Positions 1 to 64,000 of a DNA stretch of 64,000 nt are shown here, in pieces. The notes under the pieces are model-generated. The model had not been told where the DNA came from and made no database searches. It saw only the letters and a list, made by a program, of their open reading frames with translations. The position numbers and the translations under genes are program-made. Source of the stretch: Aeromicrobium sp. Root495 (GTDB taxonomy: Bacteria > Actinomycetota > Actinomycetes > Propionibacteriales > Nocardioidaceae); assembly GCF_001426755.1 (NCBI RefSeq), contig NZ_LMFJ01000001.1:103156-167155 (forward strand). Direction: 5' to 3'. Position 1 is the first letter of the stretch. Every line of letters starts with the position of its first letter.

Positions 1-356
1 ACGAGACGGGCGGCGTGCACGCGGCCGGCCTCTTCGGCGCCGACGGCTCCGTGCTGGCGGTCCGCGAGGACGTGGGGCGCCACAACGCGGTCGACAAGGT
101 CGTGGGGTGGGCGCTGCGCGACGGGCGGGTGCCGCTCACGCGCCACGTCCTGCAGGTGTCGGGCCGGGTCTCCTTCGAGCTCGTCCAGAAGGCCGCCATG
201 GCAGGCATCCCGGTCATCGCGGCTGTCAGCGCGCCCTCCTCGCTGGCCGTCGACCTGGCCGAGGCCCTTGGCGTGACCGTCGTCGGCTTCTCGCGTGGAT
301 CGTCCTTTAACGTCTACGCCGGTCCCGAACGGGTGGTGGGCGGCCTCCGCCCATAA
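1..356 (+). CDS. fdhD: FdhD, formate dehydrogenase accessory sulfurtransferase (3' part)
   Basis: This is the C-terminal part, about 117 codons, of a gene that begins before the window; the frame is open from base 3. Visible FdhD signatures are [33 protein letters not shown] and the ending [13 protein letters not shown]. In known family members the protein passes sulfur from a cysteine desulfurase to the molybdenum/bis-MGD cofactor so that formate dehydrogenase is active in the cytoplasm. The sulfur-carrying CxxC of the family lies upstream of the visible part. The gene stops just before a divergent-looking AT-rich promoter and has no functional link to the lipid genes that follow. Confidence 0.95.
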
Positions 357-384
357 TTTATGAGATCGACTGTCCACTAATGGT

Positions 385-390
385 TATAGT
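385..390 (+). promoter_or_regulatory. -10 element of leaderless phosphatase gene
   Basis: TATAGT stands six bases before the GTG start at 397. That spacing places the transcription start on the start codon, and no ribosome binding site is present. Confidence 0.5.
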
Positions 391-396
391 CGGTGC

Positions 397-1182
397 GTGA
401 GTGCTTCCACGCCGCGCGGGACAGGTCGGCGCATCCCCGTCGAGAGCACCTTCAACCTGCGTGACGTCGGCGGCTACCCCGTCGGTGGCGACGCCGTGGT
501 CGCTCGGGGCCGGCTGTTCCGCTCGGACCTGCCCGGCCCGGCGTCCGACCGGCTCGGCGAGCTCACGGCGCTGGGGCTGCGGACCATCGTGGACCTGCGC
601 TCGGACGGCGAGCGCGAGAAGCGTCCGTCGGTCGCCGCATCGCTCCCGGGTGTGACGGCTGTCCACGGGCACGTGGGAGTCGGGCTGCTGGTGATCGAGG
701 AGCCGGCGCTGCGGGTCTCGTTGCCCGTGCTGTACGAGGCCGCGCTCCGGCGGCTCGGGCCCGAGATCGGCCGGGCGGTCTCCGCCCTCGCCGGTCCGGA
801 CGCGCTGCCCGCCCTCGTGCACTGCACGGCCGGCAAGGACCGGACCGGTCTCGTCGTGGCCCTCGTCCTGAGTGCCCTGGGCGTGAGCGACGAGCTCGTC
901 GCCGCCGACTACGCCGTCACCCAGGATCTCCTGACGCCGGAGTTCTTCGCGACGATCGACCTCTCGACGCACGTGCCCGACGGGCAGGCCGACGTCACGG
1001 CGCTGCACGGGGCGGATGCGTCGGCCATGCTCGCGTCCCTGGCCGCCGTGCGCGACATGGCCGGCAGCGCGCGGGAGTACCTGCTGCGCCACGGCGTCGG
1101 CGCCGAGGACCTTGCGCGGCTCGAGCGCCAGCTCGTGGTGCCCCGAGACGACACCTCCCCATCGAAGGACGAGCACGCATGA
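397..1182 (+). CDS. Tyrosine-protein phosphatase (PtpB/DSP-like)
   Basis: The 261-residue cytoplasmic protein carries the cysteine phosphatase P-loop HCTAGKDRTG, with nucleophile C143 and phosphate-binding R149 (CX5R). The N-terminal block FNLRDVGGYP and DLRSDGERE are typical of the bacterial tyrosine phosphatase family that includes mycobacterial PtpB. Members hydrolyse phosphotyrosine or phosphoinositides; the substrate here is unknown. The GTG start is six bases downstream of a TATAGT box, so the message is probably leaderless. Its stop overlaps the start of the following acyl-CoA dehydrogenase (ATGA), so the two are translationally coupled. Confidence 0.88.
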   Translation: MSASTPRGTGRRIPVESTFNLRDVGGYPVGGDAVVARGRLFRSDLPGPASDRLGELTALGLRTIVDLRSDGEREKRPSVAASLPGVTAVHGHVGVGLLVIEEPALRVSLPVLYEAALRRLGPEIGRAVSALAGPDALPALVHCTAGKDRTGLVVALVLSALGVSDELVAADYAVTQDLLTPEFFATIDLSTHVPDGQADVTALHGADASAMLASLAAVRDMAGSAREYLLRHGVGAEDLARLERQLVVPRDDTSPSKDEHA

Positions 1183-2357
1183 CCACGACGAGCCCCGCCC
1201 CCAGCCCGCTCACCACGCCGGAGGAGCAGCAGGCGCTGCGCTCGGCCGTGCGCTCCATCGCGAGCGGCTTCGGGCCCGCGTACTTCCAGGAGCAGGTGGA
1301 CACCGGCGGCAACGCCCAGGAGCTCTGGGACGCTCTGGCGGCAGGAGGCTTCCTCGGCGTCCACCTCCCCGAGGAGCACGGCGGAGGAGGCTACGGCCTC
1401 ACCGAGATCGCGATGGTCGTCGAGGAGACGGCACGAGCCGGCGTCCCCGCACTCTCGATCCTGTTCTCTCCCGGCGTCGGCGGCACGATCATCGACCGCA
1501 GCGCCACGGCGGAGCAGAAGGCGCGCTGGATGCCCGGCCTGGCCACGGGCCGCGAACGATGGTCCTTTGCGATCACCGAGCCCGATGCGGGCTCCAACGC
1601 CCACCGCATCGCCACGACCGCCGAGCGCGACGGCGACCACTACGTGCTGAACGGCGAGAAGCACTACATCACCGGCGTCGAGAGCGCCTCGAAGATCATG
1701 GTCGTGGCGCGAACCGGCCAGGACGAGCAGACCGGCCGGGGCCGGTTGTCCGTGCTGGTCGTCGACGCCGACGCTCCCGGCCTGACTCGCACCCGCATCC
1801 GGACGGTCATGAACCAGCCCGAGCAGAGCTGGCAGCTCTTCTTCGACGACGTCCGGGTGCCCGTGGAGGACCGGGTCGGGGACGAGGGTCAGGGCCTGGC
1901 CGTGGCGTTCACCGGGCTGAACACCGAGCGCATCCTGGCGGGCTCCATCTGCACCGGCATCGGACGCTACGCGCTGGACCGGGCCACGCAGTACGTACGG
2001 GAGCGGGAGGTCTGGGGGGTGCCCATCGGGTCCCACCAGGCGGTGGCACACCCGCTCGCCGCGGCCCACATCCACCTCGAGGCCGCGGTGCACATGATCG
2101 ACGTCGCGTGTGCCCGCTACGACCAGGGGCTCGAGGTGGGGGAGCGGGCCAACATCGCCAAGTACCTCGGCGCGGAGTCCGGCCTGCGGGCCCTCGACGC
2201 CGCGATCTCGGTGCACGGTGGCAACGGAGTGGCCGTCGACTTCCACCTCGCCACGTACTTCTGGATCGTGCGGATGCTCAACATGGGGCCGGTCTCCAAG
2301 GAGATGATCCTGAACTTCGTGGCCGAGCGGAGCCTTGGGCTCCCGCGTTCCTACTGA
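1179..2357 (+). CDS. Acyl-CoA dehydrogenase
   Basis: The 392-residue FAD flavoprotein has the complete family layout: an N-terminal helical domain, a central beta domain with FAITEPDAGSNAHR (substrate/FAD contact), and a C-terminal helical domain with ISVHGGNGVA. It would introduce an alpha-beta double bond into an acyl-CoA, the first step of beta-oxidation. The usual C-terminal catalytic motif IYEGT is replaced by LNMGPVS. A glutamate in FTGLNTERILAG occupies the place used as base by isovaleryl-CoA dehydrogenase, so the base has probably moved. ATGA overlap with the phosphatase gene indicates one operon. The substrate is unknown. Confidence 0.88.
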   Translation: MTTTSPAPSPLTTPEEQQALRSAVRSIASGFGPAYFQEQVDTGGNAQELWDALAAGGFLGVHLPEEHGGGGYGLTEIAMVVEETARAGVPALSILFSPGVGGTIIDRSATAEQKARWMPGLATGRERWSFAITEPDAGSNAHRIATTAERDGDHYVLNGEKHYITGVESASKIMVVARTGQDEQTGRGRLSVLVVDADAPGLTRTRIRTVMNQPEQSWQLFFDDVRVPVEDRVGDEGQGLAVAFTGLNTERILAGSICTGIGRYALDRATQYVREREVWGVPIGSHQAVAHPLAAAHIHLEAAVHMIDVACARYDQGLEVGERANIAKYLGAESGLRALDAAISVHGGNGVAVDFHLATYFWIVRMLNMGPVSKEMILNFVAERSLGLPRSY

Positions 2358-2373
2358 GGCGCGGCCAGGTGCC

Positions 2374-2379
2374 TAGACT
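2374..2379 (+). promoter_or_regulatory. -10 element of leaderless TetR gene
   Basis: TAGACT is six bases before the ATG at 2386. There is no Shine-Dalgarno sequence, and the geometry predicts transcription starting at the A of ATG. Confidence 0.5.
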
Positions 2380-2385
2380 GCGGCG

Positions 2386-2994
2386 ATGACCACCTCCCCG
2401 CCCCGACGTCCTCGCCGTTCGTCGGCGCAGGTGCGCGCCCTCGTGCTGGCGGCGGCGGTCGACGTGTTCGCAGAGAAGGGCCTGGCGGGAGCCACCACCC
2501 GGGAGATCGCCGAGCGCGCGGGGGTCGGAGAGCCCACCATGTTCCGCATCTACGGCAGCAAGGAGCGGATCTTCGAGGCCGCGGTCCTCGCCCCGTTCGA
2601 CGTCTTCATCGAGGCGTTCACGGAGCGCTGGCTGGCGGCGCCGCTCCCCGGCGGCGAGCCGGCCGACGTGCTGGCCCAGTTCGTGTCCGAGCTGCACCGG
2701 CTCGTGGGTGAGAACCGGGCGCTCTTCGCCGCGGTGGCGGGCACGGACCAGCTCGGGGCAGGACTGCAGCGGGCACTCGGTCGGCTGGAGCAGGTGGGCG
2801 ACGCGATCGCCGAGACGCACGACCTGGTGTTCGACGTCCCGGTAGCCGTGCGCATCGCGATGGTGGCGGTCACGGCCACGACGCTCGTGGAGGGGTCGGT
2901 GTTCCCCGAGGAGCAGCGGGGCCAGCGCATGCTCGACGAGCTCACGCGCATGCTGGTCGGCGCAACGCTGCACCGGCCCGACCGGACTTTGTGA
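2386..2994 (+). CDS. TetR-family regulator (family B-associated type)
   Basis: This is a 202-residue protein with an N-terminal helix-turn-helix (AAVDVFAEKGLAGATTREIAERAGVGEPTMFRIYGSK, residues about 20-60; recognition helix GVGEPTMFR) and a variable helical ligand-binding domain. It closely resembles the TetR proteins at 17572 and 24188, which also stand next to family B membrane-protein genes; all share the LAP/IGP-x-x-x-F-x-x-x-F pattern after the DNA-binding domain. The obvious target is the perfect palindrome at 3035-3054, in front of the next operon. The gene looks leaderless. Confidence 0.88.
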   Translation: MTTSPPRRPRRSSAQVRALVLAAAVDVFAEKGLAGATTREIAERAGVGEPTMFRIYGSKERIFEAAVLAPFDVFIEAFTERWLAAPLPGGEPADVLAQFVSELHRLVGENRALFAAVAGTDQLGAGLQRALGRLEQVGDAIAETHDLVFDVPVAVRIAMVAVTATTLVEGSVFPEEQRGQRMLDELTRMLVGATLHRPDRTL

Positions 2995-3013
2995 GAAGAC
3001 TCTTCCCAAAAGG

Positions 3014-3024
3014 TGTGACCCAGG
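3014..3024 (+). promoter_or_regulatory. CRP/GlxR-like half site
   Basis: TGTGACCCAGG resembles the left half of the TGTGA-N6-TCACA consensus. The same word, in either orientation, recurs at 6341, 10861 and 17477, always just upstream of a family A or B gene. Confidence 0.35.
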
Positions 3025-3034
3025 CTACTCTGCC

Positions 3035-3054
3035 TAGAGAGTGAACACTCTCTA
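3035..3054 (+). promoter_or_regulatory. Perfect palindromic operator (TAGAGAGTG-AA-CACTCTCTA)
   Basis: Two 9-base arms match perfectly around an AA centre. It lies between the TetR gene at 2386 and the family A gene at 3071, where it would overlap the promoter or leader. The AGTGAACACT core is repeated exactly in the palindrome at 23290, which precedes another family B gene. Confidence 0.7.
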
Positions 3055-3070
3055 CATGCGAGGAGCCAGC

Positions 3071-3829
3071 ATGCTGTCCGACGTTTCGAGCCCCGGAGCG
3101 GTCTTCGACGCGCTCGACGAGCACACCGTCCCGGTCATGGTGCTGTGCACCGTGGCGATGATCGGCAACTACATCTGGTTCATCTCGGCGTACCGGACCG
3201 CCAAGCGCGACCGGACCTACCCCATCCCGGTCTTCCTGCTCTTCTTCTGGTTCGCGCACGACTCTTCCTTCGTGCTGAAGTTCGACACGTGGTTCAACAC
3301 CTACGACCACTGGTTCCCCAAGCTCTTCTGGGCCCTCATCACGCTCACCGTCGTCTCCGAGATCATCTTCATAGCGCAGACGGTGAAGTACGGCAAGGAG
3401 GAGCTGGCCCCCCGGGTCACCGAGTGGCAGTGGCGGCTCGGACTCCTGGGCGGTTGCGCGGCGATGTTCGTCGCGTGGGCCTGGCTCAAGCAGTCCATGG
3501 ACGACCCGATCTACCTCGACATCTTCGCCCTGACGGTCCTGAGCTACCCCGGCGTGGCGATCATGACGCTCCTGCGCCGCCGGACGCGTCGCGGCATGTC
3601 CATGACGATGTGCGGCGGCTTCCTCATGATGACCGTCTTCTACTTCGGTGCGTCGTCGTTCCTCTTCGGACCCGACTTCCAGTCCACGACCTACTACCTC
3701 GTGGGCGGCGCCTCCCTGGCGATGGCCCTCGCCATGACGTGGCTGACGTGGCGCATGCCGGAGTACGTGCCGGAGGCGGGGCCCGACGCCGGCCGCGCGA
3801 CCGAGCCTGCCGTGGCGGGGCGGGTCTGA
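3071..3829 (+). CDS. Family A membrane protein, copy 1
   Basis: The 252-residue protein shows about seven hydrophobic segments. Landmarks: an N-terminal ALDEHTVP amphipathic stretch, WFAHDSSF at the start of the third segment, FDTWFNTYDHW in the loop or interface after it, a buried glutamate in VSEIIFIAQ, and MDDPIYLD later. The start at 3071 is preferred because AGGAG lies five bases upstream and because it aligns with the short N-termini of the paralogs; GTG 3041 and ATG 3056 would lie inside or right after the operator. The stop is one base before the ATG of family B copy 1, so A and B are cotranscribed. I recognise no described family; the conserved H, D, E and W residues suggest an active or cofactor site. 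This is inference. Confidence 0.82.
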   Translation: MLSDVSSPGAVFDALDEHTVPVMVLCTVAMIGNYIWFISAYRTAKRDRTYPIPVFLLFFWFAHDSSFVLKFDTWFNTYDHWFPKLFWALITLTVVSEIIFIAQTVKYGKEELAPRVTEWQWRLGLLGGCAAMFVAWAWLKQSMDDPIYLDIFALTVLSYPGVAIMTLLRRRTRRGMSMTMCGGFLMMTVFYFGASSFLFGPDFQSTTYYLVGGASLAMALAMTWLTWRMPEYVPEAGPDAGRATEPAVAGRV

Positions 3830-3830
3830 C

Positions 3831-4655
3831 ATGACGCTCACCGCAGAGACTCCCGTGCCGGTCGCGACGACCCGCCTGCGCTCGCGCACCCGCACGTCCC
3901 GCATCGTCCAGAAGGCCTGCATCTGGGCCGGCCCGGTGATGGGCGCGCTCTTCGTCCTCGGGTTCGTCGTGGCTGGGTTCTTCCCGCCGCCGTCGCCGGA
4001 CCAGAGCCCCGCCGAGGTGGCGGCGATGATCGACGCGGACCGCACGGCGATCCGCATCGGCATCGTCATCTGTCTCGCGTCGTGCACGCTGCTCATGCCG
4101 TTCTTCACCGCGTTCACCATCCAGATGCTGCGCATCGAGAGGTCGCGGCCGATCCTGGCCTACACGCAGCTGGCGCTCGGAGCCCTCGCCACGATCGAGT
4201 TCGTGATCCCCTACGTCTTCATGCTCGTGTCCACGTTCCGCGTCGGGCAGGACCCGGCCGTGACGCAGGCCCTGTTCGACATCAGCTGGTTCTTCTTCCT
4301 CGGCGTCATCAGCACGTTCGTGCTCCAGCTCGCGATCTTCGGCGTGGCCGTGCTCATCGACGCCCGCACCGAGCCGATCTTCCCGCGCTGGCTCGGCTAC
4401 CTGAACCTGTGGCTCTCGCTCATGTTCACGCCCGCGAGCTTCCTGGTCTTCTTCAAGACCGGCCCGCTCGCCTGGAACGGTGCGTTCGTGTGGTGGCTCC
4501 CCGTGACCGCGTTCCTGGTGTGGTTCTTCCCCAACTTCGTGTGCCTCCTGCGCGCGGTGGACCAGGACGGCGAGGAGCCGTTCGCCCTCGACGAGGACCT
4601 GCGCTCCGAGGTGGCCGAGCTGCGCCGCCTGGTCGAGGCCCTTCCCGCCCGCTGA
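3831..4655 (+). CDS. Family B membrane protein, copy 1
   Basis: This 274-residue protein has six or seven hydrophobic segments. The family pattern is clear: FFPPPSPDQSPAEVAAMI after the first membrane span, TAIRIGIVICLA, VGQDPAVTQALFDISWFFF, FPRWLGYLNLW and FFKTGPLAWNGAFVWWLP, followed by an acidic cytoplasmic tail (about 30 residues, charged, probably helical) that most paralogs lack. It is cotranscribed with family A copy 1 immediately upstream. No signal peptide cleavage site or known catalytic motif is visible, and I do not recognise the family. A role as partner subunit of the A protein is inferred only from pairing. Confidence 0.82.
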   Translation: MTLTAETPVPVATTRLRSRTRTSRIVQKACIWAGPVMGALFVLGFVVAGFFPPPSPDQSPAEVAAMIDADRTAIRIGIVICLASCTLLMPFFTAFTIQMLRIERSRPILAYTQLALGALATIEFVIPYVFMLVSTFRVGQDPAVTQALFDISWFFFLGVISTFVLQLAIFGVAVLIDARTEPIFPRWLGYLNLWLSLMFTPASFLVFFKTGPLAWNGAFVWWLPVTAFLVWFFPNFVCLLRAVDQDGEEPFALDEDLRSEVAELRRLVEALPAR

Positions 4656-4674
4656 CAAGTTGCGCGGTGAGTTA

Positions 4675-4713
4675 GCGTCCGTTCAGGCCTGCAAGCGGGG
4701 TCGAAACGGACGC
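4675..4713. terminator. Bidirectional stem-loop between convergent genes
   Basis: GCGTCCGTT at 4675-4683 pairs perfectly with AACGGACGC at 4705-4713. A second small inverted repeat (GGTCA/TGACC) follows at 4716-4730. It sits between the convergent family B gene and the TetR gene; there is no T-run, as usual in actinobacteria. Confidence 0.6.
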
Positions 4714-4736
4714 CAGGTCACCCCCTGACCGACGTA

Positions 4737-5360
4737 TCAGGGCTCGACGGTGAGGCCGTGGAGCAGGACCTGGGTGACGTGCTCGGCGATCTGGCGCGAG
4801 CCCGCCACGGGTGCCCCGGGGACCGGGAAGATCTCGTAGATGCCGCGGAAGTTGGCCAGTCCGTAGGACAGAGAGAACACCGTGGCGGCCGCGGCGTTGA
4901 CGTCGGCGTCGGGAAGGGCGTCGGCGATGGCCGTGCTGAAGACCCCGATCGCGTCGTGGAAGACGGTGTGGAAGAGGCTTTGCGGCTCGTCGGAGTGCGG
5001 GCTCAGGAGCTCACGGTTGAGCAACAGGCGGAAGGTCTCGTCGTTCACGAGGTTGTCGACCCACCACTCGATCACGCCCGTCAGGCGGTCCCGTGCCGAG
5101 AGCGAGCCGTCGAGCAGGCCGTCGGGCAGTGCCGCTCGGCGGGCGAGGACGCGCTGCAGCACCACCTGGTAGAGCTCGTCCTTGCCGGCGAAGTGGTGGT
5201 ACAGCGCACCCGTGGCCACGCCGCTCGCGATGGCCAGCTGCTTGGTGGTCACGGCCTCGAAGCCGTGCTGGGCGAACAGCGACGCCGCGGCGTCGAGGAT
5301 CTTCTCCTCGGTCGCCGCGGCGCGCAGCTGCTGGGGACGAGGCCGTGAGCGTGAGGTCAC
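4737..5360 (-). CDS. TetR-family regulator of the subunit III/IV-like operon
   Basis: The 207-residue protein has a classical TetR helix-turn-helix, AASLFAQHGFEAVTTKQLAIASGVATGALYHHFAGKDEL (residues about 23-62), and a tryptophan-rich ligand-binding core (IEWWVDNLV). The GTG start lies four bases after the stop of the small subunit-IV-like gene, so the regulator is the last gene of that three-gene operon and probably autoregulates it through the promoter region at 6282-6397. The ligand is unknown. Confidence 0.87.
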   Translation of the reverse strand: MTSRSRPRPQQLRAAATEEKILDAAASLFAQHGFEAVTTKQLAIASGVATGALYHHFAGKDELYQVVLQRVLARRAALPDGLLDGSLSARDRLTGVIEWWVDNLVNDETFRLLLNRELLSPHSDEPQSLFHTVFHDAIGVFSTAIADALPDADVNAAAATVFSLSYGLANFRGIYEIFPVPGAPVAGSRQIAEHVTQVLLHGLTVEP

Positions 5361-5364
5361 GCGC

Positions 5365-5667
5365 TCAGCCTGCCAGGTAGAACCCGGTGACGACGCAGAA
5401 GACCACGAGGCAGTAGGCCTCGATGATGGCCCGCAGCACCAGCGGAGCGTCCTTGAGCTCCATGAAGTAGAGCCCGATGAAGCGGATCTTGACGAACGCG
5501 ACGGCCAGGATGATGAGGCTCGCAGCGGTGTGGTTCTCGATGCCGCCGTGGTCGGTGCCGAGGGCCCAGGAGACCACGGTGGCCACGATGAGGAAGAGCC
5601 ACACGACGGTGGACGAGGACTTGAGCAGGTCGGCCGGACGGTCGGCCGAGACGGTGTGCACGGACAT
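5365..5667 (-). CDS. Cytochrome c oxidase subunit IV / NorF-like small membrane protein
   Basis: The 100-residue protein has three hydrophobic segments (residues about 20-40, 47-70 and 78-99). The pattern ASLIILAVAFVKIRFIGLYFMELKDAP and LVLRAIIEAYCLVVF is typical of the prokaryotic cytochrome c oxidase subunit IV / NorF family. ATG 5667 is chosen because it begins two bases after the stop of the subunit-III-like gene and gives the family's usual length. No heme-copper subunit I or II gene is present in the window, so its enzyme partner is unclear. Confidence 0.8.
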   Translation of the reverse strand: MSVHTVSADRPADLLKSSSTVVWLFLIVATVVSWALGTDHGGIENHTAASLIILAVAFVKIRFIGLYFMELKDAPLVLRAIIEAYCLVVFCVVTGFYLAG

Positions 5668-5669
5668 GG

Positions 5670-6281
5670 TCACCTCACCAGGAAGATCAGGGGGAACAGG
5701 ACGATCCAGAGCAGGTCGACCATGTGCCAGAAGCACGCGCCGCCCTCGAAGAAGGAGTACTGGTTCTTGGTCATCTCGGGCTTCTGGCTCAGCTTGTAGA
5801 GCACCACGAGGACGACCAGGCCGATGACCAGGTGGAACGCGTGCAGGCCGGTGAGCACGAAGTAGTACATGAAGAAGTCGCTCGTCTGCGGCGTGATGTC
5901 GTGCTGGATCTTCTCGGTGTACTCGAGGATCTTGATGGCCAGGAAGCCCGCGCCGCAGAGCCAGGCCGCGGCGATGAGCCGGGGCGCGAGGTGACGCTGC
6001 GTCGTCGACTGCACGGCGCGCATGGCCAGCACCACGAAGAGCGAGCTCACGAGCAGCAGGGCGGTGTTGATCGCACCGAAGTTCTGGTTGAGCTCGGCCT
6101 GGTCCCTCGCGAAGCCGTCCGGGTCGCCGATCCGCGACTGCAGGAACACGGAGAAGAAGACGGCGAAGACCGTCATGTCTCCGAAGATGAAGATCCAGGT
6201 CCCCTCCTCGCCGGGGATCCGCTTGACCTTCTTGGGTGCCTCCGTGTCGTCGGGCGGTGGTGCGGTTCCCAGGGACGCCAT
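5670..6281 (-). CDS. Heme-copper oxidase subunit III / NorE-like protein
   Basis: This 203-residue protein has five membrane spans. The family landmarks are GEEGTWIFIFGDMTVFAVFF in span 1, GAINTALLLVSS in span 2, YYFVLTGLHAFHLVIGL in span 4 and FWHMVDLLWIVLF in span 5. Such proteins are subunit III of aa3-type oxidases or NorE next to nitric oxide reductase. Here it heads an operon with the subunit-IV-like gene and a TetR regulator, divergent from a family B gene, and without any catalytic subunit. It may serve another membrane enzyme, perhaps the A/B proteins around it; that is speculation from position. Confidence 0.82.
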   Translation of the reverse strand: MASLGTAPPPDDTEAPKKVKRIPGEEGTWIFIFGDMTVFAVFFSVFLQSRIGDPDGFARDQAELNQNFGAINTALLLVSSLFVVLAMRAVQSTTQRHLAPRLIAAAWLCGAGFLAIKILEYTEKIQHDITPQTSDFFMYYFVLTGLHAFHLVIGLVVLVVLYKLSQKPEMTKNQYSFFEGGACFWHMVDLLWIVLFPLIFLVR

Positions 6282-6312
6282 TTTTCAGACCTTCTCTCTC
6301 ACAAGTATTAAA

Positions 6313-6326
6313 ACCGAGCGTTCAGT
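6313..6326. promoter_or_regulatory. Imperfect palindrome in divergent promoter region
   Basis: ACCGAGCGTTCAGT is symmetric at 10 of 14 positions. It is flanked at a wider scale by AGTAT (6304-6308) and ATACT (6330-6334). It lies between the divergent subunit III-like gene and family B copy 2, next to a CRP-like word at 6341-6351 (CCCAGGTCACA). It is a plausible operator for the TetR at 4737. Confidence 0.45.
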
Positions 6327-6397
6327 CTGATACTTTATGGCCCAGGTCACATCCACGGCAAGGTTTTCCTGCCACGAGTTCTCACAAAGGAGTCGCC

Positions 6398-7174
6398 ATG
6401 AGCGCGACCGTCAGTCGTTTCTCCGAGACGAGCCAGCGAGCGATCCTCTGGTGGGGCATCGGCCTCGCGGTCATCTACGCGCTCGCTCTGATCTTCCTGC
6501 TGCAGCAGGTCCCCACGAAGAACCCGGAGTGGAGCGCCCAGCAGGTGGCGGACTGGTACTCCGAGAACAACGACAAGATCAAGTGGGGCGCGGTCATCTC
6601 CGGCTGGACCGGCGCCTTCATGATGCCGATCCTCGCTGTCGTGGCCATCCAGATGGCCCGCGTCGAGACCGGCGGCGCCAAGATCTGGAGCGCCCTGTCG
6701 CTCGTGAGCGGTGCGCTCATGTCGATCTGGCTCATGCTGCCGCCCATCTTCTGGGGCACGGCCGCCTACACGCAGGACCGCGTGGACCCCGAGGTCACGA
6801 CCGTGATGCACGAGCTCGGCACGCTGACCCTCGTGACGACGGACCAGTACTACATCTTCCTCTGGATCGGCATCTCCGTGCTGTGCTTCCGCTCCGCGAC
6901 GGCCCTCGTGCCCAACAACCCGTTCCCGCGCTGGTGGGGCTACCTCTCGCTCTGGATCACCCTCATGTTCGAGGCCGGCGCGTTCGCCTTCATCCCGCGC
7001 ACGGGCCCGCTCGCCTGGGACGGACTCCTCGTCTTCTGGTCGCCGCTCTCGCTGTTCGGGGTCTGGATCTCCATCCAGAGCTGGCTCATCTTCCGCGCGC
7101 TGCGTGGGCAGGCCCAGGCCAAGCTCGACGGCACCGAGCCCGAGCTCGAGCCCTCGACCATCTCGGTCCTCTGA
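6398..7174 (+). CDS. Family B membrane protein, copy 2
   Basis: This is a 258-residue divergent member. The usual PPPSP box is replaced by VPTKNPEWSAQQVADWYSE, but VDPEVTTVMHELGTL, FPRWWGYLSLWITLMFEAGAF and PRTGPLAWDGLLVFWSP keep the family register, with about seven hydrophobic segments. The ATG start at 6398 has AAGGAG six bases upstream; upstream in-frame codons run through the promoter region. Nine bases separate it from the family A gene that follows, which is in turn fused by overlap to an FAD oxidoreductase gene, giving a B-A-flavoenzyme operon. Confidence 0.82.
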   Translation: MSATVSRFSETSQRAILWWGIGLAVIYALALIFLLQQVPTKNPEWSAQQVADWYSENNDKIKWGAVISGWTGAFMMPILAVVAIQMARVETGGAKIWSALSLVSGALMSIWLMLPPIFWGTAAYTQDRVDPEVTTVMHELGTLTLVTTDQYYIFLWIGISVLCFRSATALVPNNPFPRWWGYLSLWITLMFEAGAFAFIPRTGPLAWDGLLVFWSPLSLFGVWISIQSWLIFRALRGQAQAKLDGTEPELEPSTISVL

Positions 7175-7183
7175 CGTCGAGCC

Positions 7184-7921
7184 ATGTATGACCCGCAGAC
7201 GATCCTGAGCGCGATCGACGACCACCCTGTCCCGATCCTGCTGGGCTTCGGCCTGGCCATGGTGCTGCAGAACGTCGCGATGGTGACTGCCGTCGTGATG
7301 ACGCGGCGGGAGGGGTGGATCTCCATCCCCCTGCCGTGCACGTTCCTGTGGCTCGCCCACGACCTGAGCGTGGTGGCGCGGTTCGACACGTGGTTCAACA
7401 CCTACGACCACTGGTTCCTCAAGCTCTTCTGGCTGGGTCTCCTGAGCGCGTTCCTGCTCGAGCTCGTCTTCATGACGCAGGCCATGCGGGTGGGCCGCAA
7501 GGAGTACCTGCCCAACGGCTCGCAGGCCCAGTGGAACGCGCTCCTGTGGGGCGGTGCTGCACTCTTCGTGCTCTGCTGGGAGTACCAGACGACGGTCTGG
7601 GACGACCCGCTCCACCAGGCCTTGGCGTCGACGACGATGTACGTCATCCCGCTCGCCGTGGTTCCGCTCGTCCTGCGTCGGCGCTCGGCCGTGGCGCAGT
7701 CACCTGTCATCTACGCCTGCTTCGCCGGGATGGTCATCCTCTGGTGGGCGGTCACGATGGGCGCCTACGGCGAGGGCTTCAGGACGTGGCAGTACCTGGC
7801 GTCCGGCGTGGTCGCGTTCGGCACGCTCACCGGGCTCTCGGTCTGGATCCACCGGCTCCGCGCGGCCGGACCTCCACCGGAGCCTGACCTCGAACGCGTG
7901 CCGGCAGCGGTGCGGTCATGA
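7184..7921 (+). CDS. Family A membrane protein, copy 2
   Basis: The 245-residue protein begins MYDPQTILSAIDDHPVP and contains WLAHDLSVVARFDTWFNTYDHWFLKLFW, a buried glutamate in LELVFMTQ, and WDDPLHQ in place of DDPIYL. About seven membrane spans are visible. Its last codons overlap the start of the CrtI-like FAD oxidoreductase (ATGA at 7918-7921). This strongly suggests that the two proteins are made in fixed ratio and work together, for example as membrane anchor, quinone-facing electron acceptor or second enzymatic step for the flavoprotein. Function is not known. Confidence 0.82.
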   Translation: MYDPQTILSAIDDHPVPILLGFGLAMVLQNVAMVTAVVMTRREGWISIPLPCTFLWLAHDLSVVARFDTWFNTYDHWFLKLFWLGLLSAFLLELVFMTQAMRVGRKEYLPNGSQAQWNALLWGGAALFVLCWEYQTTVWDDPLHQALASTTMYVIPLAVVPLVLRRRSAVAQSPVIYACFAGMVILWWAVTMGAYGEGFRTWQYLASGVVAFGTLTGLSVWIHRLRAAGPPPEPDLERVPAAVRS

Positions 7922-9501
7922 ACGAGGTCTTCGACTACGTGGTGGCGGGCGGCGGGCACAACGGGCTCGCCGCCGGCGCCACGCTCGCCCAGGCGGGGCG
8001 ATCGGTGTGCGTGCTGGAGCGGCTCGAGATCCCGGGTGGACTCTCCGCCAGCCACGCGTACCTCCCCGAGGCGCCCGCGCACCTCCTGAGCCTCGGCGCG
8101 ATGGACGACATGTTCATGGCGCAGACCCCGCTCGCCCGTGAGATGGGGCTGGCCCGGCACGGGTACGACACCATCCCGCTCGACCATCCGTACGGCTGGG
8201 TGGACGAGGAGGGCGAGACCCTCCTGCTCTGGCACGACGTCCGCAGGGCCGTCCGCGAGATCCAGCACTTCTCGCGGCACGACGCCCGCGTCTACGAGGA
8301 GCTGCAGGGACCCATGAACTGGGTCATGGACCTCGTCGACGTGCTGTTCGTCCAGCACCCCTCGGCCTGGGGGCCCAAGGACTTCGTGAAGTACCTCCTC
8401 AAGCACCGCCCCGACAGGGCGACGCGGCGGTTCCTCGGCAGCCTGGCCACGGACAACGCCTTCGAGTGGATCTCCGAGACCTTCGAGTCCGACGCGATGC
8501 GCGGACTGTGGGCGTACTGGACGAGCATGATCGGGCCGTCCGACGCGATCGGCAGCGGCGCCTACGTGCTGGGGTTCGCCGGTGTCCACCGCGGCCCCGG
8601 CGTGCTGCGTCCGCGTGGCGGGATGAGCAACCTCGTCGGAGCGATGCGCGGGGTCCTCGAGACGAACGGCGGTGAGCTCCGCCTGGACGCGCCGGTGGAG
8701 CGGATCGTCGTCGAGGACGGGCGCGCGGTCGCCGTGCGGCTGGCCGACGGGTCCACCGTCTCCGCCCGCCACGGCGTGCTGTCCAACCTGGCTCCGCAGA
8801 CCACCTTCGGATCGCTCGTGCCGCCCGAGGCCCTCACCCGGACCGAGCGCAACCGGGTGGCGATGGTGCCCTCCAGCTCGATCAACGTGGCCGCGTTCAA
8901 GATCGACCTCGCGGCCTCCGGTCGGGTGGGGTTCCCCGCCGCCGAGCGCCGCCGGGCGCTGCGTGACGACGCCGACGTCCGCAAGGCCACGCTGATGACC
9001 GGCACGCTCGAGGACCACGTGGCGCAGATGAACGCCCTGCGGGTGGGTCTCAACGTGGAGGACCCGCCGGTCTACATGGCCGTGCTCTCCGCCGCCGACC
9101 CGTCGATCGCGCCCGAGGGCGGGGACGTCCTGTACCTGCACTCCAACGTGCCGCTGCGCCCTGACGGAGGCTGGGACACGGCCAAGGCCGCCTACGACAA
9201 GCAGGTCTTCGCCTCGGCCCAGAGGTTCCTCGACGTGGAGGGAGAGGTGGGCCGCGTGGTCACCACGCCGGCCGACTTCGAGGCCCGGTACGCCGCTCCC
9301 TCGGGTGCGTTCTTCCACGTCGACATGCTGGTCAACCGGTTGGGGAAGCTCCGCCCGGCCAAGGGCTTCGGCGGTTACGAGACGCCCGTCGAGGGTCTGT
9401 ACCTCGCCGGCGCGGCCGCCCACCCCAGCGGCGGGGTCACCGGCTGGCCCGGACGACTGGCCGCGCAGCACGCCATGAGCCGCGAGTCGACAGGCTGCTG
9501 A
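7918..9501 (+). CDS. CrtI/PYROXD2-like FAD-dependent oxidoreductase 1
   Basis: The 527-residue protein has an N-terminal dinucleotide-binding fold, YVVAGGGHNGLAAGATLAQAG (residues about 7-27), followed by an acidic VLER end for the ribose. The C-terminal FAD closure is GLYLAGAAAHPSGGVTGWPGR. This arrangement is that of phytoene desaturase, retinol saturase and PYROXD2-like enzymes, which act on hydrophobic, often isoprenoid substrates at membranes. It is paralogous to the gene at 10930; both share ASHAYLPEAP and LSLGAMDDMFM. It is translationally coupled to family A copy 2. The substrate is unknown; desaturation, saturation or isomerisation of a polyene or lipid are all possible. Confidence 0.85.
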   Translation: MNEVFDYVVAGGGHNGLAAGATLAQAGRSVCVLERLEIPGGLSASHAYLPEAPAHLLSLGAMDDMFMAQTPLAREMGLARHGYDTIPLDHPYGWVDEEGETLLLWHDVRRAVREIQHFSRHDARVYEELQGPMNWVMDLVDVLFVQHPSAWGPKDFVKYLLKHRPDRATRRFLGSLATDNAFEWISETFESDAMRGLWAYWTSMIGPSDAIGSGAYVLGFAGVHRGPGVLRPRGGMSNLVGAMRGVLETNGGELRLDAPVERIVVEDGRAVAVRLADGSTVSARHGVLSNLAPQTTFGSLVPPEALTRTERNRVAMVPSSSINVAAFKIDLAASGRVGFPAAERRRALRDDADVRKATLMTGTLEDHVAQMNALRVGLNVEDPPVYMAVLSAADPSIAPEGGDVLYLHSNVPLRPDGGWDTAKAAYDKQVFASAQRFLDVEGEVGRVVTTPADFEARYAAPSGAFFHVDMLVNRLGKLRPAKGFGGYETPVEGLYLAGAAAHPSGGVTGWPGRLAAQHAMSRESTGC

Positions 9502-9514
9502 TCGGCCGGATCCG

Positions 9515-10072
9515 CTAGACCCGGAAGACCGAGGGGAGGGCGAAGGTCCGTAGCTCGCGGCGCAGCGTGGTGGGGTCGTCGGCGTCGCGCAGCGAGAAGG
9601 TGAGCACGCCCTGGAGCCAGCGGCCCGCCTCGTCGACGCTCACGCCGTCGCGCAGGAGTCCCGCCCGCACGCCCCGCTCGAGGAGCGGGTGCAGGCTCTG
9701 GGTGATGAGCGCCTGCACGGGGTAGGAGCCGCCGAAGACGGCCTGGACCTGCTCGGGAGTCAGCGCGGCCGAGAGCCGTGACAGCTCCGGGTCGTTGCCG
9801 GCGATCTCCACCGCGCGCGCCAAGAACTCCACGAGCGCCTCCGACGGGTCGTCTGCGTCGAGCTCGAAGGCGTCGATCTGCTCCTGAAGGTCCTCGCAGC
9901 ACTGGATCATCGCCAGCTCGATGAGCTGCTCGCGTCCCGAGACGGTGTTGTAGACCGTCTGCCGGACCACGCCAGCCGCCCGCGCGACGTCGGTCATCGT
10001 GGTGCGCTCGACACCGTGCTGCGCGAACGCCTGCCGTGCCGCGCGCACGAGCGTCGCGGTGGCCTCGTCCAT
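9515..10072 (-). CDS. TetR-family regulator (VVRQTVY type)
   Basis: This 185-residue protein has the helix-turn-helix AFAQHGVERTTMTDVARAAGVVRQTVYNTVSGREQLIELAM. Its recognition helix AGVVRQTVY is identical to that of the TetR at 32804, so the two should read similar DNA. ATG 10072 is preferred over GTG 10117 because TACCCT stands exactly six bases upstream, in the leaderless promoter geometry seen at other TetR genes here. The likely target is the inverted repeat at 10881-10905 between the divergent family B copy 3 and FAD oxidoreductase 2. Confidence 0.86.
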   Translation of the reverse strand: MDEATATLVRAARQAFAQHGVERTTMTDVARAAGVVRQTVYNTVSGREQLIELAMIQCCEDLQEQIDAFELDADDPSEALVEFLARAVEIAGNDPELSRLSAALTPEQVQAVFGGSYPVQALITQSLHPLLERGVRAGLLRDGVSVDEAGRWLQGVLTFSLRDADDPTTLRRELRTFALPSVFRV

Positions 10073-10078
10073 GCCAGC

Positions 10079-10084
10079 AGGGTA
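10079..10084 (-). promoter_or_regulatory. -10 element of leaderless TetR gene
   Basis: On the minus strand TACCCT lies six bases before ATG 10072. It falls just inside the end of the upstream family B gene's transcript, giving the regulator its own promoter. Confidence 0.4.
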
Positions 10085-10106
10085 GTGCCGAGCGCCCGCG
10101 AGCACG

Positions 10107-10811
10107 TCAGGCAGCACGCCCCTCGCTCTCGATCTGGCGCGTGAGGCTGAGGTGCACCTGGTAGCTGAGCGTGCCCATCCAGATCGCGAACGCCGCGAGC
10201 GGGACGTAGATGCCGATGACGCCGTTCCAGGCGAAGGCGCCCTCCTTGAAGAACAGGACCATGCCGGCGGGGAGGATCAGCACGGCGGCCCACGCGGTGA
10301 GGTAGCCGAGCCAGCGGGGCAGGGCCGGCTCCGGGCGACGGTCGATGAAGATCGCGACGACGATGCAGACCATCTGCACGATGAGCGACCAGATGACCGT
10401 CACGAACAGGATCCAGCCGACGTCGTGGAGCGCCTCGGTGACCTCTGCCGACCGGTCGTCGAAACGGAAGGCGGCCGCCATCCAGACGCCGATCGGCGTG
10501 ATGAACTCGAGCGAGAGCAGTCCGCACGAGACGAGCTGCACGGCGGCGAGCACCTTGGCCCCGTCGATGTGCCAGAGCACGTGGGCGATGGCGCCGGCCC
10601 ACGTGACGAGGAGCGCCGAGGCCGCCATGACGATGACGAGCCCGATGCGGATGGCGGTGGTGTCGCCGGCGTAGAGGTCGCGGATCTCCTCGGCGCTGGC
10701 GCTCGGGGCCGACGGCGGGAACCAGCCCATCACGAAGATGAACGTCGCGAACCAGATGAGGACCATCGCGGGCCCGGTCCAGATGAGGTAGCGGTTGACG
10801 CGGGCTTCCAT
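10107..10811 (-). CDS. Family B membrane protein, copy 3
   Basis: This 234-residue protein has about seven membrane spans. Landmarks: WFPPSAPSASAEEIRDLYAGDTTAIRIG, FRFDDRSAEVTEALHDVGW, LPRWLGYLTAWAA, PAGMVLFFKEGAFAWNGVIGIYVP. ATG 10811 is preceded by GAGGAAGG, and the N-terminus MEARVNRY matches an internal MEARVQRV of copy 4, its nearest relative in the window. It is transcribed away from FAD oxidoreductase 2, and both starts flank the operator at 10881. Function unknown. Confidence 0.82.
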   Translation of the reverse strand: MEARVNRYLIWTGPAMVLIWFATFIFVMGWFPPSAPSASAEEIRDLYAGDTTAIRIGLVIVMAASALLVTWAGAIAHVLWHIDGAKVLAAVQLVSCGLLSLEFITPIGVWMAAAFRFDDRSAEVTEALHDVGWILFVTVIWSLIVQMVCIVVAIFIDRRPEPALPRWLGYLTAWAAVLILPAGMVLFFKEGAFAWNGVIGIYVPLAAFAIWMGTLSYQVHLSLTRQIESEGRAA

Positions 10812-10860
10812 GACGGGCCTTCCTCGAGGTCGGCGCCGGACTGGACAGGGCGCCGTGTGC

Positions 10861-10870
10861 TGGGTCACAC
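10861..10870 (-). promoter_or_regulatory. CRP/GlxR-like half site
   Basis: On the minus strand this reads GTGTGACCCA, the same word as at 3014, here beside the operator at 10881 in a divergent promoter region. Confidence 0.3.
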
Positions 10871-10880
10871 TAGCGAACAG

Positions 10881-10905
10881 GCGACAGATGTACAAACACT
10901 GTCGC
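10881..10905. promoter_or_regulatory. Inverted repeat GCGACAG-N11-CTGTCGC
   Basis: The 7-base arms are perfect. The site lies in the divergent promoter between family B copy 3 and FAD oxidoreductase 2. It resembles the ACGACA-N12-TGTCGT sites at 32761, 43147 and 54967 but has one more spacer base (GCGACA-N13-TGTCGC). The neighbouring TetR at 9515 has the same recognition helix as the TetR beside the 32761 site. Confidence 0.6.
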
Positions 10906-10929
10906 ATTGTCGTATCCGGAAGGACGTCC

Positions 10930-12519
10930 ATGAGCCCCGCCGCACGCACGCCCGCTGCCTCCGCCACGTACGACTACGTGGTGGTCGGTGGTGGGCACAA
11001 CGGATTGTCGGCCGCGTGCACGCTCGCGGAGGCTGGATCCTCCGTGGTGGTGCTGGAGCGTCGGCCCATCGTCGGAGGGCTCTCGGCGAGCCACGCCTAC
11101 CTCCCCGAGGCGCCCGAGCACGTCCTGAGCCTGGGGGCCATGGACGACATGTTCATGTCGTGCACGTCGATCATCGACGACCTCGACCTGCGGGCCCACG
11201 GTCTGCGGACCAGCCCCGTCGAGGCGCCCTACGGCTGGCTCGGCCCCGAGGGCGAGACCCTCCTGCTCTTCTCCGACCTGGGCCGCACGCTCGATGAGGT
11301 GCGCCGGTTCTCGCCGGCCGACGCCCGGGCCTACGCCGAGCTGCAGCCCGCCCTGGCCTGGATCTTCGACGCCCTGCGGACGGTCATGCCGCGCCAGCTC
11401 TCGGACCTGCCCAAGGGGGAGATCGGGAAGCTGCTGCTGCGCCTGGCGCCCAGCAAGGCTGTCCGTCGTCGGCTCGGGCAGATCATGTCGAGCAACCTCG
11501 TCGACCTCATGGCCGACGTCTTCGAGTCCGACCAGATGCGCTCGCTCGCCACCTACTGGGGAAGCATGATCGGCCCCATCGACGCCGACGGGGGAGGGTT
11601 CTACTGCGTGGGCCTGGCCGCGGTCCACCAGGCGCCGGGCGTCCAGCGCCCCCGGGGCGGGATGGGCACGATCATGGGTGCGCTCGCCTCCAAGGCACGC
11701 TCCCACGGCGCCGACGTCCGGGTGGACGCCGACGTCGTGAACGTCGTGGTCTCGGGCAACCGGGCCACCGGCGTGCGCCTGGCCGACGGCACCGCGATCA
11801 GCGCTCGACGCGGCGTGCTCGCCGCGGTGGCGCCCCAGCTCATGTACGGAGGCCTCCTCGAGGAGGGCGTCGTCGACTCGGCGACCCGGGCCAAGGTGGC
11901 CACCATGCCCGCGAGCGGCAACAACATGGCCACGTTCAAGATCGACCTCGCCCTCTCGGGCCGGGCGCGGTTCGCCAAGGCCGACCGTCCTGACGGCTTC
12001 GACGTCCGGCGCACCTCGCTCATGACCGGCACGTTCGACGAGCAGCTCCAGCAGCTGGCCCTCGTCCGGCGCGGTGAGTCCCTGCCCTCCCCGCCGGTCT
12101 ACATGGCGGTGCTGTCGGCGTCCGACGACTCGCTCGCCCCGCCGGGGCAGGAGGTGGTCTACCTCGCCTCCAACGTGCCGGCCCAGCCGGCCGGCGGGTG
12201 GGACCTGGCCAAGCCCGCGCTCTCCAAGGCCGTGATGTCGAGCGTCACGCAGCACCTCGACGGACTGGAGACCGAGATCGGCCGGGTGGAGACGAGCCCG
12301 GGCGACCTCATGGAGCTCTGGAACGTCCCCAACGGCTCGTACTTCCACGTGGACATGACGCCGCTGCGCCTGCTCGGCAACCGTCCGGCGCCCGGGCTCG
12401 GAGGATACGCCGGCCCCATCGAGGGCTACCTGCACGCGGGCGCGGGCTCCCACCCCGGCGGCGGCGTGAGCGGCTGGCCGGGACGCCTCGCGGCGCAGAC
12501 CGCCCTGCGGGGGCGGTGA
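10930..12519 (+). CDS. CrtI/PYROXD2-like FAD-dependent oxidoreductase 2
   Basis: The 529-residue paralog of the protein at 7918 has YVVVGGGHNGLSAACTLAEAG near residue 18, SASHAYLPEAPEHVLSLGAMDDMFMS, and the C-terminal FAD motif GYLHAGAGSHPGGGVSGWPGR. ATG 10930 is five bases after GGAAGGA. Four bases separate its stop from family A copy 3, so the flavoenzyme and A protein are again paired but in reversed order relative to the first pair. Membrane-associated oxidation or isomerisation of a hydrophobic compound is likely; the substrate is not deducible. Confidence 0.85.
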   Translation: MSPAARTPAASATYDYVVVGGGHNGLSAACTLAEAGSSVVVLERRPIVGGLSASHAYLPEAPEHVLSLGAMDDMFMSCTSIIDDLDLRAHGLRTSPVEAPYGWLGPEGETLLLFSDLGRTLDEVRRFSPADARAYAELQPALAWIFDALRTVMPRQLSDLPKGEIGKLLLRLAPSKAVRRRLGQIMSSNLVDLMADVFESDQMRSLATYWGSMIGPIDADGGGFYCVGLAAVHQAPGVQRPRGGMGTIMGALASKARSHGADVRVDADVVNVVVSGNRATGVRLADGTAISARRGVLAAVAPQLMYGGLLEEGVVDSATRAKVATMPASGNNMATFKIDLALSGRARFAKADRPDGFDVRRTSLMTGTFDEQLQQLALVRRGESLPSPPVYMAVLSASDDSLAPPGQEVVYLASNVPAQPAGGWDLAKPALSKAVMSSVTQHLDGLETEIGRVETSPGDLMELWNVPNGSYFHVDMTPLRLLGNRPAPGLGGYAGPIEGYLHAGAGSHPGGGVSGWPGRLAAQTALRGR

Positions 12520-12523
12520 CGCC

Positions 12524-13255
12524 GTGTACGACCCGGCCGACGTCATCGCGCGCATCAACGAGCCGTACGTCCCGCTGCTCGTCTTCACGGCCGTCGCCTG
12601 GATCGCCGGGTTCGTGCAGATCGTGCAGGGTTTCCGGGGTGGCCTTCGCGACGGCGTCCCTGCGGCGCCCATCGGCATGACGGCGTTCCTCCTGGCCCAC
12701 GACGGCTCGTTCGCGCTCCGCTACGACTACTGGGTCAACGACGTCGGGACCTGGTACTTCACGCTGTTCTGGGTGGGCATGGTGATCTCCGTGGTCATCG
12801 AGCTGGCCATGGTGCGCCAGTTCCTGGTCCTGGGCCAGCCGCTCGTGGCACCGCACCTGCCTCGGTGGGTCTTCGTCGGCACCTACGTGCTGCTCCAGGT
12901 CTTCGCGTTCGCGGGCGTCTGGTGGCTCCAGTCGGTGCTCGACGACCCGCTCTACCTGGTGAGCCTCGCCGGGACCCAGGTCGTCGCCGTCGTCTTTCTC
13001 GTCCCCTGGATCCTCAACCGCGGCAACGCTCTGGGCCAGTCGCGTGCCTTCGCGTGGGCCACCGTGATCGGTCCCGGCGGGCTGGCCCTGGGGCTCTTCC
13101 CGGCCCTGTCGCCCGAGCTCTTCGACGACGCCCGCTACTGGTTCCTCGTGGCCTCGCTCGTCACCCTCTCGATCACGTACCTCGCGCTCCTCGAGCACCA
13201 CCTCCGCGCCGACGAGCGGGACGCACAGTGGTCGCGGGTCGACGGGGGCGTGTGA
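12524..13255 (+). CDS. Family A membrane protein, copy 3
   Basis: The 243-residue protein begins at GTG with MYDPADVIARINEPYVP. It retains LLAHDGSFALRYDYW, but the second half of the signature is changed to VNDVGTW, so the DHW pair found in copies 1, 2 and 4 is lost. VIELAMVRQ and LDDPLYLVSLAG are retained. It follows FAD oxidoreductase 2 by four bases. The divergence may mark altered specificity or a non-catalytic copy. About seven membrane spans are visible. Confidence 0.8.
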   Translation: MYDPADVIARINEPYVPLLVFTAVAWIAGFVQIVQGFRGGLRDGVPAAPIGMTAFLLAHDGSFALRYDYWVNDVGTWYFTLFWVGMVISVVIELAMVRQFLVLGQPLVAPHLPRWVFVGTYVLLQVFAFAGVWWLQSVLDDPLYLVSLAGTQVVAVVFLVPWILNRGNALGQSRAFAWATVIGPGGLALGLFPALSPELFDDARYWFLVASLVTLSITYLALLEHHLRADERDAQWSRVDGGV

Positions 13256-13266
13256 CGCGGGCCACA
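13251..13266 (+). promoter_or_regulatory. CRP/GlxR-like site
   Basis: TGTGA-CGCGGG-CCACA matches the TGTGA-N6-TCACA consensus at nine of ten defined positions. It overlaps the stop codon of the family A gene and lies upstream of the 13293 palindrome and the kinase-like gene. Confidence 0.45.
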
Positions 13267-13292
13267 CCGCGGGAGTAGCGTCGTCTCCCACA

Positions 13293-13313
13293 ATGTTGAA
13301 TGACATTCAACAT
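13293..13313. promoter_or_regulatory. 21-base perfect palindrome (ATGTTGAATG-A-CATTCAACAT)
   Basis: Ten-base arms match perfectly around a single A, twelve bases before the phosphotransferase-like gene. It is the most symmetric operator in the window. The binding protein is unknown; the TetR at 14546, convergent with this gene, is a candidate. Confidence 0.65.
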
Positions 13314-13324
13314 CACGGACGAGG

Positions 13325-14500
13325 ATGACGATGAACGCGAAGCTGAAGCTGGCCGGAAGTGCCCTCACCGTGGGAGCGGCGACGCTCCGTGACCGGGTCA
13401 GCCCGCCGACCCCGCGGACGGCTTCCGACATCCCGGCGAACGGTGTCTCCCTCAACAGGGAGTGGCTCACGGCCGTCCTGTGCGCGGACGTGCCCGGTGC
13501 CGAGGTGACCTCGTGGACCAGTCCCGGAGGGTCCAGCGGCACGTCCGAGCGCGCCGCGCTCCGCGTCGAGTACAACGCGGCCGGCCAGGCAGCAGGACTG
13601 CCCACCATCCTCTACACGAAGAGCACCAGCTCCTTCAGCCAGCGGCTGCTCCTCGGTGGTGCGGACGTGCTGCACGGCGAGACGCACTTCTACATGGACT
13701 ACCGACCCGACCTGAAGATGGAGGCGCCGTCCGGATACTGGGGCGGAGCAGACCGTCGGACCGGTCGCAGCCTCGTGATCATGGATGACATCGCCGTGTC
13801 GAAGGGCGCCCGGTTCATCGACGCGACGGAGCCCCTCACGCGCGCGCAGGTGGAGGACGTGCTGGCCAACATGGCCGTCTACCACGGTGCCTGGTGGGAC
13901 TCCCCGGCCCTGGCCAAGCTCAAGACGGCCAACGACCACTTCCACAACGTGGCCGACATGATCGACATGGGCGGTCGCTGTGCGGTGGGGATGACGCGGA
14001 GCGAGGACGTGCACCCGCCCGAGCTGCTGGGCCAAGCCGCGCGCCTGTGGGAGGGGACGGAGAAGAGCCTGCAGCTCCTGACCGACGCCACGCCCACGCT
14101 GCTGCACGGCGACAGCCACGTGGGACAGATGTACGTGACCGACGACGGCAGGATGGGGATCACCGACTGGCAGGCGACGCTGCGCGGCAGCTGGACCTAC
14201 GACTTCGCGTACTTCGTGAGCTCGGCGTGCGAGCCCGAGGACCGACGGGCCTGGGAGGACGACCTGCTGAAGGACTACCTCGAGAAGCTCGAGGCCGCCG
14301 GCGGTCAGGCACCGACGTTCGAGGAGGCCAAGCTGGCCTACCGTCGCTCGCTCTTCTACCCGTACTCCGCGTGGGCGTTCACGATCGGCCGCGCCTGGTA
14401 CCAGCCGCAGATGCAGACCGTGCCCGTGTGCCGCGCCATCCTGCACAGGATGTCGCACGCCATCCACGAGAACGACTCGTTCGAGGCCCTCGGCATCTGA
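13325..14500 (+). CDS. Aminoglycoside phosphotransferase/choline-kinase-fold protein
   Basis: This 391-residue soluble protein has the kinase-fold catalytic loop LLHGDSHVGQMYV near residue 260, where the usual terminal N of HGDxxxxN is Q, and the metal-binding GITDWQ near residue 279. The pattern fits the APH / ecdysteroid-kinase-like group (phosphorylation of small hydroxylated compounds) rather than an antibiotic-resistance enzyme. The gene stands alone behind a 21-base palindrome and ends at a stem-loop. Phosphorylation of a hydroxylated lipid or terpenoid is possible but only inferred from the neighbourhood. Confidence 0.78.
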   Translation: MTMNAKLKLAGSALTVGAATLRDRVSPPTPRTASDIPANGVSLNREWLTAVLCADVPGAEVTSWTSPGGSSGTSERAALRVEYNAAGQAAGLPTILYTKSTSSFSQRLLLGGADVLHGETHFYMDYRPDLKMEAPSGYWGGADRRTGRSLVIMDDIAVSKGARFIDATEPLTRAQVEDVLANMAVYHGAWWDSPALAKLKTANDHFHNVADMIDMGGRCAVGMTRSEDVHPPELLGQAARLWEGTEKSLQLLTDATPTLLHGDSHVGQMYVTDDGRMGITDWQATLRGSWTYDFAYFVSSACEPEDRRAWEDDLLKDYLEKLEAAGGQAPTFEEAKLAYRRSLFYPYSAWAFTIGRAWYQPQMQTVPVCRAILHRMSHAIHENDSFEALGI

Positions 14501-14506
14501 GGCCAC

Positions 14507-14541
14507 CCCTTCGCCCGAGCGACTGAGCTCGTCGGGAAGGG
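14507..14541. terminator. Imperfect stem-loop between convergent genes
   Basis: CCCTTC near 14507 pairs with GAAGGG ending at 14541, with interrupted inner pairing (CCCGAGC/GCTCGTCGGG). It lies in the 45 bases between the convergent kinase-like and TetR genes. Confidence 0.5.
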
Positions 14542-14545
14542 CCCG

Positions 14546-15190
14546 TCAGCCGTGCGTGGCGGAGGATCGCTCGAGCTCGGCGCGGGCGCCGGCCTGGGCG
14601 AAGCGGGTGATGGCGGCGATGCGCGTCTCGACGTCGGCGAGGGCGGTGGCCGGGGGGAACAGCACGTCCTCCATGAGGACGGCGGACACGACGAGGCTCG
14701 CGGTGCAGGCGACGACCGTCTCCGCGGCCGTGGCGTCCAGCGTCGGTTCGCCGCCCCGACCCAGGAGCGCGGAGGAGAGCGCGCGGAGCCCCTGACCGTG
14801 CTGGCCGCCGCCTATGACGTCGTCGGAGCTCGATCGCGTGGCCTCCGACCAGGCGAGGATCAGTCCGCGGTTGTCTGAGACGAAGGCGAACAGGCGTCGG
14901 ACGAGGTCGCCCACGAGCGCCTCGTGCGAGCCGCGGGCGTCCTCGGCGTCCCAGCTGCGGACGAACTCGTCGACGAACTCACGTCCGGGCTCGATCAGCG
15001 CCGCGTCGAACAGTCCGGCCTTGGACCCGAAGTAGCGGTAGATGAGGGTGATGGACGCGTCTGACTCGGCCGCCAGGTCCTTGAGGCTCGTCCCGAGGTA
15101 GCCCTTCTCGGCGAAGAGCCGACGCGCTGCGGCCGCGATGGCGGCACGGGCGTCGCCGCGCGGGTGCGGGTACCGCCTCGTCGTCGCCAC
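14546..15190 (-). CDS. TetR-family regulator of the family B triplet operon
   Basis: The protein is about 214 residues with the helix-turn-helix ARRLFAEKGYLGTSLKDLAAESDASITLIYRYFGSKAGLF. It is the last gene of a minus-strand operon of three family B genes. GTG 15190 is chosen; a TTG directly after the upstream stop (15202) is the alternative. The DNA-binding segment resembles those of the other family B-linked TetRs (2386, 17572, 24188). Confidence 0.82.
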   Translation of the reverse strand: MATTRRYPHPRGDARAAIAAAARRLFAEKGYLGTSLKDLAAESDASITLIYRYFGSKAGLFDAALIEPGREFVDEFVRSWDAEDARGSHEALVGDLVRRLFAFVSDNRGLILAWSEATRSSSDDVIGGGQHGQGLRALSSALLGRGGEPTLDATAAETVVACTASLVVSAVLMEDVLFPPATALADVETRIAAITRFAQAGARAELERSSATHG

Positions 15191-15202
15191 CGGGCCATTC
15201 AA

Positions 15203-15958
15203 TCAGCCGGGCTCGGTGCCCTCGGCGACCTGCTCGCCGAGCGCCCGGTGGATGCACCACGTGGTGCTGAGGATCCAGACGGAGTACGTGACGAGCGGGA
15301 CGTAGAGGCCGACGGCGCCGTTCCACGCGAACGGTCCGTCCTTGAAGAACAGCACGGTGCCGGCCGGCAGGATGAGCAGCGCCTCCCAGAGGCTGAGGTA
15401 GGCCAACCAGCGGGGGAGGGCCGGCCGCTCGCTGCGGTCGAGCAGGATGGCCACGCCGACGGCGATGAGCTGCACCCACAGCGACCAGATGACGGTCATG
15501 AAGAGGATCCAGCCCAGGTCGTGCATGGCCTGGGTGACCTCGGCGGAGCGGCCCTCGGCGCGGTAGCTCGTGGCCATCCACACGGCGATGGGCGTGATGA
15601 ACTCCAGCGACAGCAGCGCGCACGAGACCATCTGCACGTCGGCCAGGGCCTTGGCGCCGCGGATCCGCTTGAGCTGGCCCGAGATGGCGATGCCGAACGG
15701 CACCAGGAAGGCGCAGCCGGCCATCGCGATGACCATGCCGACCTTGATGGAGGTGGAGCTGTCGGTGTACATCCGCGCGATGGTGTCGGCGGAGGCGCTG
15801 GGGTCGGACGGCGGGATGAAGCCGGCGATCGCCAGGAACGCGCCGATCCACATCACCATCATGAGCGGACCGCTCAGGATGAGGACGCGCTGGACGCGGG
15901 CCTCCATCGAGCCGGTGTGGGGCGGTGTCGCCGCGGCGGGCGTGGCGGTCTGCGTCAT
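15203..15958 (-). CDS. Family B membrane protein, copy 4
   Basis: The 251-residue protein carries GFIPPSDPSASADTIARMYTD, YRAEGRSAEVTQAMHDLGW, LPRWLAYLSLWEALLILPAG and FFKDGPFAWNGAVGLYVP. ATG 15958 overlaps the stop of copy 5 (ATGA), so translation is coupled. An internal ATG at 15907 (MEARVQRV) lines up with the start of copy 3, and the extra 17 residues are Ala/Thr/Pro-rich. It is third in the B-B-B-TetR operon and more similar by eye to copy 3 than to its operon neighbours. Confidence 0.82.
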   Translation of the reverse strand: MTQTATPAAATPPHTGSMEARVQRVLILSGPLMMVMWIGAFLAIAGFIPPSDPSASADTIARMYTDSSTSIKVGMVIAMAGCAFLVPFGIAISGQLKRIRGAKALADVQMVSCALLSLEFITPIAVWMATSYRAEGRSAEVTQAMHDLGWILFMTVIWSLWVQLIAVGVAILLDRSERPALPRWLAYLSLWEALLILPAGTVLFFKDGPFAWNGAVGLYVPLVTYSVWILSTTWCIHRALGEQVAEGTEPG

Positions 15959-16674
15959 GAGACGGCTCCTTCGGGACGGGTGGCGTGGCGGTGCATGAGG
16001 GCGGTCATCGTGACGATCCAGGTGACGAAGGCGATGACGGGGAGGTAGAAGCCGATGGCCCCGTTCCAGGCGAACGGGCCGGACGTGAAGAACACGGCGA
16101 TCCCGCCTCCGGCGCCCGACAGTGCGATCCAGAGGTTGAGGTAGCCGGCCCACCGTGGCCACACGGGGTTCTCGGACCGATCGAGGAACGAGGCCACCGC
16201 GATGCAGCCCAGCTGGAAGACGTAGGCCGGGAAGACCATCACGAACGTGAGCCAGCCCAGGTCGTTGAGCATGCGCAGCGTGCCGTCGGCGAGGTCGGGA
16301 CGGTAGGTCGCGGTCAGCCAGATCATGCTGCAGAGCTGGAAGAAGACGATGAGGAGCGTGGCGCCGCCGAACTGGATGCGGGCCATCACGCCGCCCGGTC
16401 CCTCGATCCGTGCGATGTGCGAGGAGATGACCGAGAAGAAGGGGAAGAGCAGCGTGCTGAACACGAGGCTCAGCACCATGCCCAGCCGGATCGAGAAGCG
16501 GTGCTCGGAGAAAAGGGTGGAGACCTCGTCGATCGAGAGCGAGGGGGAGGGCGGCGGGACGAACCGCGCGATGCCCATGAAGGCGACGAGGTAGAGCGCG
16601 AGGAAGGCCGCGCCCGACCACACGGCGGCGAGCTCGATGGCTCGCCGCCGCGTGGAGGCTGCTTGCTGATGCAT
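15955..16674 (-). CDS. Family B membrane protein, copy 5
   Basis: The 239-residue protein contains RFVPPPSPSLSIDEVSTLFSEHRFSIRLG, TYRPDLADGTLRMLNDLGW, WPRWAGYLNLWIALSGAGGG and FFTSGPFAWNGAIGFYLP, the last being the canonical form of the family's most conserved box. It starts 14 bases after the stop of copy 6 and overlaps copy 4. Six or seven membrane spans are visible; there is no known catalytic motif. Confidence 0.82.
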   Translation of the reverse strand: MHQQAASTRRRAIELAAVWSGAAFLALYLVAFMGIARFVPPPSPSLSIDEVSTLFSEHRFSIRLGMVLSLVFSTLLFPFFSVISSHIARIEGPGGVMARIQFGGATLLIVFFQLCSMIWLTATYRPDLADGTLRMLNDLGWLTFVMVFPAYVFQLGCIAVASFLDRSENPVWPRWAGYLNLWIALSGAGGGIAVFFTSGPFAWNGAIGFYLPVIAFVTWIVTMTALMHRHATRPEGAVS

Positions 16675-16688
16675 GGTTGGGGCTCAGG

Positions 16689-17438
16689 TCAGACGAGCGC
16701 AGGCTCGTCGTCCGACAGCGCGGCGACCTGGGTCGCCTTGATGCGGTTGATGGCCTGGAACGTGGTGACGCTCATCGTGATCATCCAGCCGAAGAACACC
16801 GCGAACGGCATCCAGAAGGCGCCGATGCCGTCGTAGGCGAAGAGCCCGGTGTGGAAGAAAGCGATGAGACCGGCGGGGAAGATGAGGATGGCGCACCAGA
16901 AGTTGAGGTAGGCCACCCAGCGCGGGTAGAGGGTCGGGACGTTGTGGTCCTTGAGGATCGCGACGCCGATGAGCGCCATGAACACGGCGAACGGGGGCCA
17001 CGTGAACAGGAAGTCGAACCAGACCCAGTCGTTCATGATCTGCATGATCTCCGGGTCGAGCGTCTCCGGGCGGAAGGCGATGACGGCCCACGTCATGGGG
17101 ATGAGGATGAAGAAGACGTAGCCGCCGCCGTTGAGGGCGATCGAGCAGTACGTGAGGATCGGGTAGCCGCGCTCCATCTTGCGCATGATGATCGTGATCG
17201 CCATGGACCAGGTGGCCCAGAAGCCCCAGGCCATGCACTGGATGAGGCAGCCGAGGCGGATCTCGTTCTTGCGGTCGATGAACTTCTGCGCGAGCTCGTC
17301 CGCGGAGAGGTCGGGCGACGGCGGCGGGATGAAGTGCATCAGGAATCCCTGGGCGATCACCATCGCGACGATCAGGACGATGCCCGACCATACGGCCGCC
17401 TTCATGAGGCCGGAGTCGATCTCTGTCTTCAGTGCCAT
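16689..17438 (-). CDS. Family B membrane protein, copy 6
   Basis: The 249-residue protein heads the minus-strand operon of three family B genes. It has HFIPPPSPDLSADELAQKFIDRKNEIRLG, FRPETLDPEIMQIMNDWVW, YPRWVAYLNFWCAILIFPAG and FFHTGLFAYDGIGAFWMP. The start ATG 17438 gives the short N-terminus of the family; the in-frame extension upstream would run into the operator at 17486. It is divergent from the TetR gene at 17572. Confidence 0.82.
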   Translation of the reverse strand: MALKTEIDSGLMKAAVWSGIVLIVAMVIAQGFLMHFIPPPSPDLSADELAQKFIDRKNEIRLGCLIQCMAWGFWATWSMAITIIMRKMERGYPILTYCSIALNGGGYVFFILIPMTWAVIAFRPETLDPEIMQIMNDWVWFDFLFTWPPFAVFMALIGVAILKDHNVPTLYPRWVAYLNFWCAILIFPAGLIAFFHTGLFAYDGIGAFWMPFAVFFGWMITMSVTTFQAINRIKATQVAALSDDEPALV

Positions 17439-17485
17439 GTCTGGTGCTCCGTGGTCCGGGACCGGGCGTCGTGTTGCCCAGGTCA

Positions 17486-17512
17486 CTTTAAGTGAGTGGC
17501 ACTAACTTAAAG
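17486..17512. promoter_or_regulatory. 27-base near-perfect palindrome in divergent promoter
   Basis: CTTTAAGTGAGTG and CACTAACTTAAAG are reverse complements at 12 of 13 positions around a single G. It lies between the family B triplet operon and the leaderless TetR at 17572, and directly abuts a CRP-like word (CCCAGGTCACT, 17477-17487). The inner AGTG-G-CACT echoes the AGTG-AA-CACT cores at 3040 and 23293. Confidence 0.7.
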
Positions 17513-17559
17513 GATGAAGAGCATTTATGAAACAACATTGCTCGAAATACTTCGATGCG

Positions 17560-17565
17560 TAGGCT
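17560..17565 (+). promoter_or_regulatory. -10 element of leaderless TetR gene
   Basis: TAGGCT lies six bases before ATG 17572, with TTGCTC as a weak -35 sixteen bases further upstream. Confidence 0.45.
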
Positions 17566-17571
17566 GAGGGC

Positions 17572-18237
17572 ATGGCAGACGTGGACGGATCGCCCCGGCG
17601 CCAGGTGCGTCGAGGACCGGCCGAGGTCCGCGCCCTGGTGCTCCGAGCAGCACACGACCTGTTCGCGGAGCAGGGCTACCACGGCACCAAAACTCGCGAG
17701 ATCGCCGAGCGGGCCAAGGTGGCCGAGCCGGTGATCTTCCGGAACTTCGGGTCCAAGGCCGAGATCTTCGAGGAGTCGATCCTCGCGCCGTTCTCCGACT
17801 TCGTGACCGACTGGGCAGCGTCGTGGCGGACCGAGCCGCTGGCGTCGGCCGACCCCTTCGAGATCACCCGGACCTTCGTGAAGGGCTTCTACGACCTGGT
17901 CCTCAAGCACCGCGAGCTGCTCCGGACCCTCTTCGCGGCCCGGGTCCAGGGCGGCGACGAGGCCCTGGCCGAGGTGGCCGGCCGCGTGGTCGACCAGTTC
18001 GCGGTGAACCTCTCCACGATGCGCGGCCTCCTGCTCGACCACGGCGGGGCCCGTCACTGGGCCGGCATCGACCCGCCCGTGACCGTCGCGGTGGCCGTCG
18101 GCTCGGTGCTGTCGCTCGTCGTGCTCGACGACTGGGTCTTCGTGCAGGGCGAGCGGCGGCCCGGCCGGGACCGTCAGGTCGAGGAGCTCACGCAGCTGCT
18201 GCTCCACGGCGTCGCGCACCGGCCCGCGCCCGAGTAG
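17572..18237 (+). CDS. TetR-family regulator divergent from the family B triplet
   Basis: The 221-residue protein has the helix-turn-helix AAHDLFAEQGYHGTKTREIAERAKVAEPVIFRNFGSKAEIFEESILAPF. It is very like the TetR at 2386 through the DNA-binding part and the following LAPF segment. It is the natural reader of the palindrome at 17486 and so probably controls both itself and the B6-B5-B4-TetR operon. It is convergent with the acyltransferase gene. Confidence 0.87.
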   Translation: MADVDGSPRRQVRRGPAEVRALVLRAAHDLFAEQGYHGTKTREIAERAKVAEPVIFRNFGSKAEIFEESILAPFSDFVTDWAASWRTEPLASADPFEITRTFVKGFYDLVLKHRELLRTLFAARVQGGDEALAEVAGRVVDQFAVNLSTMRGLLLDHGGARHWAGIDPPVTVAVAVGSVLSLVVLDDWVFVQGERRPGRDRQVEELTQLLLHGVAHRPAPE

Positions 18238-18248
18238 GGCGCCGAAGG

Positions 18249-19670
18249 TCAGGCCAGAGCGAGTACGTCGTCGAGACCCTTCTGGAGGCTCGCCCACAGC
18301 ACGTCGGTGTCGGGGAAGACGTCGCCGTCGACGTTGATGCCGATGCAGCACGTGTCCACGTGCGTGCAGAGGGCCGCGCACATCGACGTGCCGGGAAGCG
18401 GTCCGAACACGAACATCCGCTCGAAGGGCGCCCCGGCGAAGTAGGTGGGGAACGGGACGCCGGGCCAGCAGCTCGTGGTGAGGGTGGCGCTCGTCGCCAG
18501 GGCGGTGATCGCGGTCGAGACCACGGGCGTCGGCGCGAGGTTCATGAAGGGGATGACGGTGTTGAGGAAGTCGAGCGCAGGCTCGGCGCGCACCTGGGCC
18601 ACCCGCTCGCGCATGGCGCGGATCCGGTCGGCCGGGTCCGCTACTCCCGACGGGGCGGCGAAGAAGGCGCCGGTGAACCGGTTGCCGCCCATGGGGTCGT
18701 CGTCGCGACGCACGGAGACGGGCATGGAGATGGGGACGTCGCCCAGCTCGGCGTCGTGCTCGGCGTGGTAGTGGCGCAGGCCGCCGAGGATCGCCGACAC
18801 GAAGGCGTCGTTCACCGTGCCGCCGGCGGACTTGCCGGCCTTCTTGATGTCGGCGAGGTCGCACTCCAGGACGCCGAAGCGCCACGTGGTCCGTGGACCG
18901 GGCTGGAGCAGCCCGGACTCGGCCGAGGGCGTCGGTCGCGCGACCCTGGCCACCGAGCGGGCGTACGCAGCGGCCCCGTTCCAGGCGGTGAGGGGATCGG
19001 CGACGGCCTTGCCCGCGGCGTCGGCCACCTTGGACACGAACCCCGGGACGGCCGACCCCTGCCAGGCAAGTCCTCGCCCGGTGGCCTGGAGCCGGTTGAC
19101 CGCCGGCCGGGGCGCCGGCTCCTCGACGGCGACGGACTCCGCGTCCTGGGCGCGGTCGAGGATGCGAGAGAAGAGCTGGGTGGCCGCAGCGCCGTCCATG
19201 ACGACGTGGTGGGCCTGCAGGAGGTAGGCCGAACGTCCGCCCTCGAGGCCGTCGACGAAGACGGCACGCCACGGGGGTCGCCCACGGTCGAGGGGCCTGA
19301 CGCCGAGCTGTTCGGCGAGCTCGAGGACCTGCTTCATGGTGCCGGGGGCGTCCAGCGTGACGTGCTGGAGGTGGTGGTCGAGGTCGAAGTCCGGGTCGGG
19401 GGTCCAGCGGGGCGGACCGGTGGGCAGGGCCGGGTCGACCACCTTCTCGCCGAAGCGCGGCACGAGGCGGAGGGCCCAGCGGTGGGCGGCCTGCATGTGC
19501 TCCCACGAGGGGCTGGTGCCGAGGACGTCGAGCACGACGCCGGTCCACGAGTCGCTCGGGGGACGCTCGGTGCGCCACATGAGGCTGTCGAGGGCGTTGA
19601 GCGCACCCTCCGAGCCCCAGCTCCGGAGCTCCTCGTGGGCCTGGCGGGTCAGGTCATCCGGTTCGCTCAT
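18249..19670 (-). CDS. Wax ester synthase/diacylglycerol acyltransferase (WS/DGAT)
   Basis: The 473-residue protein has the condensing-type active site HHVVMDG (H154, H155, D159), the downstream PLDRGRPPWRAVFVDGL block, the NDAFVSAILGGLR motif and an SMPVSVR block, in the usual order and length for actinobacterial WS/DGATs. These enzymes join acyl-CoA to a fatty alcohol or diacylglycerol to form storage lipid. ATG 19670 gives a 17-base overlap with the hydrolase gene upstream, so the two form an operon. The acceptor alcohol may be unusual given the locus; that is inference. Confidence 0.88.
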   Translation of the reverse strand: MSEPDDLTRQAHEELRSWGSEGALNALDSLMWRTERPPSDSWTGVVLDVLGTSPSWEHMQAAHRWALRLVPRFGEKVVDPALPTGPPRWTPDPDFDLDHHLQHVTLDAPGTMKQVLELAEQLGVRPLDRGRPPWRAVFVDGLEGGRSAYLLQAHHVVMDGAAATQLFSRILDRAQDAESVAVEEPAPRPAVNRLQATGRGLAWQGSAVPGFVSKVADAAGKAVADPLTAWNGAAAYARSVARVARPTPSAESGLLQPGPRTTWRFGVLECDLADIKKAGKSAGGTVNDAFVSAILGGLRHYHAEHDAELGDVPISMPVSVRRDDDPMGGNRFTGAFFAAPSGVADPADRIRAMRERVAQVRAEPALDFLNTVIPFMNLAPTPVVSTAITALATSATLTTSCWPGVPFPTYFAGAPFERMFVFGPLPGTSMCAALCTHVDTCCIGINVDGDVFPDTDVLWASLQKGLDDVLALA

Positions 19671-20556
19671 CGCGGTGCCTCTCGTCGACGGACTCATGGG
19701 CGTGCTGGTCGAGGAACTCCAGGAGCAGCCGGTTGACCTCGTCCGGGACCTCGAACATGGCGCAGTGGCCGATGCCGGGCAGCTCCACGAGCTGGGCGTC
19801 GGGCATCTGGCGCACCATGGCGCGGGCGGAGTGGACCGGGAGGATCCGGTCGTTCTCTCCCCAGATCATGAGGGTCTGGGCGCGCACGAGCCGGGGGTCC
19901 ACGGCCGCAAGAGCCGCGGCTCCTATCCGCGCGGTGCTGACGAACCCCGGCGCGGCCATGAGGGGGATCGCGATCCGGGCCAGCTCCGGAGACATCGAGC
20001 GCCAGTCACCCAGGGCCGGACCGAGCAGGACGCGCCGGAGGACGGCGTGTCGGGCGACCCGCGAGGCCACGCCCGGGAGGTGGATGAGGAGGCTGAAGAG
20101 GCGGAAGCCCTGAAGGATCAGGGCGAGGCGGGCCGCGCTCAGCGGGATGCCTCCGCCCGAGACGAGCGCCACCGCTCGGACCCGGTCGGGTCGCCACATC
20201 GCGACGCAGAGCGTGACCAGCCCGCCGAGCGAGTGCCCCACGACCATGGCGTCGTCGAGCGCGAGGGAGTCGAGCAGGCCGGTCACCGTCTCCACGTGGG
20301 CGGTCATGTCACTCTCGTGGGGGAGAGGGTCGGAGAGCCCGAAGCCTGCAAGGTCGAGCGCGATGACGCGGTACCGGGCGCCGAGCGCAGGGATGTTCTC
20401 GAGCCAGGACTGCCAGGAGCCGCCGAGGCCGTGGACGAGCACGACGGTGTCCCCGGCGCCGTAGTCCACGTAGCTGACGGTGCGCCCGGAGACGACCGCG
20501 GAGTGTGTGTGCGCGGACCAGTCGATCGTCGTCCAGTGCGGAGGTGCGGCGGTCAC
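19654..20556 (-). CDS. Alpha/beta hydrolase
   Basis: The 300-residue protein has the oxyanion segment VHGLGGSW (residues 41-48), the nucleophile elbow GHSLGG (S109), an acid in the GENDRILP strand and the histidine in GIGHCAMFE near residue 275. No membrane anchor or signal peptide is seen. It sits between a MaoC-type gene and WS/DGAT and overlaps the latter, so a role as lipase, esterase or thioesterase feeding or reversing ester storage is plausible. A promoter candidate lies directly upstream (20594-20623). Confidence 0.85.
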   Translation of the reverse strand: MTAAPPHWTTIDWSAHTHSAVVSGRTVSYVDYGAGDTVVLVHGLGGSWQSWLENIPALGARYRVIALDLAGFGLSDPLPHESDMTAHVETVTGLLDSLALDDAMVVGHSLGGLVTLCVAMWRPDRVRAVALVSGGGIPLSAARLALILQGFRLFSLLIHLPGVASRVARHAVLRRVLLGPALGDWRSMSPELARIAIPLMAAPGFVSTARIGAAALAAVDPRLVRAQTLMIWGENDRILPVHSARAMVRQMPDAQLVELPGIGHCAMFEVPDEVNRLLLEFLDQHAHESVDERHRDERTG

Positions 20557-20593
20557 GGGCGTCCTCGGGCAGGAGACGTCGGATGGATGCCCG

Positions 20594-20623
20594 ATTATTG
20601 ATGCAGGCTGTCTCTAAAGTCAA
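20594..20623 (-). promoter_or_regulatory. Sigma70-type promoter for hydrolase-WS/DGAT operon
   Basis: On the minus strand, -35 TTGACT (20618-20623) and -10 AATAAT (20594-20599) are 18 bases apart. The -35 overlaps the stop codon of the MaoC gene, so the two downstream genes can be transcribed separately from it. Confidence 0.55.
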
Positions 20624-21081
20624 GGATGCATGCGCACCACGAGGATGCTCGCGAGATCGAGCACGACCCGGCCGTCGTCGTCCGTCATGACCCCGTGCGT
20701 GGCGACGTCGGCGGTGGACCCGTGGTCCCGGAGGCCGGTCACCTCGATCCGCAGCGACAGCGTGGCGCCGGGGCGGACGGGGCTCGGGAGGCGCATCCGG
20801 TCGATGCCCTTGCCCGCCACGAGGGCGAGCCTCTGCATGAAGTCCTGCGACGCCATCACGGAGTAGAGCGCCAGGGTGTGGATGCCGCTCGCCACCACCT
20901 CGCCGAAGACCGAGGCGGCTGCGGCAACGAGGTCGGTGTGGATGGGCAGCGGGTCCCAGCGACGGCCGAACTCCAGGATCTCCTCGAGGGGGACAGTGCG
21001 TGGACCCAGCTCGATCCAGTCCCCGACCGCCAGGTCGTCGCCGTGCAGCTTGGGCTCGGCTCTGAGTCGCAGATCGCTCAC
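20620..21081 (-). CDS. MaoC-type hot-dog dehydratase
   Basis: The 153-residue protein has the R-specific hydratase signature RRWDPLPIHTDLVAAAASVFGEVVASGIHTLAL, with catalytic D43 and H48. Single-domain MaoC proteins hydrate enoyl-CoA (R-specific) or serve side-chain degradation of lipids. The GTG start is six bases after TAGCGT on the minus strand, consistent with a leaderless message. It is divergent from the acyl-CoA ligase at 21159, with only 77 bases between the two starts. Confidence 0.82.
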   Translation of the reverse strand: MSDLRLRAEPKLHGDDLAVGDWIELGPRTVPLEEILEFGRRWDPLPIHTDLVAAAASVFGEVVASGIHTLALYSVMASQDFMQRLALVAGKGIDRMRLPSPVRPGATLSLRIEVTGLRDHGSTADVATHGVMTDDDGRVVLDLASILVVRMHP

Positions 21082-21087
21082 GTCACG

Positions 21088-21093
21088 ACGCTA
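21088..21093 (-). promoter_or_regulatory. -10 element of leaderless MaoC gene
   Basis: TAGCGT on the minus strand, six bases ahead of the GTG start; no ribosome binding site is present. Confidence 0.4.
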
Positions 21094-21134
21094 TCAATCC
21101 TCCGCACCAGGCCGTATCTTCGCCTTCGAAGGAG

Positions 21135-21144
21135 AACGATCGAT
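21135..21144. promoter_or_regulatory. Degenerate AACGATCGTT-type site
   Basis: AACGATCGAT differs from the palindrome at 32207, 42923 and 63245 at one base and lies just before the ribosome binding site of the acyl-CoA ligase gene. It is weaker evidence than the perfect copies. Confidence 0.3.
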
Positions 21145-21158
21145 CACAGGAGGCTCGT

Positions 21159-22646
21159 GTGCCCACGCTCGGAGGACTCGTCGCGCAGCAGGCCGCTCGG
21201 GTGCCGCAGCGCGAGGCGCTCGTGGCCGGCGAGCGGCGATGGACCTGGCGCCGGCTCGATGCAGAGGTGTCTCGCGCTGCCGGCACGCTGGCCGCCGCGG
21301 GCGTGCGACCCGGCGACCGGGTCGCGATCGTGGCGTCCAACACCCCGGAGAACGTCGTGGCCTACTTCGCCACGTTGCGGCTCGCCGCGATCGTGGTGCC
21401 GGTCAACACGCGCCTGGCGCCGCCCGAGCTGCGCCACGTGGTCGAGGACTCGGGCAGCCGGGTCGTCCTGGTCGGGGCTCCCGAGGAGGCGACCGTCGGG
21501 AGCGCCCTCGCCGACGTGCCAGGGGTGGAGGTCCGGGCCCTGACCTCGCTGGCCGACGACTCGGTCGCGCCGGTGGTCGAGGACCGGGCCACGGAGGCCT
21601 CCGACGCGCTCATCGTCTACACCTCCGGCACCACCGGCCGACCCAAGGGCGTGCTCCACAGCCACCACAGCGCGATCTGGGCCGCGCTGGCGCAGGTGAC
21701 GTCGCTCGGGATGACGGACGGAGAGCGGTACCTGCACCTGCCCCCGCTCTACCACTCCGGCGGCGTGGTCTACCTCGACGCGATGGCGCTGCTGGGCGGG
21801 ACGAACGTCCTTGTCCCGGTCTTCGAGCCTGCGGCCGTGCTCGAGGTCATCGAGACTGAGCACATCACGGCGCTGCTGGGGGTGCCGACGATGTTCCAGC
21901 TGCTGCTGCGCGAGCCGTCGGCGCGCACGCGTGACACGTCGAGCTGGCGCATCGGTGTGTTCGGCGCGGCGCCCATGCCCGAGAAGGCGATCGGACAGCT
22001 GCTCGAGACGTTCCCGACCGTGTCCTTCACGCAGCAGTGCGGACAGACCGAGGCGGGCCCGACCGGCCTGTTCTCCACGATGGACCAGGTCCGGTCGTGC
22101 CCCGACTCGTCCGGGCACCAGGCGCAGCCGTTCGTCGAGGCCATGGTGGTGCGGCCCGACGGCGAGCCGGTCGGCCCGGACGAGGTGGGCGAGCTGTGCT
22201 TCAGGAGCGAGGCCGTCATGAAGGGCTACTGGAACGACCCCGACGCCACGGCCGAGGCGGTCCGGGACGGCTGGCTCCACACCGGCGACCTGCTCCACGT
22301 GCGGCCCGACGGGTCGATGAAGCTCGTCGACCGCATGAAGGACGTCATCATCACGGGCGGGCGCAACGTCTACTCGGCCGAGGTGGAGCAGGCCGTGGTC
22401 CGGCACCCTGCCGTCGCGGACTGCGCCGTGGTGGGTGAGGCCGACGAGGTCTGGGGCGAGACGGTCGTCGTGGTCGTGACGCTCGAGCCCGGCCGCGCCC
22501 TCACGATCGAGGAGCTGCGGGCGCACTGCCTCGGGCTCGTGGCGGACTACAAGGTGCCTCGCGTCCTGCGGTACGGGCCGGTGCCGCGGAACCCGGCGGG
22601 CAAGGTGCAGAAGCACCTGCTCCGGTCCTCGCCTCCGGACGCCTGA
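21159..22646 (+). CDS. Acyl-CoA synthetase (class I adenylate-forming, FadD-like)
   Basis: The 495-residue protein has the ATP-binding P-loop VYTSGTTGRPKGVLHSH (about residue 152), LLGVPTMFQLLLREP, the adenylation motif TQQCGQTEAGP, GWLHTGDLLHVRPDG, and the C-terminal hinge and lysine (DVIITGGRNVYSAEVE, PAGKVQKHLL). It activates a carboxylic acid to acyl-CoA via acyl-AMP in the cytoplasm. The GTG start has AGGAGG five bases upstream. It is convergent, with two bases of spacing, with the TetR at 22649. The chain type is not deducible. Confidence 0.88.
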   Translation: MPTLGGLVAQQAARVPQREALVAGERRWTWRRLDAEVSRAAGTLAAAGVRPGDRVAIVASNTPENVVAYFATLRLAAIVVPVNTRLAPPELRHVVEDSGSRVVLVGAPEEATVGSALADVPGVEVRALTSLADDSVAPVVEDRATEASDALIVYTSGTTGRPKGVLHSHHSAIWAALAQVTSLGMTDGERYLHLPPLYHSGGVVYLDAMALLGGTNVLVPVFEPAAVLEVIETEHITALLGVPTMFQLLLREPSARTRDTSSWRIGVFGAAPMPEKAIGQLLETFPTVSFTQQCGQTEAGPTGLFSTMDQVRSCPDSSGHQAQPFVEAMVVRPDGEPVGPDEVGELCFRSEAVMKGYWNDPDATAEAVRDGWLHTGDLLHVRPDGSMKLVDRMKDVIITGGRNVYSAEVEQAVVRHPAVADCAVVGEADEVWGETVVVVVTLEPGRALTIEELRAHCLGLVADYKVPRVLRYGPVPRNPAGKVQKHLLRSSPPDA

Positions 22647-22648
22647 CG

Positions 22649-23206
22649 TCAGTCCTCGGTGCGGAGCCCGTCCATGGCTGCCATGGCGAGCCGGACGAGC
22701 AGCGACTCGAGGTCCGCGGGTGGCCGGCTGCCCGCGCGTCGCGTCGTGTCCGAGGACATGAGCGCGTGGACGCCGCGGATGGTCGCGACGAGGTCCTCGC
22801 GCGGGTGGCCGGGGTAGCAGGCGTCCAGGAGACCGACCCAGTGCTCGATGTACTGGTGCTGGCGACGGGTGAACCGGCGCAGGTGGTCGTCGGTGAGCAG
22901 GTGGTTCTCGCGCTGCCAGATGTCGGCCAGCTGGGCGCGGCCGAGGCAGAACCTGACGTGCACCGCCACGAGCGCCCGAAGGTCGGCGCGGGGGTCGTCG
23001 GTGGTCTCGGGGACCTGGAGCAGCATGGCGTCGATGACCTCGTCCATGAGGGTCGCGAGGATCTCCTGCTTGCTGCTGAAGTGGCGGTAGACGCCGGACC
23101 CGACGATGCCGGCCTCCTTGCCGATGGCGTCGATGCCCACGCCGTCGAAGCTCCGCTCGGAGAAGAGGCGCTCGGCCGCCTGGAGGATCTTCTGCTCTCG
23201 ACTCAC
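22649..23206 (-). CDS. TetR-family regulator (SFDGVG type, copy 1)
   Basis: The 185-residue protein has the helix-turn-helix AERLFSERSFDGVGIDAIGKEAGIVGSGVYRHFSSKQEIL. It is clearly paralogous along its length to the TetR at 41094: both have ERSFDGVGxDxIG, the CYPGH motif and a similar C-terminal ending. The pair would be expected to govern related acyl-CoA genes. The GTG start is six bases after TAGAGT, so it is probably leaderless. Confidence 0.86.
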   Translation of the reverse strand: MSREQKILQAAERLFSERSFDGVGIDAIGKEAGIVGSGVYRHFSSKQEILATLMDEVIDAMLLQVPETTDDPRADLRALVAVHVRFCLGRAQLADIWQRENHLLTDDHLRRFTRRQHQYIEHWVGLLDACYPGHPREDLVATIRGVHALMSSDTTRRAGSRPPADLESLLVRLAMAAMDGLRTED

Positions 23207-23212
23207 GCGAGA

Positions 23213-23218
23213 ACTCTA
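23213..23218 (-). promoter_or_regulatory. -10 element of leaderless TetR gene
   Basis: TAGAGT on the minus strand stands six bases before GTG 23206. Confidence 0.4.
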
Positions 23219-23289
23219 CGGTCAGGCCGATCCGCAGACGAGATCTTGCCTGAGACGGGGTGACTCAGAAATGCGGAGGCGGTATTGAT

Positions 23290-23305
23290 GTCAGTGAACA
23301 CTGAC
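23290..23305. promoter_or_regulatory. Perfect palindromic operator (GTCAGTG-AA-CACTGAC)
   Basis: The seven-base arms and AA centre share the ten-base core AGTGAACACT with the operator at 3035. It is followed by a CRP-like sequence at 23317 (TGTGA-CGCGGG-TCTCA) and precedes family B copy 7. Confidence 0.65.
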
Positions 23306-23364
23306 GCTATTGTGCCTGTGACGCGGGTCTCACCGAGGACCTGCCCCGAGCACGGAGCCGATCC

Positions 23365-24144
23365 ATGACGACCTTGCAGTCCGAGCCCCTGACGCCGTCG
23401 CAGTACGCCCACGAGAAGCTCCAGCTGGGCCTGTGGGCCTGCGGCATCGGCTTCGGCGTGCTCTTCTTCGTGGGACTGGCCGTCTTCTCGGGCTTCATCC
23501 CGCCGCCGTCGCCCGAGCTCACCGGCGAGCAGCTGCTGGCCAAGTACGACAACCTCAACATGGTGAAGCTCGGCATCCTCACGGGCCTGCTCGGCGCTAC
23601 GCTGCTCATCCCGTGGTCGGCGATGGTCTCGATGCAGATCGCGCGGATGGAGGAGGGCCGCCGCTTCCCGATGTGGTCGATCACCTCGTTCATCGCCGGA
23701 GCGGTGAACGCCGTCGCGTTCATCCTGCCCTTCATCTTCTGGGCCGGCGCCTACTACCGCGCCGATCGCTCGCCGGAGCTCGTGCAGCTCATCAGCGACA
23801 TGACGTGGCTCGAGTTCCTGCTCTTCTTCCCCGCCTTCAGCATGCAGCTCTTCTGCCTTGCGATGGCCGGTCTGACCCAGCGTCGCGGTCCGCAGGTCTT
23901 CCCGCGCTGGTTCCTCTACCTCAACCTCTGGATGGCCATCGTCGGCTCCACCGGCATGCTGTGCCTCTTCTTCACGTCCGGGCCGTTCGCCTGGAACGGG
24001 GCGATCGGGTTCTACCTCCCCGTCGGCGCGTACGTGCCGTTCCTGATCATCACGTGGGTCGTGTTCTACCGGGTCATCCGGGCCGAGAAGCTCTGCTACG
24101 CCACCGAGGAGTCACGCCGCGGGTCGCTCGTCGGCGCGGTCTGA
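23365..24144 (+). CDS. Family B membrane protein, copy 7
   Basis: The 259-residue protein is the most typical member. It has GFIPPPSPELTGEQLLAKYDN, YYRADRSPELVQLISDMTWLEF, FPRWFLYLNLWMAIVGSTG and FFTSGPFAWNGAIGFYLP, with about seven membrane spans and a basic tail. It stands alone behind the 23290 palindrome, with a TetR gene (24188) of the family B-linked type directly downstream. No A gene is adjacent. Confidence 0.82.
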   Translation: MTTLQSEPLTPSQYAHEKLQLGLWACGIGFGVLFFVGLAVFSGFIPPPSPELTGEQLLAKYDNLNMVKLGILTGLLGATLLIPWSAMVSMQIARMEEGRRFPMWSITSFIAGAVNAVAFILPFIFWAGAYYRADRSPELVQLISDMTWLEFLLFFPAFSMQLFCLAMAGLTQRRGPQVFPRWFLYLNLWMAIVGSTGMLCLFFTSGPFAWNGAIGFYLPVGAYVPFLIITWVVFYRVIRAEKLCYATEESRRGSLVGAV

Positions 24145-24174
24145 GCCGGTCCCGGTGGCGGGGCGGTCCGTCCG

Positions 24175-24180
24175 TAGGGT
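24175..24180 (+). promoter_or_regulatory. -10 element of leaderless TetR gene
   Basis: TAGGGT stands seven bases before ATG 24188, supporting that start over the upstream GTG at 24155. Confidence 0.4.
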
Positions 24181-24187
24181 GTCGGAC

Positions 24188-24826
24188 ATGAGCGCGGGTG
24201 CTGCAGCGGACGGTCGCCGGCTCATCGGCGCCCGGAACCGGCAGAAGCTGCTCGACGCCGCCACCGGGCTGTTCGCCCAGCGGGGCTACCGGGGCACCAC
24301 CACGCGCGACATCGCCGCGGCGGCGGGCATCACCGAGCGGACCCTCTTCCGGCACGTGCCGTCCAAGGCCGTGCTGTTCCGCGAGGCCGTCATCGGTCCC
24401 GTCGACGAGTTCGTGCGGGCCTTCAGCGCCGGGTGGAACGACCGGCCGCGGGGCTCCCGCGAGAGCGAGGTCGAGGTCCGCGAGTTCTACGACAACCTGC
24501 TCGTGGTGATCGACCAGGAGCGCAGCCTCCTGCTCGCACTGCTGGCCGCGCTGGCCTACGAGGACCACGAGGGCGACTTCCCCGACCTCGACCTCACCTT
24601 CGCCCCCATGCTCGACGCGCTGGCCGAGATCCTCGCCGTCGAGTCCGACCTGAGGAGCTGGACCCTCGAGCCGCGCATCGCGGTGCGGCTCATCGTGGGC
24701 ATGGCGCTGTCGGTCACGATCCATCGCGACTGGCTCTTCGCCGGTGGCACCCTTCCCGAGCGCGACCTGCTCGTGGACCAGCTGACGCGGTTCACGGTGC
24801 ACGGTCTCGCCGGCGTCGCCCGCTGA
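24188..24826 (+). CDS. TetR-family regulator (family B-associated type)
   Basis: The 212-residue protein has the helix-turn-helix ATGLFAQRGYRGTTTRDIAAAAGITERTLFRHVPSKAVLFREAVIGP and a leucine-rich ligand-binding domain. It is related to the TetRs at 2386 and 17572 and follows family B copy 7. The palindromes at 3035 and 23290 share their core, so this regulator and the one at 2386 may overlap in DNA targets. Confidence 0.86.
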   Translation: MSAGAAADGRRLIGARNRQKLLDAATGLFAQRGYRGTTTRDIAAAAGITERTLFRHVPSKAVLFREAVIGPVDEFVRAFSAGWNDRPRGSRESEVEVREFYDNLLVVIDQERSLLLALLAALAYEDHEGDFPDLDLTFAPMLDALAEILAVESDLRSWTLEPRIAVRLIVGMALSVTIHRDWLFAGGTLPERDLLVDQLTRFTVHGLAGVAR

Positions 24827-24937
24827 GGTCCCGGTCGTCCGTCCGATGAAGGGCAGTCCTCCTGCGTGCCTGGACGGCCGAGAACGCTCCTTCGGCAGCC
24901 CTGACCCCATTTTTTGGACTCAGTGCCCCAGAAGTCG

Positions 24938-24988
24938 TTGACGTGGCCACCCTCTCTGGGGATATATTGAGACTGCGACATTCAATAT
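24938..24988 (+). promoter_or_regulatory. Promoter and inverted repeat upstream of the flavin monooxygenase
   Basis: TTGACG (24938-24943) and TATATT (24963-24968, 19-base spacing) form a candidate promoter. The perfect inverted repeat ATATTGA (24964-24970) / TCAATAT (24982-24988), with an 11-base spacer, overlaps the -10, as expected for a repressor site. Confidence 0.5.
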
Positions 24989-25058
24989 TCGGTCGCGCAC
25001 TCTCACCCGGACGGATGTCGAGGCTCGGCTCCGTTCGACGAACCGCCGGAGGCCTCTC

Positions 25059-26984
25059 GTGTCCCACCCCACGCCCGACGTCCGTGACCCTGCGCTGCGT
25101 GAGGCTCTCGACGAGGCCAACATCCCCACCCTCGTGCTCGTCCTGGCCCACCTCACCGGCGACGACCGCTGGCTCCAGGACCCGTACCGTCCGAGGCCCG
25201 GCAAGGTGCTCGACGACAACGACAGCGGCAGCCTCCCCAAGGACGTGCAGCGCGAGATCCGCGACGCGGCCCACGACGCGATCCTGCGGTCGGAGAAGTC
25301 GGGGCGGACGTTCCCCGAGATCTCGGCCGAGCAGGTCGCGACCATGCTGGGCGTCGCGCTCGTCGAGGACGTCCCCGCCGAGTACGGCCCGCTCCTCGCG
25401 GAGGAGCTGGGCGTGGTCTCGCGCGACGTGGAGATCACCGGTCCCGCCAAGGACGACCTCTCCGTGGTCATCATCGGCGCCGGCCTCTCCGGGCTGAGCC
25501 TCGCCTTCAAGCTCGAGGCCGCCGGGATCCGCTACCGCATCCTGGAGAAGAACCCCGAGATCGGCGGCACCTGGCTGGAGAACATCTACCCCGGCTGCGG
25601 CGTCGACACCCCGAGCCACCTCTACTCGTTCTCCTTCGCGCCCAACACCGAGTGGTCGCGCTTCTTCGCCAAGCGCCCCGAGGTCTTCAGCTACCTCGAG
25701 CGACTCACGGCGGAGCACGGCGTCCGCGACGGCATCGAGTTCGGCGTCGAGGTGGAGAGCGCCGCGTACGACACCGCCTCGCGCACCTGGACCGTCCGCG
25801 CCCGGCACGCCTCCGGCGAGGTCGAGGTCATCGAGTCGCCCGTCCTCGTCAGCGCCGTGGGCATGGTCAACCGGCCGTCCGTCCCGCCCATCGAGGGCAT
25901 CGACGCTTTCGACGGCCCCTCGATGCACACCGCGGAGTGGGACCCCTCGGTCCAGATCGAGGGCAAGGTCGTCGGCGTCATCGGCACGGGAGCCAGCGCC
26001 ATGCAGCTCGTCCCGTCCATCGCCGGCGAGGCCGAGAAGGTCGTGGTCTTCCAGCGCTCGAAGCAGTGGGCCATCCCGCACCCGAACTACCACCGCGACG
26101 TGCCCGAGGCGGTCCGCTACCTCATGCGCCGCGTGCCCACCTACATCCGCTGGTACCGACTCCGGTCCTTCTGGAACTTCAGCGACCGTCTGCACGCCTC
26201 GCTCCAGGTGGACCCCACGTGGCCGCACCCCGAGCGCTCCATCAACGCCCAGAACGAGCGTCACCGCGTCTTCCTCACGAAGTACATCAAGGAGCAGCTC
26301 GCGGACCGCCCCGACCTCTGGGACGCCTGCATCCCGGACTACCCGCCCTACGGCAAGCGCCCGCTGCTCGACAACCGGTGGTTCGAGACCATCCAGCGCG
26401 ACGACGTCGAGCTCGTGACCGACGGCGTGAAGCGTGTGGAGGGCCACAAGGTCGAGACGGTCGGCGGCGAGGTCTTCGACGTCGACGTCCTGGTGCTCGC
26501 CACCGGCTTCAAGACGCTGCAGTTCCTGTGGCCCATGGAGATCCGCGGCGCGTCGGGACAGACGCTCGCCGAGCAGTGGGGCTTCCACGACGCGCGGGCC
26601 TACCTCGGCGTGACGGTGCCGGACTTCCCGAACTTCTTCATCCTGAACGGCCCCAACACCAACGCGGGCCACGGCGGCAGCGCGATCATCGCCGACGAGT
26701 TCCAGGTCCGCTACGTCATGCAGGCCCTGGAGCACCTCGCCTCGGGCGACGTCTCGACGATCGAGGTGCGGCGCGAGGTCTTCGAGTCCTACAACGAGGA
26801 GCTCGACGAGGCCCTGAGCCAGGCCATCTGGTCGCACGAGGGCATGACGACGTACTACCGGAACGAGGCGGGGCGCGTCGTCGTGAGCGGTCCGTGGACC
26901 TACCTCGACTGGTGGAACCGCATGAAGCATCTCGACCCGGCCGAGTACGTCCTGCAGCCCGCATCGGAGAAGGCCTCGGCGTGA
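25059..26984 (+). CDS. Baeyer-Villiger-type flavin monooxygenase (HAPMO-like)
   Basis: The 641-residue protein has an N-terminal extension of about 135 residues, then the FAD Rossmann motif VIIGAGLSGLS (residues 138-148), EIGGTWLENIYPGCGVD, the type I BVMO fingerprint FDGPSMHTAEW (FxGxxxHxxxW, about residue 284) and the NADPH motif GVIGTGASAMQ. Such enzymes insert oxygen next to a ketone; the extended N-terminus is typical of 4-hydroxyacetophenone and some steroid or terpenoid monooxygenases. GTG with GGAGG upstream is the start. Its stop overlaps the GTG of family A copy 4 (GTGA), fixing the pair translationally. Confidence 0.87.
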   Translation: MSHPTPDVRDPALREALDEANIPTLVLVLAHLTGDDRWLQDPYRPRPGKVLDDNDSGSLPKDVQREIRDAAHDAILRSEKSGRTFPEISAEQVATMLGVALVEDVPAEYGPLLAEELGVVSRDVEITGPAKDDLSVVIIGAGLSGLSLAFKLEAAGIRYRILEKNPEIGGTWLENIYPGCGVDTPSHLYSFSFAPNTEWSRFFAKRPEVFSYLERLTAEHGVRDGIEFGVEVESAAYDTASRTWTVRARHASGEVEVIESPVLVSAVGMVNRPSVPPIEGIDAFDGPSMHTAEWDPSVQIEGKVVGVIGTGASAMQLVPSIAGEAEKVVVFQRSKQWAIPHPNYHRDVPEAVRYLMRRVPTYIRWYRLRSFWNFSDRLHASLQVDPTWPHPERSINAQNERHRVFLTKYIKEQLADRPDLWDACIPDYPPYGKRPLLDNRWFETIQRDDVELVTDGVKRVEGHKVETVGGEVFDVDVLVLATGFKTLQFLWPMEIRGASGQTLAEQWGFHDARAYLGVTVPDFPNFFILNGPNTNAGHGGSAIIADEFQVRYVMQALEHLASGDVSTIEVRREVFESYNEELDEALSQAIWSHEGMTTYYRNEAGRVVVSGPWTYLDWWNRMKHLDPAEYVLQPASEKASA

Positions 26985-27727
26985 CGTCGCCCGGGTCCTA
27001 CGACCCCGTGGCGGTGCTCGGGTCCATCGACGACCACCGGAACTGGGTGCTGGCCTGCTTCGCGGTGGCCGCAGTGTTCACGTTCTCGTACTTCATCGAG
27101 TCGTTCAGGCTCGTGGCCCGTCACCACGTCTACACCGCACCCCTCGCCGCCGTCGGCTGGTTCGCGATGCACGACCTGGGCTTCGTGCTGCAGTACGACG
27201 ACTGGTTCAACACCTACGACCACTGGTGGGTCAAGGCCTGGTGGTTCGCGCTCATCGCCACCTCGGTGATCGAGCTCGTCTTCGTCGCGATCTTCATCCG
27301 GTACGGGTGGAGCGAGCTGCTCCCGCAGGTCTCGCACCGCACGTTCGCGCTGCTGAGCATCGCGATGATGCTCGGGATCGGGGCGGTCTGGGCGGTCACG
27401 AAGTCAGTCCTGGGGGACGAGCTCTACCTCGTGTCCTTCCCCGTCACGGCGTTCTGGGCGCTGCCCTTCAGCACGGCACTCGCCCTGCGACGGGGGAGCG
27501 GCCTCGGGCAGTCCCCGCGGCAGGAGGTCTTCGTGGTGTTCATCGTCGTGGCCTTCCAGGCTGCGCTGTGGCCGCTCGACGAGGTCTTCCGCTCGGTGCC
27601 GTTCATGGCCTTCACGGTCACAGCGGTCTGCTGGGGCGTGGCCAACGTGTGGCTGCTCCGGGTCCTTCCCGACGGCGAGTCCCCTCGAGACACCGAGGGC
27701 GTCTCCCGCGCCCCGGCCAAGGTCTGA
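26981..27727 (+). CDS. Family A membrane protein, copy 4
   Basis: The 248-residue protein begins within the stop of the flavin monooxygenase gene. It has SIDDHRNWV, WFAMHDLGFVLQYDDWFNTYDHWWVKAWW, VIELVFVAIF and LGDELYLVSFPV. The full signature with the DHW pair is present, as in copies 1 and 2, but MHD replaces AHD. Tight coupling to a monooxygenase suggests that the A protein supplies or takes up a membrane-bound substrate, or anchors the enzyme; there is no direct evidence. Confidence 0.8.
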   Translation: MTSPGSYDPVAVLGSIDDHRNWVLACFAVAAVFTFSYFIESFRLVARHHVYTAPLAAVGWFAMHDLGFVLQYDDWFNTYDHWWVKAWWFALIATSVIELVFVAIFIRYGWSELLPQVSHRTFALLSIAMMLGIGAVWAVTKSVLGDELYLVSFPVTAFWALPFSTALALRRGSGLGQSPRQEVFVVFIVVAFQAALWPLDEVFRSVPFMAFTVTAVCWGVANVWLLRVLPDGESPRDTEGVSRAPAKV

Positions 27728-27736
27728 GGAGGCCAG

Positions 27737-28507
27737 GTGTACGACGAGATCGCGGTCCTTCAGGTCATCGACGACAAGGCGGTGCTGGCCTGCGCCTTCG
27801 GGGCGCTCGCCTTCCTCGCCAACTGGACGTACTTCTACGCCTGCGCACGGGCGGCCCGCCGCGACCAGTGCTCGCCCATGGCCCTGTGGGCCACGACGAT
27901 CTTCATCGCGCACGACGGCAGCTTCCTGATCCATGCCCGGCACTGGTTCACCGACTACGAGGGTGTCGCGGGGGCCTGGATGCTGCCGCTCTTCTGGTGC
28001 GGGCTGATCGTCACGTTCGGCTTCGAGCTCGTCTTCCTCGGTCAGACCATCCGGTACGGACGGAACGAGTACGCGCCGCGCCTCAGCCAGCGGCAGTGGC
28101 TCGGGTACGTCCTGGCGGCTCTCGCGGTCGGGATGGTGTTCTGGTCGGTGACCAAGACCTACCTCGACGACCCGATCTACCTCATGACGTTCCTCGTCAC
28201 CTACGCCATGTGCGCCCCAGCCACCATCCAGGCCCTGGCGCGACGTGGGGACTCGTCCGGTCTGGACCCGCTGCTCACCTGGACGTACCTTGCGGTCGGC
28301 GTCTTCTTCGTCGCCCTCACGGTCGGCGTGATCGGCAGCGAGCCCGCGGGTGAGCCGTTCCGCCAGGGTTGGTTCCTCGTGGGGAGCCTTCTGGTGTTCG
28401 CCCTGGCCGGCGCCCTCATCGTCCTGCAACGGGTGCTGCCGCCGCCCGGCCGCGAGTTCCGCGGCGTCGACGGCAGCGTGCACCGCGCCCCGCTCGTCGT
28501 CTCGTGA
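27737..28507 (+). CDS. Family A membrane protein, copy 5
   Basis: The 256-residue protein starts at GTG nine bases after GAGGAGG. It shows IFIAHDGSFLIHARHWFTDYEGV, so the motif keeps HDGSF but lacks WFNTYDHW, and FELVFLGQTIRYG and YLDDPIYLMTF are retained. It forms a tandem A-A pair with copy 4, which has the full motif, possibly as a heteromeric partner. It is followed by a small membrane protein gene in the same operon. Confidence 0.8.
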   Translation: MYDEIAVLQVIDDKAVLACAFGALAFLANWTYFYACARAARRDQCSPMALWATTIFIAHDGSFLIHARHWFTDYEGVAGAWMLPLFWCGLIVTFGFELVFLGQTIRYGRNEYAPRLSQRQWLGYVLAALAVGMVFWSVTKTYLDDPIYLMTFLVTYAMCAPATIQALARRGDSSGLDPLLTWTYLAVGVFFVALTVGVIGSEPAGEPFRQGWFLVGSLLVFALAGALIVLQRVLPPPGREFRGVDGSVHRAPLVVS

Positions 28508-28521
28508 GAAGGAGAAGAACG

Positions 28522-28884
28522 ATGAAGATCGATCCCCACACCGCGCTGGTCGTGCACCGGCTCGCCCTCGGGACCGTGGCCGTGACGGCACCTCGCGCCG
28601 CCGGACGTCTCTACGGGCTCGACTTCCGAGCCCATCCCTCGGGCGCGGTGCTCACCCGGCTCATGGCCTCGCGCAACCTCGGACTCGGGCTCGGCCTGCT
28701 CCTCGCTCGGCCCACGGCCCGCCCGCTGTGGACCGGGGTCAACCTGGCCGTCGACGTGCTCGACCTCGTCACGGTCACCGACGAGACCCGCCGAGGCGCG
28801 CTCTCGCCGAGGGTGGCCGCGATCGGTCTCCTGACGGCAGCAGCTGCCGCGCTGCTGGGACTGTCGGCAGCCCGCCGGCGCTGA
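28522..28884 (+). CDS. Small membrane protein (DUF4267-like), unknown function
   Basis: The 120-residue protein has three or four hydrophobic segments, an RLYGLDFRAHPSG stretch, and LMASRNLGLGLGLLLARPT, which is reminiscent of the DUF4267 family. ATG 28522 has GAAGGAGAA upstream. It is the last gene of the monooxygenase-A4-A5 operon. No function can be assigned. Confidence 0.7.
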   Translation: MKIDPHTALVVHRLALGTVAVTAPRAAGRLYGLDFRAHPSGAVLTRLMASRNLGLGLGLLLARPTARPLWTGVNLAVDVLDLVTVTDETRRGALSPRVAAIGLLTAAAAALLGLSAARRR

Positions 28885-29011
28885 CCGGCTCCAGGCAGAG
28901 TCGGTCGACCTGTTCGAGGCCGGGCCCAGGCGGACGACGAGCACGGTGTGCTGCCCGGTCTCGGTGCCGGCTCCCAACGCCTTGACGACGCTGGTGATCA
29001 CGAAGGACCAC

Positions 29012-30574
29012 CTACATGGCGGTGGAGCGCCTCGGCCCGGGGGTGTCTTCCCAGGAGGTAGGCGCCGTCGCGGACGGGCTCGCCGCCGCAGAGCCTGATC
29101 GCGCACAGACCCAGACGGCCGCGACGAGAAGGACCGCGGTGCCGACGACGAAGGTCGCGTTCCACCCGGAGACCACAGCCGTCTCGATGGCCGCCAGGAC
29201 ACCGGGCCGATCTGCTGCTACGGCTGTGCCGATCGCGGGGCTGTCGCGCACGGGACCGACGACCGTGGGTGCGAGTCCCGCCCCGTCGATGCTGGAGCGG
29301 TAGTACGCGTTGAAGATGGCACCGAACACCGCGATGCCCGAGGCGGCGCCCAGCTCCCTGACGACGTCGTTGATGGCCGACGCTGCACCTTGGCGCGAGC
29401 CCGGCAGCGAGCTGATGATCTCCTCGGTGGCCGGCGTCATGCCCAGGCCGAGGCCGAGGCCGAAGGCGCAGAACCCGATCGCCAGGAGGACGGGGTCGCG
29501 GGCACTGCCCGTGGCAGCCATGATCGCCAGTCCCGCCGCTGCGGCGAGCAGCGCGGCGGTCATGGCTGCTCGGAATCCCCACCGGCGCACTGCCGCTGGT
29601 CCGAAGAAGCTCGCCGGGACGGTCGCGACGGCGTTGGTGAGGAGGAGGCCTGCGGCAGCGAGAGGGCCGTAGCCCAAGACGTACGAGCCGTACTGGAAGG
29701 AGAGGAAGAACCATCCGTACGCGCACAGGTAGAGCAGCAGGACCGAGAACACGGCGGCGGAGAACCTGCGGTTCCTCAGGAGCCGGAGGTCGATCAGCGG
29801 CTGGGACGCCCGGAGGCACCACGTCACGAACAGCGTCATGAAGAGCACGCCGACGGTGAGGGTCCCAGCGACCCTGGCGGACGTGATGCCATGGACCGGC
29901 ATCTCGATGATCGCCACGATGACCGCACCGATCCCGACGATGGACAGGAGCGACCCGACCACGTCGACGTGCGATCCCTCCGGATCACGAGTCTCCGGCA
30001 CCGCGATGAGCGTCCCGAGCGCGACGAGCACGGACAGGCCGGCCATCACGACGAAGAACGCCCTCCAGTGGCCCACCTCGGCGGCCGCCCCGGCGATCAG
30101 GAGCGCCGCGGTGCCGCCGGCCATGGTGGCCGCCGACCACGCGGCCACGGCCCGGGGGCGCTTGTCCTCGCTCACGATCGAGGTGAGGGTCGCCAGCGTC
30201 GCGGGGAAGCCGATCGCGGCAAAGATCCCGGTGGCCGTGCGGGCCAGCAACATCTCCGGGACGGTGTCCGCGACCGAGCTGGCCAGCAGCGCGAGCGCGA
30301 GGCCCGAGAAGCCCCACAGCGCTCCGCGGCGGCGGCCGTACCGGTCGAGCATCGCACCGAACGGCAGGACGAGCGCCCCCAGGGCGACCGCGGTGACGTC
30401 GATGACGAGCTGCACCTGGGACTGACTGGCCCCGAGGTCGCGCCCCGTCTCGGGCACGATGGCGATGAGTCCTGCCACTGAGCCCAGCACGACAGCCGCG
30501 CCCGTGATCATCGCCGCCACCGCGATCCCGGTTCTCACGGTGTGCTTCACGGGCACCTTCCGTCGCAGGAGCAT
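29012..30574 (-). CDS. MFS transporter, DHA2-like (14 spans)
   Basis: The 520-residue protein has about 14 membrane spans and the motif-A sequence GAMLDRYGRRRGALWG between spans 2 and 3, with MAGGTAALLIAGAAAEVGHWRAFF typical of the proton-driven drug/metabolite exporters of the DHA2 group. It probably exports a hydrophobic compound. ATG 30574 has no clear ribosome binding site; GTG 30550 has GGAAGG six bases upstream and may be the true start. It lies 42 bases downstream of the carotenoid oxygenase gene on the same strand, so they may share a transcript. Confidence 0.85.
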   Translation of the reverse strand: MLLRRKVPVKHTVRTGIAVAAMITGAAVVLGSVAGLIAIVPETGRDLGASQSQVQLVIDVTAVALGALVLPFGAMLDRYGRRRGALWGFSGLALALLASSVADTVPEMLLARTATGIFAAIGFPATLATLTSIVSEDKRPRAVAAWSAATMAGGTAALLIAGAAAEVGHWRAFFVVMAGLSVLVALGTLIAVPETRDPEGSHVDVVGSLLSIVGIGAVIVAIIEMPVHGITSARVAGTLTVGVLFMTLFVTWCLRASQPLIDLRLLRNRRFSAAVFSVLLLYLCAYGWFFLSFQYGSYVLGYGPLAAAGLLLTNAVATVPASFFGPAAVRRWGFRAAMTAALLAAAAGLAIMAATGSARDPVLLAIGFCAFGLGLGLGMTPATEEIISSLPGSRQGAASAINDVVRELGAASGIAVFGAIFNAYYRSSIDGAGLAPTVVGPVRDSPAIGTAVAADRPGVLAAIETAVVSGWNATFVVGTAVLLVAAVWVCARSGSAAASPSATAPTSWEDTPGPRRSTAM

Positions 30575-30616
30575 CGCGCGTCTCGGTGGTCCGGAGCGCC
30601 CGTGCGGGTCATCCGG

Positions 30617-32110
30617 TCACCGGAAGTCCTTCCAGTGACCGTGGGGCGTCCAGCCCATCTGGAAGGGCAGCTCGATGTTGCAGATGGGGCCCTGCGTGAT
30701 GTCGTGCGTGTCGAAGATCTGGTACTCGCCGCGCTTCTGGGCCCACCAGGAGACCGGCACGATGATGTAGCCGTCGCCCTCGGGCGCGTCGGGGGAGCGT
30801 GGCGCGAACGTCGCCTCCAGCACGGCGGCCGGCTCGTCGGTGCGGATCACGTGGACCTGCTCGGCCATGGTCTTCATGTTGGTGACCACGAGGCTGTTCA
30901 TCTTCATGCCCGAGCCCTTCATGATGCCGCCGACCTGGTAGCCGAACTCGTAGCCCTTGCCGTAGTAGCGCTCGTCGACCTTGGGCAGCTCGGACGGACG
31001 GTCCGACAGCTGCTCCGACGTGGCCTTGCCCGTGGCGAGGTCGATGTTCCAGCGGCCGAGGAAGCTCTTCGCGATGGAGAAGAAGAGCGCGATGTCGTCG
31101 CCCTCGGCGAAGTCCTGCTCGAACGGGAACGGGGGCCGGTTGAAGATGGGGCCGTCGAGCTGCAGGACGTTGTCGACGACGTTGGCCGACATCGTGTGCA
31201 TGACGTACTGCGGCGGCAGGTCGGTCTTGATCCAGCGGATCTCGCCCTGCAGGTCGTGGCGGGGGATGAGCGCGATGACGATGGGGAGCTCCTCGTTCCA
31301 CTCCCACACGTTGAGGTTCTTCTCGATGCGCTTCTTGTCCACCAGGAACGGCTGGAACGGCATGACGACCCACTCGGGCGTGAGCCAGACGTCGTGCGCC
31401 ACCGTGTTGTAGGGGGCGTCCCACAGCTCGCGCGACTCCACCTCGCCGTCGGGCGAGACGTAGTGCATCGTCACGTAGGGGGCCTCGTCGCTGTAGGCCC
31501 AGCCGTAGAGCATGCCGGTGTCGTGGTCCCACTTCGGGTGCGCCGAGAACGTGGCGTCACCGTAGGCGGCGGGCGTGTGGAGGCCGCTGCTGAGCCGCGG
31601 CGACCACGGGACGATGCCCTTGGTCTCCAGCGTCATGGGGTCGATCGCGATGGGCGGGCCGCCCTGCTCGCTCGAGGCGAGCATCTCGTCGCCGAACGGG
31701 AAGATGTTGATGTTGGCCACGCCGCGCGAGACGCCACGGTTGCCGGCGTCGCGGATGACCTCGCCGTAGGCGGTGTCGCGCCAGTCGCCGAAACCGTTGT
31801 CGGTCCACTCGAACATGCCCTGCTTGTGCTTGGCCTCGAGGACGTACTTGGGCGTCTGGATCCAGCGGTTCTTGAAGTACGCCTCGCCGTCCTCGAACGT
31901 GAGGCCCTGGACCATGCCGTCCATGCTGAGGAGGGCGTTGGGTCCCTGCTTCGTGGGGCGCTTCCAGGTGGGACCGGTGCGGTAGAAGCCGCCGGCCAGG
32001 TCCTTGGGGATCTCGCCGTGGGTGACGATGCACTCGTCCACGGTGGCCTCGAACCGCATGGGCTGGAAGGGCCCGCGCAGCGAGTTCTCGGTCGGCAGGT
32101 TGTAGCTCAT
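30617..32110 (-). CDS. Carotenoid cleavage oxygenase family protein
   Basis: The 497-residue protein keeps the four iron-binding histidines of the family in context: SAHPKWD (H191), NTVAHDVW (H239), QYVMHTMSA (H305) and the C-terminal TPHGHW (H490 or H492). The glycine-rich FYRTGPTW and LLSMDGMVQ blocks are also typical. These non-heme Fe(II) enzymes cleave C=C bonds in carotenoids, apocarotenoids or stilbenes with O2. Actinobacterial members vary widely in substrate. Its promoter carries the AACGATCGTT operator over the -35, so it is tied to the acyl-CoA dehydrogenase regulon. Confidence 0.87.
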   Translation of the reverse strand: MSYNLPTENSLRGPFQPMRFEATVDECIVTHGEIPKDLAGGFYRTGPTWKRPTKQGPNALLSMDGMVQGLTFEDGEAYFKNRWIQTPKYVLEAKHKQGMFEWTDNGFGDWRDTAYGEVIRDAGNRGVSRGVANINIFPFGDEMLASSEQGGPPIAIDPMTLETKGIVPWSPRLSSGLHTPAAYGDATFSAHPKWDHDTGMLYGWAYSDEAPYVTMHYVSPDGEVESRELWDAPYNTVAHDVWLTPEWVVMPFQPFLVDKKRIEKNLNVWEWNEELPIVIALIPRHDLQGEIRWIKTDLPPQYVMHTMSANVVDNVLQLDGPIFNRPPFPFEQDFAEGDDIALFFSIAKSFLGRWNIDLATGKATSEQLSDRPSELPKVDERYYGKGYEFGYQVGGIMKGSGMKMNSLVVTNMKTMAEQVHVIRTDEPAAVLEATFAPRSPDAPEGDGYIIVPVSWWAQKRGEYQIFDTHDITQGPICNIELPFQMGWTPHGHWKDFR

Positions 32111-32179
32111 CGGGTCCTCCTGATGATGGCCTGGAGCGGGCCTGGCCGGGCCAGGGTCTTGCTCCGTCGGATGCGGTCG

Positions 32180-32216
32180 AGGATAGTGGTCCTCGACCTC
32201 AATGTAAACGATCGTT
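32180..32216 (-). promoter_or_regulatory. Promoter and AACGATCGTT operator of the carotenoid oxygenase gene
   Basis: On the minus strand, -35 TTTACA (32203-32208) and -10 TATCCT (32180-32185) are exactly 17 bases apart. The perfect ten-base palindrome AACGATCGTT (32207-32216) overlaps the -35, the place for a repressor. Copies of the palindrome occur at 42923 and 63245. Confidence 0.65.
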
Positions 32217-32294
32217 CTCAAGACTGCACCACGAGGCATCCCCTTGGCAACAGTCAATCCGGTGCTGGCTGGCCGAGATCGCGAACGATCACTC

Positions 32295-32771
32295 ATGACG
32301 CAGGAGAATCCCGTGACCGTGCCCTCCGAGTCCCTCTGGCCCCTGCCCGACGCCCCTGGCGGCGAGTGGGTGGCCTGGGCCACCGCGTGGCGCTCGGTCG
32401 CTGCGCTCGAGCTCACGTGCCTCGAGCTGACCGAGCGGGGTGCGCTCCTGCGTGGAGGGCCCGGCCCGTTCCCGCTGAACCCCAACGGCGCGGTGAACGG
32501 CGGCATCCTCGCCGCCATGGCCGACCAGGCCTTCGGCGTGCTGGCCATGAGGGCGTCGGCGCGGTTCGTCCCGGCGACGGCGAACCTGCAGCTGGAGTTC
32601 CACCGGCCGCTGCACGGCGAGGTCACCGTGCGGGCCTCGTCGCTCCCGGGCGGCAGCAGGCTCCAGTTCCTGGAGGCGGCCCTCGAGGACGCGCAGGGTC
32701 GGCGCTGTGCGTCAGCCCGGGCCACGATGGTGGCCGTCATGGAGCGCCCCGACACGCAGCACGACAATTGA
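32295..32771 (+). CDS. Hot-dog fold thioesterase (PaaI-like)
   Basis: The 158-residue protein has the thioesterase core NPNGAVNGGILAAMADQAFGVLA and a second strand ATANLQLEFHRPLHGEV. ATG 32295 is chosen; the in-frame TTG at 32244 would overlap the carotenoid oxygenase promoter region. It probably hydrolyses an acyl-CoA. The stop codon lies inside the loop of the inverted repeat that serves the following TetR promoter. Confidence 0.78.
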   Translation: MTQENPVTVPSESLWPLPDAPGGEWVAWATAWRSVAALELTCLELTERGALLRGGPGPFPLNPNGAVNGGILAAMADQAFGVLAMRASARFVPATANLQLEFHRPLHGEVTVRASSLPGGSRLQFLEAALEDAQGRRCASARATMVAVMERPDTQHDN

Positions 32772-32796
32772 CGCAGTCTGTCGTGCTGCCTAGGGT
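32756..32796 (+). promoter_or_regulatory. Promoter with 11-base inverted repeat in front of TetR (ACGACA-N12-TGTCGT)
   Basis: GCAGCACGACA (32756-32766) and TGTCGTGCTGC (32779-32789) are perfect inverted arms. TTGACG (32768-32773) and TAGGGT (32791-32796), spaced exactly 17 bases, form a promoter inside and beside them. The core ACGACA-N12-TGTCGT (32761-32784) recurs at 43147 and 54967. The arms could also act as a terminator stem for the thioesterase gene. Confidence 0.7.
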
Positions 32797-32803
32797 GCGA
32801 TCC

Positions 32804-33403
32804 ATGGAGTCCGTGACCGAGCGCGAGGGCGACACCGCCACGCCGGAGCGGATCCTGGAGTCCGCGCGCCGACTGTTCCTCGAGCGCGGCGTGCGCAGCA
32901 CGAGGATGAGCGACATCGCCGAGGGTGCCGGCGTCGTACGGCAGACCGTCTACGACTGGGTCTCGAGCCGCAACGAGATCGTCGAGCTCGCCATGGCTGC
33001 CCGGGTGCGGGAGCTGGGCGAGGTCGTGAAGGCCACCCCCGTCGACCGCTCGCTCCCGCTGCGCGGACAGGTCATGCAGGTCCTCATGACGATGGTGCAG
33101 CTCGCCGCCTCCGACCCCGAGGCCGAGAACCTCGCCCAGGCGATGCCCGAGCAGCGCGCCTTCCTCTTCATGTCGGGACCGTCGGCCCTCACCGACGTCG
33201 TGGTCGACATCCTCGAGCCGCTGCTCGAGGAGGCCCGGGAGCAGGGCGTCCTGCGCGACGGCCTGGGGACCCGGGCCATCGCCGAGTGGGTCCAGCTGGT
33301 GGCCGCGTCCGTGCGGTATCGCGTGGCCTCCGAGCAGGCCGAGCTGGCCGCCAAGATGGAGTACTTCCTGCTCCCGGCACTGCTTCGCGACGAACCGCGT
33401 TGA
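32804..33403 (+). CDS. TetR-family regulator of the ACGACA-N12-TGTCGT regulon (candidate)
   Basis: The 199-residue protein has the helix-turn-helix ARRLFLERGVRSTRMSDIAEGAGVVRQTVYDWVSSRNEIVELAM, sharing the AGVVRQTVY recognition helix with the TetR at 9515. Its promoter is buried in an inverted repeat whose core recurs in front of an acyl-CoA dehydrogenase and the P450 operon, so autoregulation and control of these distant operons is the simplest reading. The -10 TAGGGT is seven bases before ATG, implying a leaderless message. Confidence 0.88.
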   Translation: MESVTEREGDTATPERILESARRLFLERGVRSTRMSDIAEGAGVVRQTVYDWVSSRNEIVELAMAARVRELGEVVKATPVDRSLPLRGQVMQVLMTMVQLAASDPEAENLAQAMPEQRAFLFMSGPSALTDVVVDILEPLLEEAREQGVLRDGLGTRAIAEWVQLVAASVRYRVASEQAELAAKMEYFLLPALLRDEPR

Positions 33404-33438
33404 CGCCGCGGAAGGCACGCAGTAAGTTGTGAGACACT

Positions 33439-33457
33439 GCGGTTCAAAAAGAACCGC
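33439..33457. promoter_or_regulatory. Inverted repeat GCGGTTC-AAAAA-GAACCGC
   Basis: Perfect 7-base arms stand 20 bases before the SnoaL-like gene that opens the beta-oxidation operon. It is likely an operator; no other copy was noticed. Confidence 0.5.
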
Positions 33458-33477
33458 CTGGTGTGCTGGGAGTGGAC

Positions 33478-33942
33478 ATGGGCTCCGAACAGTCCTCGGC
33501 AGCGGCTCACGCTGCAGTGGTGGAGCGTTTCTACGCTGCCGTCAGCGGGCGTGACGCCGACGCCCTCACCGCGATCGTCGATGACCACTTCGTCGCCGAC
33601 GCGTCGATCGAGTGGCCCGTCTCGCTGCCCTACGGCGGCCGGGTGGAGGGCGCCCGGATCCTCCGCAAGATCTTCGCGGGGATGGCCGCCGCGGAGTCTC
33701 CCGTCGGACCCACCGCGCTGCGGGTCCGCAGCGTGACGGCCGACGACTCCGGCGTCGTGGCCGAGCTCGTCTTCACCTATGTCTCGCCCTCCGGCGGACC
33801 GCCCGTCCCCTCCGGCGCGCTGGAGCGCTGGTGCTTCGACGGCGACAAGGTCCGCACCATCCGCGCCTACTACTGGGACACCGCCGCACTCGTCGCGACC
33901 CAGCCCGCACCCGCCCCGCACGACCCCGAGGAGAAGTCATGA
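33478..33942 (+). CDS. SnoaL/NTF2-like protein
   Basis: The 154-residue protein has the cone-shaped NTF2-like fold pattern: an N-terminal helix VVERFYAAVSGRDADALTAIVDDHFV, then strands ending in LERWCFDGDKVRTIRAYYWD. Related folds include ketosteroid isomerase, polyketide cyclases and limonene epoxide hydrolase; no decisive catalytic residues can be named. ATG 33478 is preceded by GGGAG. It overlaps the thiolase start (ATGA), so it belongs to the beta-oxidation operon and probably acts on an intermediate. Confidence 0.75.
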   Translation: MGSEQSSAAAHAAVVERFYAAVSGRDADALTAIVDDHFVADASIEWPVSLPYGGRVEGARILRKIFAGMAAAESPVGPTALRVRSVTADDSGVVAELVFTYVSPSGGPPVPSGALERWCFDGDKVRTIRAYYWDTAALVATQPAPAPHDPEEKS

Positions 33943-35132
33943 CCCGCACCGCCGTCATCGTCGACGCCGTCCGTTCCCCCATGGCGAAGGGCAAGGCGCC
34001 CAAGGACGGCCGCCCCGGCGGCGCGCTCTCGGGCGTCCACCCGGTCGAGCTGCTCGGACAGACCCTGCGCCAGCTCGTCGAGCGCAACGACCTCGACCCG
34101 GCCACGGTCGACGACGTCCTCACCGGCTGCGTGAGCCAGGTCGGTGAGCAGGCCGGTCCGGTGGGCCGCTGGGCCTGGCTCGCCGCCGGCCTGCCCGAGT
34201 CCGTCCCGTCGGTGGCCATGAACCGCGCGTGCGGCTCGAGCCAGCAGGCCGCCGACTTCGCCGCGCAGGGCGTCATCGCCGGTGCGTACGACATCGCCAT
34301 CGCCTCGGGCGTCGAGTCGATGAGCCGCATCCCCATGCTGACCTCGCGCATCGGGCAGGACCCGTACGGCCCGTCCGTGGCCGAGCGCTACGCCCCCGGC
34401 CTCATCCCGCAGGGCGTCTCCGCCGAGCTGATCGCGACGCGCTTCGGGTTCGACCGCGACGCCCTCGACGCCTTCTCGGCCGCCTCCCACGACAACGCGC
34501 TCGCCACCGACTTCTCCGGCGAGATCGTCCCCATCACGACGCCGGAGGGTGACGTGGTCTCCCTCGACGAGACCCCGCGCGCCGGCACCACGCAGGACGG
34601 CCTGGCGAAGCTCCGTGCCGTCTTCCAGACCGACGAGTACGTGGCCCGGTTCCCCGAGATCGCGACCTGGAACATCACGCCCGGCAACTCCTCGCAGCTC
34701 ACCGACGGCGCCGCCGCGATGCTCATCATGAGCGAGGAGAAGGCCGCCGAGCTGGGGCTGACGCCCCGCGCCCGCTTCCACGCCTTCGGCCTCGCCGGCG
34801 ACGACCCGCTCACGATGCTGACGGGTCCGATCCCGGCCACCGAGAAGGTGCTCGCCCGCTCCGGCCTCACGATCGACGAGATCGACCACTACGAGGTCAA
34901 CGAGGCGTTCGCGTCGGTGCCGCTGGCCTGGGCCAAGCACTTCGACGCCGACCCCAAGCGCCTGAACCCGCGCGGCGGAGCCATCGCCCTGGGCCACCCG
35001 CTGGGCGCCTCGGGCGTCCGGCTCATGACCACCATGCTCAACGCCCTCGAGGCCACCGGCGGTCGGTACGGCCTCCAGACCATGTGCGAGGCCGGCGGCA
35101 TGGCCAACGCCACGATCATCGAGCGGCTCTGA
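33939..35132 (+). CDS. Acetyl-CoA acyltransferase (thiolase)
   Basis: The 397-residue protein has both catalytic cysteines (NRACGSSQQ, C98; TMCEAGGMANA, C383), the GHPLGASG histidine (H353) and VNEAFAS. The order and length are those of degradative thiolases of the FadA type, which cleave 3-ketoacyl-CoA with CoA. The coupled upstream gene and the downstream SDR and enoyl-CoA hydratase make a compact beta-oxidation unit. Confidence 0.93.
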   Translation: MTRTAVIVDAVRSPMAKGKAPKDGRPGGALSGVHPVELLGQTLRQLVERNDLDPATVDDVLTGCVSQVGEQAGPVGRWAWLAAGLPESVPSVAMNRACGSSQQAADFAAQGVIAGAYDIAIASGVESMSRIPMLTSRIGQDPYGPSVAERYAPGLIPQGVSAELIATRFGFDRDALDAFSAASHDNALATDFSGEIVPITTPEGDVVSLDETPRAGTTQDGLAKLRAVFQTDEYVARFPEIATWNITPGNSSQLTDGAAAMLIMSEEKAAELGLTPRARFHAFGLAGDDPLTMLTGPIPATEKVLARSGLTIDEIDHYEVNEAFASVPLAWAKHFDADPKRLNPRGGAIALGHPLGASGVRLMTTMLNALEATGGRYGLQTMCEAGGMANATIIERL

Positions 35133-35181
35133 CCTCCTTCCAGGACCGCTTCGCACCCCCACCAGCACAGGAGCACCACGC

Positions 35182-35946
35182 ATGAACATCTCTGGCATCT
35201 CCGCCGTCGTCACGGGCGGCGCGTCCGGCCTCGGCCTCGCGACCGTCGAGCACCTGCTCGCCGAGGGCGCGGCCCACGTCGTCATCGCCGACTACGCCGA
35301 GAACGGCGGTGAGGTGGCCGAGCAGCTGGGCGACCGGGTGTCCTTCGTCCGCGCCGACGTGCGCGAGGAGGAGCCGGTGGCCGAGGCCATCGCCCTGGCG
35401 GCGTCGCACGGGCCGCTCCGGGCGGTCGTGCACTGCGCAGGTCGCGGTGGCGCGGTGCGCCTCGTGAACCGCGACGGGACCGCCGGCGACTACGACCTCT
35501 ACAAGGAGGTCGTCTCGATCAACCTGTTCGGCTCGTTCAACGTCCTGCGGCTCGCGGCCACAGAGATGGCCAAGAACGAGCCCGTCGACGGCGACCGTGG
35601 TGTCGTCATCCTGACCGCCTCGGTCGCTGCGTTCGAGGGCCAGATCGGCCAGATGCCGTACGCCTCGGCCAAGGCCGGGATCCACGGCATGACGATCGTG
35701 GCCGCGCGCGACCTCGCGAGCAAGGCCATCCGCGTCATGACGATCGCGCCCGGCACGTTCGACACCCCGATCCTCGCCCGTCTCTCCCAGGACGTCCGCG
35801 ACTCCCTCGCCAGGACCGTCCCGCACCCCAGCCGCCTCGGCCAGGCGTCGGAGTACGCCCACCTCGCCGGAGCGATCATCGAGAACGCGATGCTCAACGG
35901 CGAGACGATCCGCCTCGACGGGGCCATCCGGATGGCGCCGCGATGA
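35182..35946 (+). CDS. SDR, 3-hydroxyacyl-CoA dehydrogenase / 17beta-HSD10-like
   Basis: The 254-residue protein has the cofactor motif TGGASGLG (residues 11-18), an aspartate after strand 2 (VVIADYAE) indicating NAD, the catalytic serine in ILTASVAA, and YASAK (Y160, K164). The region PSRLGQASEYAHLAGAIIENAMLNGETIRLDGAIRM is typical of HSD10-type enzymes, which oxidise 3-hydroxyacyl-CoA and also steroid hydroxyls. It is coupled by ATGA overlap to the enoyl-CoA hydratase. It probably supplies the third beta-oxidation step. Confidence 0.88.
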   Translation: MNISGISAVVTGGASGLGLATVEHLLAEGAAHVVIADYAENGGEVAEQLGDRVSFVRADVREEEPVAEAIALAASHGPLRAVVHCAGRGGAVRLVNRDGTAGDYDLYKEVVSINLFGSFNVLRLAATEMAKNEPVDGDRGVVILTASVAAFEGQIGQMPYASAKAGIHGMTIVAARDLASKAIRVMTIAPGTFDTPILARLSQDVRDSLARTVPHPSRLGQASEYAHLAGAIIENAMLNGETIRLDGAIRMAPR

Positions 35947-36719
35947 CCGAGCCGTCCGAGGCGGTCCTGCTCGAGGTGAAGGACGGCGTCGCCGTGGTGA
36001 CGCTGAACCGACCCCACGTGCGCAACGCCATCGACAAGCCGACCGCCGACCTCGTGGCGGCCCGCCTCGACGAGGTCGACGAGCGCGACGACGTCTCGGT
36101 GGTCGTGCTGGCCGGCAACGGTCCGACGTTCTGTGCCGGGATGGACCTCAAGGCCTTCGCCGCGACCCGCGAGCGTCCGCGCCACGCCGTGCGGGGGGGC
36201 TTCGGCATCGTGGAGAAGCCGGCCGCGAAGCCCATGATCGCCGCCATCGAGGGCAAGGCCCTCGGCGGCGGCCTCGAGATCGCCCTCGCGTGCGACCTCA
36301 TCGTCGCCGGCGAGAGCGCCCAGCTGGGTCTGCCCGAGGTCAAGCGCGGACTCGTGGCTGCGGCCGGCGGAGTGCTGCGCCTCCCGGCCCGCATCCCCCG
36401 TGCCGTCGCGATGGAGCTCGTGCTCACCGGCGAGTCCGTGAGCGCCCGGCGCGGCCTCGAGCTCGGGCTCGTCAACCGCGTCGCACCGGACGGCGAGGCA
36501 CTGGCCACGGCCGTGGCGCTCGCTCGCAGCATCGCTGCCAACGCACCCCTGGCCCTCAAGGCGGCCAAGCGCATCGTCATCGACTCCGCCGACTGGCCCC
36601 TGGACGAGGCGTTCGAGCGGCAGGAAGCCTTCACGGGCCCCGTCCGCGCCTCGGACGACGCCGCCGAGGGAGCCCGCGCCTTCGTGGAGAAGCGCCCACC
36701 CGTCTGGACCAACAGCTGA
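35943..36719 (+). CDS. Enoyl-CoA hydratase (crotonase)
   Basis: The 258-residue protein has the oxyanion hole residues in FCAGMDL and ALGGGLE, and both catalytic glutamates (E112 in GGGLEIALACD; E132 in LPEVKRG), so canonical hydration of 2-enoyl-CoA is expected. It is translationally coupled to the SDR gene. The acyl-CoA dehydrogenase pair begins 38 bases downstream on the same strand. Confidence 0.9.
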   Translation: MTEPSEAVLLEVKDGVAVVTLNRPHVRNAIDKPTADLVAARLDEVDERDDVSVVVLAGNGPTFCAGMDLKAFAATRERPRHAVRGGFGIVEKPAAKPMIAAIEGKALGGGLEIALACDLIVAGESAQLGLPEVKRGLVAAAGGVLRLPARIPRAVAMELVLTGESVSARRGLELGLVNRVAPDGEALATAVALARSIAANAPLALKAAKRIVIDSADWPLDEAFERQEAFTGPVRASDDAAEGARAFVEKRPPVWTNS

Positions 36720-36757
36720 CCCTGGACCCCGTCCAGCCGACCAGGAAGAAGACCACC

Positions 36758-37915
36758 ATGTTCGAGCTCACCGACGAGCAGCAGGAGCTGCGCGCCCTGG
36801 CCCGTCAGATCGCCCAGGACAAGTACGCCCCGCTGGCCCGCCAGTGGGACGCCGAGCGCACCCCCATGCCGGTGGAGGACCGCAAGTACCTCGCCAAGCA
36901 GGGCCTGCTCGCGCTGCCGCTGCCCGAGGAGTACGGCGGAGGCGGTCGCCCGCTCCTCGACGCCCTGCTCGTGCAGGAGGAGTTCGCCAAGGCCAACCCG
37001 CTGTCGGCGTGGCCCATCTTCGAGGCGTCGGCCGGACCGGCCCGCGTGATCCACCTGTTCGGCACGGAGGAGCAGAAGCAGCGCTTCCTGCCCCCGGTCG
37101 CCGCGGGCGAGGTCACGATCGCCATCTGCATCTCCGAGGCCGACGCGGGCTCGGCCGCGACCGACGCCAAGACCAAGGCGCGGATCGACGGTGACGAGGT
37201 CGTCATCAACGGCAGCAAGCGCTGGTGCTCCGGTGCCGGCCACGCCGAGCAGTACCTGGTGTACGTGCGCTTCAGCGACGTCCTCGGCGGCCGCGGCATG
37301 GGTGCCGTCCTGGTCGATAAGGACACGCCCGGCCTGACGTTCGGGCCGCAGGAGGAGCTCATGGGTCACCGCGGCGTGGGCTCGGCGGACATGACGTTCG
37401 AGGACGTCCGCGTCCCGGTCGAGAACATCATCATCCCCGAGGGCGGCTTCAACAAGCTCTTCACGGCCTTCTCCGTGGAGCGCCTCGGCAACAGCACGGC
37501 GTGCCTCGCGATCGCCCAGACGGCGCTCGACCGCACGGCCAAGTACGTCCAGGAGCGTCAGCAGTTCGGCAAGGACATCGTGGAGTTCCAGATGGTCCAG
37601 GCCGGCCTGGCCGACATGGTCGTCCAGGTGGAGGCGGGACGCCTGCTCGTGTGGCGGGCCGCCGCGAACGCGGGCACGGGCGCACCCGACACCCTCGAGG
37701 CGTCCGTGGCCAAGTGCTACGTCAACGAGATGGTCAAGCGCGTCACCGACATCGCCATCCAGCTCCACGGCGGGTACGGCTACGCCGCCGAGTACGAGAT
37801 CGAGCGCCTGCACCGCGACGCCGTCGGATGGGCCATCGCCGGCGGCACCCCGGCCATCCAGCGCACGAGGATCGCGTCGGAGTACCTCGGTCGTCGGTTC
37901 GACCAGCGGGGCTGA
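36758..37915 (+). CDS. Acyl-CoA dehydrogenase, probable catalytic subunit of a pair
   Basis: The 385-residue protein has all three domains, with ICISEADAGSAATD for FAD/substrate contact and IQLHGGYGYAAEYEIERLHRDA. The usual IYEGT glutamate is absent (IAGGTPAIQ); a glutamate in AFSVERLGNS is at the alternative base position. ATG 36758 follows AGGAAGAAG. Three bases separate it from a second, degenerate acyl-CoA dehydrogenase gene, resembling the heteromeric FadE pairs known from mycobacterial sterol side-chain degradation. Confidence 0.88.
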   Translation: MFELTDEQQELRALARQIAQDKYAPLARQWDAERTPMPVEDRKYLAKQGLLALPLPEEYGGGGRPLLDALLVQEEFAKANPLSAWPIFEASAGPARVIHLFGTEEQKQRFLPPVAAGEVTIAICISEADAGSAATDAKTKARIDGDEVVINGSKRWCSGAGHAEQYLVYVRFSDVLGGRGMGAVLVDKDTPGLTFGPQEELMGHRGVGSADMTFEDVRVPVENIIIPEGGFNKLFTAFSVERLGNSTACLAIAQTALDRTAKYVQERQQFGKDIVEFQMVQAGLADMVVQVEAGRLLVWRAAANAGTGAPDTLEASVAKCYVNEMVKRVTDIAIQLHGGYGYAAEYEIERLHRDAVGWAIAGGTPAIQRTRIASEYLGRRFDQRG

Positions 37916-37917
37916 CC

Positions 37918-38976
37918 GTGGTCGAGCGGGCGGTGTTCGACAAGGACCACCAGGACTTTCGCGGCAGCGTGCGGCAGCTCGTGGCCGCGGAGGTCGTGCC
38001 TCACCTCGAGCAGTGGCGAGAGGCCGGCGTCCTGCCGCACGAGGTTCTGCGCTCCTTCGCCGAGCAGGGCTTCCTCGCGATCGTCGCTCCCGAGGACCTG
38101 GGCGGCGGAGGCATCGAGGACCCTCGGTTCACCGCGGTGCTGGTCGAGGAGGTCGCGGCAGCGGGGGCGCTCGGGCTCGCGCTCTCGATCGCCGTCCACA
38201 GCGGGGTCTGCCTGCCGTTCGTCCTGGCCCACGCCGACGACGGTCAGCGCGACGGCTGGGTCTCGTCGCTCGCCGACGGCGAGGTCGTCGCCTCCGTGGC
38301 CGGCCTGGGTCGTGCGGTCGAGCCGGACGACGCCGACGTCGAGCTGGCCGGTGTGGTCTCCGGCTCCGCAGCCGACCTCTTCCTCGTCGGCGCGGGCGAG
38401 GACGGTGTCGCCGTCGTCTCGGGTGCCGACGTCACCGTGAAGCGCTCGCCCGTGGAGGACGCCCTCGGGGCCCGCGAGTCCGGTCAGGCCGACCTCGTGG
38501 TCGCGGCCGTGCCCTCGGCGCTCCCGGGGGACGGCCTCGCCGCGATCCTTCGTCGTGACCTCGACCTCTGGGTCGGCGTCGTCGCCGTGGCCTCCGCCCG
38601 GGCCTCCCTCGACCTGACCGTGGCGTACGTCCACGAGCGCAAGGTCTTCGGCCGCCCCCTCGCCGAGCTGGAGAACACCCGACACGCCCTGGCCGCGGTG
38701 GGCGTCCGGCTCGAGCTGGCCCAGCTGGCGGTGGACGCCGCCCTCACCGCCGCCGTCGACGGCTCGCTCACGTCGGGGCAGGCGGCGCTGGCACGGACCG
38801 CGGCCGTGGAGACCTGCCTCGTGGCGGCCGACGAGGGCATGCAGCTCCACGGCGGCTACGGCTACATGCGCGAGTACCCCATCGCGCACGCCTTCGCCGA
38901 CGCGCGGGCCCTGCAGCGGGTGGCGGCGTCGTTCTCCGACGCCCGCGAGGCCATGGCCTCGACGCTCGGTCTCTGA
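37918..38976 (+). CDS. Degenerate acyl-CoA dehydrogenase, probable partner subunit
   Basis: At 352 residues it is shorter than the family norm of about 380. The N-terminal domain and the C-terminal MQLHGGYGYMREYPIAHAFADARALQR are recognisable, but the central domain is eroded (no EPxAGSD motif) and the C-terminus lacks any EGT-type catalytic motif. It starts at GTG three bases after the preceding subunit. In mycobacterial heterotetrameric FadE pairs one subunit also lacks catalytic residues; this gene fits that role. An inactive relic is the alternative, but coding quality is good. Confidence 0.82.
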   Translation: MVERAVFDKDHQDFRGSVRQLVAAEVVPHLEQWREAGVLPHEVLRSFAEQGFLAIVAPEDLGGGGIEDPRFTAVLVEEVAAAGALGLALSIAVHSGVCLPFVLAHADDGQRDGWVSSLADGEVVASVAGLGRAVEPDDADVELAGVVSGSAADLFLVGAGEDGVAVVSGADVTVKRSPVEDALGARESGQADLVVAAVPSALPGDGLAAILRRDLDLWVGVVAVASARASLDLTVAYVHERKVFGRPLAELENTRHALAAVGVRLELAQLAVDAALTAAVDGSLTSGQAALARTAAVETCLVAADEGMQLHGGYGYMREYPIAHAFADARALQRVAASFSDAREAMASTLGL

Positions 38977-38995
38977 CGCTCGTCGAGGCCGAGGC

Positions 38996-39451
38996 TCAGC
39001 CGGCGGGGACCGTGAAGGCGGGGTGGTCGTCGGCGACCTCCAGCGCGGTGGCGCGGGCAGTGGCGATGGGCCGCTCGGCGTCGTGCCGGCGCAGCACCAC
39101 CTCGATTTCGCGCCGCCGCCCCTCGTGCTCCAGCACGCGTGCCTCCACGTCGAGCCACATGCCGACCGGGCACGGGCTCAGGTAGGAGACGTCGAGCTGT
39201 GCCGTGACGGCGCGCAGCCCCATCGAGGTGAGGAGGGTGCCGACGGCCTCGTCGAGCGTGAGCGCGACGACACCGCCGTGCGCGATGCGGGCCCAGCCCT
39301 GGTGGCGGTCGTGGAGCCGCACGCGGCCGCGCACCGACGCCGGGCCCGAGACCGTGTAGACGGTGTCGGGCGCGCCGGCGGCGGGGGAGCACCCTGCACA
39401 CAGCGGGTGCGAGGCGAGCGGCCCGTCAGAGCGCTGCTCGGCGGCGCTCAT
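38996..39451 (-). CDS. Hot-dog fold thioesterase
   Basis: The 151-residue protein has the core GWARIAHGGVVALTLDEAVGTLL, then TAQLDVSYLSPCPVGMWLDVEARVLEHEGRRREIEV, typical of PaaI/4-hydroxybenzoyl-CoA-thioesterase-like proteins. An N-terminal HPLCAGCSP suggests, but does not prove, a metal site. Its ATG overlaps the stop of the crotonase gene upstream (ATGA), forming a two-gene minus-strand operon. Confidence 0.78.
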   Translation of the reverse strand: MSAAEQRSDGPLASHPLCAGCSPAAGAPDTVYTVSGPASVRGRVRLHDRHQGWARIAHGGVVALTLDEAVGTLLTSMGLRAVTAQLDVSYLSPCPVGMWLDVEARVLEHEGRRREIEVVLRRHDAERPIATARATALEVADDHPAFTVPAG

Positions 39452-40236
39452 CGCCCGGCGAACTGCGGGTCGCGACGCTCGCGGAAGGCGGCGATGCCCT
39501 CCAGGAGGTCGTCGCTGGCGAGGGTCTCGGCCTCGAGGGAGAGACCCAGCGGGACCACCTCGTCCGCCCTGGCGCGGACCCCGGCGTTGAGGGCGCGCTT
39601 GGTGCCCTGCACGCCGAGCGGTGCGAGACCGGCGATCCGACGGGCCACGGCGCGCGCAGCCGGCAGGGTCTCCTCCGGCGTCTCGACGAGGTCGGTGACC
39701 ACGCCGATCGTGAAGGCCGTTTCGGCGTCGAGGGGGTCGCCCGTCAGCAGGTGGCGCCGCGCGCGGGCGAGCCCCATGGCCTGCGGCCAGACCAGGCAGC
39801 CGCCGTCGCCCGCGACGAGTCCCACGTGCACGTGGGTGTCGGAGAGCGAGGCCCGGCGAGAAGCCACGAGCACGTCGCACAGCAGTGCCACCGTCGCACC
39901 CAGCCCGACGGCGACCCCCTGCACCGCGACGACGACGGGCTGCGGCAGGTCGACGAAGGCGTCGAGCAGGCGCTGGGCGTCGCCGACGATCTCCTCGCGC
40001 ACGGCCGCATCCGCATGGGCGGCCTCCATGAGGGCGAAGTCCCCACCGGCGGAGAACGCCTTGCCGGTCGATCCCAGGACGATGCAGCGCACGGAGTCGT
40101 CCGCGGCGAGCGAGTGGAGCGTCTCCGTGAGCTCGACGTGCAGCTGTGGGTCGAAACGGTTGAGCACCTCAGGCCGCGTCAGCAGGATCTCGGCGACGCC
40201 GGCCTCGTGGGTCACGGACAGGGCGGGTTCGGTCAC
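39448..40236 (-). CDS. Crotonase-family protein lacking hydratase glutamates
   Basis: The 262-residue protein has the crotonase fold (FSAGGDFALME and GVAVGLGATVALLCDVL form the oxyanion hole). The positions of the two hydratase glutamates are occupied by T (GLGATVA) and H (SDTHVHVGLVAGDGG). It is therefore more likely an isomerase, hydrolase or other crotonase activity than a standard hydratase. GTG 40236 with GAGGA upstream is the start. It is divergent from the hydrolase at 40324, sharing an 87-base promoter region. Confidence 0.82.
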   Translation of the reverse strand: MTEPALSVTHEAGVAEILLTRPEVLNRFDPQLHVELTETLHSLAADDSVRCIVLGSTGKAFSAGGDFALMEAAHADAAVREEIVGDAQRLLDAFVDLPQPVVVAVQGVAVGLGATVALLCDVLVASRRASLSDTHVHVGLVAGDGGCLVWPQAMGLARARRHLLTGDPLDAETAFTIGVVTDLVETPEETLPAARAVARRIAGLAPLGVQGTKRALNAGVRARADEVVPLGLSLEAETLASDDLLEGIAAFRERRDPQFAGR

Positions 40237-40323
40237 GGCGGGTCCTCGGGCTGGGTCGTGCACGGGGGCTGGCGGCAGGCGCGCGCCTCTGCCTATTATT
40301 GGGACAAAGGGAATCAAAAATCA

Positions 40324-41160
40324 ATGACCCCTGCTGGACGACCTGAGGAGCCCGCCGTGGTGCACGTCGACGTCGACGGAACGAGACTGCACGTGCAGGA
40401 CCTGGGTGAGGGCCCCGTGGCGGTCCTCGTGTCGGGGTTCGGCCTCGACCACCAGCTGTGGGACCGACAGGTCCGGGTGCTGGTCGAGGCGGGGCTGCGG
40501 GTGGTGTGCGTCGACCAGCGCGGCCACGGGCTCTCCGACCGGCCCCTCTCCGGCTACGCCGTGGAGGACCTGGCCGAGGACCTCCGCCGGGTCCTCGAGG
40601 CGCTCGACCTGCGCGACGTGACCCTGGTGGGTCACTCCTTCGGTGGCCAGGTCGCGTTCCGTCTCGCAGCCACCGATCCGGACCGCGTCGCACGACTCGT
40701 GCTCGTGGGGTCGAACGGGCTCCGAGCCAGCAGGAGCGAGGCCTTCCCCTTCGGCCGTTCTCCCGAGGCCACGATCGATGCGCTCGTGCAGGCGGAGAGC
40801 GAGCAGCGCGTCGCCTCGCGAGTGCAGACGATCGCCTCGGGCTTCGCGGCCCAGCCCGACCCCGCGGTCCTCGAGTGGCTCGTCGCCGTCTCGTTGCAGA
40901 TGCCGTCGTGGGCCGCGGTGGCCTGCTACCGCTCGATGCTCGAGACCGACCTCATGGACGACCTGCTCCGCGTGGGTCAGCCGGTCCTCCAGGTGATCGG
41001 CTCCGCCGACCCCGTGCACTCGGCCAAGGGCGCCCGTTGGCTCAGTGAGCGGCTCGTCGACAGCACCCTCGTGGAGATCGAGGGCTGCGGGCACTACCCG
41101 ATGCTGGAGGCGGCGGACGCCTTCGAGGCCGCGCTCGTGCCGTTCGCCAGGGGCGTCTGA
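40324..41160 (+). CDS. Alpha/beta hydrolase
   Basis: The 278-residue protein has VSGFGLDHQLW as the oxyanion strand, VDQRGHGLSD, the nucleophile elbow GHSFGGQ (S105) and the terminal histidine in GCGHYPMLE. A TATTAT box lies at about 40294. An alternative GTG start at 40357 has GAGGAG six bases upstream and would remove 11 residues that contribute nothing to the fold. Its last 67 bases overlap the 3' end of the convergent TetR gene. It may be a C-C bond hydrolase, esterase or lactonase; the substrate is not known. Confidence 0.83.
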   Translation: MTPAGRPEEPAVVHVDVDGTRLHVQDLGEGPVAVLVSGFGLDHQLWDRQVRVLVEAGLRVVCVDQRGHGLSDRPLSGYAVEDLAEDLRRVLEALDLRDVTLVGHSFGGQVAFRLAATDPDRVARLVLVGSNGLRASRSEAFPFGRSPEATIDALVQAESEQRVASRVQTIASGFAAQPDPAVLEWLVAVSLQMPSWAAVACYRSMLETDLMDDLLRVGQPVLQVIGSADPVHSAKGARWLSERLVDSTLVEIEGCGHYPMLEAADAFEAALVPFARGV

Positions 41161-41720
41161 GCGGAGGAGCGTCCTTCCAGCGCCTGGAGGCTCGCGAGCG
41201 CCATGGCCACGAGCAGCTCCTCGGGGTCCTTCGCGTGCCGTCCCGTCGAGGGTCGCAGCGACTCCGACATCAGCATGAGCTGGAGCCCGCGGGCCACGGT
41301 GGTGAGCTCGTCGGCGGTGTGGCCGGGGTAGCAGCGGTCGAGGCACGTGGACCAGCGCTCGCTCACGTGGCGCAGCCGGCGCTCGTGCCGCCGTCGGTCG
41401 TCGGCGGTGAGAGACCTCTGCTCCCGCACCCAGATGGCCGCGAGCGCCTCGCTCTCGACGGTGAGCTCCACGAAGGAGCGCACGATCCGCTCCAGCTCGC
41501 GGCGCGGGTCGTCGTCCACCTCGCCCATGCGCCGCAGCAGCGTGTCGAGGATCTTGTCGAACAGGCTGGAGAGGATCTCGGCCTTGCTGTCGAAGTAGCC
41601 GTAGATGGCGGACCCGCTGATCCCGGCGGCGCGTCCGATCTCGTCGACGCCCACGCCGTCGAAGCTGCGCTCGAAGAAGAGTGCCTCGGCGGCGGCCAGG
41701 ATCTGCTCGTCCCGCGTCAC
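41094..41720 (-). CDS. TetR-family regulator (SFDGVG type, copy 2)
   Basis: The 208-residue paralog of the TetR at 22649 has the helix-turn-helix AEALFFERSFDGVGVDEIGRAAGISGSAIYGYFDSKAEIL and the shared CYPGH motif. It lies seven bases downstream of the acyl-CoA dehydrogenase at 41728 in one operon, whose promoter contains the palindrome AACGATCGTT. It is therefore the best candidate for the protein that reads this operator at all its copies. The final 20 or so residues are a low-complexity Ser/Ala tail lying in the convergent overlap with the hydrolase gene. Confidence 0.87.
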   Translation of the reverse strand: MTRDEQILAAAEALFFERSFDGVGVDEIGRAAGISGSAIYGYFDSKAEILSSLFDKILDTLLRRMGEVDDDPRRELERIVRSFVELTVESEALAAIWVREQRSLTADDRRRHERRLRHVSERWSTCLDRCYPGHTADELTTVARGLQLMLMSESLRPSTGRHAKDPEELLVAMALASLQALEGRSSAQTPLANGTSAASKASAASSIG

Positions 41721-41727
41721 GGCCGAC

Positions 41728-42882
41728 TCACAGCCCCAGGTCCTGGGCGACGATGACCTTCATGATCTCGCTCGACCCGCCGTAGATGCGGCTCACCCGA
41801 CCGTCGAGGTGGGCCTGCCCGACGCGTGACGAGGCCCGGTACGCCGAGGGCGGCGCCAGCTCGAGAAGGCGGGAGACCACCTCGCTCTGGAGCTCGGTGC
41901 AGTACAGCTTCACGAGCGCCGAGTGCGCGCCCGTGAGCTCGTCAGCCACGAGCCGTCCGAGCGCTTCGTCGACCAGCGCCTGCCCGGCAGCCACGCGGGT
42001 GGCGCACGCCGCGACCGCGAACTTGACCGACTGGCTCGGCCTCGTGCCGGCCAGGTCCTCGACCGTCCAGGCGAGCGCCGCCGCGGCGGCGGCCTGCGAG
42101 TTCACCGCGATGGAGAGGCGTTCCTGCGCGAGGTTGGACGTGAGGTAGGAGAAGCCCGAGCCCTCCTCGCCCACGAGGTTCTCGACCGGCACCCGCATGT
42201 CGGTGAACGCCAGCTCGGCGAGGTCCTGGGCCGCGAGCCCGAGCTTGTCGAGCTTGCGTCCGCGGGTGAAGCCGGGCGTGGTGGTGTCCACGAGCAGGAG
42301 GCTCAGGCCCTCGCGGCCCGCGTCGGGGTCGGTCTTGACGGCCAGGATCAGCAGGTCGGCCTCTGCGCCGTTGGAGATGAAGGTCTTGGCTCCGTTCACG
42401 ACGTAGTGGTCGCCGTCGCGCACGGCGCGTGTCGACATGGACTTGATGTCGGAGCCGGCCCCGGGCTCCGACATGGCGAGGGCGGCCACGACCTCGCCGC
42501 GGGTCATGCGGGGGACCCACGCCTCGCGCTGCTCGGGCGACGCGTGGTGCAGCAGGTACGGCATGCAGATGTCGGTCTGCACGCGCAGGCCTCCCACCGC
42601 CAGCCCGAGTCGCTGGATCTCCTCGGTCACCACGACGCTGTCCCGGAAGTCCGAGCCCTCGCGGCCGCCGAGCTCCGCCGGGACGCCGACGCCCAGCATC
42701 CCGAGCTCGCCCGCCCTGACCCAGAACTCACGCGACGGACGGCCGGCCTCGCGCCAGTCGGGATAGGCCGGGACGACCTCCTCCTCGAGGAACGTGCGGA
42801 CGCGGTGCCGCAGCTCGGCCTGGGCCTCGGTGAACACGGGGCGATCCGCCCGGGGGGCGGCAGTGGCGTGCTGGGCGCTCAT
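41728..42882 (-). CDS. Acyl-CoA dehydrogenase
   Basis: The 384-residue protein has MSEPGAGSDIKSM (FAD and substrate contact), FISNGAEADLLI and the C-terminal RIYGGSSEIMK, where the IYEGT glutamate is G. The alternative base is a glutamate in TSNLAQERLSIA. It is followed by the TetR at 41094 on one transcript. The 340-base upstream region holds the AACGATCGTT operator near its start and separates it from the divergent acyl-CoA dehydrogenase at 43227. Confidence 0.9.
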   Translation of the reverse strand: MSAQHATAAPRADRPVFTEAQAELRHRVRTFLEEEVVPAYPDWREAGRPSREFWVRAGELGMLGVGVPAELGGREGSDFRDSVVVTEEIQRLGLAVGGLRVQTDICMPYLLHHASPEQREAWVPRMTRGEVVAALAMSEPGAGSDIKSMSTRAVRDGDHYVVNGAKTFISNGAEADLLILAVKTDPDAGREGLSLLLVDTTTPGFTRGRKLDKLGLAAQDLAELAFTDMRVPVENLVGEEGSGFSYLTSNLAQERLSIAVNSQAAAAAALAWTVEDLAGTRPSQSVKFAVAACATRVAAGQALVDEALGRLVADELTGAHSALVKLYCTELQSEVVSRLLELAPPSAYRASSRVGQAHLDGRVSRIYGGSSEIMKVIVAQDLGL

Positions 42883-42922
42883 GCGCTGGCTCCTTCACGG
42901 GCGATGATGTCGGCTCATGATA

Positions 42923-42932
42923 AACGATCGTT
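42923..42932. promoter_or_regulatory. AACGATCGTT operator
   Basis: This perfect ten-base palindrome lies about 40 bases before the acyl-CoA dehydrogenase start on the minus strand and directly upstream of TATCAT, a possible -10. Confidence 0.6.
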
Positions 42933-43146
42933 CACATCGCGCGAAAGGTCCTGACCAAGGAGTTCCAAACCTGGATCGGGGTGCCCCCGCACCGCAGGAG
43001 ACGGTCGTCTCGCCTGCGAAGGGCGCTGTCCGAATCGTTCTGATGGCTGCGGTTGCAGCGGCGGGCTCGATCAGTGCGGCCAGGATGTTGACGTAGATCA
43101 CACTCCTACCTAGTATTGAGACGCAGGACCTCATAAAAGGATGGTC

Positions 43147-43170
43147 ACGACACCGTAACGAATCTGTCGT
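43147..43170. promoter_or_regulatory. ACGACA-N12-TGTCGT operator
   Basis: Both six-base arms and the 12-base spacing are identical to the sites at 32761 and 54967. It is about 57 bases before the acyl-CoA dehydrogenase at 43227 that precedes the mce operon. Confidence 0.65.
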
Positions 43171-43180
43171 CTGGTTACAG

Positions 43181-43190
43181 AGCGATCGTT
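43181..43190. promoter_or_regulatory. AGCGATCGTT site (one mismatch)
   Basis: One base differs from AACGATCGTT. It lies 37 bases before the acyl-CoA dehydrogenase start, just downstream of the ACGACA-N12-TGTCGT site. Confidence 0.4.
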
Positions 43191-43226
43191 CGGATCTCTG
43201 TGGCCGTCCAGATGGAAGGGCGGACG

Positions 43227-44390
43227 ATGTCGGTAACGGGTTTCACGGGGGAGCAGCGCGACTTCGCCGTCGCGGTTCGGGACTTCTCGCGCAAGGAGTG
43301 CGGGACCCGCGAGCAGCGTGACGCCCTGACCGACCACGGGACCGAGCAGCACCACGACGGGCTCTTCCAGAAGCTCGCCTCCTCGGGCTACCTCGGTGTC
43401 TCGATCCCCGAGGAGTACGGCGGGAGCGGCGGCGGACTGACCGAGCAGGTCATCCTGTTCGAGGAGCTCTGGCGCGGTCTCGTCCCGGTGCACGGAGCGG
43501 GCTCGAGCCACACCGTGGCCGGCATCTACAAGCGCTTCGCCACCGAGGACCAGAAGCGCTCGGCACTCGGAGCCATCTGCTCGGGGACCGTGATGTCCAT
43601 CAGCATCTCCGAGCCCGGCGCCGGCTCCGACGCTGCGGCCATCTCCTGCCGGGCCGAGAAGGTCGAGGAAGGGTTCCGCCTCAACGGCCAGAAGACGTGG
43701 TGCTCCGACGCCCAGTTCGCGACGACGATCCTCGTCCTCGCCCGGACAGGTCGCGGCGACAAGCCGCACGCCGGACTCACGATGTTCGAGCTCCCGGCCG
43801 ACGCGCCGGGCCTGGAGATCCGTCCCATCTCCACCCTCGGCGGGAGCGAGGTCAACGACCTCTTCCTCACCGACGTCCTCCTGCCGGAGTCCGCGATCGT
43901 GGGGGAGGAGGGTGCCGGCTGGAAGCAGGTCATGGCCGGCCTCAACGGCGAGCGTCTCGTGTGCGCCGCCCAGGGCCTCGGCATGGCGCAGCGGACCTTC
44001 GACGACCTCCTGGAGTACGTGACGCAGCGCGAGCAGTTCGGCTCGCCCATCGGCTCGTTCCAGGCCCTGCGCCACCGCATCGCCGACCTCGCGATCGAGA
44101 TCGAGTCGGCGCGGGCCCTCACCTACGCGACCGTCCACATGGTCGAGCAGGAGCTGGGCAGCCCCGAGGAGCGCGTCCGCATGACCTCGATGGCGAAGGT
44201 CAAGGTCACCGAGACGGCCAAGAAGGTGGCGCTCGAGGGCGTCCAGATGATGGGCGGCTACGGCTACTCCACCGAGTTCGACATGGAGCGACACCTCCGG
44301 CTCAGCATCGCCCCGACCATCTATGCCGGCACCAACGAGATCCAGCGCGACATCATCTCCGGCACGTTCGGGCTGAGGCCCGTGCGCTGA
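43227..44390 (+). CDS. Acyl-CoA dehydrogenase preceding the mce operon
   Basis: The 387-residue protein has ISISEPGAGSDAAAI, a complete domain set and IYAGTNEIQRDII, where A replaces the IYEGT glutamate; the alternative base is in MAGLNGERLVCA. ATG 43227 has GGAAGG about seven bases upstream; GTG 43200 and ATG 43212 are less well placed. It lies 93 bases upstream of yrbEA with a hairpin between. It may be an early gene acting on the substrate imported by the Mce system; this is inferred from position and shared operators. Confidence 0.9.
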   Translation: MSVTGFTGEQRDFAVAVRDFSRKECGTREQRDALTDHGTEQHHDGLFQKLASSGYLGVSIPEEYGGSGGGLTEQVILFEELWRGLVPVHGAGSSHTVAGIYKRFATEDQKRSALGAICSGTVMSISISEPGAGSDAAAISCRAEKVEEGFRLNGQKTWCSDAQFATTILVLARTGRGDKPHAGLTMFELPADAPGLEIRPISTLGGSEVNDLFLTDVLLPESAIVGEEGAGWKQVMAGLNGERLVCAAQGLGMAQRTFDDLLEYVTQREQFGSPIGSFQALRHRIADLAIEIESARALTYATVHMVEQELGSPEERVRMTSMAKVKVTETAKKVALEGVQMMGGYGYSTEFDMERHLRLSIAPTIYAGTNEIQRDIISGTFGLRPVR

Positions 44391-44396
44391 TCGCGT

Positions 44397-44421
44397 CGGT
44401 CACAAGTTTTTCTTGTGATCG
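44397..44421 (+). terminator. Ten-base stem with TTTTT loop before the mce operon
   Basis: CGGTCACAAG and CTTGTGATCG pair (one G-T) around TTTTT, directly after the acyl-CoA dehydrogenase stop. It could end that transcript or act as an operator for the mce promoter (TCACAAG-N5-CTTGTGA). Confidence 0.5.
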
Positions 44422-44483
44422 GCGTCACCTGAAGCACTGTCCGTCGTTAATGAGATCGCAAGCCTTAAAAAGGGAGGGAACCC

Positions 44484-45245
44484 ATGGCGCTCACTATGAC
44501 GCCTGCGCTCAACCGCGTCGGGAGCTTCGTGTCGCTCGCCGGCGACTCGTTCCGCGCCATGTTCCGCCGTCCGTTCCCGCTGCAGGAGTACCTCGAGCAG
44601 ACCGTCTTCATCGCGAGCGTCTCGATCCTCCCGGCGATCTTCGTGACCATCCCGTTCACGGTGGTCGTGCAGTTCTTCATCAACCAGCTCCTCCAGGAGA
44701 TCGGCGCCACCGACCTCGCGGGCGCCGGTGCCGGGTTCGCGGTGATCCAGGAGCTCGGCCCCTTCTGCAGCGTGCTGGTGGTGGCCGGCGCCGGTGCCAC
44801 GGCCGTGTGCGCCGACCTCGGCTCGCGCAAGATCCGCGAGGAGCTCGACGCCATGGAGACGCTGGGGCTGGACCTCATGCACCGCCTCGTGGCTCCGCGC
44901 ATCCTGGCCTTCACCACCGTGGCCCTCGGCCTCTACGGCGTCGTCTCCGTGGTGGGCCTGGTGGGCACCTACCTGTTCTCGGTGGTCATCGGAGGCGCGA
45001 GCCCGGGCCTCTTCGTGGCCAACCTGACCCTCGTCACGGGCGCGCCCGAGTTCATCACCTCGCTCATCAAGACCCTCACCTTCGGCGTCGCCGCCGCGCT
45101 GGTGGCCTGCTACCTGGGCATCAACGCGAAGGGCGGACCCAAGGGCGTGGGGGAGGCGGTCAACCAGACCGTCGTCTTCACGCTCATGATCCTGCTCGTC
45201 ATCAACTCGGCGATCACCACCATCTACCTTCAGCTCGGAGGCTGA
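44484..45245 (+). CDS. yrbEA: YrbEA/MlaE-type permease of the Mce lipid importer
   Basis: The 253-residue integral membrane protein has five or six spans and the MlaE-family core ELGPFCSVLVVAGAGATAVCADLGSRKIREELDAMETLGLD, the cytoplasmic coupling region that meets the ATPase, and GINAKGGPKGVGEAVNQ near the end. With YrbEB and the Mce ATPase it forms the inner-membrane ABC core that moves lipids. AAAGGGAGG precedes the ATG. It is first in a tightly spaced operon running to about 54.4 kb. Confidence 0.95.
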   Translation: MALTMTPALNRVGSFVSLAGDSFRAMFRRPFPLQEYLEQTVFIASVSILPAIFVTIPFTVVVQFFINQLLQEIGATDLAGAGAGFAVIQELGPFCSVLVVAGAGATAVCADLGSRKIREELDAMETLGLDLMHRLVAPRILAFTTVALGLYGVVSVVGLVGTYLFSVVIGGASPGLFVANLTLVTGAPEFITSLIKTLTFGVAAALVACYLGINAKGGPKGVGEAVNQTVVFTLMILLVINSAITTIYLQLGG

Positions 45246-45248
45246 GCG

Positions 45249-46133
45249 ATGACGACCCTCCAGGAGTCACGCCGCGAGATCGCGGCCGAGGCGCGGGCGC
45301 GGCAGATCGCGGCGATCAAGTCGATCCCCCGCGTCCCCGGCCGGTTCACGTTCGCCGTGGGCGAGCAGATGGCCTTCTACGTCCAGGCCTTCGCCGGCAT
45401 CCCGACGGCCATCACCCGGTACAAGCGGGAGGTGATCCGGCTCATCGCCGCGGTCGGCTTCGGCACCGGCGCGCTGGCCGTCATCGGCGGCACCGTCATG
45501 GTGGTGGCCTTCCTCACCGGCTTCGCCGGCATCGAGCTCGGCCTCCAGGGCTACTCCCAGCTGGGCAACATCGGCGTCGAGGCCCTCACCGGCTTCATCT
45601 CCGCCTACATCAACACCCGTCTGGCGGCCCCGGCCATCGCGGGCATCGCGCTCACCGCCACCGTCGGGGCGGGCTTCACGGCCCAGCTCGGCGCGATGCG
45701 CGTGAGCGAGGAGATCGACGCCCTCGAGGTCATGTCGATCCGCACGGTTCCCTACCTCGTGAGCACGCGCATCATCGCCGGCTTCGTGGCCATCATCCCG
45801 CTGTACTCGGTGGCCCTCCTGGCGTCGTACGCCACGACGCGAGCGATCGTGACGCTCGGCTTCGGCCAGTCGCCCGGCGCATACGGCCACTACTTCGACA
45901 CCTTCCTCATCCCGTCGGACATCATCATCTCCTTCATCAAGGTGCTGTTCATGTCCGTCGTGATCATGTCGATCTCCTGCTACTACGGCTTCAACGCCAA
46001 GGGCGGCCCCGCCGGGGTGGGCCGCGCCGTGGGCAGCGCCGTCCGGCTCTCGCTCGTGACGGTCCTGTTCACCGACATGCTGTTGAGCTTCGCGCTCTAC
46101 GGCTCCACCGACACCCTCAACATCTCGGGATGA
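45249..46133 (+). CDS. yrbEB: YrbEB/MlaE-type permease of the Mce lipid importer
   Basis: The 294-residue paralogous permease has a longer basic N-terminus (ESRREIAAEARARQIAAIKS), ALTATVGAGFTAQLGAMRVSEEIDALEVMSI as the coupling segment, and YGFNAKGGPAGVGRAVGSAV. It starts three bases after yrbEA and overlaps mceA by ATGA, so the permease heterodimer and first substrate-binding protein are made together. Confidence 0.95.
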   Translation: MTTLQESRREIAAEARARQIAAIKSIPRVPGRFTFAVGEQMAFYVQAFAGIPTAITRYKREVIRLIAAVGFGTGALAVIGGTVMVVAFLTGFAGIELGLQGYSQLGNIGVEALTGFISAYINTRLAAPAIAGIALTATVGAGFTAQLGAMRVSEEIDALEVMSIRTVPYLVSTRIIAGFVAIIPLYSVALLASYATTRAIVTLGFGQSPGAYGHYFDTFLIPSDIIISFIKVLFMSVVIMSISCYYGFNAKGGPAGVGRAVGSAVRLSLVTVLFTDMLLSFALYGSTDTLNISG

Positions 46134-47380
46134 GTGGCATGGAAGAGAAGACATCGCGCCTGGGCACCCAGGTCAAGGGAGTCGCCGGCCTGCTCGTGAT
46201 CGCGCTCATCGTGGCGCTCCTCATCGGCATGTACCAGAAGGCCTTCGTCTCGGTCACCCACGTCACCGTGGTCTCGGACCGGGCCGGGCTCCAGCTCGAC
46301 AAGGGCTCGTCCGTCCGCGCGTTCGGCGTGCCGGTGGGCGAGGTCCGCGGCGTGGAGGTCCAGAGCGACGGAGTGGCCATCGACGTCGCCATCGACAAGG
46401 ACAAGGTCGGCAGCATCCCTGCCGGCGTCAAGGCGACCATCCGCGCCACCACCGTCTTCGGTGCCAAGTTCGTGCAGCTGGACGTGCCCCGCGGCAAGGT
46501 CACCGACGTCATCCAGGCCGGCGCGATCGTGCGCTCCACCGACACGACGATCGAGGCCAACGACGTCTTCGAGCACGCCATGACGATCCTCGACGCGCTG
46601 CACCCGGAGAAGCTCAACACGACGCTCACCGCCATGGCCACGGCGCTCGACGGCAACGGCGAGAAGCTCGGCTCCCTCGTCACCGACACCGACAACTACC
46701 TCGAGGCGCTCAACCCCCACCTCGACCAGCTCGGCGACGACCTCCAGCTCACCGAGGACGTGGGACGCAACGTCAACGACGTCCTGCCGCAGGCCATCGA
46801 CACCGTAGACCAGCTCAACACCACGACGGACCTCGTGACCGACACCCAGAAGGACTTCGACGACCTGCTCAAGGACATCGTCCCGGCGGCCGACAGCGTC
46901 GGCGGCCTGATCGAGTCGTTCGACCAACCCCTCGACGCGACCGTCCAGAACCTGCTGCGACCCTCGCGGCTCCTGAAGGAGTACTCGCCGGCGCTGCCGT
47001 GCACGCTCGACGGACTCATCGACCACGTCAACATCCTGGGCGAGGCGCTGGGTCGCAAGCGTCCGGCGGCCGACGCGGACGCCGGCTTCCTGCCGGGCAT
47101 GAAGCCGTACAACCAGTCCAACCTGCCCAAGCTCGTGACGGGCGTCGGCCCCAAGTGCTACCAGCAGGCCACGCGGACGTTCATCCACCCGCCGCACATC
47201 CAGTTCGACGACGGGACCAAGGACGTCTACACCGACTCCACCGACCCGGTGGGCATCAGCAAGGACCCGATCACGCTCTACCAGGACACGGTCCGCTCGT
47301 TCCTCGGGAACTCCGGTCTCAACGAGCTGCTGAACTTCTTCGCCAACGAAGAGGTCGACTCGAGCGAGGGGACGAGCTGA
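46130..47380 (+). CDS. mceA: MceA substrate-binding/tunnel protein
   Basis: The 416-residue protein has an N-terminal transmembrane anchor (LLVIALIVALLIGMYQKAF), the MCE beta-barrel domain (residues about 42-120, VSDRAGLQLDKGSSVRAFGVPVGEVRGVEV), a long helical region (about 125-280) that in known Mce complexes forms the periplasm-spanning tunnel, and a C-terminal extension with two cysteines. ATG 46130 overlaps the yrbEB stop; 46139 is an alternative. It would be one of six different subunits of a heterohexameric lipid conduit. Confidence 0.93.
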   Translation: MSGMEEKTSRLGTQVKGVAGLLVIALIVALLIGMYQKAFVSVTHVTVVSDRAGLQLDKGSSVRAFGVPVGEVRGVEVQSDGVAIDVAIDKDKVGSIPAGVKATIRATTVFGAKFVQLDVPRGKVTDVIQAGAIVRSTDTTIEANDVFEHAMTILDALHPEKLNTTLTAMATALDGNGEKLGSLVTDTDNYLEALNPHLDQLGDDLQLTEDVGRNVNDVLPQAIDTVDQLNTTTDLVTDTQKDFDDLLKDIVPAADSVGGLIESFDQPLDATVQNLLRPSRLLKEYSPALPCTLDGLIDHVNILGEALGRKRPAADADAGFLPGMKPYNQSNLPKLVTGVGPKCYQQATRTFIHPPHIQFDDGTKDVYTDSTDPVGISKDPITLYQDTVRSFLGNSGLNELLNFFANEEVDSSEGTS

Positions 47381-48435
47381 TGCGTTTCAAGACCTCCACC
47401 TTGAGCCTCGTCGTGATCTTCGTGGTCGTGACCGGCACCCTCGTGGCCCTCGTCGGGATCACGTTCTCCCAGATCCGGATCGAGAGCAGCAAGACCTACA
47501 AGGCCGTCCTGAGCGACGCCTCGGGGCTCAAGAACAACGTCGACGTCCGCGGCTCCGGCGTGGCCATCGGCTCCGTGAAGTCGATCGACCTCCGCCCGCA
47601 GGGCGGTGTGCTGGTCACGTTCACGGTGCCGAAGGACCTCGCCGTCACCCAGTCGACGCAGGCCCGGGTCAGGTACGCCAACCTCACCGGCGACCGCTAC
47701 CTCGACCTCACCCCCGGCAAGGAGCCCGGCGCGCCGGCGCTCCCGGTGAACGCGACGATCCCCGAGGACCGCACCCAGCCGGCCCTCGAGCTCGACGACC
47801 TGTTCGCCGGGTTCGACCCGCTCATGCAGGCGCTCGACCCGGAGGAGGTCAACGAGCTGACCTCCAACATCATCGGCCTGACGGAGGGGCAGTCCGGTGC
47901 CTACGAGTCGATGCTCGCCAACGTCGCCTCCTTCACGACGCACCTCTCCGAGCGCGACGAGCTGATCGGCAGCGTCATCAAGGAGCTGTCCACGACGCTC
48001 GAGACGCTGGGCGAGCGACGCGGCCAGGTGGACCGGCTGGTCGTCGACCTCGACAACCTGGTCGACAAGCTCGACAAGAACCGCACCCAGCTCGTGGGAG
48101 GTCTCGCCTCCCTCAGCTCGCTGGGCACGCAGGTGGCCGAGTTCCTCGAGGCGGTGCGGCCAGGGCTCAAGACCAACGTCGACAACCTCGGCGTCGTGGC
48201 CGCCAACCTCAACTCCGTGGAGCCCTACATCCGCGAGACGTTGAGCCACGTCAAGGTCGGCCTCCAGCGTGCGGGCCGGCTCTCCTCCAACGCCTCGATG
48301 TTCAACTTCTTCCTCTGCGGCGTCCGCGTGAAGATCGACGTCCCCGGCACCGGGGAGACGAGCGAGAGTCCCACCTCGATCATCTCGCCGACGCTCTACG
48401 CCAAGAACGACCGATGCAAGGAAGGGGCCAACTGA
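47380..48435 (+). CDS. mceB: MceB substrate-binding/tunnel protein
   Basis: The 351-residue protein has the anchor LSLVVIFVVVTGTLVALVGITF, the MCE domain AVLSDASGLKNNVDVRGSGVAIGSVKSIDL and a helical tail ending with a cysteine pair in FFLCGVRV and DRCKEG. Start and stop overlap mceA in the form TGATG. It is the shortest but one of the Mce proteins here. Confidence 0.93.
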   Translation: MRFKTSTLSLVVIFVVVTGTLVALVGITFSQIRIESSKTYKAVLSDASGLKNNVDVRGSGVAIGSVKSIDLRPQGGVLVTFTVPKDLAVTQSTQARVRYANLTGDRYLDLTPGKEPGAPALPVNATIPEDRTQPALELDDLFAGFDPLMQALDPEEVNELTSNIIGLTEGQSGAYESMLANVASFTTHLSERDELIGSVIKELSTTLETLGERRGQVDRLVVDLDNLVDKLDKNRTQLVGGLASLSSLGTQVAEFLEAVRPGLKTNVDNLGVVAANLNSVEPYIRETLSHVKVGLQRAGRLSSNASMFNFFLCGVRVKIDVPGTGETSESPTSIISPTLYAKNDRCKEGAN

Positions 48436-48436
48436 C

Positions 48437-49462
48437 ATGGCCGGCAAGAGTCTCCGCGAGCGGAACCAGGCCATCATCGGTCTCATCGGCATCGTGATCG
48501 CGGTCGCGATCGTGGCTGCGTCCCTCAACATCAACCGGATCCGGTCGGTGCTGGGCGAGACCACCTACTCCGCCGACTTCAGCGACGCCGGCGGCGCGCG
48601 CTCCGGCGACGACGTCCGGATCGACGGCGTCACGGTGGGCAGCGTCAAGGGCGTCGAGCTCGAGGGCAAGCACGTCGAGATCACCTTCCGCGTGGGCGGC
48701 GTGAAGCTCGGCAACAAGACGAAGGTCGCGGTCAGGAGCGAGAACGCCCTGGGCAGCAAGTACCTCGCCGTGGAGCCCGGGGGTGAGGGCGACGAGTCGA
48801 CCATCCCGGTCCAGCGCACGAGCCCCGGCTACGCGGTGAGCGAGGTCCTCGGACGTCTGACGGCCAACAACAGCGAGATCGACGTGGACCAGGTGACCAC
48901 CTCGTTCACGTCGCTCACCAAGGTGCTCGAGGCCACGCCCGAGGAGTTCGGCGACGCGCTCGACGGCGTCTCCCGGCTCTCGCGCACGATCAGCAAGCGC
49001 GACGCCGAGCTGGACGCGCTCCTCAAGCAGGCGAGCGTCGTGTCCTCGGTGCTGGCCGACCGCAGCAAGCAGGTGACCGACCTCTTCGCCGCCGGCAGCC
49101 GGGTGTTCGCCGAGATCAGCTCCCAGCGCGAACGCCTCGAGGTCCTCTTCGACCAGGTGGGCAAGGCGGCCGACCAGATCACGCTCCTGGTGGCCGAGAA
49201 CCGCAAGACGATCGGCGCCGACCTCACGGAGATCAAGCACATCTCCAAGGTCCTGAACGACTACCGCGACGACCTGGGCTTCGTGCTGCAGACGCTGCCC
49301 AAGTACGCGCGGTCGCTCGGCGAGGCGGTGGGCTCGGGTCCGTTCTTCCAGGCCTACATCCCCAACCTGATCGCCCCGGAGTCGCTGGCCAACGTCGACT
49401 CGATCCTGAAGAGCCTGATCAACTCCGACACCACGGGCTACATCAAGAAGGGCGACCAGTGA
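48437..49462 (+). CDS. mceC: MceC substrate-binding/tunnel protein
   Basis: The 341-residue protein has the anchor GLIGIVIAVAIVAASLNINRI, the MCE domain FSDAGGARSGDDVRIDGVTVGSVKGVELEGKHVEITFRV and a coiled-coil-like helical region (residues about 145-300) without the proline-rich tail some MceC proteins carry. It begins one base after the mceB stop and overlaps mceD (TGATG). Confidence 0.93.
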   Translation: MAGKSLRERNQAIIGLIGIVIAVAIVAASLNINRIRSVLGETTYSADFSDAGGARSGDDVRIDGVTVGSVKGVELEGKHVEITFRVGGVKLGNKTKVAVRSENALGSKYLAVEPGGEGDESTIPVQRTSPGYAVSEVLGRLTANNSEIDVDQVTTSFTSLTKVLEATPEEFGDALDGVSRLSRTISKRDAELDALLKQASVVSSVLADRSKQVTDLFAAGSRVFAEISSQRERLEVLFDQVGKAADQITLLVAENRKTIGADLTEIKHISKVLNDYRDDLGFVLQTLPKYARSLGEAVGSGPFFQAYIPNLIAPESLANVDSILKSLINSDTTGYIKKGDQ

Positions 49463-50697
49463 TGGACAACATCCTCGGCTCCCGCACGCGGAACATCGTC
49501 ATCGCGGTCATCGTGCTGGTCCTCGTGACCGCCATGGTCCTCTTCCTGCGCTCGACGCAGAAGGAGGAGCTGAAGGCCGAGTTCACCGCGGCCAAGGGCA
49601 TCTACGTGGGCGACGACGTGACGGTGCTCGGCGTCCCGGTCGGCAAGATCACCGAGATCAAGCCCCACCGCGCCGGCGTGACCGTGACCATGGAGCTCGA
49701 CGACGACCGGCGGCTGCCGGCCGACGCCAAGGCCGCCATCGTCTCCAAGTCGCTGGTCTCGGTCCGCTCCATCGTGATCGGGCCGGTCTACGACAGCGGC
49801 CCGGAGCTGAAGGACGGCGACACGATCCCCGTCTCCCGCACGACCGTGCCGGTCGAGTGGGACGAGGTCAAGGACCAGCTCGTGCGTCTCACCGACGCCC
49901 TCGGCCCGCAGGGTGCCAACAAGAACGGAGCGGCCACCGACCTCGTGAAGGCCTCGGCCGGCTTCCTCGACGGCAAGGGCGCCGACATCAAGCAGACCAT
50001 CACCGACCTGTCCAAGGCGGCGGAGACGCTGTCGGACAACAAGGGCGACACCTTCGCCACCGTCCGCAACCTCCAGGTCTTCGTGAGCGCGCTGCGGAGC
50101 AGCGACGCCCAGATCCGCCAGTTCGAGAGCAACCTCGCCACGGCCTCCAAGGTGCTCGACCGCAACTCCGACGACATCACGTCGGGCATCGAGAGCTTCA
50201 AGAAGCTCACGACCGGCACCAAGGGATTCTTCGGCAAGCAGGGCGTCCAGCTCGCCGACACCCTGGAGTCGCTCCAGAAGGTCACCGACCTGGTGGCGGA
50301 CAACCGCCAGTCGGTGGGCGACACGCTTCAGCTCGCCCCGACGGCCCTCTCGAACTTCTACAACATCCTCGACCCGCGCATCACCGGCGCGGCCGGCGAG
50401 CTGGCCCTTGCCAACCTGGGCGACCCGGCCTACCTCGTGTGCGGTGCGCTGTTCTCCCTCGGCGGCTCCACGACCGACTGCCGCAACGCGCTCGGTCCGC
50501 TCGTCCAGCTCCTCAAGATCTCGGCACCGCCGGTGGGCATCAACCCCACCGACAAGACCGGGGTCGGGCCGGACCTGGTGAAGACGCCGGACGAGGCCAA
50601 CATCCTCGGCCGCAAGGGAACGTCCGCCTCGGGTGCGACCAGCAAGAAGTCCAGCAGCGCCACCGACCTCCTCGGACAGCTCGGAGCATCGCGATGA
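49462..50697 (+). CDS. mceD: MceD substrate-binding/tunnel protein
   Basis: The 411-residue protein has the anchor IVIAVIVLVLVTAMVLFLRS, the MCE domain FTAAKGIYVGDDVTVLGVPVGKITEIKP and long helices to residue about 330. It then has a cysteine-containing segment (YLVCGALFSLGGSTTDC) and a Ser/Lys-rich disordered tail. ATG 49462, overlapping the mceC stop, is preferred to GTG 49459. It overlaps mceE by ATGA. Confidence 0.93.
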   Translation: MDNILGSRTRNIVIAVIVLVLVTAMVLFLRSTQKEELKAEFTAAKGIYVGDDVTVLGVPVGKITEIKPHRAGVTVTMELDDDRRLPADAKAAIVSKSLVSVRSIVIGPVYDSGPELKDGDTIPVSRTTVPVEWDEVKDQLVRLTDALGPQGANKNGAATDLVKASAGFLDGKGADIKQTITDLSKAAETLSDNKGDTFATVRNLQVFVSALRSSDAQIRQFESNLATASKVLDRNSDDITSGIESFKKLTTGTKGFFGKQGVQLADTLESLQKVTDLVADNRQSVGDTLQLAPTALSNFYNILDPRITGAAGELALANLGDPAYLVCGALFSLGGSTTDCRNALGPLVQLLKISAPPVGINPTDKTGVGPDLVKTPDEANILGRKGTSASGATSKKSSSATDLLGQLGASR

Positions 50698-51995
50698 ACA
50701 GACGACTGATGACGACCCTGGGAGCCGTGGCCGCGGCGACGAGCCTGACCGGCTGCTCCTTCACCGGCCTCAACTCTTACTCCCTGCCGTTCAGCAAGGG
50801 CGGCAGCGGCGACGCGGTCCAGGCCACCGTGCTGCTGGAGAACGCCACCAACCTCGTGCCCAACTCCGAGGTGAAGTACGGGGAGGTCACCGTCGGCTCG
50901 GTGCGCAAGATCAAGCTCGACGGCTGGACGGCCCGGCTCACGATCGGTCTCGAGAAGGATGCCGACGTGCCGTCCGACGTGACGGCCAAGGTGGCGCAGA
51001 AGAGCCTCCTCGGCGCCGAGTACCTCGAGCTGACCTCGCCGTCCGACGGCGAGGGCGACGCGACGAAGCCCGGCTCGGTCCGCGCAGGACCGATGCGCGA
51101 CGGCGCCACGATCGGGCTGGAGCGGACCGAGCGGTACCCCGAGACCGAGGAGGTCCTCACGGCCGCCTCGATGCTCTTCAACGGTGGTGGCCTGCCGCAG
51201 ATCAAGGTCATCAGCCAGGAGGTCAACACGGCCTTCGGCGGGCGGACCGCCCAGACCCGCTCGCTCGTGCGCCGCATCGACGAGGCCGCACAGACCCTCG
51301 ACGGGCAGCGCACCTCCATCTTCGGCGCCATGGAGCAGCTGCGCACCGCGGCCCGCACCCTCAACCGGGACAAGGCCACGATCACGCGGGCGCTCGACAC
51401 GCTGCCGGAGGGGGTCGAGGCGCTCGACGAGGAGGTCCCGGCGCTCCGCCGGACGGTCGAGTCGTTCTCGCGCATCGAGAAGGTCTCCCGCACCACGCTC
51501 GTGGACAACAAGGACGGTCTCGCGGAGATCCTCGACAACCTCAAGCCCGTGACCCAGTCGTTGGCCGGCGCCGGGTCCGACCTGCCGAAGGTCGTGGAGC
51601 TCCTCACCTACCCGTTCCCCACGGGCGACCTCTACAAGTACACCCGGAGCGACTACCTCAACCTGTTCGCGACCTTCCGCGTCAACGCGGAGACCATCGC
51701 CGACACGTTCATCGGACTCACGCCGCTGGACGGCGTGCTCTCCAACATCATGGGTCTGCCCACCGGGGCGGCCGCGCAGTCCGAGGACCCGCTCACGGGT
51801 CCCGTCGAGGGACTCACCGCGGAGCCCGGCGCGAACGGTGGGGACCTGCCTGGCCTGGTCGACGGTCTCGTCGACGGCCTCACCGGCAAGAAGGCCGCTG
51901 AGCAGCCCAAGGCCGGCTCGAAGCCCGGGCCGAGCGCCACGCCCACACCCGCCCGCGAGCCCAACCTGCTCGAGCGACTCCTCGGAGGCCAGTGA
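50694..51995 (+). CDS. mceE: MceE lipoprotein (LprK-like)
   Basis: The 433-residue protein has a lipoprotein signal peptide MNRRLMTTLGAVAAATSLTG with lipobox SLTGC (lipidated C21). It then has the MCE domain (VLLENATNLVPNSEVKYGEVTVGSVRKIKL), helical tunnel region and a disordered Pro/Ala-rich C-terminus. In mce operons the fifth protein is usually the lipoprotein, as here. It overlaps both neighbours. Confidence 0.94.
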   Translation: MNRRLMTTLGAVAAATSLTGCSFTGLNSYSLPFSKGGSGDAVQATVLLENATNLVPNSEVKYGEVTVGSVRKIKLDGWTARLTIGLEKDADVPSDVTAKVAQKSLLGAEYLELTSPSDGEGDATKPGSVRAGPMRDGATIGLERTERYPETEEVLTAASMLFNGGGLPQIKVISQEVNTAFGGRTAQTRSLVRRIDEAAQTLDGQRTSIFGAMEQLRTAARTLNRDKATITRALDTLPEGVEALDEEVPALRRTVESFSRIEKVSRTTLVDNKDGLAEILDNLKPVTQSLAGAGSDLPKVVELLTYPFPTGDLYKYTRSDYLNLFATFRVNAETIADTFIGLTPLDGVLSNIMGLPTGAAAQSEDPLTGPVEGLTAEPGANGGDLPGLVDGLVDGLTGKKAAEQPKAGSKPGPSATPTPAREPNLLERLLGGQ

Positions 51996-53344
51996 TGCTC
52001 AGCCGTCTCGTCAGGATCCAGCTCACGTTGTTCGGCGTGATCACGATCGCTGCGCTGCTCGTCATGGCGCTCTTCTACGTGCGCATCCCGGCCCAGCTGG
52101 GCGTGGGCCGCTACGAGGTCGTCATGAACCTCGAGGACGCCGGTGGTCTCTACCCCAAGGCCCACGTCACGTACCGCGGGACGGAGGTCGGGCAGGTCAA
52201 GAAGCTCGACGTCGGACCCGAGGGCGGCGTGCTCGTCACGATGCAGATCGACGACGGGTCCGAGATCCCCGCGGACTCGATGGCCCAGGTGCGGAGCGCC
52301 TCGGTGATCGGTGAGCAGTACGTGGACTTCGTCCCGCCGGAGAACTCCTCGGTGACCCAGGTCCTGGGCGGGGGCGACACCATCTCGGTGGACCGCACCG
52401 ACCTGCCCACCACGACCGACACCGTCCTCACCTCGGCCGACGACCTCCTGCGCTCCATCCCAGAGAAGGACCTGGAGACGACGCTCGACGAGCTCGACAC
52501 TGCGTTCAACGGGACCGGCGACGAGCTCGGGTCCCTCATCCGCTCGTCCTCGGACCTCGTGGCGGAGGCCAACGAGAACGTGGGCCCCACCATCGGGCTC
52601 ATCGAGGACCTCGGTCCGGTGCTCCAGACGCAGAAGGACATGGACGGGAACGTCCGGTCGTTCGTGAACAGCCTCGACTCGGTGACCTCCGAGCTCGAGA
52701 AGAACGACAAGGGCCTGCGCTCGATCTTCACCGGCTCGGACGCCTTCCTCACCGAGATCGGCGACTTCGCCGAGGCGATGGACCCGATCTTCGCGCAGAC
52801 CCTGGCCGACGTGGCCTCGATCGGCAAGGTGCTCGACGTCTACAACCCCGCGGTCGAGCACGCCCTGGCCGTGATCCCGGCTCTGCAGACCATGTTCGTG
52901 GGTGCCCTCCCGGTCTCGCGTCGTGACAACCCGCTGCCGTCGATCAACCTGTCGCTGCGCGCCGGGTTCGACCCGCCGGTGTGCACCACCGGCTTCGCGA
53001 GCGCCAACAAGTTCCGCGACCCGGACGACAAGACGCTGCTGGCGCCGCCCAGTGACTCCTACTGCAAGGTGGCCAAGGACTCGCCGCTCGTGGTCCGCGG
53101 CGCGCGCAACGCGCCCTGCCCCACCAACGACCGTCGCGGGCCGTACGCCTTCAGCTGTGGCTACGTGTTCAACCGGGTCGAGGTCGACCGCCAGAAGGCG
53201 CAGATCCGCGTCGGCGACACGCCCAACGACCCCGACGGGGCCGAGGGCGACGGCGCTCCGGGAACGTTCTTCCTCGACGCCCTCTCGGGCGCCGTGGGCG
53301 GCGGGCAGGACACGCTCGAGGACCTCCTGAGCGTGGGCCGATGA
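51995..53344 (+). CDS. mceF: MceF substrate-binding/tunnel protein
   Basis: The 449-residue protein has the anchor LTLFGVITIAALLVMALFYV, the MCE domain NLEDAGGLYPKAHVTYRGTEVGQVKKLDV, a helical region to about residue 330 and a C-terminal domain with four cysteines, probably disulphide-bonded outside the membrane. ATG 51995 overlaps the mceE stop. It completes the set of six Mce proteins and overlaps the first Mce-associated gene by ATGA. Confidence 0.93.
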   Translation: MLSRLVRIQLTLFGVITIAALLVMALFYVRIPAQLGVGRYEVVMNLEDAGGLYPKAHVTYRGTEVGQVKKLDVGPEGGVLVTMQIDDGSEIPADSMAQVRSASVIGEQYVDFVPPENSSVTQVLGGGDTISVDRTDLPTTTDTVLTSADDLLRSIPEKDLETTLDELDTAFNGTGDELGSLIRSSSDLVAEANENVGPTIGLIEDLGPVLQTQKDMDGNVRSFVNSLDSVTSELEKNDKGLRSIFTGSDAFLTEIGDFAEAMDPIFAQTLADVASIGKVLDVYNPAVEHALAVIPALQTMFVGALPVSRRDNPLPSINLSLRAGFDPPVCTTGFASANKFRDPDDKTLLAPPSDSYCKVAKDSPLVVRGARNAPCPTNDRRGPYAFSCGYVFNRVEVDRQKAQIRVGDTPNDPDGAEGDGAPGTFFLDALSGAVGGGQDTLEDLLSVGR

Positions 53345-53826
53345 TGGGCCTGCTCGACCGCGTCTCACGGACGGCGTGGCTGGTCCTGATCGCCGCGCTC
53401 GTGGGCCTGCTCGTCTGGCAGGGCCTGGTCTGGCGCGCGGATGCGCAGGCGGAGGACCGCCGGACCGAGGCCGTGGAGGTGGCGAAGCAGCAGGTCCTCG
53501 ACCTCACGACCCTCGACTCCGACGACGTCGGGCCCAAGCTCAAAGCCATGGCCGGGCGCACCACCGGGCAGTTCAAGAACCAGGTGAACGACATCGCGGC
53601 GCAGTTCGTCCAGATCGTCCAGGAGAAGAAGGTCGACGCGACCGGCACGGTCGACGCGGCCGCCGTCACCTCGGCCTCCGACCGTGACGCGACCGTGCTG
53701 GTCGCGTCTACGGCCGTGATCCGGGAGAAGGCGGGCAAGCCCACCACCCGGACCTACCGCATCCGCGTGAAGCTCACGCGGAACGACGCCGACTGGAAGA
53801 TCAACGGGATGGAGTTCGTCCAGTGA
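53341..53826 (+). CDS. Mce-associated membrane protein 1
   Basis: The 161-residue protein has one N-terminal span (AWLVLIAALVGLLVWQGLVW), followed by an exported helix-plus-sheet domain with the EVAKQQVLDLTTLD and WKINGMEFVQ blocks typical of Mas proteins that end mce operons. They are thought to stabilise the transporter. It is coupled to both neighbours by four-base overlaps. Confidence 0.85.
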   Translation: MMGLLDRVSRTAWLVLIAALVGLLVWQGLVWRADAQAEDRRTEAVEVAKQQVLDLTTLDSDDVGPKLKAMAGRTTGQFKNQVNDIAAQFVQIVQEKKVDATGTVDAAAVTSASDRDATVLVASTAVIREKAGKPTTRTYRIRVKLTRNDADWKINGMEFVQ

Positions 53827-54392
53827 GCACGAAGGAGAAGGACGCGACCACCGACGTCACCGACGCTGCGGACCCCGCAGGCGGAGGGGACGGGCCCGCG
53901 GTCCAGCGCGTCGTCGGCCGCCAGGGCCGAGGGCCGTTGCTGCCCGTCGTCACGCTGGTGCTCGCCGTGGCGCTGGTGGTCCTCGTCGTCGTGAACGTCC
54001 TGCACGTCCGCGGGGAGTCGCCGCGCGACGAGGCCCCGAAGGAGGTGGCCGCCCACGTCGTGAAGCTGCTCTCCTACACGCCGACCACCGTCTCCTCCGA
54101 CCTGGCGAGCGAGCAGAAGTGGCTCACGGGCGACTTCCGCGAGGAGTACTCGAAGCTCGTGACGGGGACGGTGGCGCCGGCAGCGACCAAGGGCGGGGTG
54201 ACGGCCGAGGCCGAGGTCACCGCACGTGGCGTCGAGTCGTCCACGCGCGACCGTGTGGTCCTGCTGCTGTTCGTCAACATCACGTCCACCCGCGCCTCGG
54301 CCAAGGAGGCCGAGGTCCAGGGCAGCCGCGTCCGGGTGGTCGCCCAGCGCGTGGACGGGACCTGGAAGATCAGCGACCTCTCGCCCGCCTGA
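53823..54392 (+). CDS. Mce-associated membrane protein 2
   Basis: The 189-residue protein has a long acidic cytoplasmic N-terminus (about 45 residues), one membrane span (LPVVTLVLAVALVVLVVVNVL) and an exported NTF2-like domain ending DGTWKISDLSPA. It shares the overall plan with the preceding gene and starts at GTG inside its stop codon. Confidence 0.85.
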   Translation: MSTKEKDATTDVTDAADPAGGGDGPAVQRVVGRQGRGPLLPVVTLVLAVALVVLVVVNVLHVRGESPRDEAPKEVAAHVVKLLSYTPTTVSSDLASEQKWLTGDFREEYSKLVTGTVAPAATKGGVTAEAEVTARGVESSTRDRVVLLLFVNITSTRASAKEAEVQGSRVRVVAQRVDGTWKISDLSPA

Positions 54393-54448
54393 ACCAACCT
54401 CACCCGCCTCACGCCGACATCCGTCGACGACGACCCGAAAGGAAGCCC

Positions 54449-54862
54449 ATGAGCACCTTCTCCTCGACCGACGAGATCTACGAGGTCCTGACCCCGTTCT
54501 ACGAGTCGCTCACGACGGACCCCGAGATCGGCCCCAAGTTCGTGAAGGCCGACACGTCCTTCCGGATCAACGTGACCGGTCCCGACGCCACCTTCCTGCT
54601 CGACGCCACCCAGGACCCCGCCGTCCTGACCACGGGCGACGAGGCGCTGGCCGGGGACCCGGCCGTCGACCTGACCATGTCGGGCGACGACAACCACCGA
54701 TTCTGGCTCGGGAAGATCAACCTCCCCGTCGCCCTGGCCACCCGCAAGATCAAGGTCGCCGGGGGAGTGACAGGTCTGCTCGGCCTGGTTCCGGCGCTCG
54801 CGCCTGCGTACGAGAAGTACCGCACACATCTCGAGGAGATCGGCCGTCCGGTCGACGCCTGA
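54449..54862 (+). CDS. SCP2-type sterol/lipid carrier domain protein
   Basis: The 137-residue soluble protein has the SCP2 pattern: FRINVTGPDATFLLDATQDPAVLTTGDEALAGDPAVDLTMSGDDNHRFWLGKINLPVALATRKIKVAGG. This is the strand-loop-helix arrangement in which the LxxGKINPxxAxxxGKxKxxG-like segment lines the lipid tunnel. There is no signal peptide, so it would act in the cytoplasm, taking lipid delivered by the Mce complex. It follows the mce genes after 56 bases with its own GAAAGGAAG and precedes the operon terminator, so it is probably cotranscribed. Confidence 0.85.
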   Translation: MSTFSSTDEIYEVLTPFYESLTTDPEIGPKFVKADTSFRINVTGPDATFLLDATQDPAVLTTGDEALAGDPAVDLTMSGDDNHRFWLGKINLPVALATRKIKVAGGVTGLLGLVPALAPAYEKYRTHLEEIGRPVDA

Positions 54863-54878
54863 TCCTCAGCAGCTGACC

Positions 54879-54912
54879 CAGCCCCGCCCGGCGTCCCTGC
54901 CGGGTGGGGCTG
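54879..54912 (+). terminator. Strong terminator of the mce operon
   Basis: CAGCCCC-G-CCCGGC pairs with GCCGGG-T-GGGGCTG around a six-base loop: 13 Watson-Crick pairs and one G-T. It follows the SCP2-type gene by 16 bases; only a short T-poor tail follows. Confidence 0.8.
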
Positions 54913-54966
54913 TGTCGTCCCTCGGGGCGGAGCTCGCCGCTCAGTAGATGCTGTCAGTGACTCATG

Positions 54967-54990
54967 ACGACATTTGTGCCAATATGTCGT
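54967..54990. promoter_or_regulatory. ACGACA-N12-TGTCGT operator of the P450 operon
   Basis: The arms extend to ACGACAT/ATGTCGT. Its last base is the first base of the -35 TTGACA, so binding would block RNA polymerase. Identical arms and spacing occur at 32761 and 43147. Confidence 0.7.
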
Positions 54991-55018
54991 TGACAGGGCG
55001 TGACCCGCGTCATACAGT
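54990..55018 (+). promoter_or_regulatory. Consensus promoter of the P450 operon with CRP-like site
   Basis: TTGACA (54990-54995) and TACAGT (55013-55018) are 17 bases apart, the best sigma70-type promoter in the window. A CRP-like CGTGA-CCCGCG-TCATA (54999-55014) occupies the spacer. The message would have a leader of about 100 bases. Confidence 0.75.
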
Positions 55019-55124
55019 CGTCTTTATGAGATGCGAAGGCTAAAAACTAACACGGTCGTCCTGCCGCACTCCGGACCAGCCCGCCGCACCTCGCACCGAC
55101 CCGTCGAAGGAGACGAGAACCCCC

Positions 55125-56363
55125 ATGACCCTCACAGCCTCTGAGCTCGGAGTCCTGAGCACCGACACGTACGCCCAGGGGGACCCGACCACGTTCGGTC
55201 TTCCGCTCGACCACTTCGACTACATCCGCGACAACGAGCCCTGCTTCATGCAGGAGTTCAACGACCCGATGCTCATCGAGAAGGCGTGGGTCGTCAGCCG
55301 CAACGAGGACATCTGGGAGGTCGACCGCAACCAGCAGCGCTACGCGGCCGACCGCGGCTACGTGAACATGTGGAAGGTCACCCCCATCGACCCGACCATG
55401 GGTGGCCAGCCGGCCATGCTGACGTCGGACGGGGAGCGTCACCGCGCTCAGCGCCAGGTCATGAGCAAGGGCTTCACGCCCAAGGTGGTGGCCAAGCTCG
55501 AGGAGAAGTTCCGCGAGTACGCCGTCACGATCATCGACGAGGCGCTCGACAAGCGGGAGTTCAACTTCGTCCAGGACATCGGCCACGCCATGCCCATGGA
55601 GGCGCTCGGTGACGTGCTCGGCGTCCCGCCGGGCGACCGCGCCAAGTTCTTCTCGTGGGTCGACACCTTCGCCGCACCGTTCGACACCCGCATCACGCCG
55701 TCGTTCGACTACGTCATGGAGGCCATCGGCAACCTCATGGTCTACTCCACGGAGCTGGCCGAGGCCAAGCGCCAGAACCCGGGCGACGACGTCATGTCGC
55801 GCATCGTGGCGGCAGGCGCCGACGCGATGTCCGAGGACGAGATCATGGGCAACGTCGCCCTCCTGGCCAGCGGCGCCGCCGAGAGCACGCGCACCGCGAT
55901 GTCCCACGGCATGCACGAGATGATGCGCAACCCCACGCAGATGAAGTGGCTGCGCGAGCGTCAGTCCGACATCCCGTCGTCGGCCATCCAGGAGATCGTG
56001 CGCATCGCCTCGCCGTTCACCCACCTCGTGCGCACCGCTACGGAGGACCACGTCCTGCAGGGCCAGGAGATCAGCGAGGGCGACATCGTCCTCATGCTCT
56101 TCGTGGCCGGCAACTTCGACCCCCGTGCCTTCGACAACCCGCGCGAGTTCGACCTCTCCCGCGAGAAGAACCCGCACGTGTCGTTCGGTCGCGGCCCGCA
56201 CCAGTGCCTCGGCAAGCACGTCGCCTCCCTGGAGATGAAGGTCCTCTTCGAGGAGCTGCTCCAGCGCACCAAGGACATCCAGCCCAACGGCGACATCGAG
56301 TACGTGCGCGACGCGTACTCGCGCGGCGTCTACAACCTCCCCGTCACCCTCACCCCGGCGTGA
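55125..56363 (+). CDS. Cytochrome P450
   Basis: The 412-residue soluble bacterial P450 has the I-helix oxygen-activation region LLASGAAESTRTAMSHG (where AESTR stands for the usual GxxT pattern), the ExxR motif EIVR, FDPRAFDNPREFDLSR and the heme loop FGRGPHQCLG with axial C361. It hydroxylates a small hydrophobic substrate using electrons from the ferredoxin encoded 28 bases downstream. The subfamily cannot be named; it lacks obvious signatures of the sterol CYP125/142 enzymes as far as I can judge by eye. Confidence 0.93.
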   Translation: MTLTASELGVLSTDTYAQGDPTTFGLPLDHFDYIRDNEPCFMQEFNDPMLIEKAWVVSRNEDIWEVDRNQQRYAADRGYVNMWKVTPIDPTMGGQPAMLTSDGERHRAQRQVMSKGFTPKVVAKLEEKFREYAVTIIDEALDKREFNFVQDIGHAMPMEALGDVLGVPPGDRAKFFSWVDTFAAPFDTRITPSFDYVMEAIGNLMVYSTELAEAKRQNPGDDVMSRIVAAGADAMSEDEIMGNVALLASGAAESTRTAMSHGMHEMMRNPTQMKWLRERQSDIPSSAIQEIVRIASPFTHLVRTATEDHVLQGQEISEGDIVLMLFVAGNFDPRAFDNPREFDLSREKNPHVSFGRGPHQCLGKHVASLEMKVLFEELLQRTKDIQPNGDIEYVRDAYSRGVYNLPVTLTPA

Positions 56364-56391
56364 CCGGGGTCCCGTCCCAGAGGAACCAGAC

Positions 56392-56586
56392 ATGAAGATC
56401 ACGGTCGACTTCGATCACTGCGAGGTCCACGGCGACTGCGTCGTGGCTGCTCCCGAGGTCTTCGACATCGGCGACGACGACGACGTCGTCCAGGTGCTCG
56501 ACGACAACCCCGGCGAGGAGCTGCGCACCAAGGTGGAGACGGCGGCCAAGATGTGTCCCGTCGCCGCCATCAAGCTGGGCGCCTGA
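56392..56586 (+). CDS. 3Fe-4S ferredoxin
   Basis: The 64-residue protein has three cluster cysteines (C10, C16, C55 followed by P) in the pattern CX5C...CP, with a non-cysteine (V18-A19 region) where a 4Fe-4S ferredoxin would place another ligand. This is the P450-type 3Fe-4S ferredoxin. It is strongly acidic, as expected for docking. It sits between the P450 and its reductase. Confidence 0.92.
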   Translation: MKITVDFDHCEVHGDCVVAAPEVFDIGDDDDVVQVLDDNPGEELRTKVETAAKMCPVAAIKLGA

Positions 56587-56587
56587 C

Positions 56588-57772
56588 ATGTCGGAGGACG
56601 TCGGACGGGTCGTCATCGTCGGGGCCGGCCTGGCCGGCTGGCGGGCCGCGCAGGCCCTGCACGGCGCGGACTTCACCGGCGAGGTCGTGGTCGTCGGCGA
56701 CGAGACCCACCGCCCCTACGACCGGCCGCCCCTGTCCAAGCAGCTCCTGGCCGGCACCTTCTCGACCGACGACTGCATGCTGGCCGGCGAGGCGCCCGAC
56801 GCCACGTGGCGCCTCGGGGTCGCTGCGGCCGGTCTGGACCGCGACGCCTCCGAGCTCGTCCTCGCCGACGGCGAGCGGCTCCCGTACGACCGACTCGTGG
56901 TCGCCACGGGTCGGCGGGCTCGGGACTGGCCGGGCGAGGTGCCGGCCTCCGGGGTCCACACGCTGCGCTCCTTCGAGGACGTCGTGCAGCTCGAGGCCTC
57001 GCTGTCACCGGACTCCCGGGTCGTCATCATCGGCGCCGGCTTCATCGGGTGCGAGGTCGCGGCCACGCTCCGCGCCCGGGACCTCTCGGTCACGATCGTC
57101 GACGTCGCCGACCAGCCCATGCCCGTGCTCGGGGCCGAGGCGGGGGAGCGTGCGGTGCGGCTCCACGAGTCGCACGGCGTGCAGTTCCGGCTGGGGAGCG
57201 GCGTGAAGGTCATCGAGGGTGCGGAGCGTCCCAGCGCCGTCGTGCTCGAGGACGGCGAGTCCCTGCCGGCCGACGTCGTGCTGGTGGCCATCGGGTCCGT
57301 CCCCAACACGGAGTGGCTCGACGGCTCGGGACTCAGGCTCGACCGCGGCGTCCTCGTGTGCGACGAGACAGGGACGGTTCTCGACGAGTCCGGCCGACCC
57401 GTGCGCGACGTGCTGGCCGCCGGTGACGTGGCAGCCTGGCCGCACCCCCACGCGAGTGGCGCGGTCTGCATCGAGCACTGGTCCAACGCCCGCGACATGG
57501 GGGACCGTGTGGCCACCAACGCGCTGCTGGACCACGAGGAGCGCGAGGCCATCGTCTCGATCCCGGCGTTCTGGTCCGACCAGTACGACGTCAAGATCAA
57601 GTCCGCCGGCTACCTGCGGGGAGCCGACGCCCTGAAGCTGGTCTCGGAGGATCCCGAGAAGCCCGCGCTCCTGGTGGAGGCCCTGCGGGACGGCGAGGTC
57701 ATCGGCGCGATCGGGTTCAACATGAACCGCGCGATGATCACCTACCAGCGCAACCTGCGTCCGGTGGGCTGA
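56588..57772 (+). CDS. NAD(P)H:ferredoxin reductase
   Basis: The 394-residue protein has the FAD motif VVIVGAGLAGWRAAQ (about residue 8), the NAD(P) motif VVIIGAGFIGCEVA (about residue 141), and the FAD-binding DVLAAGDVAAWP. The length and C-terminal domain fit putidaredoxin/rubredoxin-reductase-type flavoproteins. It follows the ferredoxin gene after one base and completes a self-contained class I P450 system. Confidence 0.92.
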   Translation: MSEDVGRVVIVGAGLAGWRAAQALHGADFTGEVVVVGDETHRPYDRPPLSKQLLAGTFSTDDCMLAGEAPDATWRLGVAAAGLDRDASELVLADGERLPYDRLVVATGRRARDWPGEVPASGVHTLRSFEDVVQLEASLSPDSRVVIIGAGFIGCEVAATLRARDLSVTIVDVADQPMPVLGAEAGERAVRLHESHGVQFRLGSGVKVIEGAERPSAVVLEDGESLPADVVLVAIGSVPNTEWLDGSGLRLDRGVLVCDETGTVLDESGRPVRDVLAAGDVAAWPHPHASGAVCIEHWSNARDMGDRVATNALLDHEEREAIVSIPAFWSDQYDVKIKSAGYLRGADALKLVSEDPEKPALLVEALRDGEVIGAIGFNMNRAMITYQRNLRPVG

Positions 57773-57781
57773 CCGATGACG

Positions 57782-58423
57782 TCAGAGCGAGCCGGGCTCA
57801 CCGACCGGGAGGCCGCGGCGCAGCAGCGAGACGGCCGTCTCCGTGATGGCCTCCTCGTCGAAGGGGCCCTCGGGCCGGTACCAGCGCGACACCCAGATGC
57901 ACGAGCCGAGCATGAGGCGGGTCGCGATCTTGGCGTCCTTCGCCTCGATGTCACCGGCCTCCATGTTGGCGGCGACGACCTTCACCCAGACGTCCTCGAA
58001 GTCGCGGGTGAACTGGCGCCAGCGCTCGTAGGCCTCCTCGGAGAGCCCGCCTCCGCCGAAGAAGACCGGCATGTAGCCCCGCATGCGGATGGCAGCACCG
58101 ATCTGCAGCCGGATGAGGGCGTCGAGCTGCTCGCGCGGCTCGTCCAGCTCGGCCGTCACGGCGATGGCCGACTCGAGCAGCTCCTTGGTGCTCCGGTCGA
58201 AGAGCACGCTCAGCAGGTCCTCCTTCGTGGGGACCGTGCGGTACAGCGTGGCTCTCGAGACCGACAGCTTCTCGGCCACCTCGTGGATGGACACGTTGTC
58301 CATCCCGCCCTCCGCGAAGAGCTGCGCCACGGCGTCGGCCACGGCGCCGAGGTCGATGTCGAGGCGCGGACGACCGCGCGGACGGCTGGCCTTGGACGAA
58401 GCGTCCGCCTGCGAGGGGCTCAT
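57782..58423 (-). CDS. TetR-family regulator divergent from aldehyde dehydrogenase
   Basis: The 213-residue protein has a basic linker (SRPRGRPRLD, AT-hook-like) before the helix-turn-helix VAQLFAEGGMDNVSIHEVAEKLSVSRATLYRTVPTKEDLL. Its C-terminal WVSRWYRPEGPFDEEAI is reminiscent of KstR2-type proteins. ATG 58423 is chosen because AAAGG lies upstream; ATG 58438 is possible. The promoter region contains the palindrome AACCGGTT at 58441-58448. It is convergent with the ferredoxin reductase and probably controls the divergent 58537-63212 operon. Confidence 0.86.
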   Translation of the reverse strand: MSPSQADASSKASRPRGRPRLDIDLGAVADAVAQLFAEGGMDNVSIHEVAEKLSVSRATLYRTVPTKEDLLSVLFDRSTKELLESAIAVTAELDEPREQLDALIRLQIGAAIRMRGYMPVFFGGGGLSEEAYERWRQFTRDFEDVWVKVVAANMEAGDIEAKDAKIATRLMLGSCIWVSRWYRPEGPFDEEAITETAVSLLRRGLPVGEPGSL

Positions 58424-58440
58424 CGAGAGACCTTTCATGA

Positions 58441-58448
58441 AACCGGTT
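58441..58448. promoter_or_regulatory. Short palindrome AACCGGTT in divergent region
   Basis: This eight-base perfect palindrome lies just upstream of the TetR start and downstream of its likely -10 (TAGACT on the minus strand). Being short, it is only a candidate operator. Confidence 0.3.
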
Positions 58449-58536
58449 GTCTCTTTAAGTCTATTCCACTCCGGACGATCTGCCCCGCACCCTCGCCATC
58501 GAATGCGTCGTCCCGACGCGCCCACCAGGAGAAGTC

Positions 58537-60111
58537 ATGACCCAGGAGCTCACCCCCGACGCGGTCAAGCGTGCGCCGCGGAGGAAGAAGCCCAGCACGA
58601 GCGTCTTCGACGTCGTGAACCCGGCCACCGGCGAGCAGGTGGCGTCGGTCCCTGACATGAGTGCCGCCGACGTCGACGCCTTGGCGGCCCGTCTGCGCGA
58701 GGCGCAGCCCGCGTGGGAGGCCCTCGGTCCGGCGGAGCGGGCGAAGTACCTGCTCCGCTGGCTCGACTGGATCGTCGACCACAAGGACCACCTGCTCGGG
58801 CTGGTCCACCGAGAGGCCGGCAAGTCGTGGGGCGATGCCTCCATCGAGCTCATGGTGTGCGTCGAGGTCATCAACTACTACGCCAAGCACGGTGAGGAGT
58901 TCCTCGCCGAGGAGACCCGTCGTCCCCATGGCCCGGCCTCCCTCACCAAGAAGCTGCGGATCCTGCGTCGGCCCTACCCGCTGGTCGGCGTCATCACGCC
59001 CTGGAACTACCCGTTGGCCATGCCCATGATGGACGTGCCCGGCGCGCTCATGGCCGGCGCCGCCGTCCTCACCAAGCCGTCCGAGGTCACTCCGGTGGCC
59101 TGGGCCGAGGCCGTCCGTGCGTGGAACGAGGAGATCGGTGCCCCGCCGGTGCTCGGCTGCGCCACCGGCCAGGGCGAGACCGGCCGAGCCGTCGTCGACG
59201 CGGTCGACATGGTGCAGTTCACCGGCTCCACCGCCACCGGCCGTCGTATCGGCATCCGCGCCGCTGAGCGCCTCATCCCGGCCAGCCTCGAGCTGGGCGG
59301 CAAGGACGCCATGATCGTCCTCGACGACGCGGAGCTCACGCGCACCGTCCGTGGCGCCATCTGGGGCGGCCTCTTCAACGCCGGCCAGTCCTGCGTCGCC
59401 GTCGAGCGCGTCTACGTCGAGGACCGCATCTACGACGACTTCCTCGCCCGCCTGACGGCGGAGGTGAGCTCTCTGCGCGTCGGTCACGACGGCCAGGGCG
59501 ACTTCACGGCCGAGTACGGCGCGATGGCCACCGAGACACAGATCGAGATCGTCGAGGCCCAGGTCGCCGACGCCGTGGCCAAGGGTGCGCGCGTGGTCAC
59601 CGGAGGCCGGCGTACCGGTGAGGGCCTCTTCTACCTGCCCACCGTGCTCGTCGACGTCGACCACACCATGTCGTGCATGACGGAGGAGACCTTCGGGCCG
59701 CTCCTGCCCGTCATGCGCGTGGCCGACGAGGCCGAGGCCGTGCGGCTCGCCAACGACTCGCCGTACGGACTGGCCGGCAGCGTCTGGACCTCCTCCGACG
59801 AGCGGGCCCGTCGCGTGGGCGCCGCGCTCGAGACCGGCGGCGTCAACATCAACAACGCCATGACCAACGTCTTCCAGTTCCCGCTCCCCATGGGTGGCTG
59901 GAAGCACTCCGGCCTGGGCCACCGCTTCGGCGGCGCCAACGGCGTGCGCAAGTACTGCCGCCAGCAGGCGTTCGTGACCGAGCGGGTCGACCTCAAGAAC
60001 GAGATCCACTGGTACCCCTACACGCCCCGGAAGGGCGCCGTCACCGAGATGGCGCTCCGTCTGACCGGCATGCACGACTGGCGTCGGCGGCTCGGCCGCC
60101 GCGCCCGGTAG
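58537..60111 (+). CDS. Aldehyde dehydrogenase
   Basis: The 524-residue protein has the full NAD(P)-dependent aldehyde dehydrogenase set: ITPWNYPLAMPM, FTGSTATGR, LELGGKDAMIV (general base E252) and NAGQSCVAVERVY (nucleophile C286), with EETFGPLLPV. A C-terminal extension of about 40 residues (KGAVTEMALRLTGMHDWRRR) is unusual and basic-amphipathic, perhaps for membrane contact. It would oxidise a long aldehyde to the acid that the next gene activates. Confidence 0.92.
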   Translation: MTQELTPDAVKRAPRRKKPSTSVFDVVNPATGEQVASVPDMSAADVDALAARLREAQPAWEALGPAERAKYLLRWLDWIVDHKDHLLGLVHREAGKSWGDASIELMVCVEVINYYAKHGEEFLAEETRRPHGPASLTKKLRILRRPYPLVGVITPWNYPLAMPMMDVPGALMAGAAVLTKPSEVTPVAWAEAVRAWNEEIGAPPVLGCATGQGETGRAVVDAVDMVQFTGSTATGRRIGIRAAERLIPASLELGGKDAMIVLDDAELTRTVRGAIWGGLFNAGQSCVAVERVYVEDRIYDDFLARLTAEVSSLRVGHDGQGDFTAEYGAMATETQIEIVEAQVADAVAKGARVVTGGRRTGEGLFYLPTVLVDVDHTMSCMTEETFGPLLPVMRVADEAEAVRLANDSPYGLAGSVWTSSDERARRVGAALETGGVNINNAMTNVFQFPLPMGGWKHSGLGHRFGGANGVRKYCRQQAFVTERVDLKNEIHWYPYTPRKGAVTEMALRLTGMHDWRRRLGRRAR

Positions 60112-60153
60112 CAAGCACTCCCACCCCGCCCCCCACCAGAGAAGAGCAGCCCG

Positions 60154-61977
60154 ATGACAGAGACCACCACGGCCCGCGTCGACACCGATGGCGCGCCGCT
60201 CGAGGCCACGACGATCCCCGCCGCGTTCCAGCGCGTCGTCGCGACCTACCCCGACAAGACCGCCCTGCGCACGATCGACGGGTCGGTGGAGCTGACCTGG
60301 GCCGAGCTCGACGTCCGGGCCCGCAAGGTCGCCACCGGTCTGGCCGGGCTGGGTGTGCAGCACGCGGACTCCGTCGCGATCATCCTGCCCAACACGATCG
60401 AGTGCCACCTGGTGGACTTCGCCGCGAGCCACGTCGGCGCCGTGCCGTTCGCCGTCTTCAACAGCTCGCCCGCCGAGCAGATCGAGCACCAGCTCCGCAA
60501 CGCCGACGCCCGCGTGGTCGTCACGCAGGTCGCGTTCCTGGAGAAGGTCCAGGCGGCCGTGGCCGCCCTTGGCGGGCAGGTCGAGCACGTGGTCCTGGTC
60601 GACGGCGACGGTTCCGAGGGTCTGATGACGCTCGCCCAGCTGGAGGAGTCCGGTGACCCCGCGCTCGACCTCGACGCCGTCTGGCAGGCCGTGACGCCCG
60701 ACGACGTCGCGACGCTCATCTACACGTCGGGCACCACGGGTCCGCCCAAGGGTGCCCAGTGGTCCCACCGCACGGTCATGTCGGCGCAGCGTGCGATGGA
60801 CGCCGGGCTGCCCGTGCCGACCGAGAACATCATCTCGTTCCTGCCCATGGCCCACGCCGGCGGACGCGTGACGGTGCAGTACATGGCTCTCGCCTACGGC
60901 GCCACCATCACGGTCTGCCCCGACATGACCCAGGTGCCCAAGGCCCTCGTCACGGTCCACCCCGATGCCTTCTTCTCGGTCCCGCGCCTGTGGGAGAAGC
61001 TGCAGGTCGCGATCGAGGGCATGGCGGCGGGCGAGCCCGACGAGGAGCGCCGTGCCGCGCTGCTCGCCGCGATCGAGGTCGGCGTCCGCGCCGTGCAGGC
61101 CGCGGAGTCCGGCTCCGGCGCCTCGGCCGAGGACCTCTCGGCCCTCGAGGCCCAGCACGCCGAGGGCATCGAGCTCCTCAAGCCGTTGCTCGCGCGCCTC
61201 GGCCTCGACCGGCTCAAGGCCGCGTTCGTCGGAGGTGCCCCGTCGGCGCCTGAGCTCTCCCAGTTCTTCCGCGCCGTGGGCGTCCCCATGCTCGAGGCCT
61301 ACGGACTGACCGAGGGCTCGCTCAACGTCTTCAACCAGGTGGCCGACTTCAAGTCCGGCACGGCCGGTCGGCCGCTCCCGGGCGTCGAGCTCCGGCTCGC
61401 CGAGGACGGCGAGATCCTCGTGCGCTCGGACCTGAACTTCGTGGGCTACCGCAAGGAGCCCGAGGCGACGGCCGCAGCGCTCGACGCCGACGGCTGGCTG
61501 CACACCGGTGACATCGGAACGGTCGACGAGAACGGCTTCGTCTCCATCGTGGACCGCAAGAAGGAGATCATCATCAACGCGTCGGGCAAGAACATGTCGC
61601 CCGCGCAGATCGAGTCGGCCATCAAGGGCGAGAGCTCCCTCATCGGCCAGATCGTGGCCATCGGCGACCGCCGCAAGTACGTCACGGCGCTCATCACCCT
61701 CGACGCGGAGGCCCTGCCCACGTACGCCGCACGCCTCGGTCTGGAGGGGCGCTCGCTCGACGAGCTGGCCGCCTCCGAGGAGATCAACGCGGAGGTCGCC
61801 GCGGCCGTGGAGCGCGGCAACGAGCACCTGCACGGCAACGAAAAGGTCAAGAAGTTCCGGATCCTCTCCACCGCGTGGCTGCCCGACGGCGACGAGCTCA
61901 CGCCCACCGCCAAGCTCAAGCGCCGCGTCATCCACGTCAAGTACGCCGACGACATCGAGGGCCTGTACGCCGACTGA
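60154..61977 (+). CDS. Long-chain acyl-CoA synthetase (FadD-like)
   Basis: The 607-residue protein has the P-loop IYTSGTTGPPKGAQWSH (about residue 188), GLTEGSLNVFN as adenylate motif, GWLHTGDIGTVDENGFVSIVDRKKEIIINASGKNMSP and a late lysine region PTAKLKRRVI. The long middle insertion and the INASGKNMSPAQIE block are those of the long-chain, FadD15-like group. It is 42 bases after the aldehyde dehydrogenase and ahead of the racemase-like gene, an acid-activation then isomerisation order. Confidence 0.92.
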   Translation: MTETTTARVDTDGAPLEATTIPAAFQRVVATYPDKTALRTIDGSVELTWAELDVRARKVATGLAGLGVQHADSVAIILPNTIECHLVDFAASHVGAVPFAVFNSSPAEQIEHQLRNADARVVVTQVAFLEKVQAAVAALGGQVEHVVLVDGDGSEGLMTLAQLEESGDPALDLDAVWQAVTPDDVATLIYTSGTTGPPKGAQWSHRTVMSAQRAMDAGLPVPTENIISFLPMAHAGGRVTVQYMALAYGATITVCPDMTQVPKALVTVHPDAFFSVPRLWEKLQVAIEGMAAGEPDEERRAALLAAIEVGVRAVQAAESGSGASAEDLSALEAQHAEGIELLKPLLARLGLDRLKAAFVGGAPSAPELSQFFRAVGVPMLEAYGLTEGSLNVFNQVADFKSGTAGRPLPGVELRLAEDGEILVRSDLNFVGYRKEPEATAAALDADGWLHTGDIGTVDENGFVSIVDRKKEIIINASGKNMSPAQIESAIKGESSLIGQIVAIGDRRKYVTALITLDAEALPTYAARLGLEGRSLDELAASEEINAEVAAAVERGNEHLHGNEKVKKFRILSTAWLPDGDELTPTAKLKRRVIHVKYADDIEGLYAD

Positions 61978-62024
61978 CGGCGCCCGGCCCACCTGCACCC
62001 CACCGCACGACGAGAGGAACACCC

Positions 62025-63212
62025 GTGCCCGAGTCCGTGGACGCCCTGCTGCCCGAGGCCGACTCGACCGGAGGCCCGCTGAGCGGGCTGAAGGTCGTGG
62101 AGCTCGCGGGCATCGGCCCCGGCCCCTACGCCGCCATGCTGCTCGCCGACATGGGAGCCGAGGTGGTGCGGGTGGAGCGTCCCGGCAAGGGTGCGAGCGG
62201 GGTTCCGCCGCTGCAGGACGTCACGCGGCGGAACCGGCGCTCGATCGTCGTGGACCTGCGCTCGCCCGAGGGCGTGGCCGCGGTCCTGTCGCTCGTGGAG
62301 CAGGCCGACGTCCTGATCGAGGGCTTCCGACCCGGCGTCACCGAGCGCATGGGTCTGGGTCCCGACGACTGCTGGGAGCGGAACGCCCGCCTGGTCTACG
62401 GCCGCATGACGGGCTGGGGCCAGGAGGGACCGCTGTCCAAGGCAGCGGGCCACGACATCGGGTACATCGCCATCACCGGAGCACTCGGTGCCATCGGGCG
62501 TCGTGGCGAGCGCCCGGTCCCGCCGCTCAACCTCGTGGGCGACTTCGGCGGCGGGTCCACCTTCCTCGTCATGGGCATCCTCGCCGCTCTCTGGGAGACC
62601 GAGCGCTCGGGCCGGGGTCAGGTGGTGGACGCCGCGATCGTCGACGGCGCGAGCTCGTTGACCGGGCTGCTGCACGGGATGATGTCGGCGGGGCTGTGGC
62701 GCGACAAGCGCGGCGCCAACATGCTCGACGGCGGCCAGCCCTGGTACGACACCTACGAGACCTCCGACGGCGAGCACATGGCCGTCGGAGCGCTCGAGCC
62801 CGCGTTCTACGAGCAGATGGTCACGCTGCTCGGCCTCCCCGCCGAGGTCGCGGACCGTAGCGACCCCAAGACCTGGCCCCGCCTGCGGGACGCCATGGCC
62901 GAGGCCTTCGCCTCACGCACCCGGGCGGAGTGGACCGAGGTGTTCGAGGGCACCGACGCCTGCGTCGCCCCGGTCCTCTCCTTCGGCGAGGCGGCCGAGC
63001 ACCCGCACCTCGCGGCGCGAGAGGCCTTCGTAGAGGTCGGGGGAGTGACGCAGCCGGCCCCGGCACCTCGGTTCAGCCGCACCCACGCGGCGACCCCGGC
63101 CGCGCCCCCCGCGGTGGGTGCCGACACCCGCGCCGTCCTGGAGGAGTGGGGCGTCGCCGACGTCGGGTCGCTCCTGGAGGCCGGTGTGGTGGTCCAGGCC
63201 GACCCGTCCTGA
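62025..63212 (+). CDS. CaiB/BaiF family, alpha-methylacyl-CoA racemase-like
   Basis: The 395-residue protein has the class III CoA-transferase-fold N-terminus (VVELAGIGPGPYAAMLLADMGAEVVRVER). It also has the racemase-specific GHDIGY (H143), NLVGDFGGGS (D173) and MLDGGQPWYDTYETSDG with its glutamate, matching the residues that catalyse alpha-proton exchange in mycobacterial Mcr. Racemisation of 2-methylacyl-CoA is required before beta-oxidation of sterol side chains or isoprenoid acids. A true CoA-transferase, which would have a different aspartate motif, is less likely. Confidence 0.88.
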   Translation: MPESVDALLPEADSTGGPLSGLKVVELAGIGPGPYAAMLLADMGAEVVRVERPGKGASGVPPLQDVTRRNRRSIVVDLRSPEGVAAVLSLVEQADVLIEGFRPGVTERMGLGPDDCWERNARLVYGRMTGWGQEGPLSKAAGHDIGYIAITGALGAIGRRGERPVPPLNLVGDFGGGSTFLVMGILAALWETERSGRGQVVDAAIVDGASSLTGLLHGMMSAGLWRDKRGANMLDGGQPWYDTYETSDGEHMAVGALEPAFYEQMVTLLGLPAEVADRSDPKTWPRLRDAMAEAFASRTRAEWTEVFEGTDACVAPVLSFGEAAEHPHLAAREAFVEVGGVTQPAPAPRFSRTHAATPAAPPAVGADTRAVLEEWGVADVGSLLEAGVVVQADPS

Positions 63213-63244
63213 TCTTTTTGAGATAGTCTGTTGCATTTATACAG

Positions 63245-63254
63245 AACGATCGTT
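63245..63254. promoter_or_regulatory. AACGATCGTT operator upstream of mceG
   Basis: This perfect palindrome follows TATACA (63238-63243), a likely -10. A CRP-like CGTGA-TACCTG-TCACG with perfectly symmetric arms lies just downstream (63257-63272). Confidence 0.6.
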
Positions 63255-63256
63255 AA

Positions 63257-63272
63257 CGTGATACCTGTCACG
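63257..63272. promoter_or_regulatory. CRP/GlxR-like site upstream of mceG
   Basis: CGTGA and TCACG are perfect five-base arms with a six-base spacer; eight of ten positions fit TGTGA-N6-TCACA. It partly abuts the AACGATCGTT operator. Confidence 0.45.
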
Positions 63273-63325
63273 CGACACCGCCTCGTCCGAGGAGGTATCC
63301 ACCCGAACCTGGAAGGACCCGCGCC

Positions 63326-64000
63326 ATGGGCACCGAAGTCGTCGTCGAGGGTCTGACCAAGAAGTTCGGCAGCTCCCTCATCTGGAAGGACGTCTCCCTG
63401 ACGATCCCCGCCGGTGAGATCTCCGTGATGCTCGGCCCGTCGGGCACCGGCAAGTCGGTCTTCCTCAAGACCTTGATCGGTCTGCTGAAGCCCAACGAGG
63501 GTCACATCTGGATCCAGGGCGTCGACATCGCGACGTGCAAGGAGAAGGACCTTTACGAGATCCGCAAGCTGTTCGGTGTGCTGTTCCAGGACGGCGCCAT
63601 GTTCGGCTCCATGAACCTGTACGACAACGTCGCGTTCCCGCTGCGTGAGCACACCAAGAAGTCCGAGTCCGAGATCCGTCAGATCGTGATGGACAAGATG
63701 GAGCTCGTCGGCCTCTCGGGTGCCGAGATGAAGCTCCCCGGTGAGATCTCCGGCGGCATGCGCAAGCGCGCCGGCCTGGCCCGTGCCCTCGTCCTCGATC
63801 CCGAGATCCTGCTGATCGACGAGCCCGACTCCGGCCTGGACCCGGTCCGCACGTCGTACATCAACCAGCTCTTCATCGACCTGAACGCCCAGATCGATGC
63901 CACGTTCCTCATCGTCACCCACGACATCAACACGGCTCGCACGGTGCCCGACAACATCGGCCTGCTCTACCACAAGCACCTGGCCATGTTCGGGCCGCGC
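63326..64000 (+). CDS. mceG: Mce ATPase MceG/Mkl (5' part)
   Basis: The 225 codons to the window edge encode an ABC ATPase with Walker A GPSGTGKS (residues 37-44), Q-loop LFQDGAMFGSM, signature ISGGMRKRAGLARAL, Walker B LLIDEPDSGLDP and the H-loop VTHD. The FQDGAMFGSM and GLDPVRT segments are those of the MlaF/MceG group that energises YrbE permeases. ATG 63326 follows GGAAGGACC. The C-terminal extension of MceG lies beyond the window. The gene is distant from the mce operon at 44484, which lacks an ATPase of its own. Confidence 0.93.
   Translation, partial: MGTEVVVEGLTKKFGSSLIWKDVSLTIPAGEISVMLGPSGTGKSVFLKTLIGLLKPNEGHIWIQGVDIATCKEKDLYEIRKLFGVLFQDGAMFGSMNLYDNVAFPLREHTKKSESEIRQIVMDKMELVGLSGAEMKLPGEISGGMRKRAGLARALVLDPEILLIDEPDSGLDPVRTSYINQLFIDLNAQIDATFLIVTHDINTARTVPDNIGLLYHKHLAMFGPR

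Follow-up and report, generated by a model that had tools for sequence, protein, structure and literature searches.

Gene content of the locus

The stretch analyzed here (the window) comprises 64,000 nt, of which positions 3071 to 28507 had been covered by an earlier note. Each of the twelve reading frames described there was present with the same start, and the proteins aligned as two families, A and B, as had been proposed (Table 1). Genome-wide profile searches (E ≤ 0.001) returned five A and seven B genes, every one of them inside the window, and a profile-profile comparison of A with B indicated no relation (hhalign 0.4%). The motifs assigned to the families had been drawn too broadly: HD was aligned in 5/5 family A proteins and PRW in 7/7 family B proteins, while WFNTYDHW and DDPxYL were each found in three of the five and the exact PPPSPxxSxxE in three of the seven.

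The 64 kb form a catabolic island with an MCE importer, a P450, two CoA ligases and beta-oxidation genes (five acyl-CoA dehydrogenases, ECH, MaoC, and thiolase). Its extent, well past 28507, had been missed earlier, and the COX3-like and COX4-like genes had been overlooked. No prenyltransferase or prenyl-diphosphate synthase was found with Pfam among the 39 scanned frames that were neither A/B nor regulator genes. Seven TetR genes are located among the A and B genes, in agreement with the separate regulators noted previously. The palindrome 5' of A1 has a near copy 5' of the A1 counterpart in Nocardioides Root240, and no copy was found in two Nocardia loci.

Table 1 Features of the window, with the evidence for each
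Feature	Position	Strand	Evidence and remarks
Perfect palindrome 5' of A1, probable TetR operator	3035..3054		Sequence
A1, Pyr4-like sister-clade membrane protein	3071..3829	+	D64 (TM2), E97 (TM3), D145; PF25129, AF2 model, acid columns
B1	3831..4655	+	Immediately 3' of A1; alignment; no Pfam/NCBIfam family above cut-off
COX4-like small subunit	5365..5667	-	PF03626 E 7e-14
COX3-like orphan subunit	5670..6281	-	PF00510 51.1 bits (cut-off 23.8); recurring B partner
B2	6398..7174	+	Adjoins COX3/COX4, from which it diverges here, the arrangement being collinear in G007 and G230; alignment
A2	7184..7921	+	4-base overlap with FAD1; alignment; counterparts 76-78% in two islands
FAD1, CrtI/CrtO-like flavin oxidoreductase	7918..9501	+	PF01593; best NCBIfam match CrtO (3.5e-63), well short of its cut-off
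B3	10107..10811	-	Alignment; counterparts 77-79%
FAD2, CrtI/CrtO-like flavin oxidoreductase	10930..12519	+	Pfam, NCBIfam
A3	12524..13255	+	Immediately 3' of FAD2; alignment; counterparts 76-77%
EcKL/APH-like kinase	13325..14500	+	PF02958, PF01636
B4	15203..15958	-	Family B member with predicted structure (AF2)
B5	15955..16674	-	Alignment; no Pfam family
B6	16689..17438	-	Alignment; no Pfam family above cut-off
B7	23365..24144	+	Alignment; counterparts 75-78%
BVMO/FMO-like flavin monooxygenase	25059..26984	+	Best NCBIfam PtlE 2e-42, below cut-off
A4	26981..27727	+	4-base overlap with BVMO-like gene; alignment; counterpart 56% in genome G007, no close one in G230
A5	27737..28507	+	Tandem with A4; alignment; counterparts 53-74%
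Carotenoid/lignostilbene-oxygenase-like (RPE65 family)	30617..32095	-	PF03055 2e-87; counterparts 82-85%
Rest of island: thiolase, SDR, ECH, acyl-CoA dehydrogenases, MCE importer, P450, ferredoxin reductase, ALDH, CoA ligase, ABC ATPase	33612..63999		Pfam

Paralogues and counterpart islands

Identity between paralogues within the window is 27-39%, with 56% for one B pair. By contrast, one Nocardioides island has a counterpart (53-79%) for each of the twelve, at twelve different places. Because every paralogue has its own counterpart there, the multiplication is old, and a recent local expansion was not supported. The islands of genomes G007 and G230 share genes with that of the window. Close counterparts of A1, A4, B1, and B6 were absent from G230 (34-40%), where the best match to B4 was the counterpart of B3.

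Co-occurrence of the two families

Family B was present in all genomes with A in two samples (3/3 and 3/3), compared with 18/290 and 9/293 of the genomes that lacked A (Fisher 3e-4 and 5e-5, or 4e-3 and 1e-3 with the genome under study excluded, relatedness not being corrected for). These counts support two co-occurring families. Of five further named A genomes, four carry between 2 and 20 B genes each, and the remaining one, a Pseudomonadales MAG, lacks B. The two families occur together at a single locus in Mycolicibacterium, Actinomycetospora, and Diaphorobacter. B was not found within the fetched flanks of three of seven named A loci (L018, L019, and L024), one of which belongs to that MAG. 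B is more widely spread than A and is frequently found without it.

Relationship of family A to Pyr4-like cyclases

A1 matched the Pyr4-like cyclase family PF25129 at 30.3 bits (cut-off 27), whereas A2 to A5 were missed by this Pfam model, as were most A relatives (3/68 matched at E 0.01). Comparison of profiles was more sensitive: family A aligned with PF25129 over 184 columns (hhalign 98.2%, E 3.9e-14), and the value was 97.2% when the A1 subfamily, the one that Pfam recognizes, was removed (38 A sequences). Family B, used as a control, gave 0.7%. These profiles show common ancestry and place family A beside the Pyr4-like transmembrane terpene cyclases as a sister clade; the earlier view that neither family could be placed therefore stands for B and falls for A. 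In a tree built from 37 of the 68 A rows, and subject to a long-branch warning, family A occupied its own side, apart from the cyclases. Three L063-L066 rows nested beside part of A with a support of 87, so the tree does not establish A as one clade without those rows.

The family A alignment (68 rows) included 63 of 67 homologues, P0001 (A1 itself), P0016, P0038, and P0067 being omitted; the joint alignment with the cyclases omitted L052 (same as L051), L057 and L058, which are partial or weak, and L065, which is nearly identical to L063. Active-site columns were read from alignments in three MAFFT modes for 68 A and 21 cyclase relatives. The acid in TM2 is Asp in 68/68 A proteins and Glu in 21/21 cyclase relatives, and that in TM3 is Glu in 68/68 A proteins and Asp in 19 of the 21 cyclase relatives (Asn in two). 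His directly precedes the TM2 Asp in all 68, at a position where the cyclases have Trp, and the loop Asp is retained in 67/68. The TM7 Asp (D214 of DmtA1) is found in 0/68 A proteins compared with 21/21 cyclase relatives, the TM2 Asn in 0/68, and the TM1 Tyr is not strictly kept (Tyr in 23/68, Phe in 30).

According to the available text of PMC6173783, DmtA1 requires E60 and D94, its Y33F variant is inactive, and D94 is missing in XiaE/XiaH, which protonate epoxides. Equivalence of these columns (E60 to the TM2 Glu, D94 to the TM3 Asp) was deduced from motif spacing. Family A proteins are likely membrane enzymes that protonate a C=C bond of a lipid-dissolved intermediate, either to isomerize or to cyclize it. 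Since the TM7 Asp, the Trp, the TM2 Asn, and a strict TM1 Tyr are absent from A, its chemistry may differ from that of the cyclases.

Family B and its linkage to COX3/COX4

The B4 model (AF2, pLDDT 91.6) had no clear match among solved structures. In the alignment of 65 relatives (58 homologues used, among the best 120 of 460), no His is invariant, the highest count in any column being 28/65. Weak matches to DUF4386 (PF14329) were obtained for two of the 65 relatives (best E 0.0011) and for none of the seven window proteins, each scanned singly up to E 10.

At least one B gene adjoins COX3-like and COX4-like genes in 15/15 genomes with strong B matches (E < 1e-30, a line set after the tables had been seen). 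Plasmids showed the same arrangement, with a COX3-like gene beside B in 10 of 12 records opened, from 19 with B matches. Weak matches had no COX3 at the two loci examined (of 13 weak g9 genomes) or at the four in the phylum sample, and the COX3/COX4 pair is missing beside many B copies. This linkage spans Actinomycetota as well as alpha- and betaproteobacterial plasmids. COX1 was absent beside the window pair; the single COX1 match in the genome is about 0.89 Mb away, near 1.0 Mb of contig 1, where the one further COX3 also lies. We predict a cofactor-free membrane complex of B, COX3, and COX4 that may hold intermediates for the flavin enzymes of the island, which is the weakest step of the interpretation below.

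Interpretation and alternatives

The reading that we favor, at a probability of about 0.42, is that the A proteins are membrane proton-transfer enzymes (isomerases or cyclases) and that B-COX3-COX4 is a cofactor-free platform, both acting in the degradation of a compound that is lipophilic and possibly a terpenoid. It builds on the homology of A with the cyclases, the exchanged acids, the linkage of B to COX3/COX4, and the catabolic gene content of the island; from these we infer the following course. A hydrophobic, perhaps isoprenoid, compound would be imported by the MCE system and then oxidized by the P450, BVMO-like, CrtO-like, and RPE65-like enzymes. Each A member would act on one intermediate, with Asp64 in TM2, aided by His63, as the putative proton donor and Glu97 in TM3 as the second acid. 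Intermediates would be held by B-COX3-COX4 for the flavin enzymes, and degradation could be completed by beta-oxidation through the CoA ligases, acyl-CoA dehydrogenases, hydratases, and thiolase. A bolder version is rather doubtful: bacteria would possess, within the Pyr4 membrane-cyclase superfamily, a second branch that is catabolic and is marked by Glu and Asp having changed places and by a dyad of His and Asp. Its five different enzymes would work in series with flavin oxidases bound to a new membrane complex of three parts, B and orphan COX3/COX4, and dismantle terpenoid lipids in the membrane.

Other explanations were weighed against this reading. The predicted fold of A (A1 model, pLDDT 94.2) appeared to resemble SWEET and KDEL-receptor structures. 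The A proteins might have the SWEET/PQ-loop/KDEL-receptor fold and, as transporters or receptors, move island intermediates across or along the membrane. Since the cyclases may share a SWEET-like fold, the fold cannot decide between enzyme and transporter; the profiles tie A to the cyclases (E 4e-14), the SemiSWEET 4x5m match, the only PDB profile match up to E 1, is insignificant (E 0.24), and the residues kept in A are acids at catalytic positions of the cyclases. A transporter role is accordingly unlikely, and of the two functions raised earlier, enzyme or transporter, the former suits A better, B being undecided. The island could instead serve terpenoid biosynthesis, in which case the A proteins would be ordinary meroterpenoid cyclases: its CrtO-like, BVMO-like (best NCBIfam PtlE), and P450 genes look like those for terpenoid tailoring, and the bacterial Pyr4-like cyclases named in the available text of PMC13307353 are biosynthetic. 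Against the importer and degradation genes, and with no gene for forming or transferring a prenyl chain among the 39 frames, biosynthesis appears highly improbable. Chance clustering of A and B as unrelated passengers would fit the abundance of B in genomes lacking A, the three A loci without B in their flanks, and the MAG without any B; it is even harder to accept given that all A genomes of both samples and four of the five named ones carry B, in three genera at one locus with A.

B-COX3-COX4 may also serve the respiratory terminal oxidase as an alternative accessory module, linking respiration to the flavin enzymes of catabolic islands. COX1 normally carries the COX3 and COX4 subunits, and the one COX1 of this genome is far off. 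A CrtO-like flavoprotein gene lies immediately upstream of B in Diaphorobacter and Actinomycetospora, flavoprotein genes occur within about 7 kb in Novosphingobium resinovorum, and a Streptomyces B without the COX3/COX4 pair comes after a mycofactocin operon. However, the incomplete gene table for the flanks of 12 plasmid loci lists no COX1, comparison of profiles showed no relation of B to COX3 (0.4%), and in most loci opened B is found among catabolic rather than oxidase genes. An oxidase module is thus possible but somewhat doubtful.

The acid-swapped sister clade amounts to a set of naturally occurring mutants with which the mechanism of these enzymes can be studied. The linkage of B to COX3/COX4 suggests an undescribed membrane complex in catabolic islands, which would make sense of orphan genes annotated as "cytochrome c oxidase subunit 3" that are otherwise hard to explain. 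A survey of bacterial Pyr4-like cyclases kept 264 of 1107 candidates by the presence of terpenoid-biosynthesis genes nearby (PMC13307353, available text); as no such gene was found around A here, that filter would likely drop it.

Comparison with known systems

Family A has no significant sequence similarity to SWEET, PQ-loop, and KDEL-receptor proteins, and DUF4386 is weakly similar to two of the 65 B relatives but to none of the window B proteins. Family A and the Pyr4-like cyclases (PF25129; Pyr4, XiaE/XiaH, DmtA1, and ZigF) share a length of about 230-260 residues, seven predicted membrane helices, the 184 alignable columns, an RRxxRGxS stretch, and acidic residues at three places (the TM2 and TM3 positions and the loop between TM4 and TM5). 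Family A differs in the exchange of TM2 Glu for Asp, TM3 Asp for Glu, and the preceding Trp for His, in the loss of the TM7 Asp, TM6 Lys, and TM2 Asn, and in its five paralogues within a catabolic island where no prenyltransferase was found.

NorE/NorF is an accessory module of nitric oxide reductase, to which we presume the COX3-like/COX4-like pair of the window to be comparable. Like NorE/NorF and other orphan COX3/COX4 subunits, the pair is located away from the COX1 of the genome, and it differs from them in its linkage to B and mostly catabolic genes. Mce4-linked sterol catabolic islands occur in actinobacteria; the window island is similar to these in its MCE/Mce4_CUP1 proteins, P450, CoA ligases, and beta-oxidation genes, and carries the A, B, CrtO-like, and RPE65-like genes in addition.

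Copy number and age of the two families

All twelve reading frames that the earlier note had assigned to membrane-protein families A and B were found at their positions (listed below), and alignment sorted them into the two families claimed. The motifs listed for each family proved common to some members and not to all, the invariant core of A being His63-Asp64 and Glu97 (A1 numbering). Using profiles of 68 A and 65 B sequences, the whole 3.58-Mb genome was found to contain five A and seven B genes, every one inside the window.

Positions of the A and B genes and associated features in the window
Feature	Position (nt)	Strand	Context
A1 to A5 (starts)	3071, 7184, 12524, 26981, 27737	+	
B1, B2, B7 (starts)	3831, 6398, 23365	+	
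B3 to B6 (starts)	10811, 15958, 16674, 17438	-	
Perfect palindrome	3035-3054		gap before A1
Perfect palindrome	13293-13313		gap before EcKL-like gene
Perfect palindrome	23290-23305		gap before B7
COX3/COX4 pair	5365-6281		adjoins B2, divergent
EcKL/APH kinase-like gene	13325-14500		

Pairwise identity among the window paralogues was 27.9-33.5% for A and 26.8-38.7% for B, with one B pair at 55.8%. In G007, one of two comparison genomes with related islands, all twelve have counterparts at 53-79% identity, in twelve different places; in the other, G230, A1, A4, B1 and B6 were without a counterpart above 40%. As each paralogue has a G007 counterpart of its own, the multiplication is old and the copies have been kept separately, as expected if they served different steps.

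Setting of the island

Family A was absent from all 20 other same-genus genomes listed, and the island (the gene region filling the window) thus looks acquired. Interspersed with the A and B genes and extending past them are seven TetR genes, two CrtO-like flavoproteins, BVMO-like and RPE65-like enzymes, an EcKL/APH-like kinase, WS/DGAT, MaoC and a CoA ligase, then thiolase, ECH, SDR, acyl-CoA dehydrogenases and an MCE importer, and also a P450 with ferredoxin reductase, ALDH, a second CoA ligase and an ABC ATPase. Much of this content is common to islands in two further genomes (Nocardioides). We read the island as catabolic, for a hydrophobic compound, with a terpenoid as candidate substrate, hinted at by the CrtO-like, RPE65-like and PtlE-like relatives.

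The three palindromes are probable TetR operators. A near copy of that before A1 lies ahead of the A1 counterpart in Nocardioides Root240, and no copy of the other two was found ahead of their genes' counterparts.

Kinase-like genes (EcKL/APH) immediately follow A genes twice in a Diaphorobacter locus (L013; 18505-19560 and 21558-22625). Phosphotransferase genes also occur no more than ~7 kb from B in Pseudonocardia, Azoarcus and Novosphingobium resinovorum; in the window, Diaphorobacter and Azoarcus, the kinase has a tyrosine- or histidine-phosphatase gene within 15 kb.

Co-occurrence of A and B

A was found in 3/293 genomes of the order sample and 3/296 of the phylum sample, B in 21 and 12, respectively, and all three A genomes of each sample carried B (association scored by Fisher test, ignoring relatedness of genomes). 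A fourth phylum-sample A match was a cyclase of PF25129, the Pfam family of Pyr4-like transmembrane terpene cyclases, and was excluded from the count. B was also present in four of another five named A genomes: Nocardia miyunensis (9 genes), Nocardia terrae (2), Mycolicibacterium sp. CBMA 234 (20) and Actinomycetospora sp. TBRC 11914 (4); a Pseudomonadales MAG carrying A had none. Neither Nocardia genome had B within 10 kb of the detected A gene. In CBMA 234 (G791), 17 of the 20 B genes fall inside ~132 kb of one contig (C13; locus L022), which also holds two A genes, an expansion exceeding that of the window.

Family B and the COX3/COX4 pair

None of the seven window B genes scored over a Pfam cut-off, and an NCBIfam scan of five gave no result. 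Plasmid records matching B numbered 19, of which 12 were opened; in 10 of these, B adjoins COX3-like and COX4-like genes, on plasmids of Diaphorobacter, Rhodococcus, Pseudonocardia, Sphingobium, Novosphingobium, Azoarcus and Mycobacterium. In one more the pair lies 2.6 kb from B on the opposite strand, and one Streptomyces record had no pair in the fetched stretch around B. On the Streptomyces sp. NBC_00080 plasmid (L104), B without COX3/COX4 directly follows a mycofactocin operon (mftA-mftF plus mftG).

Across both samples, COX3 and COX4 adjoined one or more B genes in all 15 genomes with a strong B match (E < 1e-30; own genome included) and in 0/6 weak matches examined; many B copies are without the pair. 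In the window the pair is divergent from B2, whereas in G007 and G230 the B2 counterparts run collinear with theirs. Five sampled genomes of another family (f7) have B, often as tandem B-B-COX3-COX4, and no A match (B loci L071-L074, L081-L085, L087, L088, L090 and L091).

The genome's single COX1 and its other COX3 lie near 1.0 Mb. COX3 and COX4 are cofactor-free and B has no invariant His; based upon these features and gene order, B-COX3-COX4 is taken as a putative cofactor-free membrane platform. As the main rival, B would belong to an accessory module serving the respiratory oxidase.

Family A and the Pyr4-like cyclases

PF25129 was matched by A1 alone (30.3 bits, cut-off 27). A profile of bacterial PF25129 proteins from phylum and class genomes, plus close homologues, matched the A profile at 98.2% (E 3.9e-14, 184 columns), and at 97.2% (E 3e-11) without the A1 subfamily; the family B control gave 0.7%. 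In a 61-row tree (37/68 A, 21 cyclase relatives), a branch with full SH-aLRT support separates the cyclase relatives from A. On the A side stand also three members of one further family, nested beside part of A. A1-A5 occupy five separate places, and long branches leave finer branching order unsure. The further family (L063-L066) keeps the exchanged acids, with the TM2 Asn in 3/3 aligned rows and TM7 Asp in 2/3, and is possibly intermediate between the two clades.

Acid columns agreed among three MAFFT modes. The TM2 acid is Asp in 68/68 A and Glu in 21/21 cyclase relatives, preceded by His and Trp, respectively, in every sequence; the TM3 acid is Glu in 68/68 A and Asp (19/21) or Asn (2/21) in the relatives. 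The loop Asp ahead of TM5 is present in 67/68 and 20/21, and the TM7 Asp in 0/68 and 21/21. Homology and the invariant acids give moderate support to A as putative membrane proton-transfer enzymes, either isomerase or cyclase.

For the bacterial cyclase DmtA1, the published study describes E60 as essential, D94 as nearly essential, W29, Y33 and W59 as mattering, and D214N as retaining partial activity, with the epoxide-protonating XiaE/XiaH being without D94 (PMC6173783). With these residues assigned to alignment columns by motif spacing alone (W-x3-Y, N-x2-WE, D-x2-Y), A keeps acids, in exchanged form, at the double-bond protonation positions, whereas other residues needed by DmtA1 are lost; A should be called a sister clade of the Pyr4-like cyclases rather than a member.
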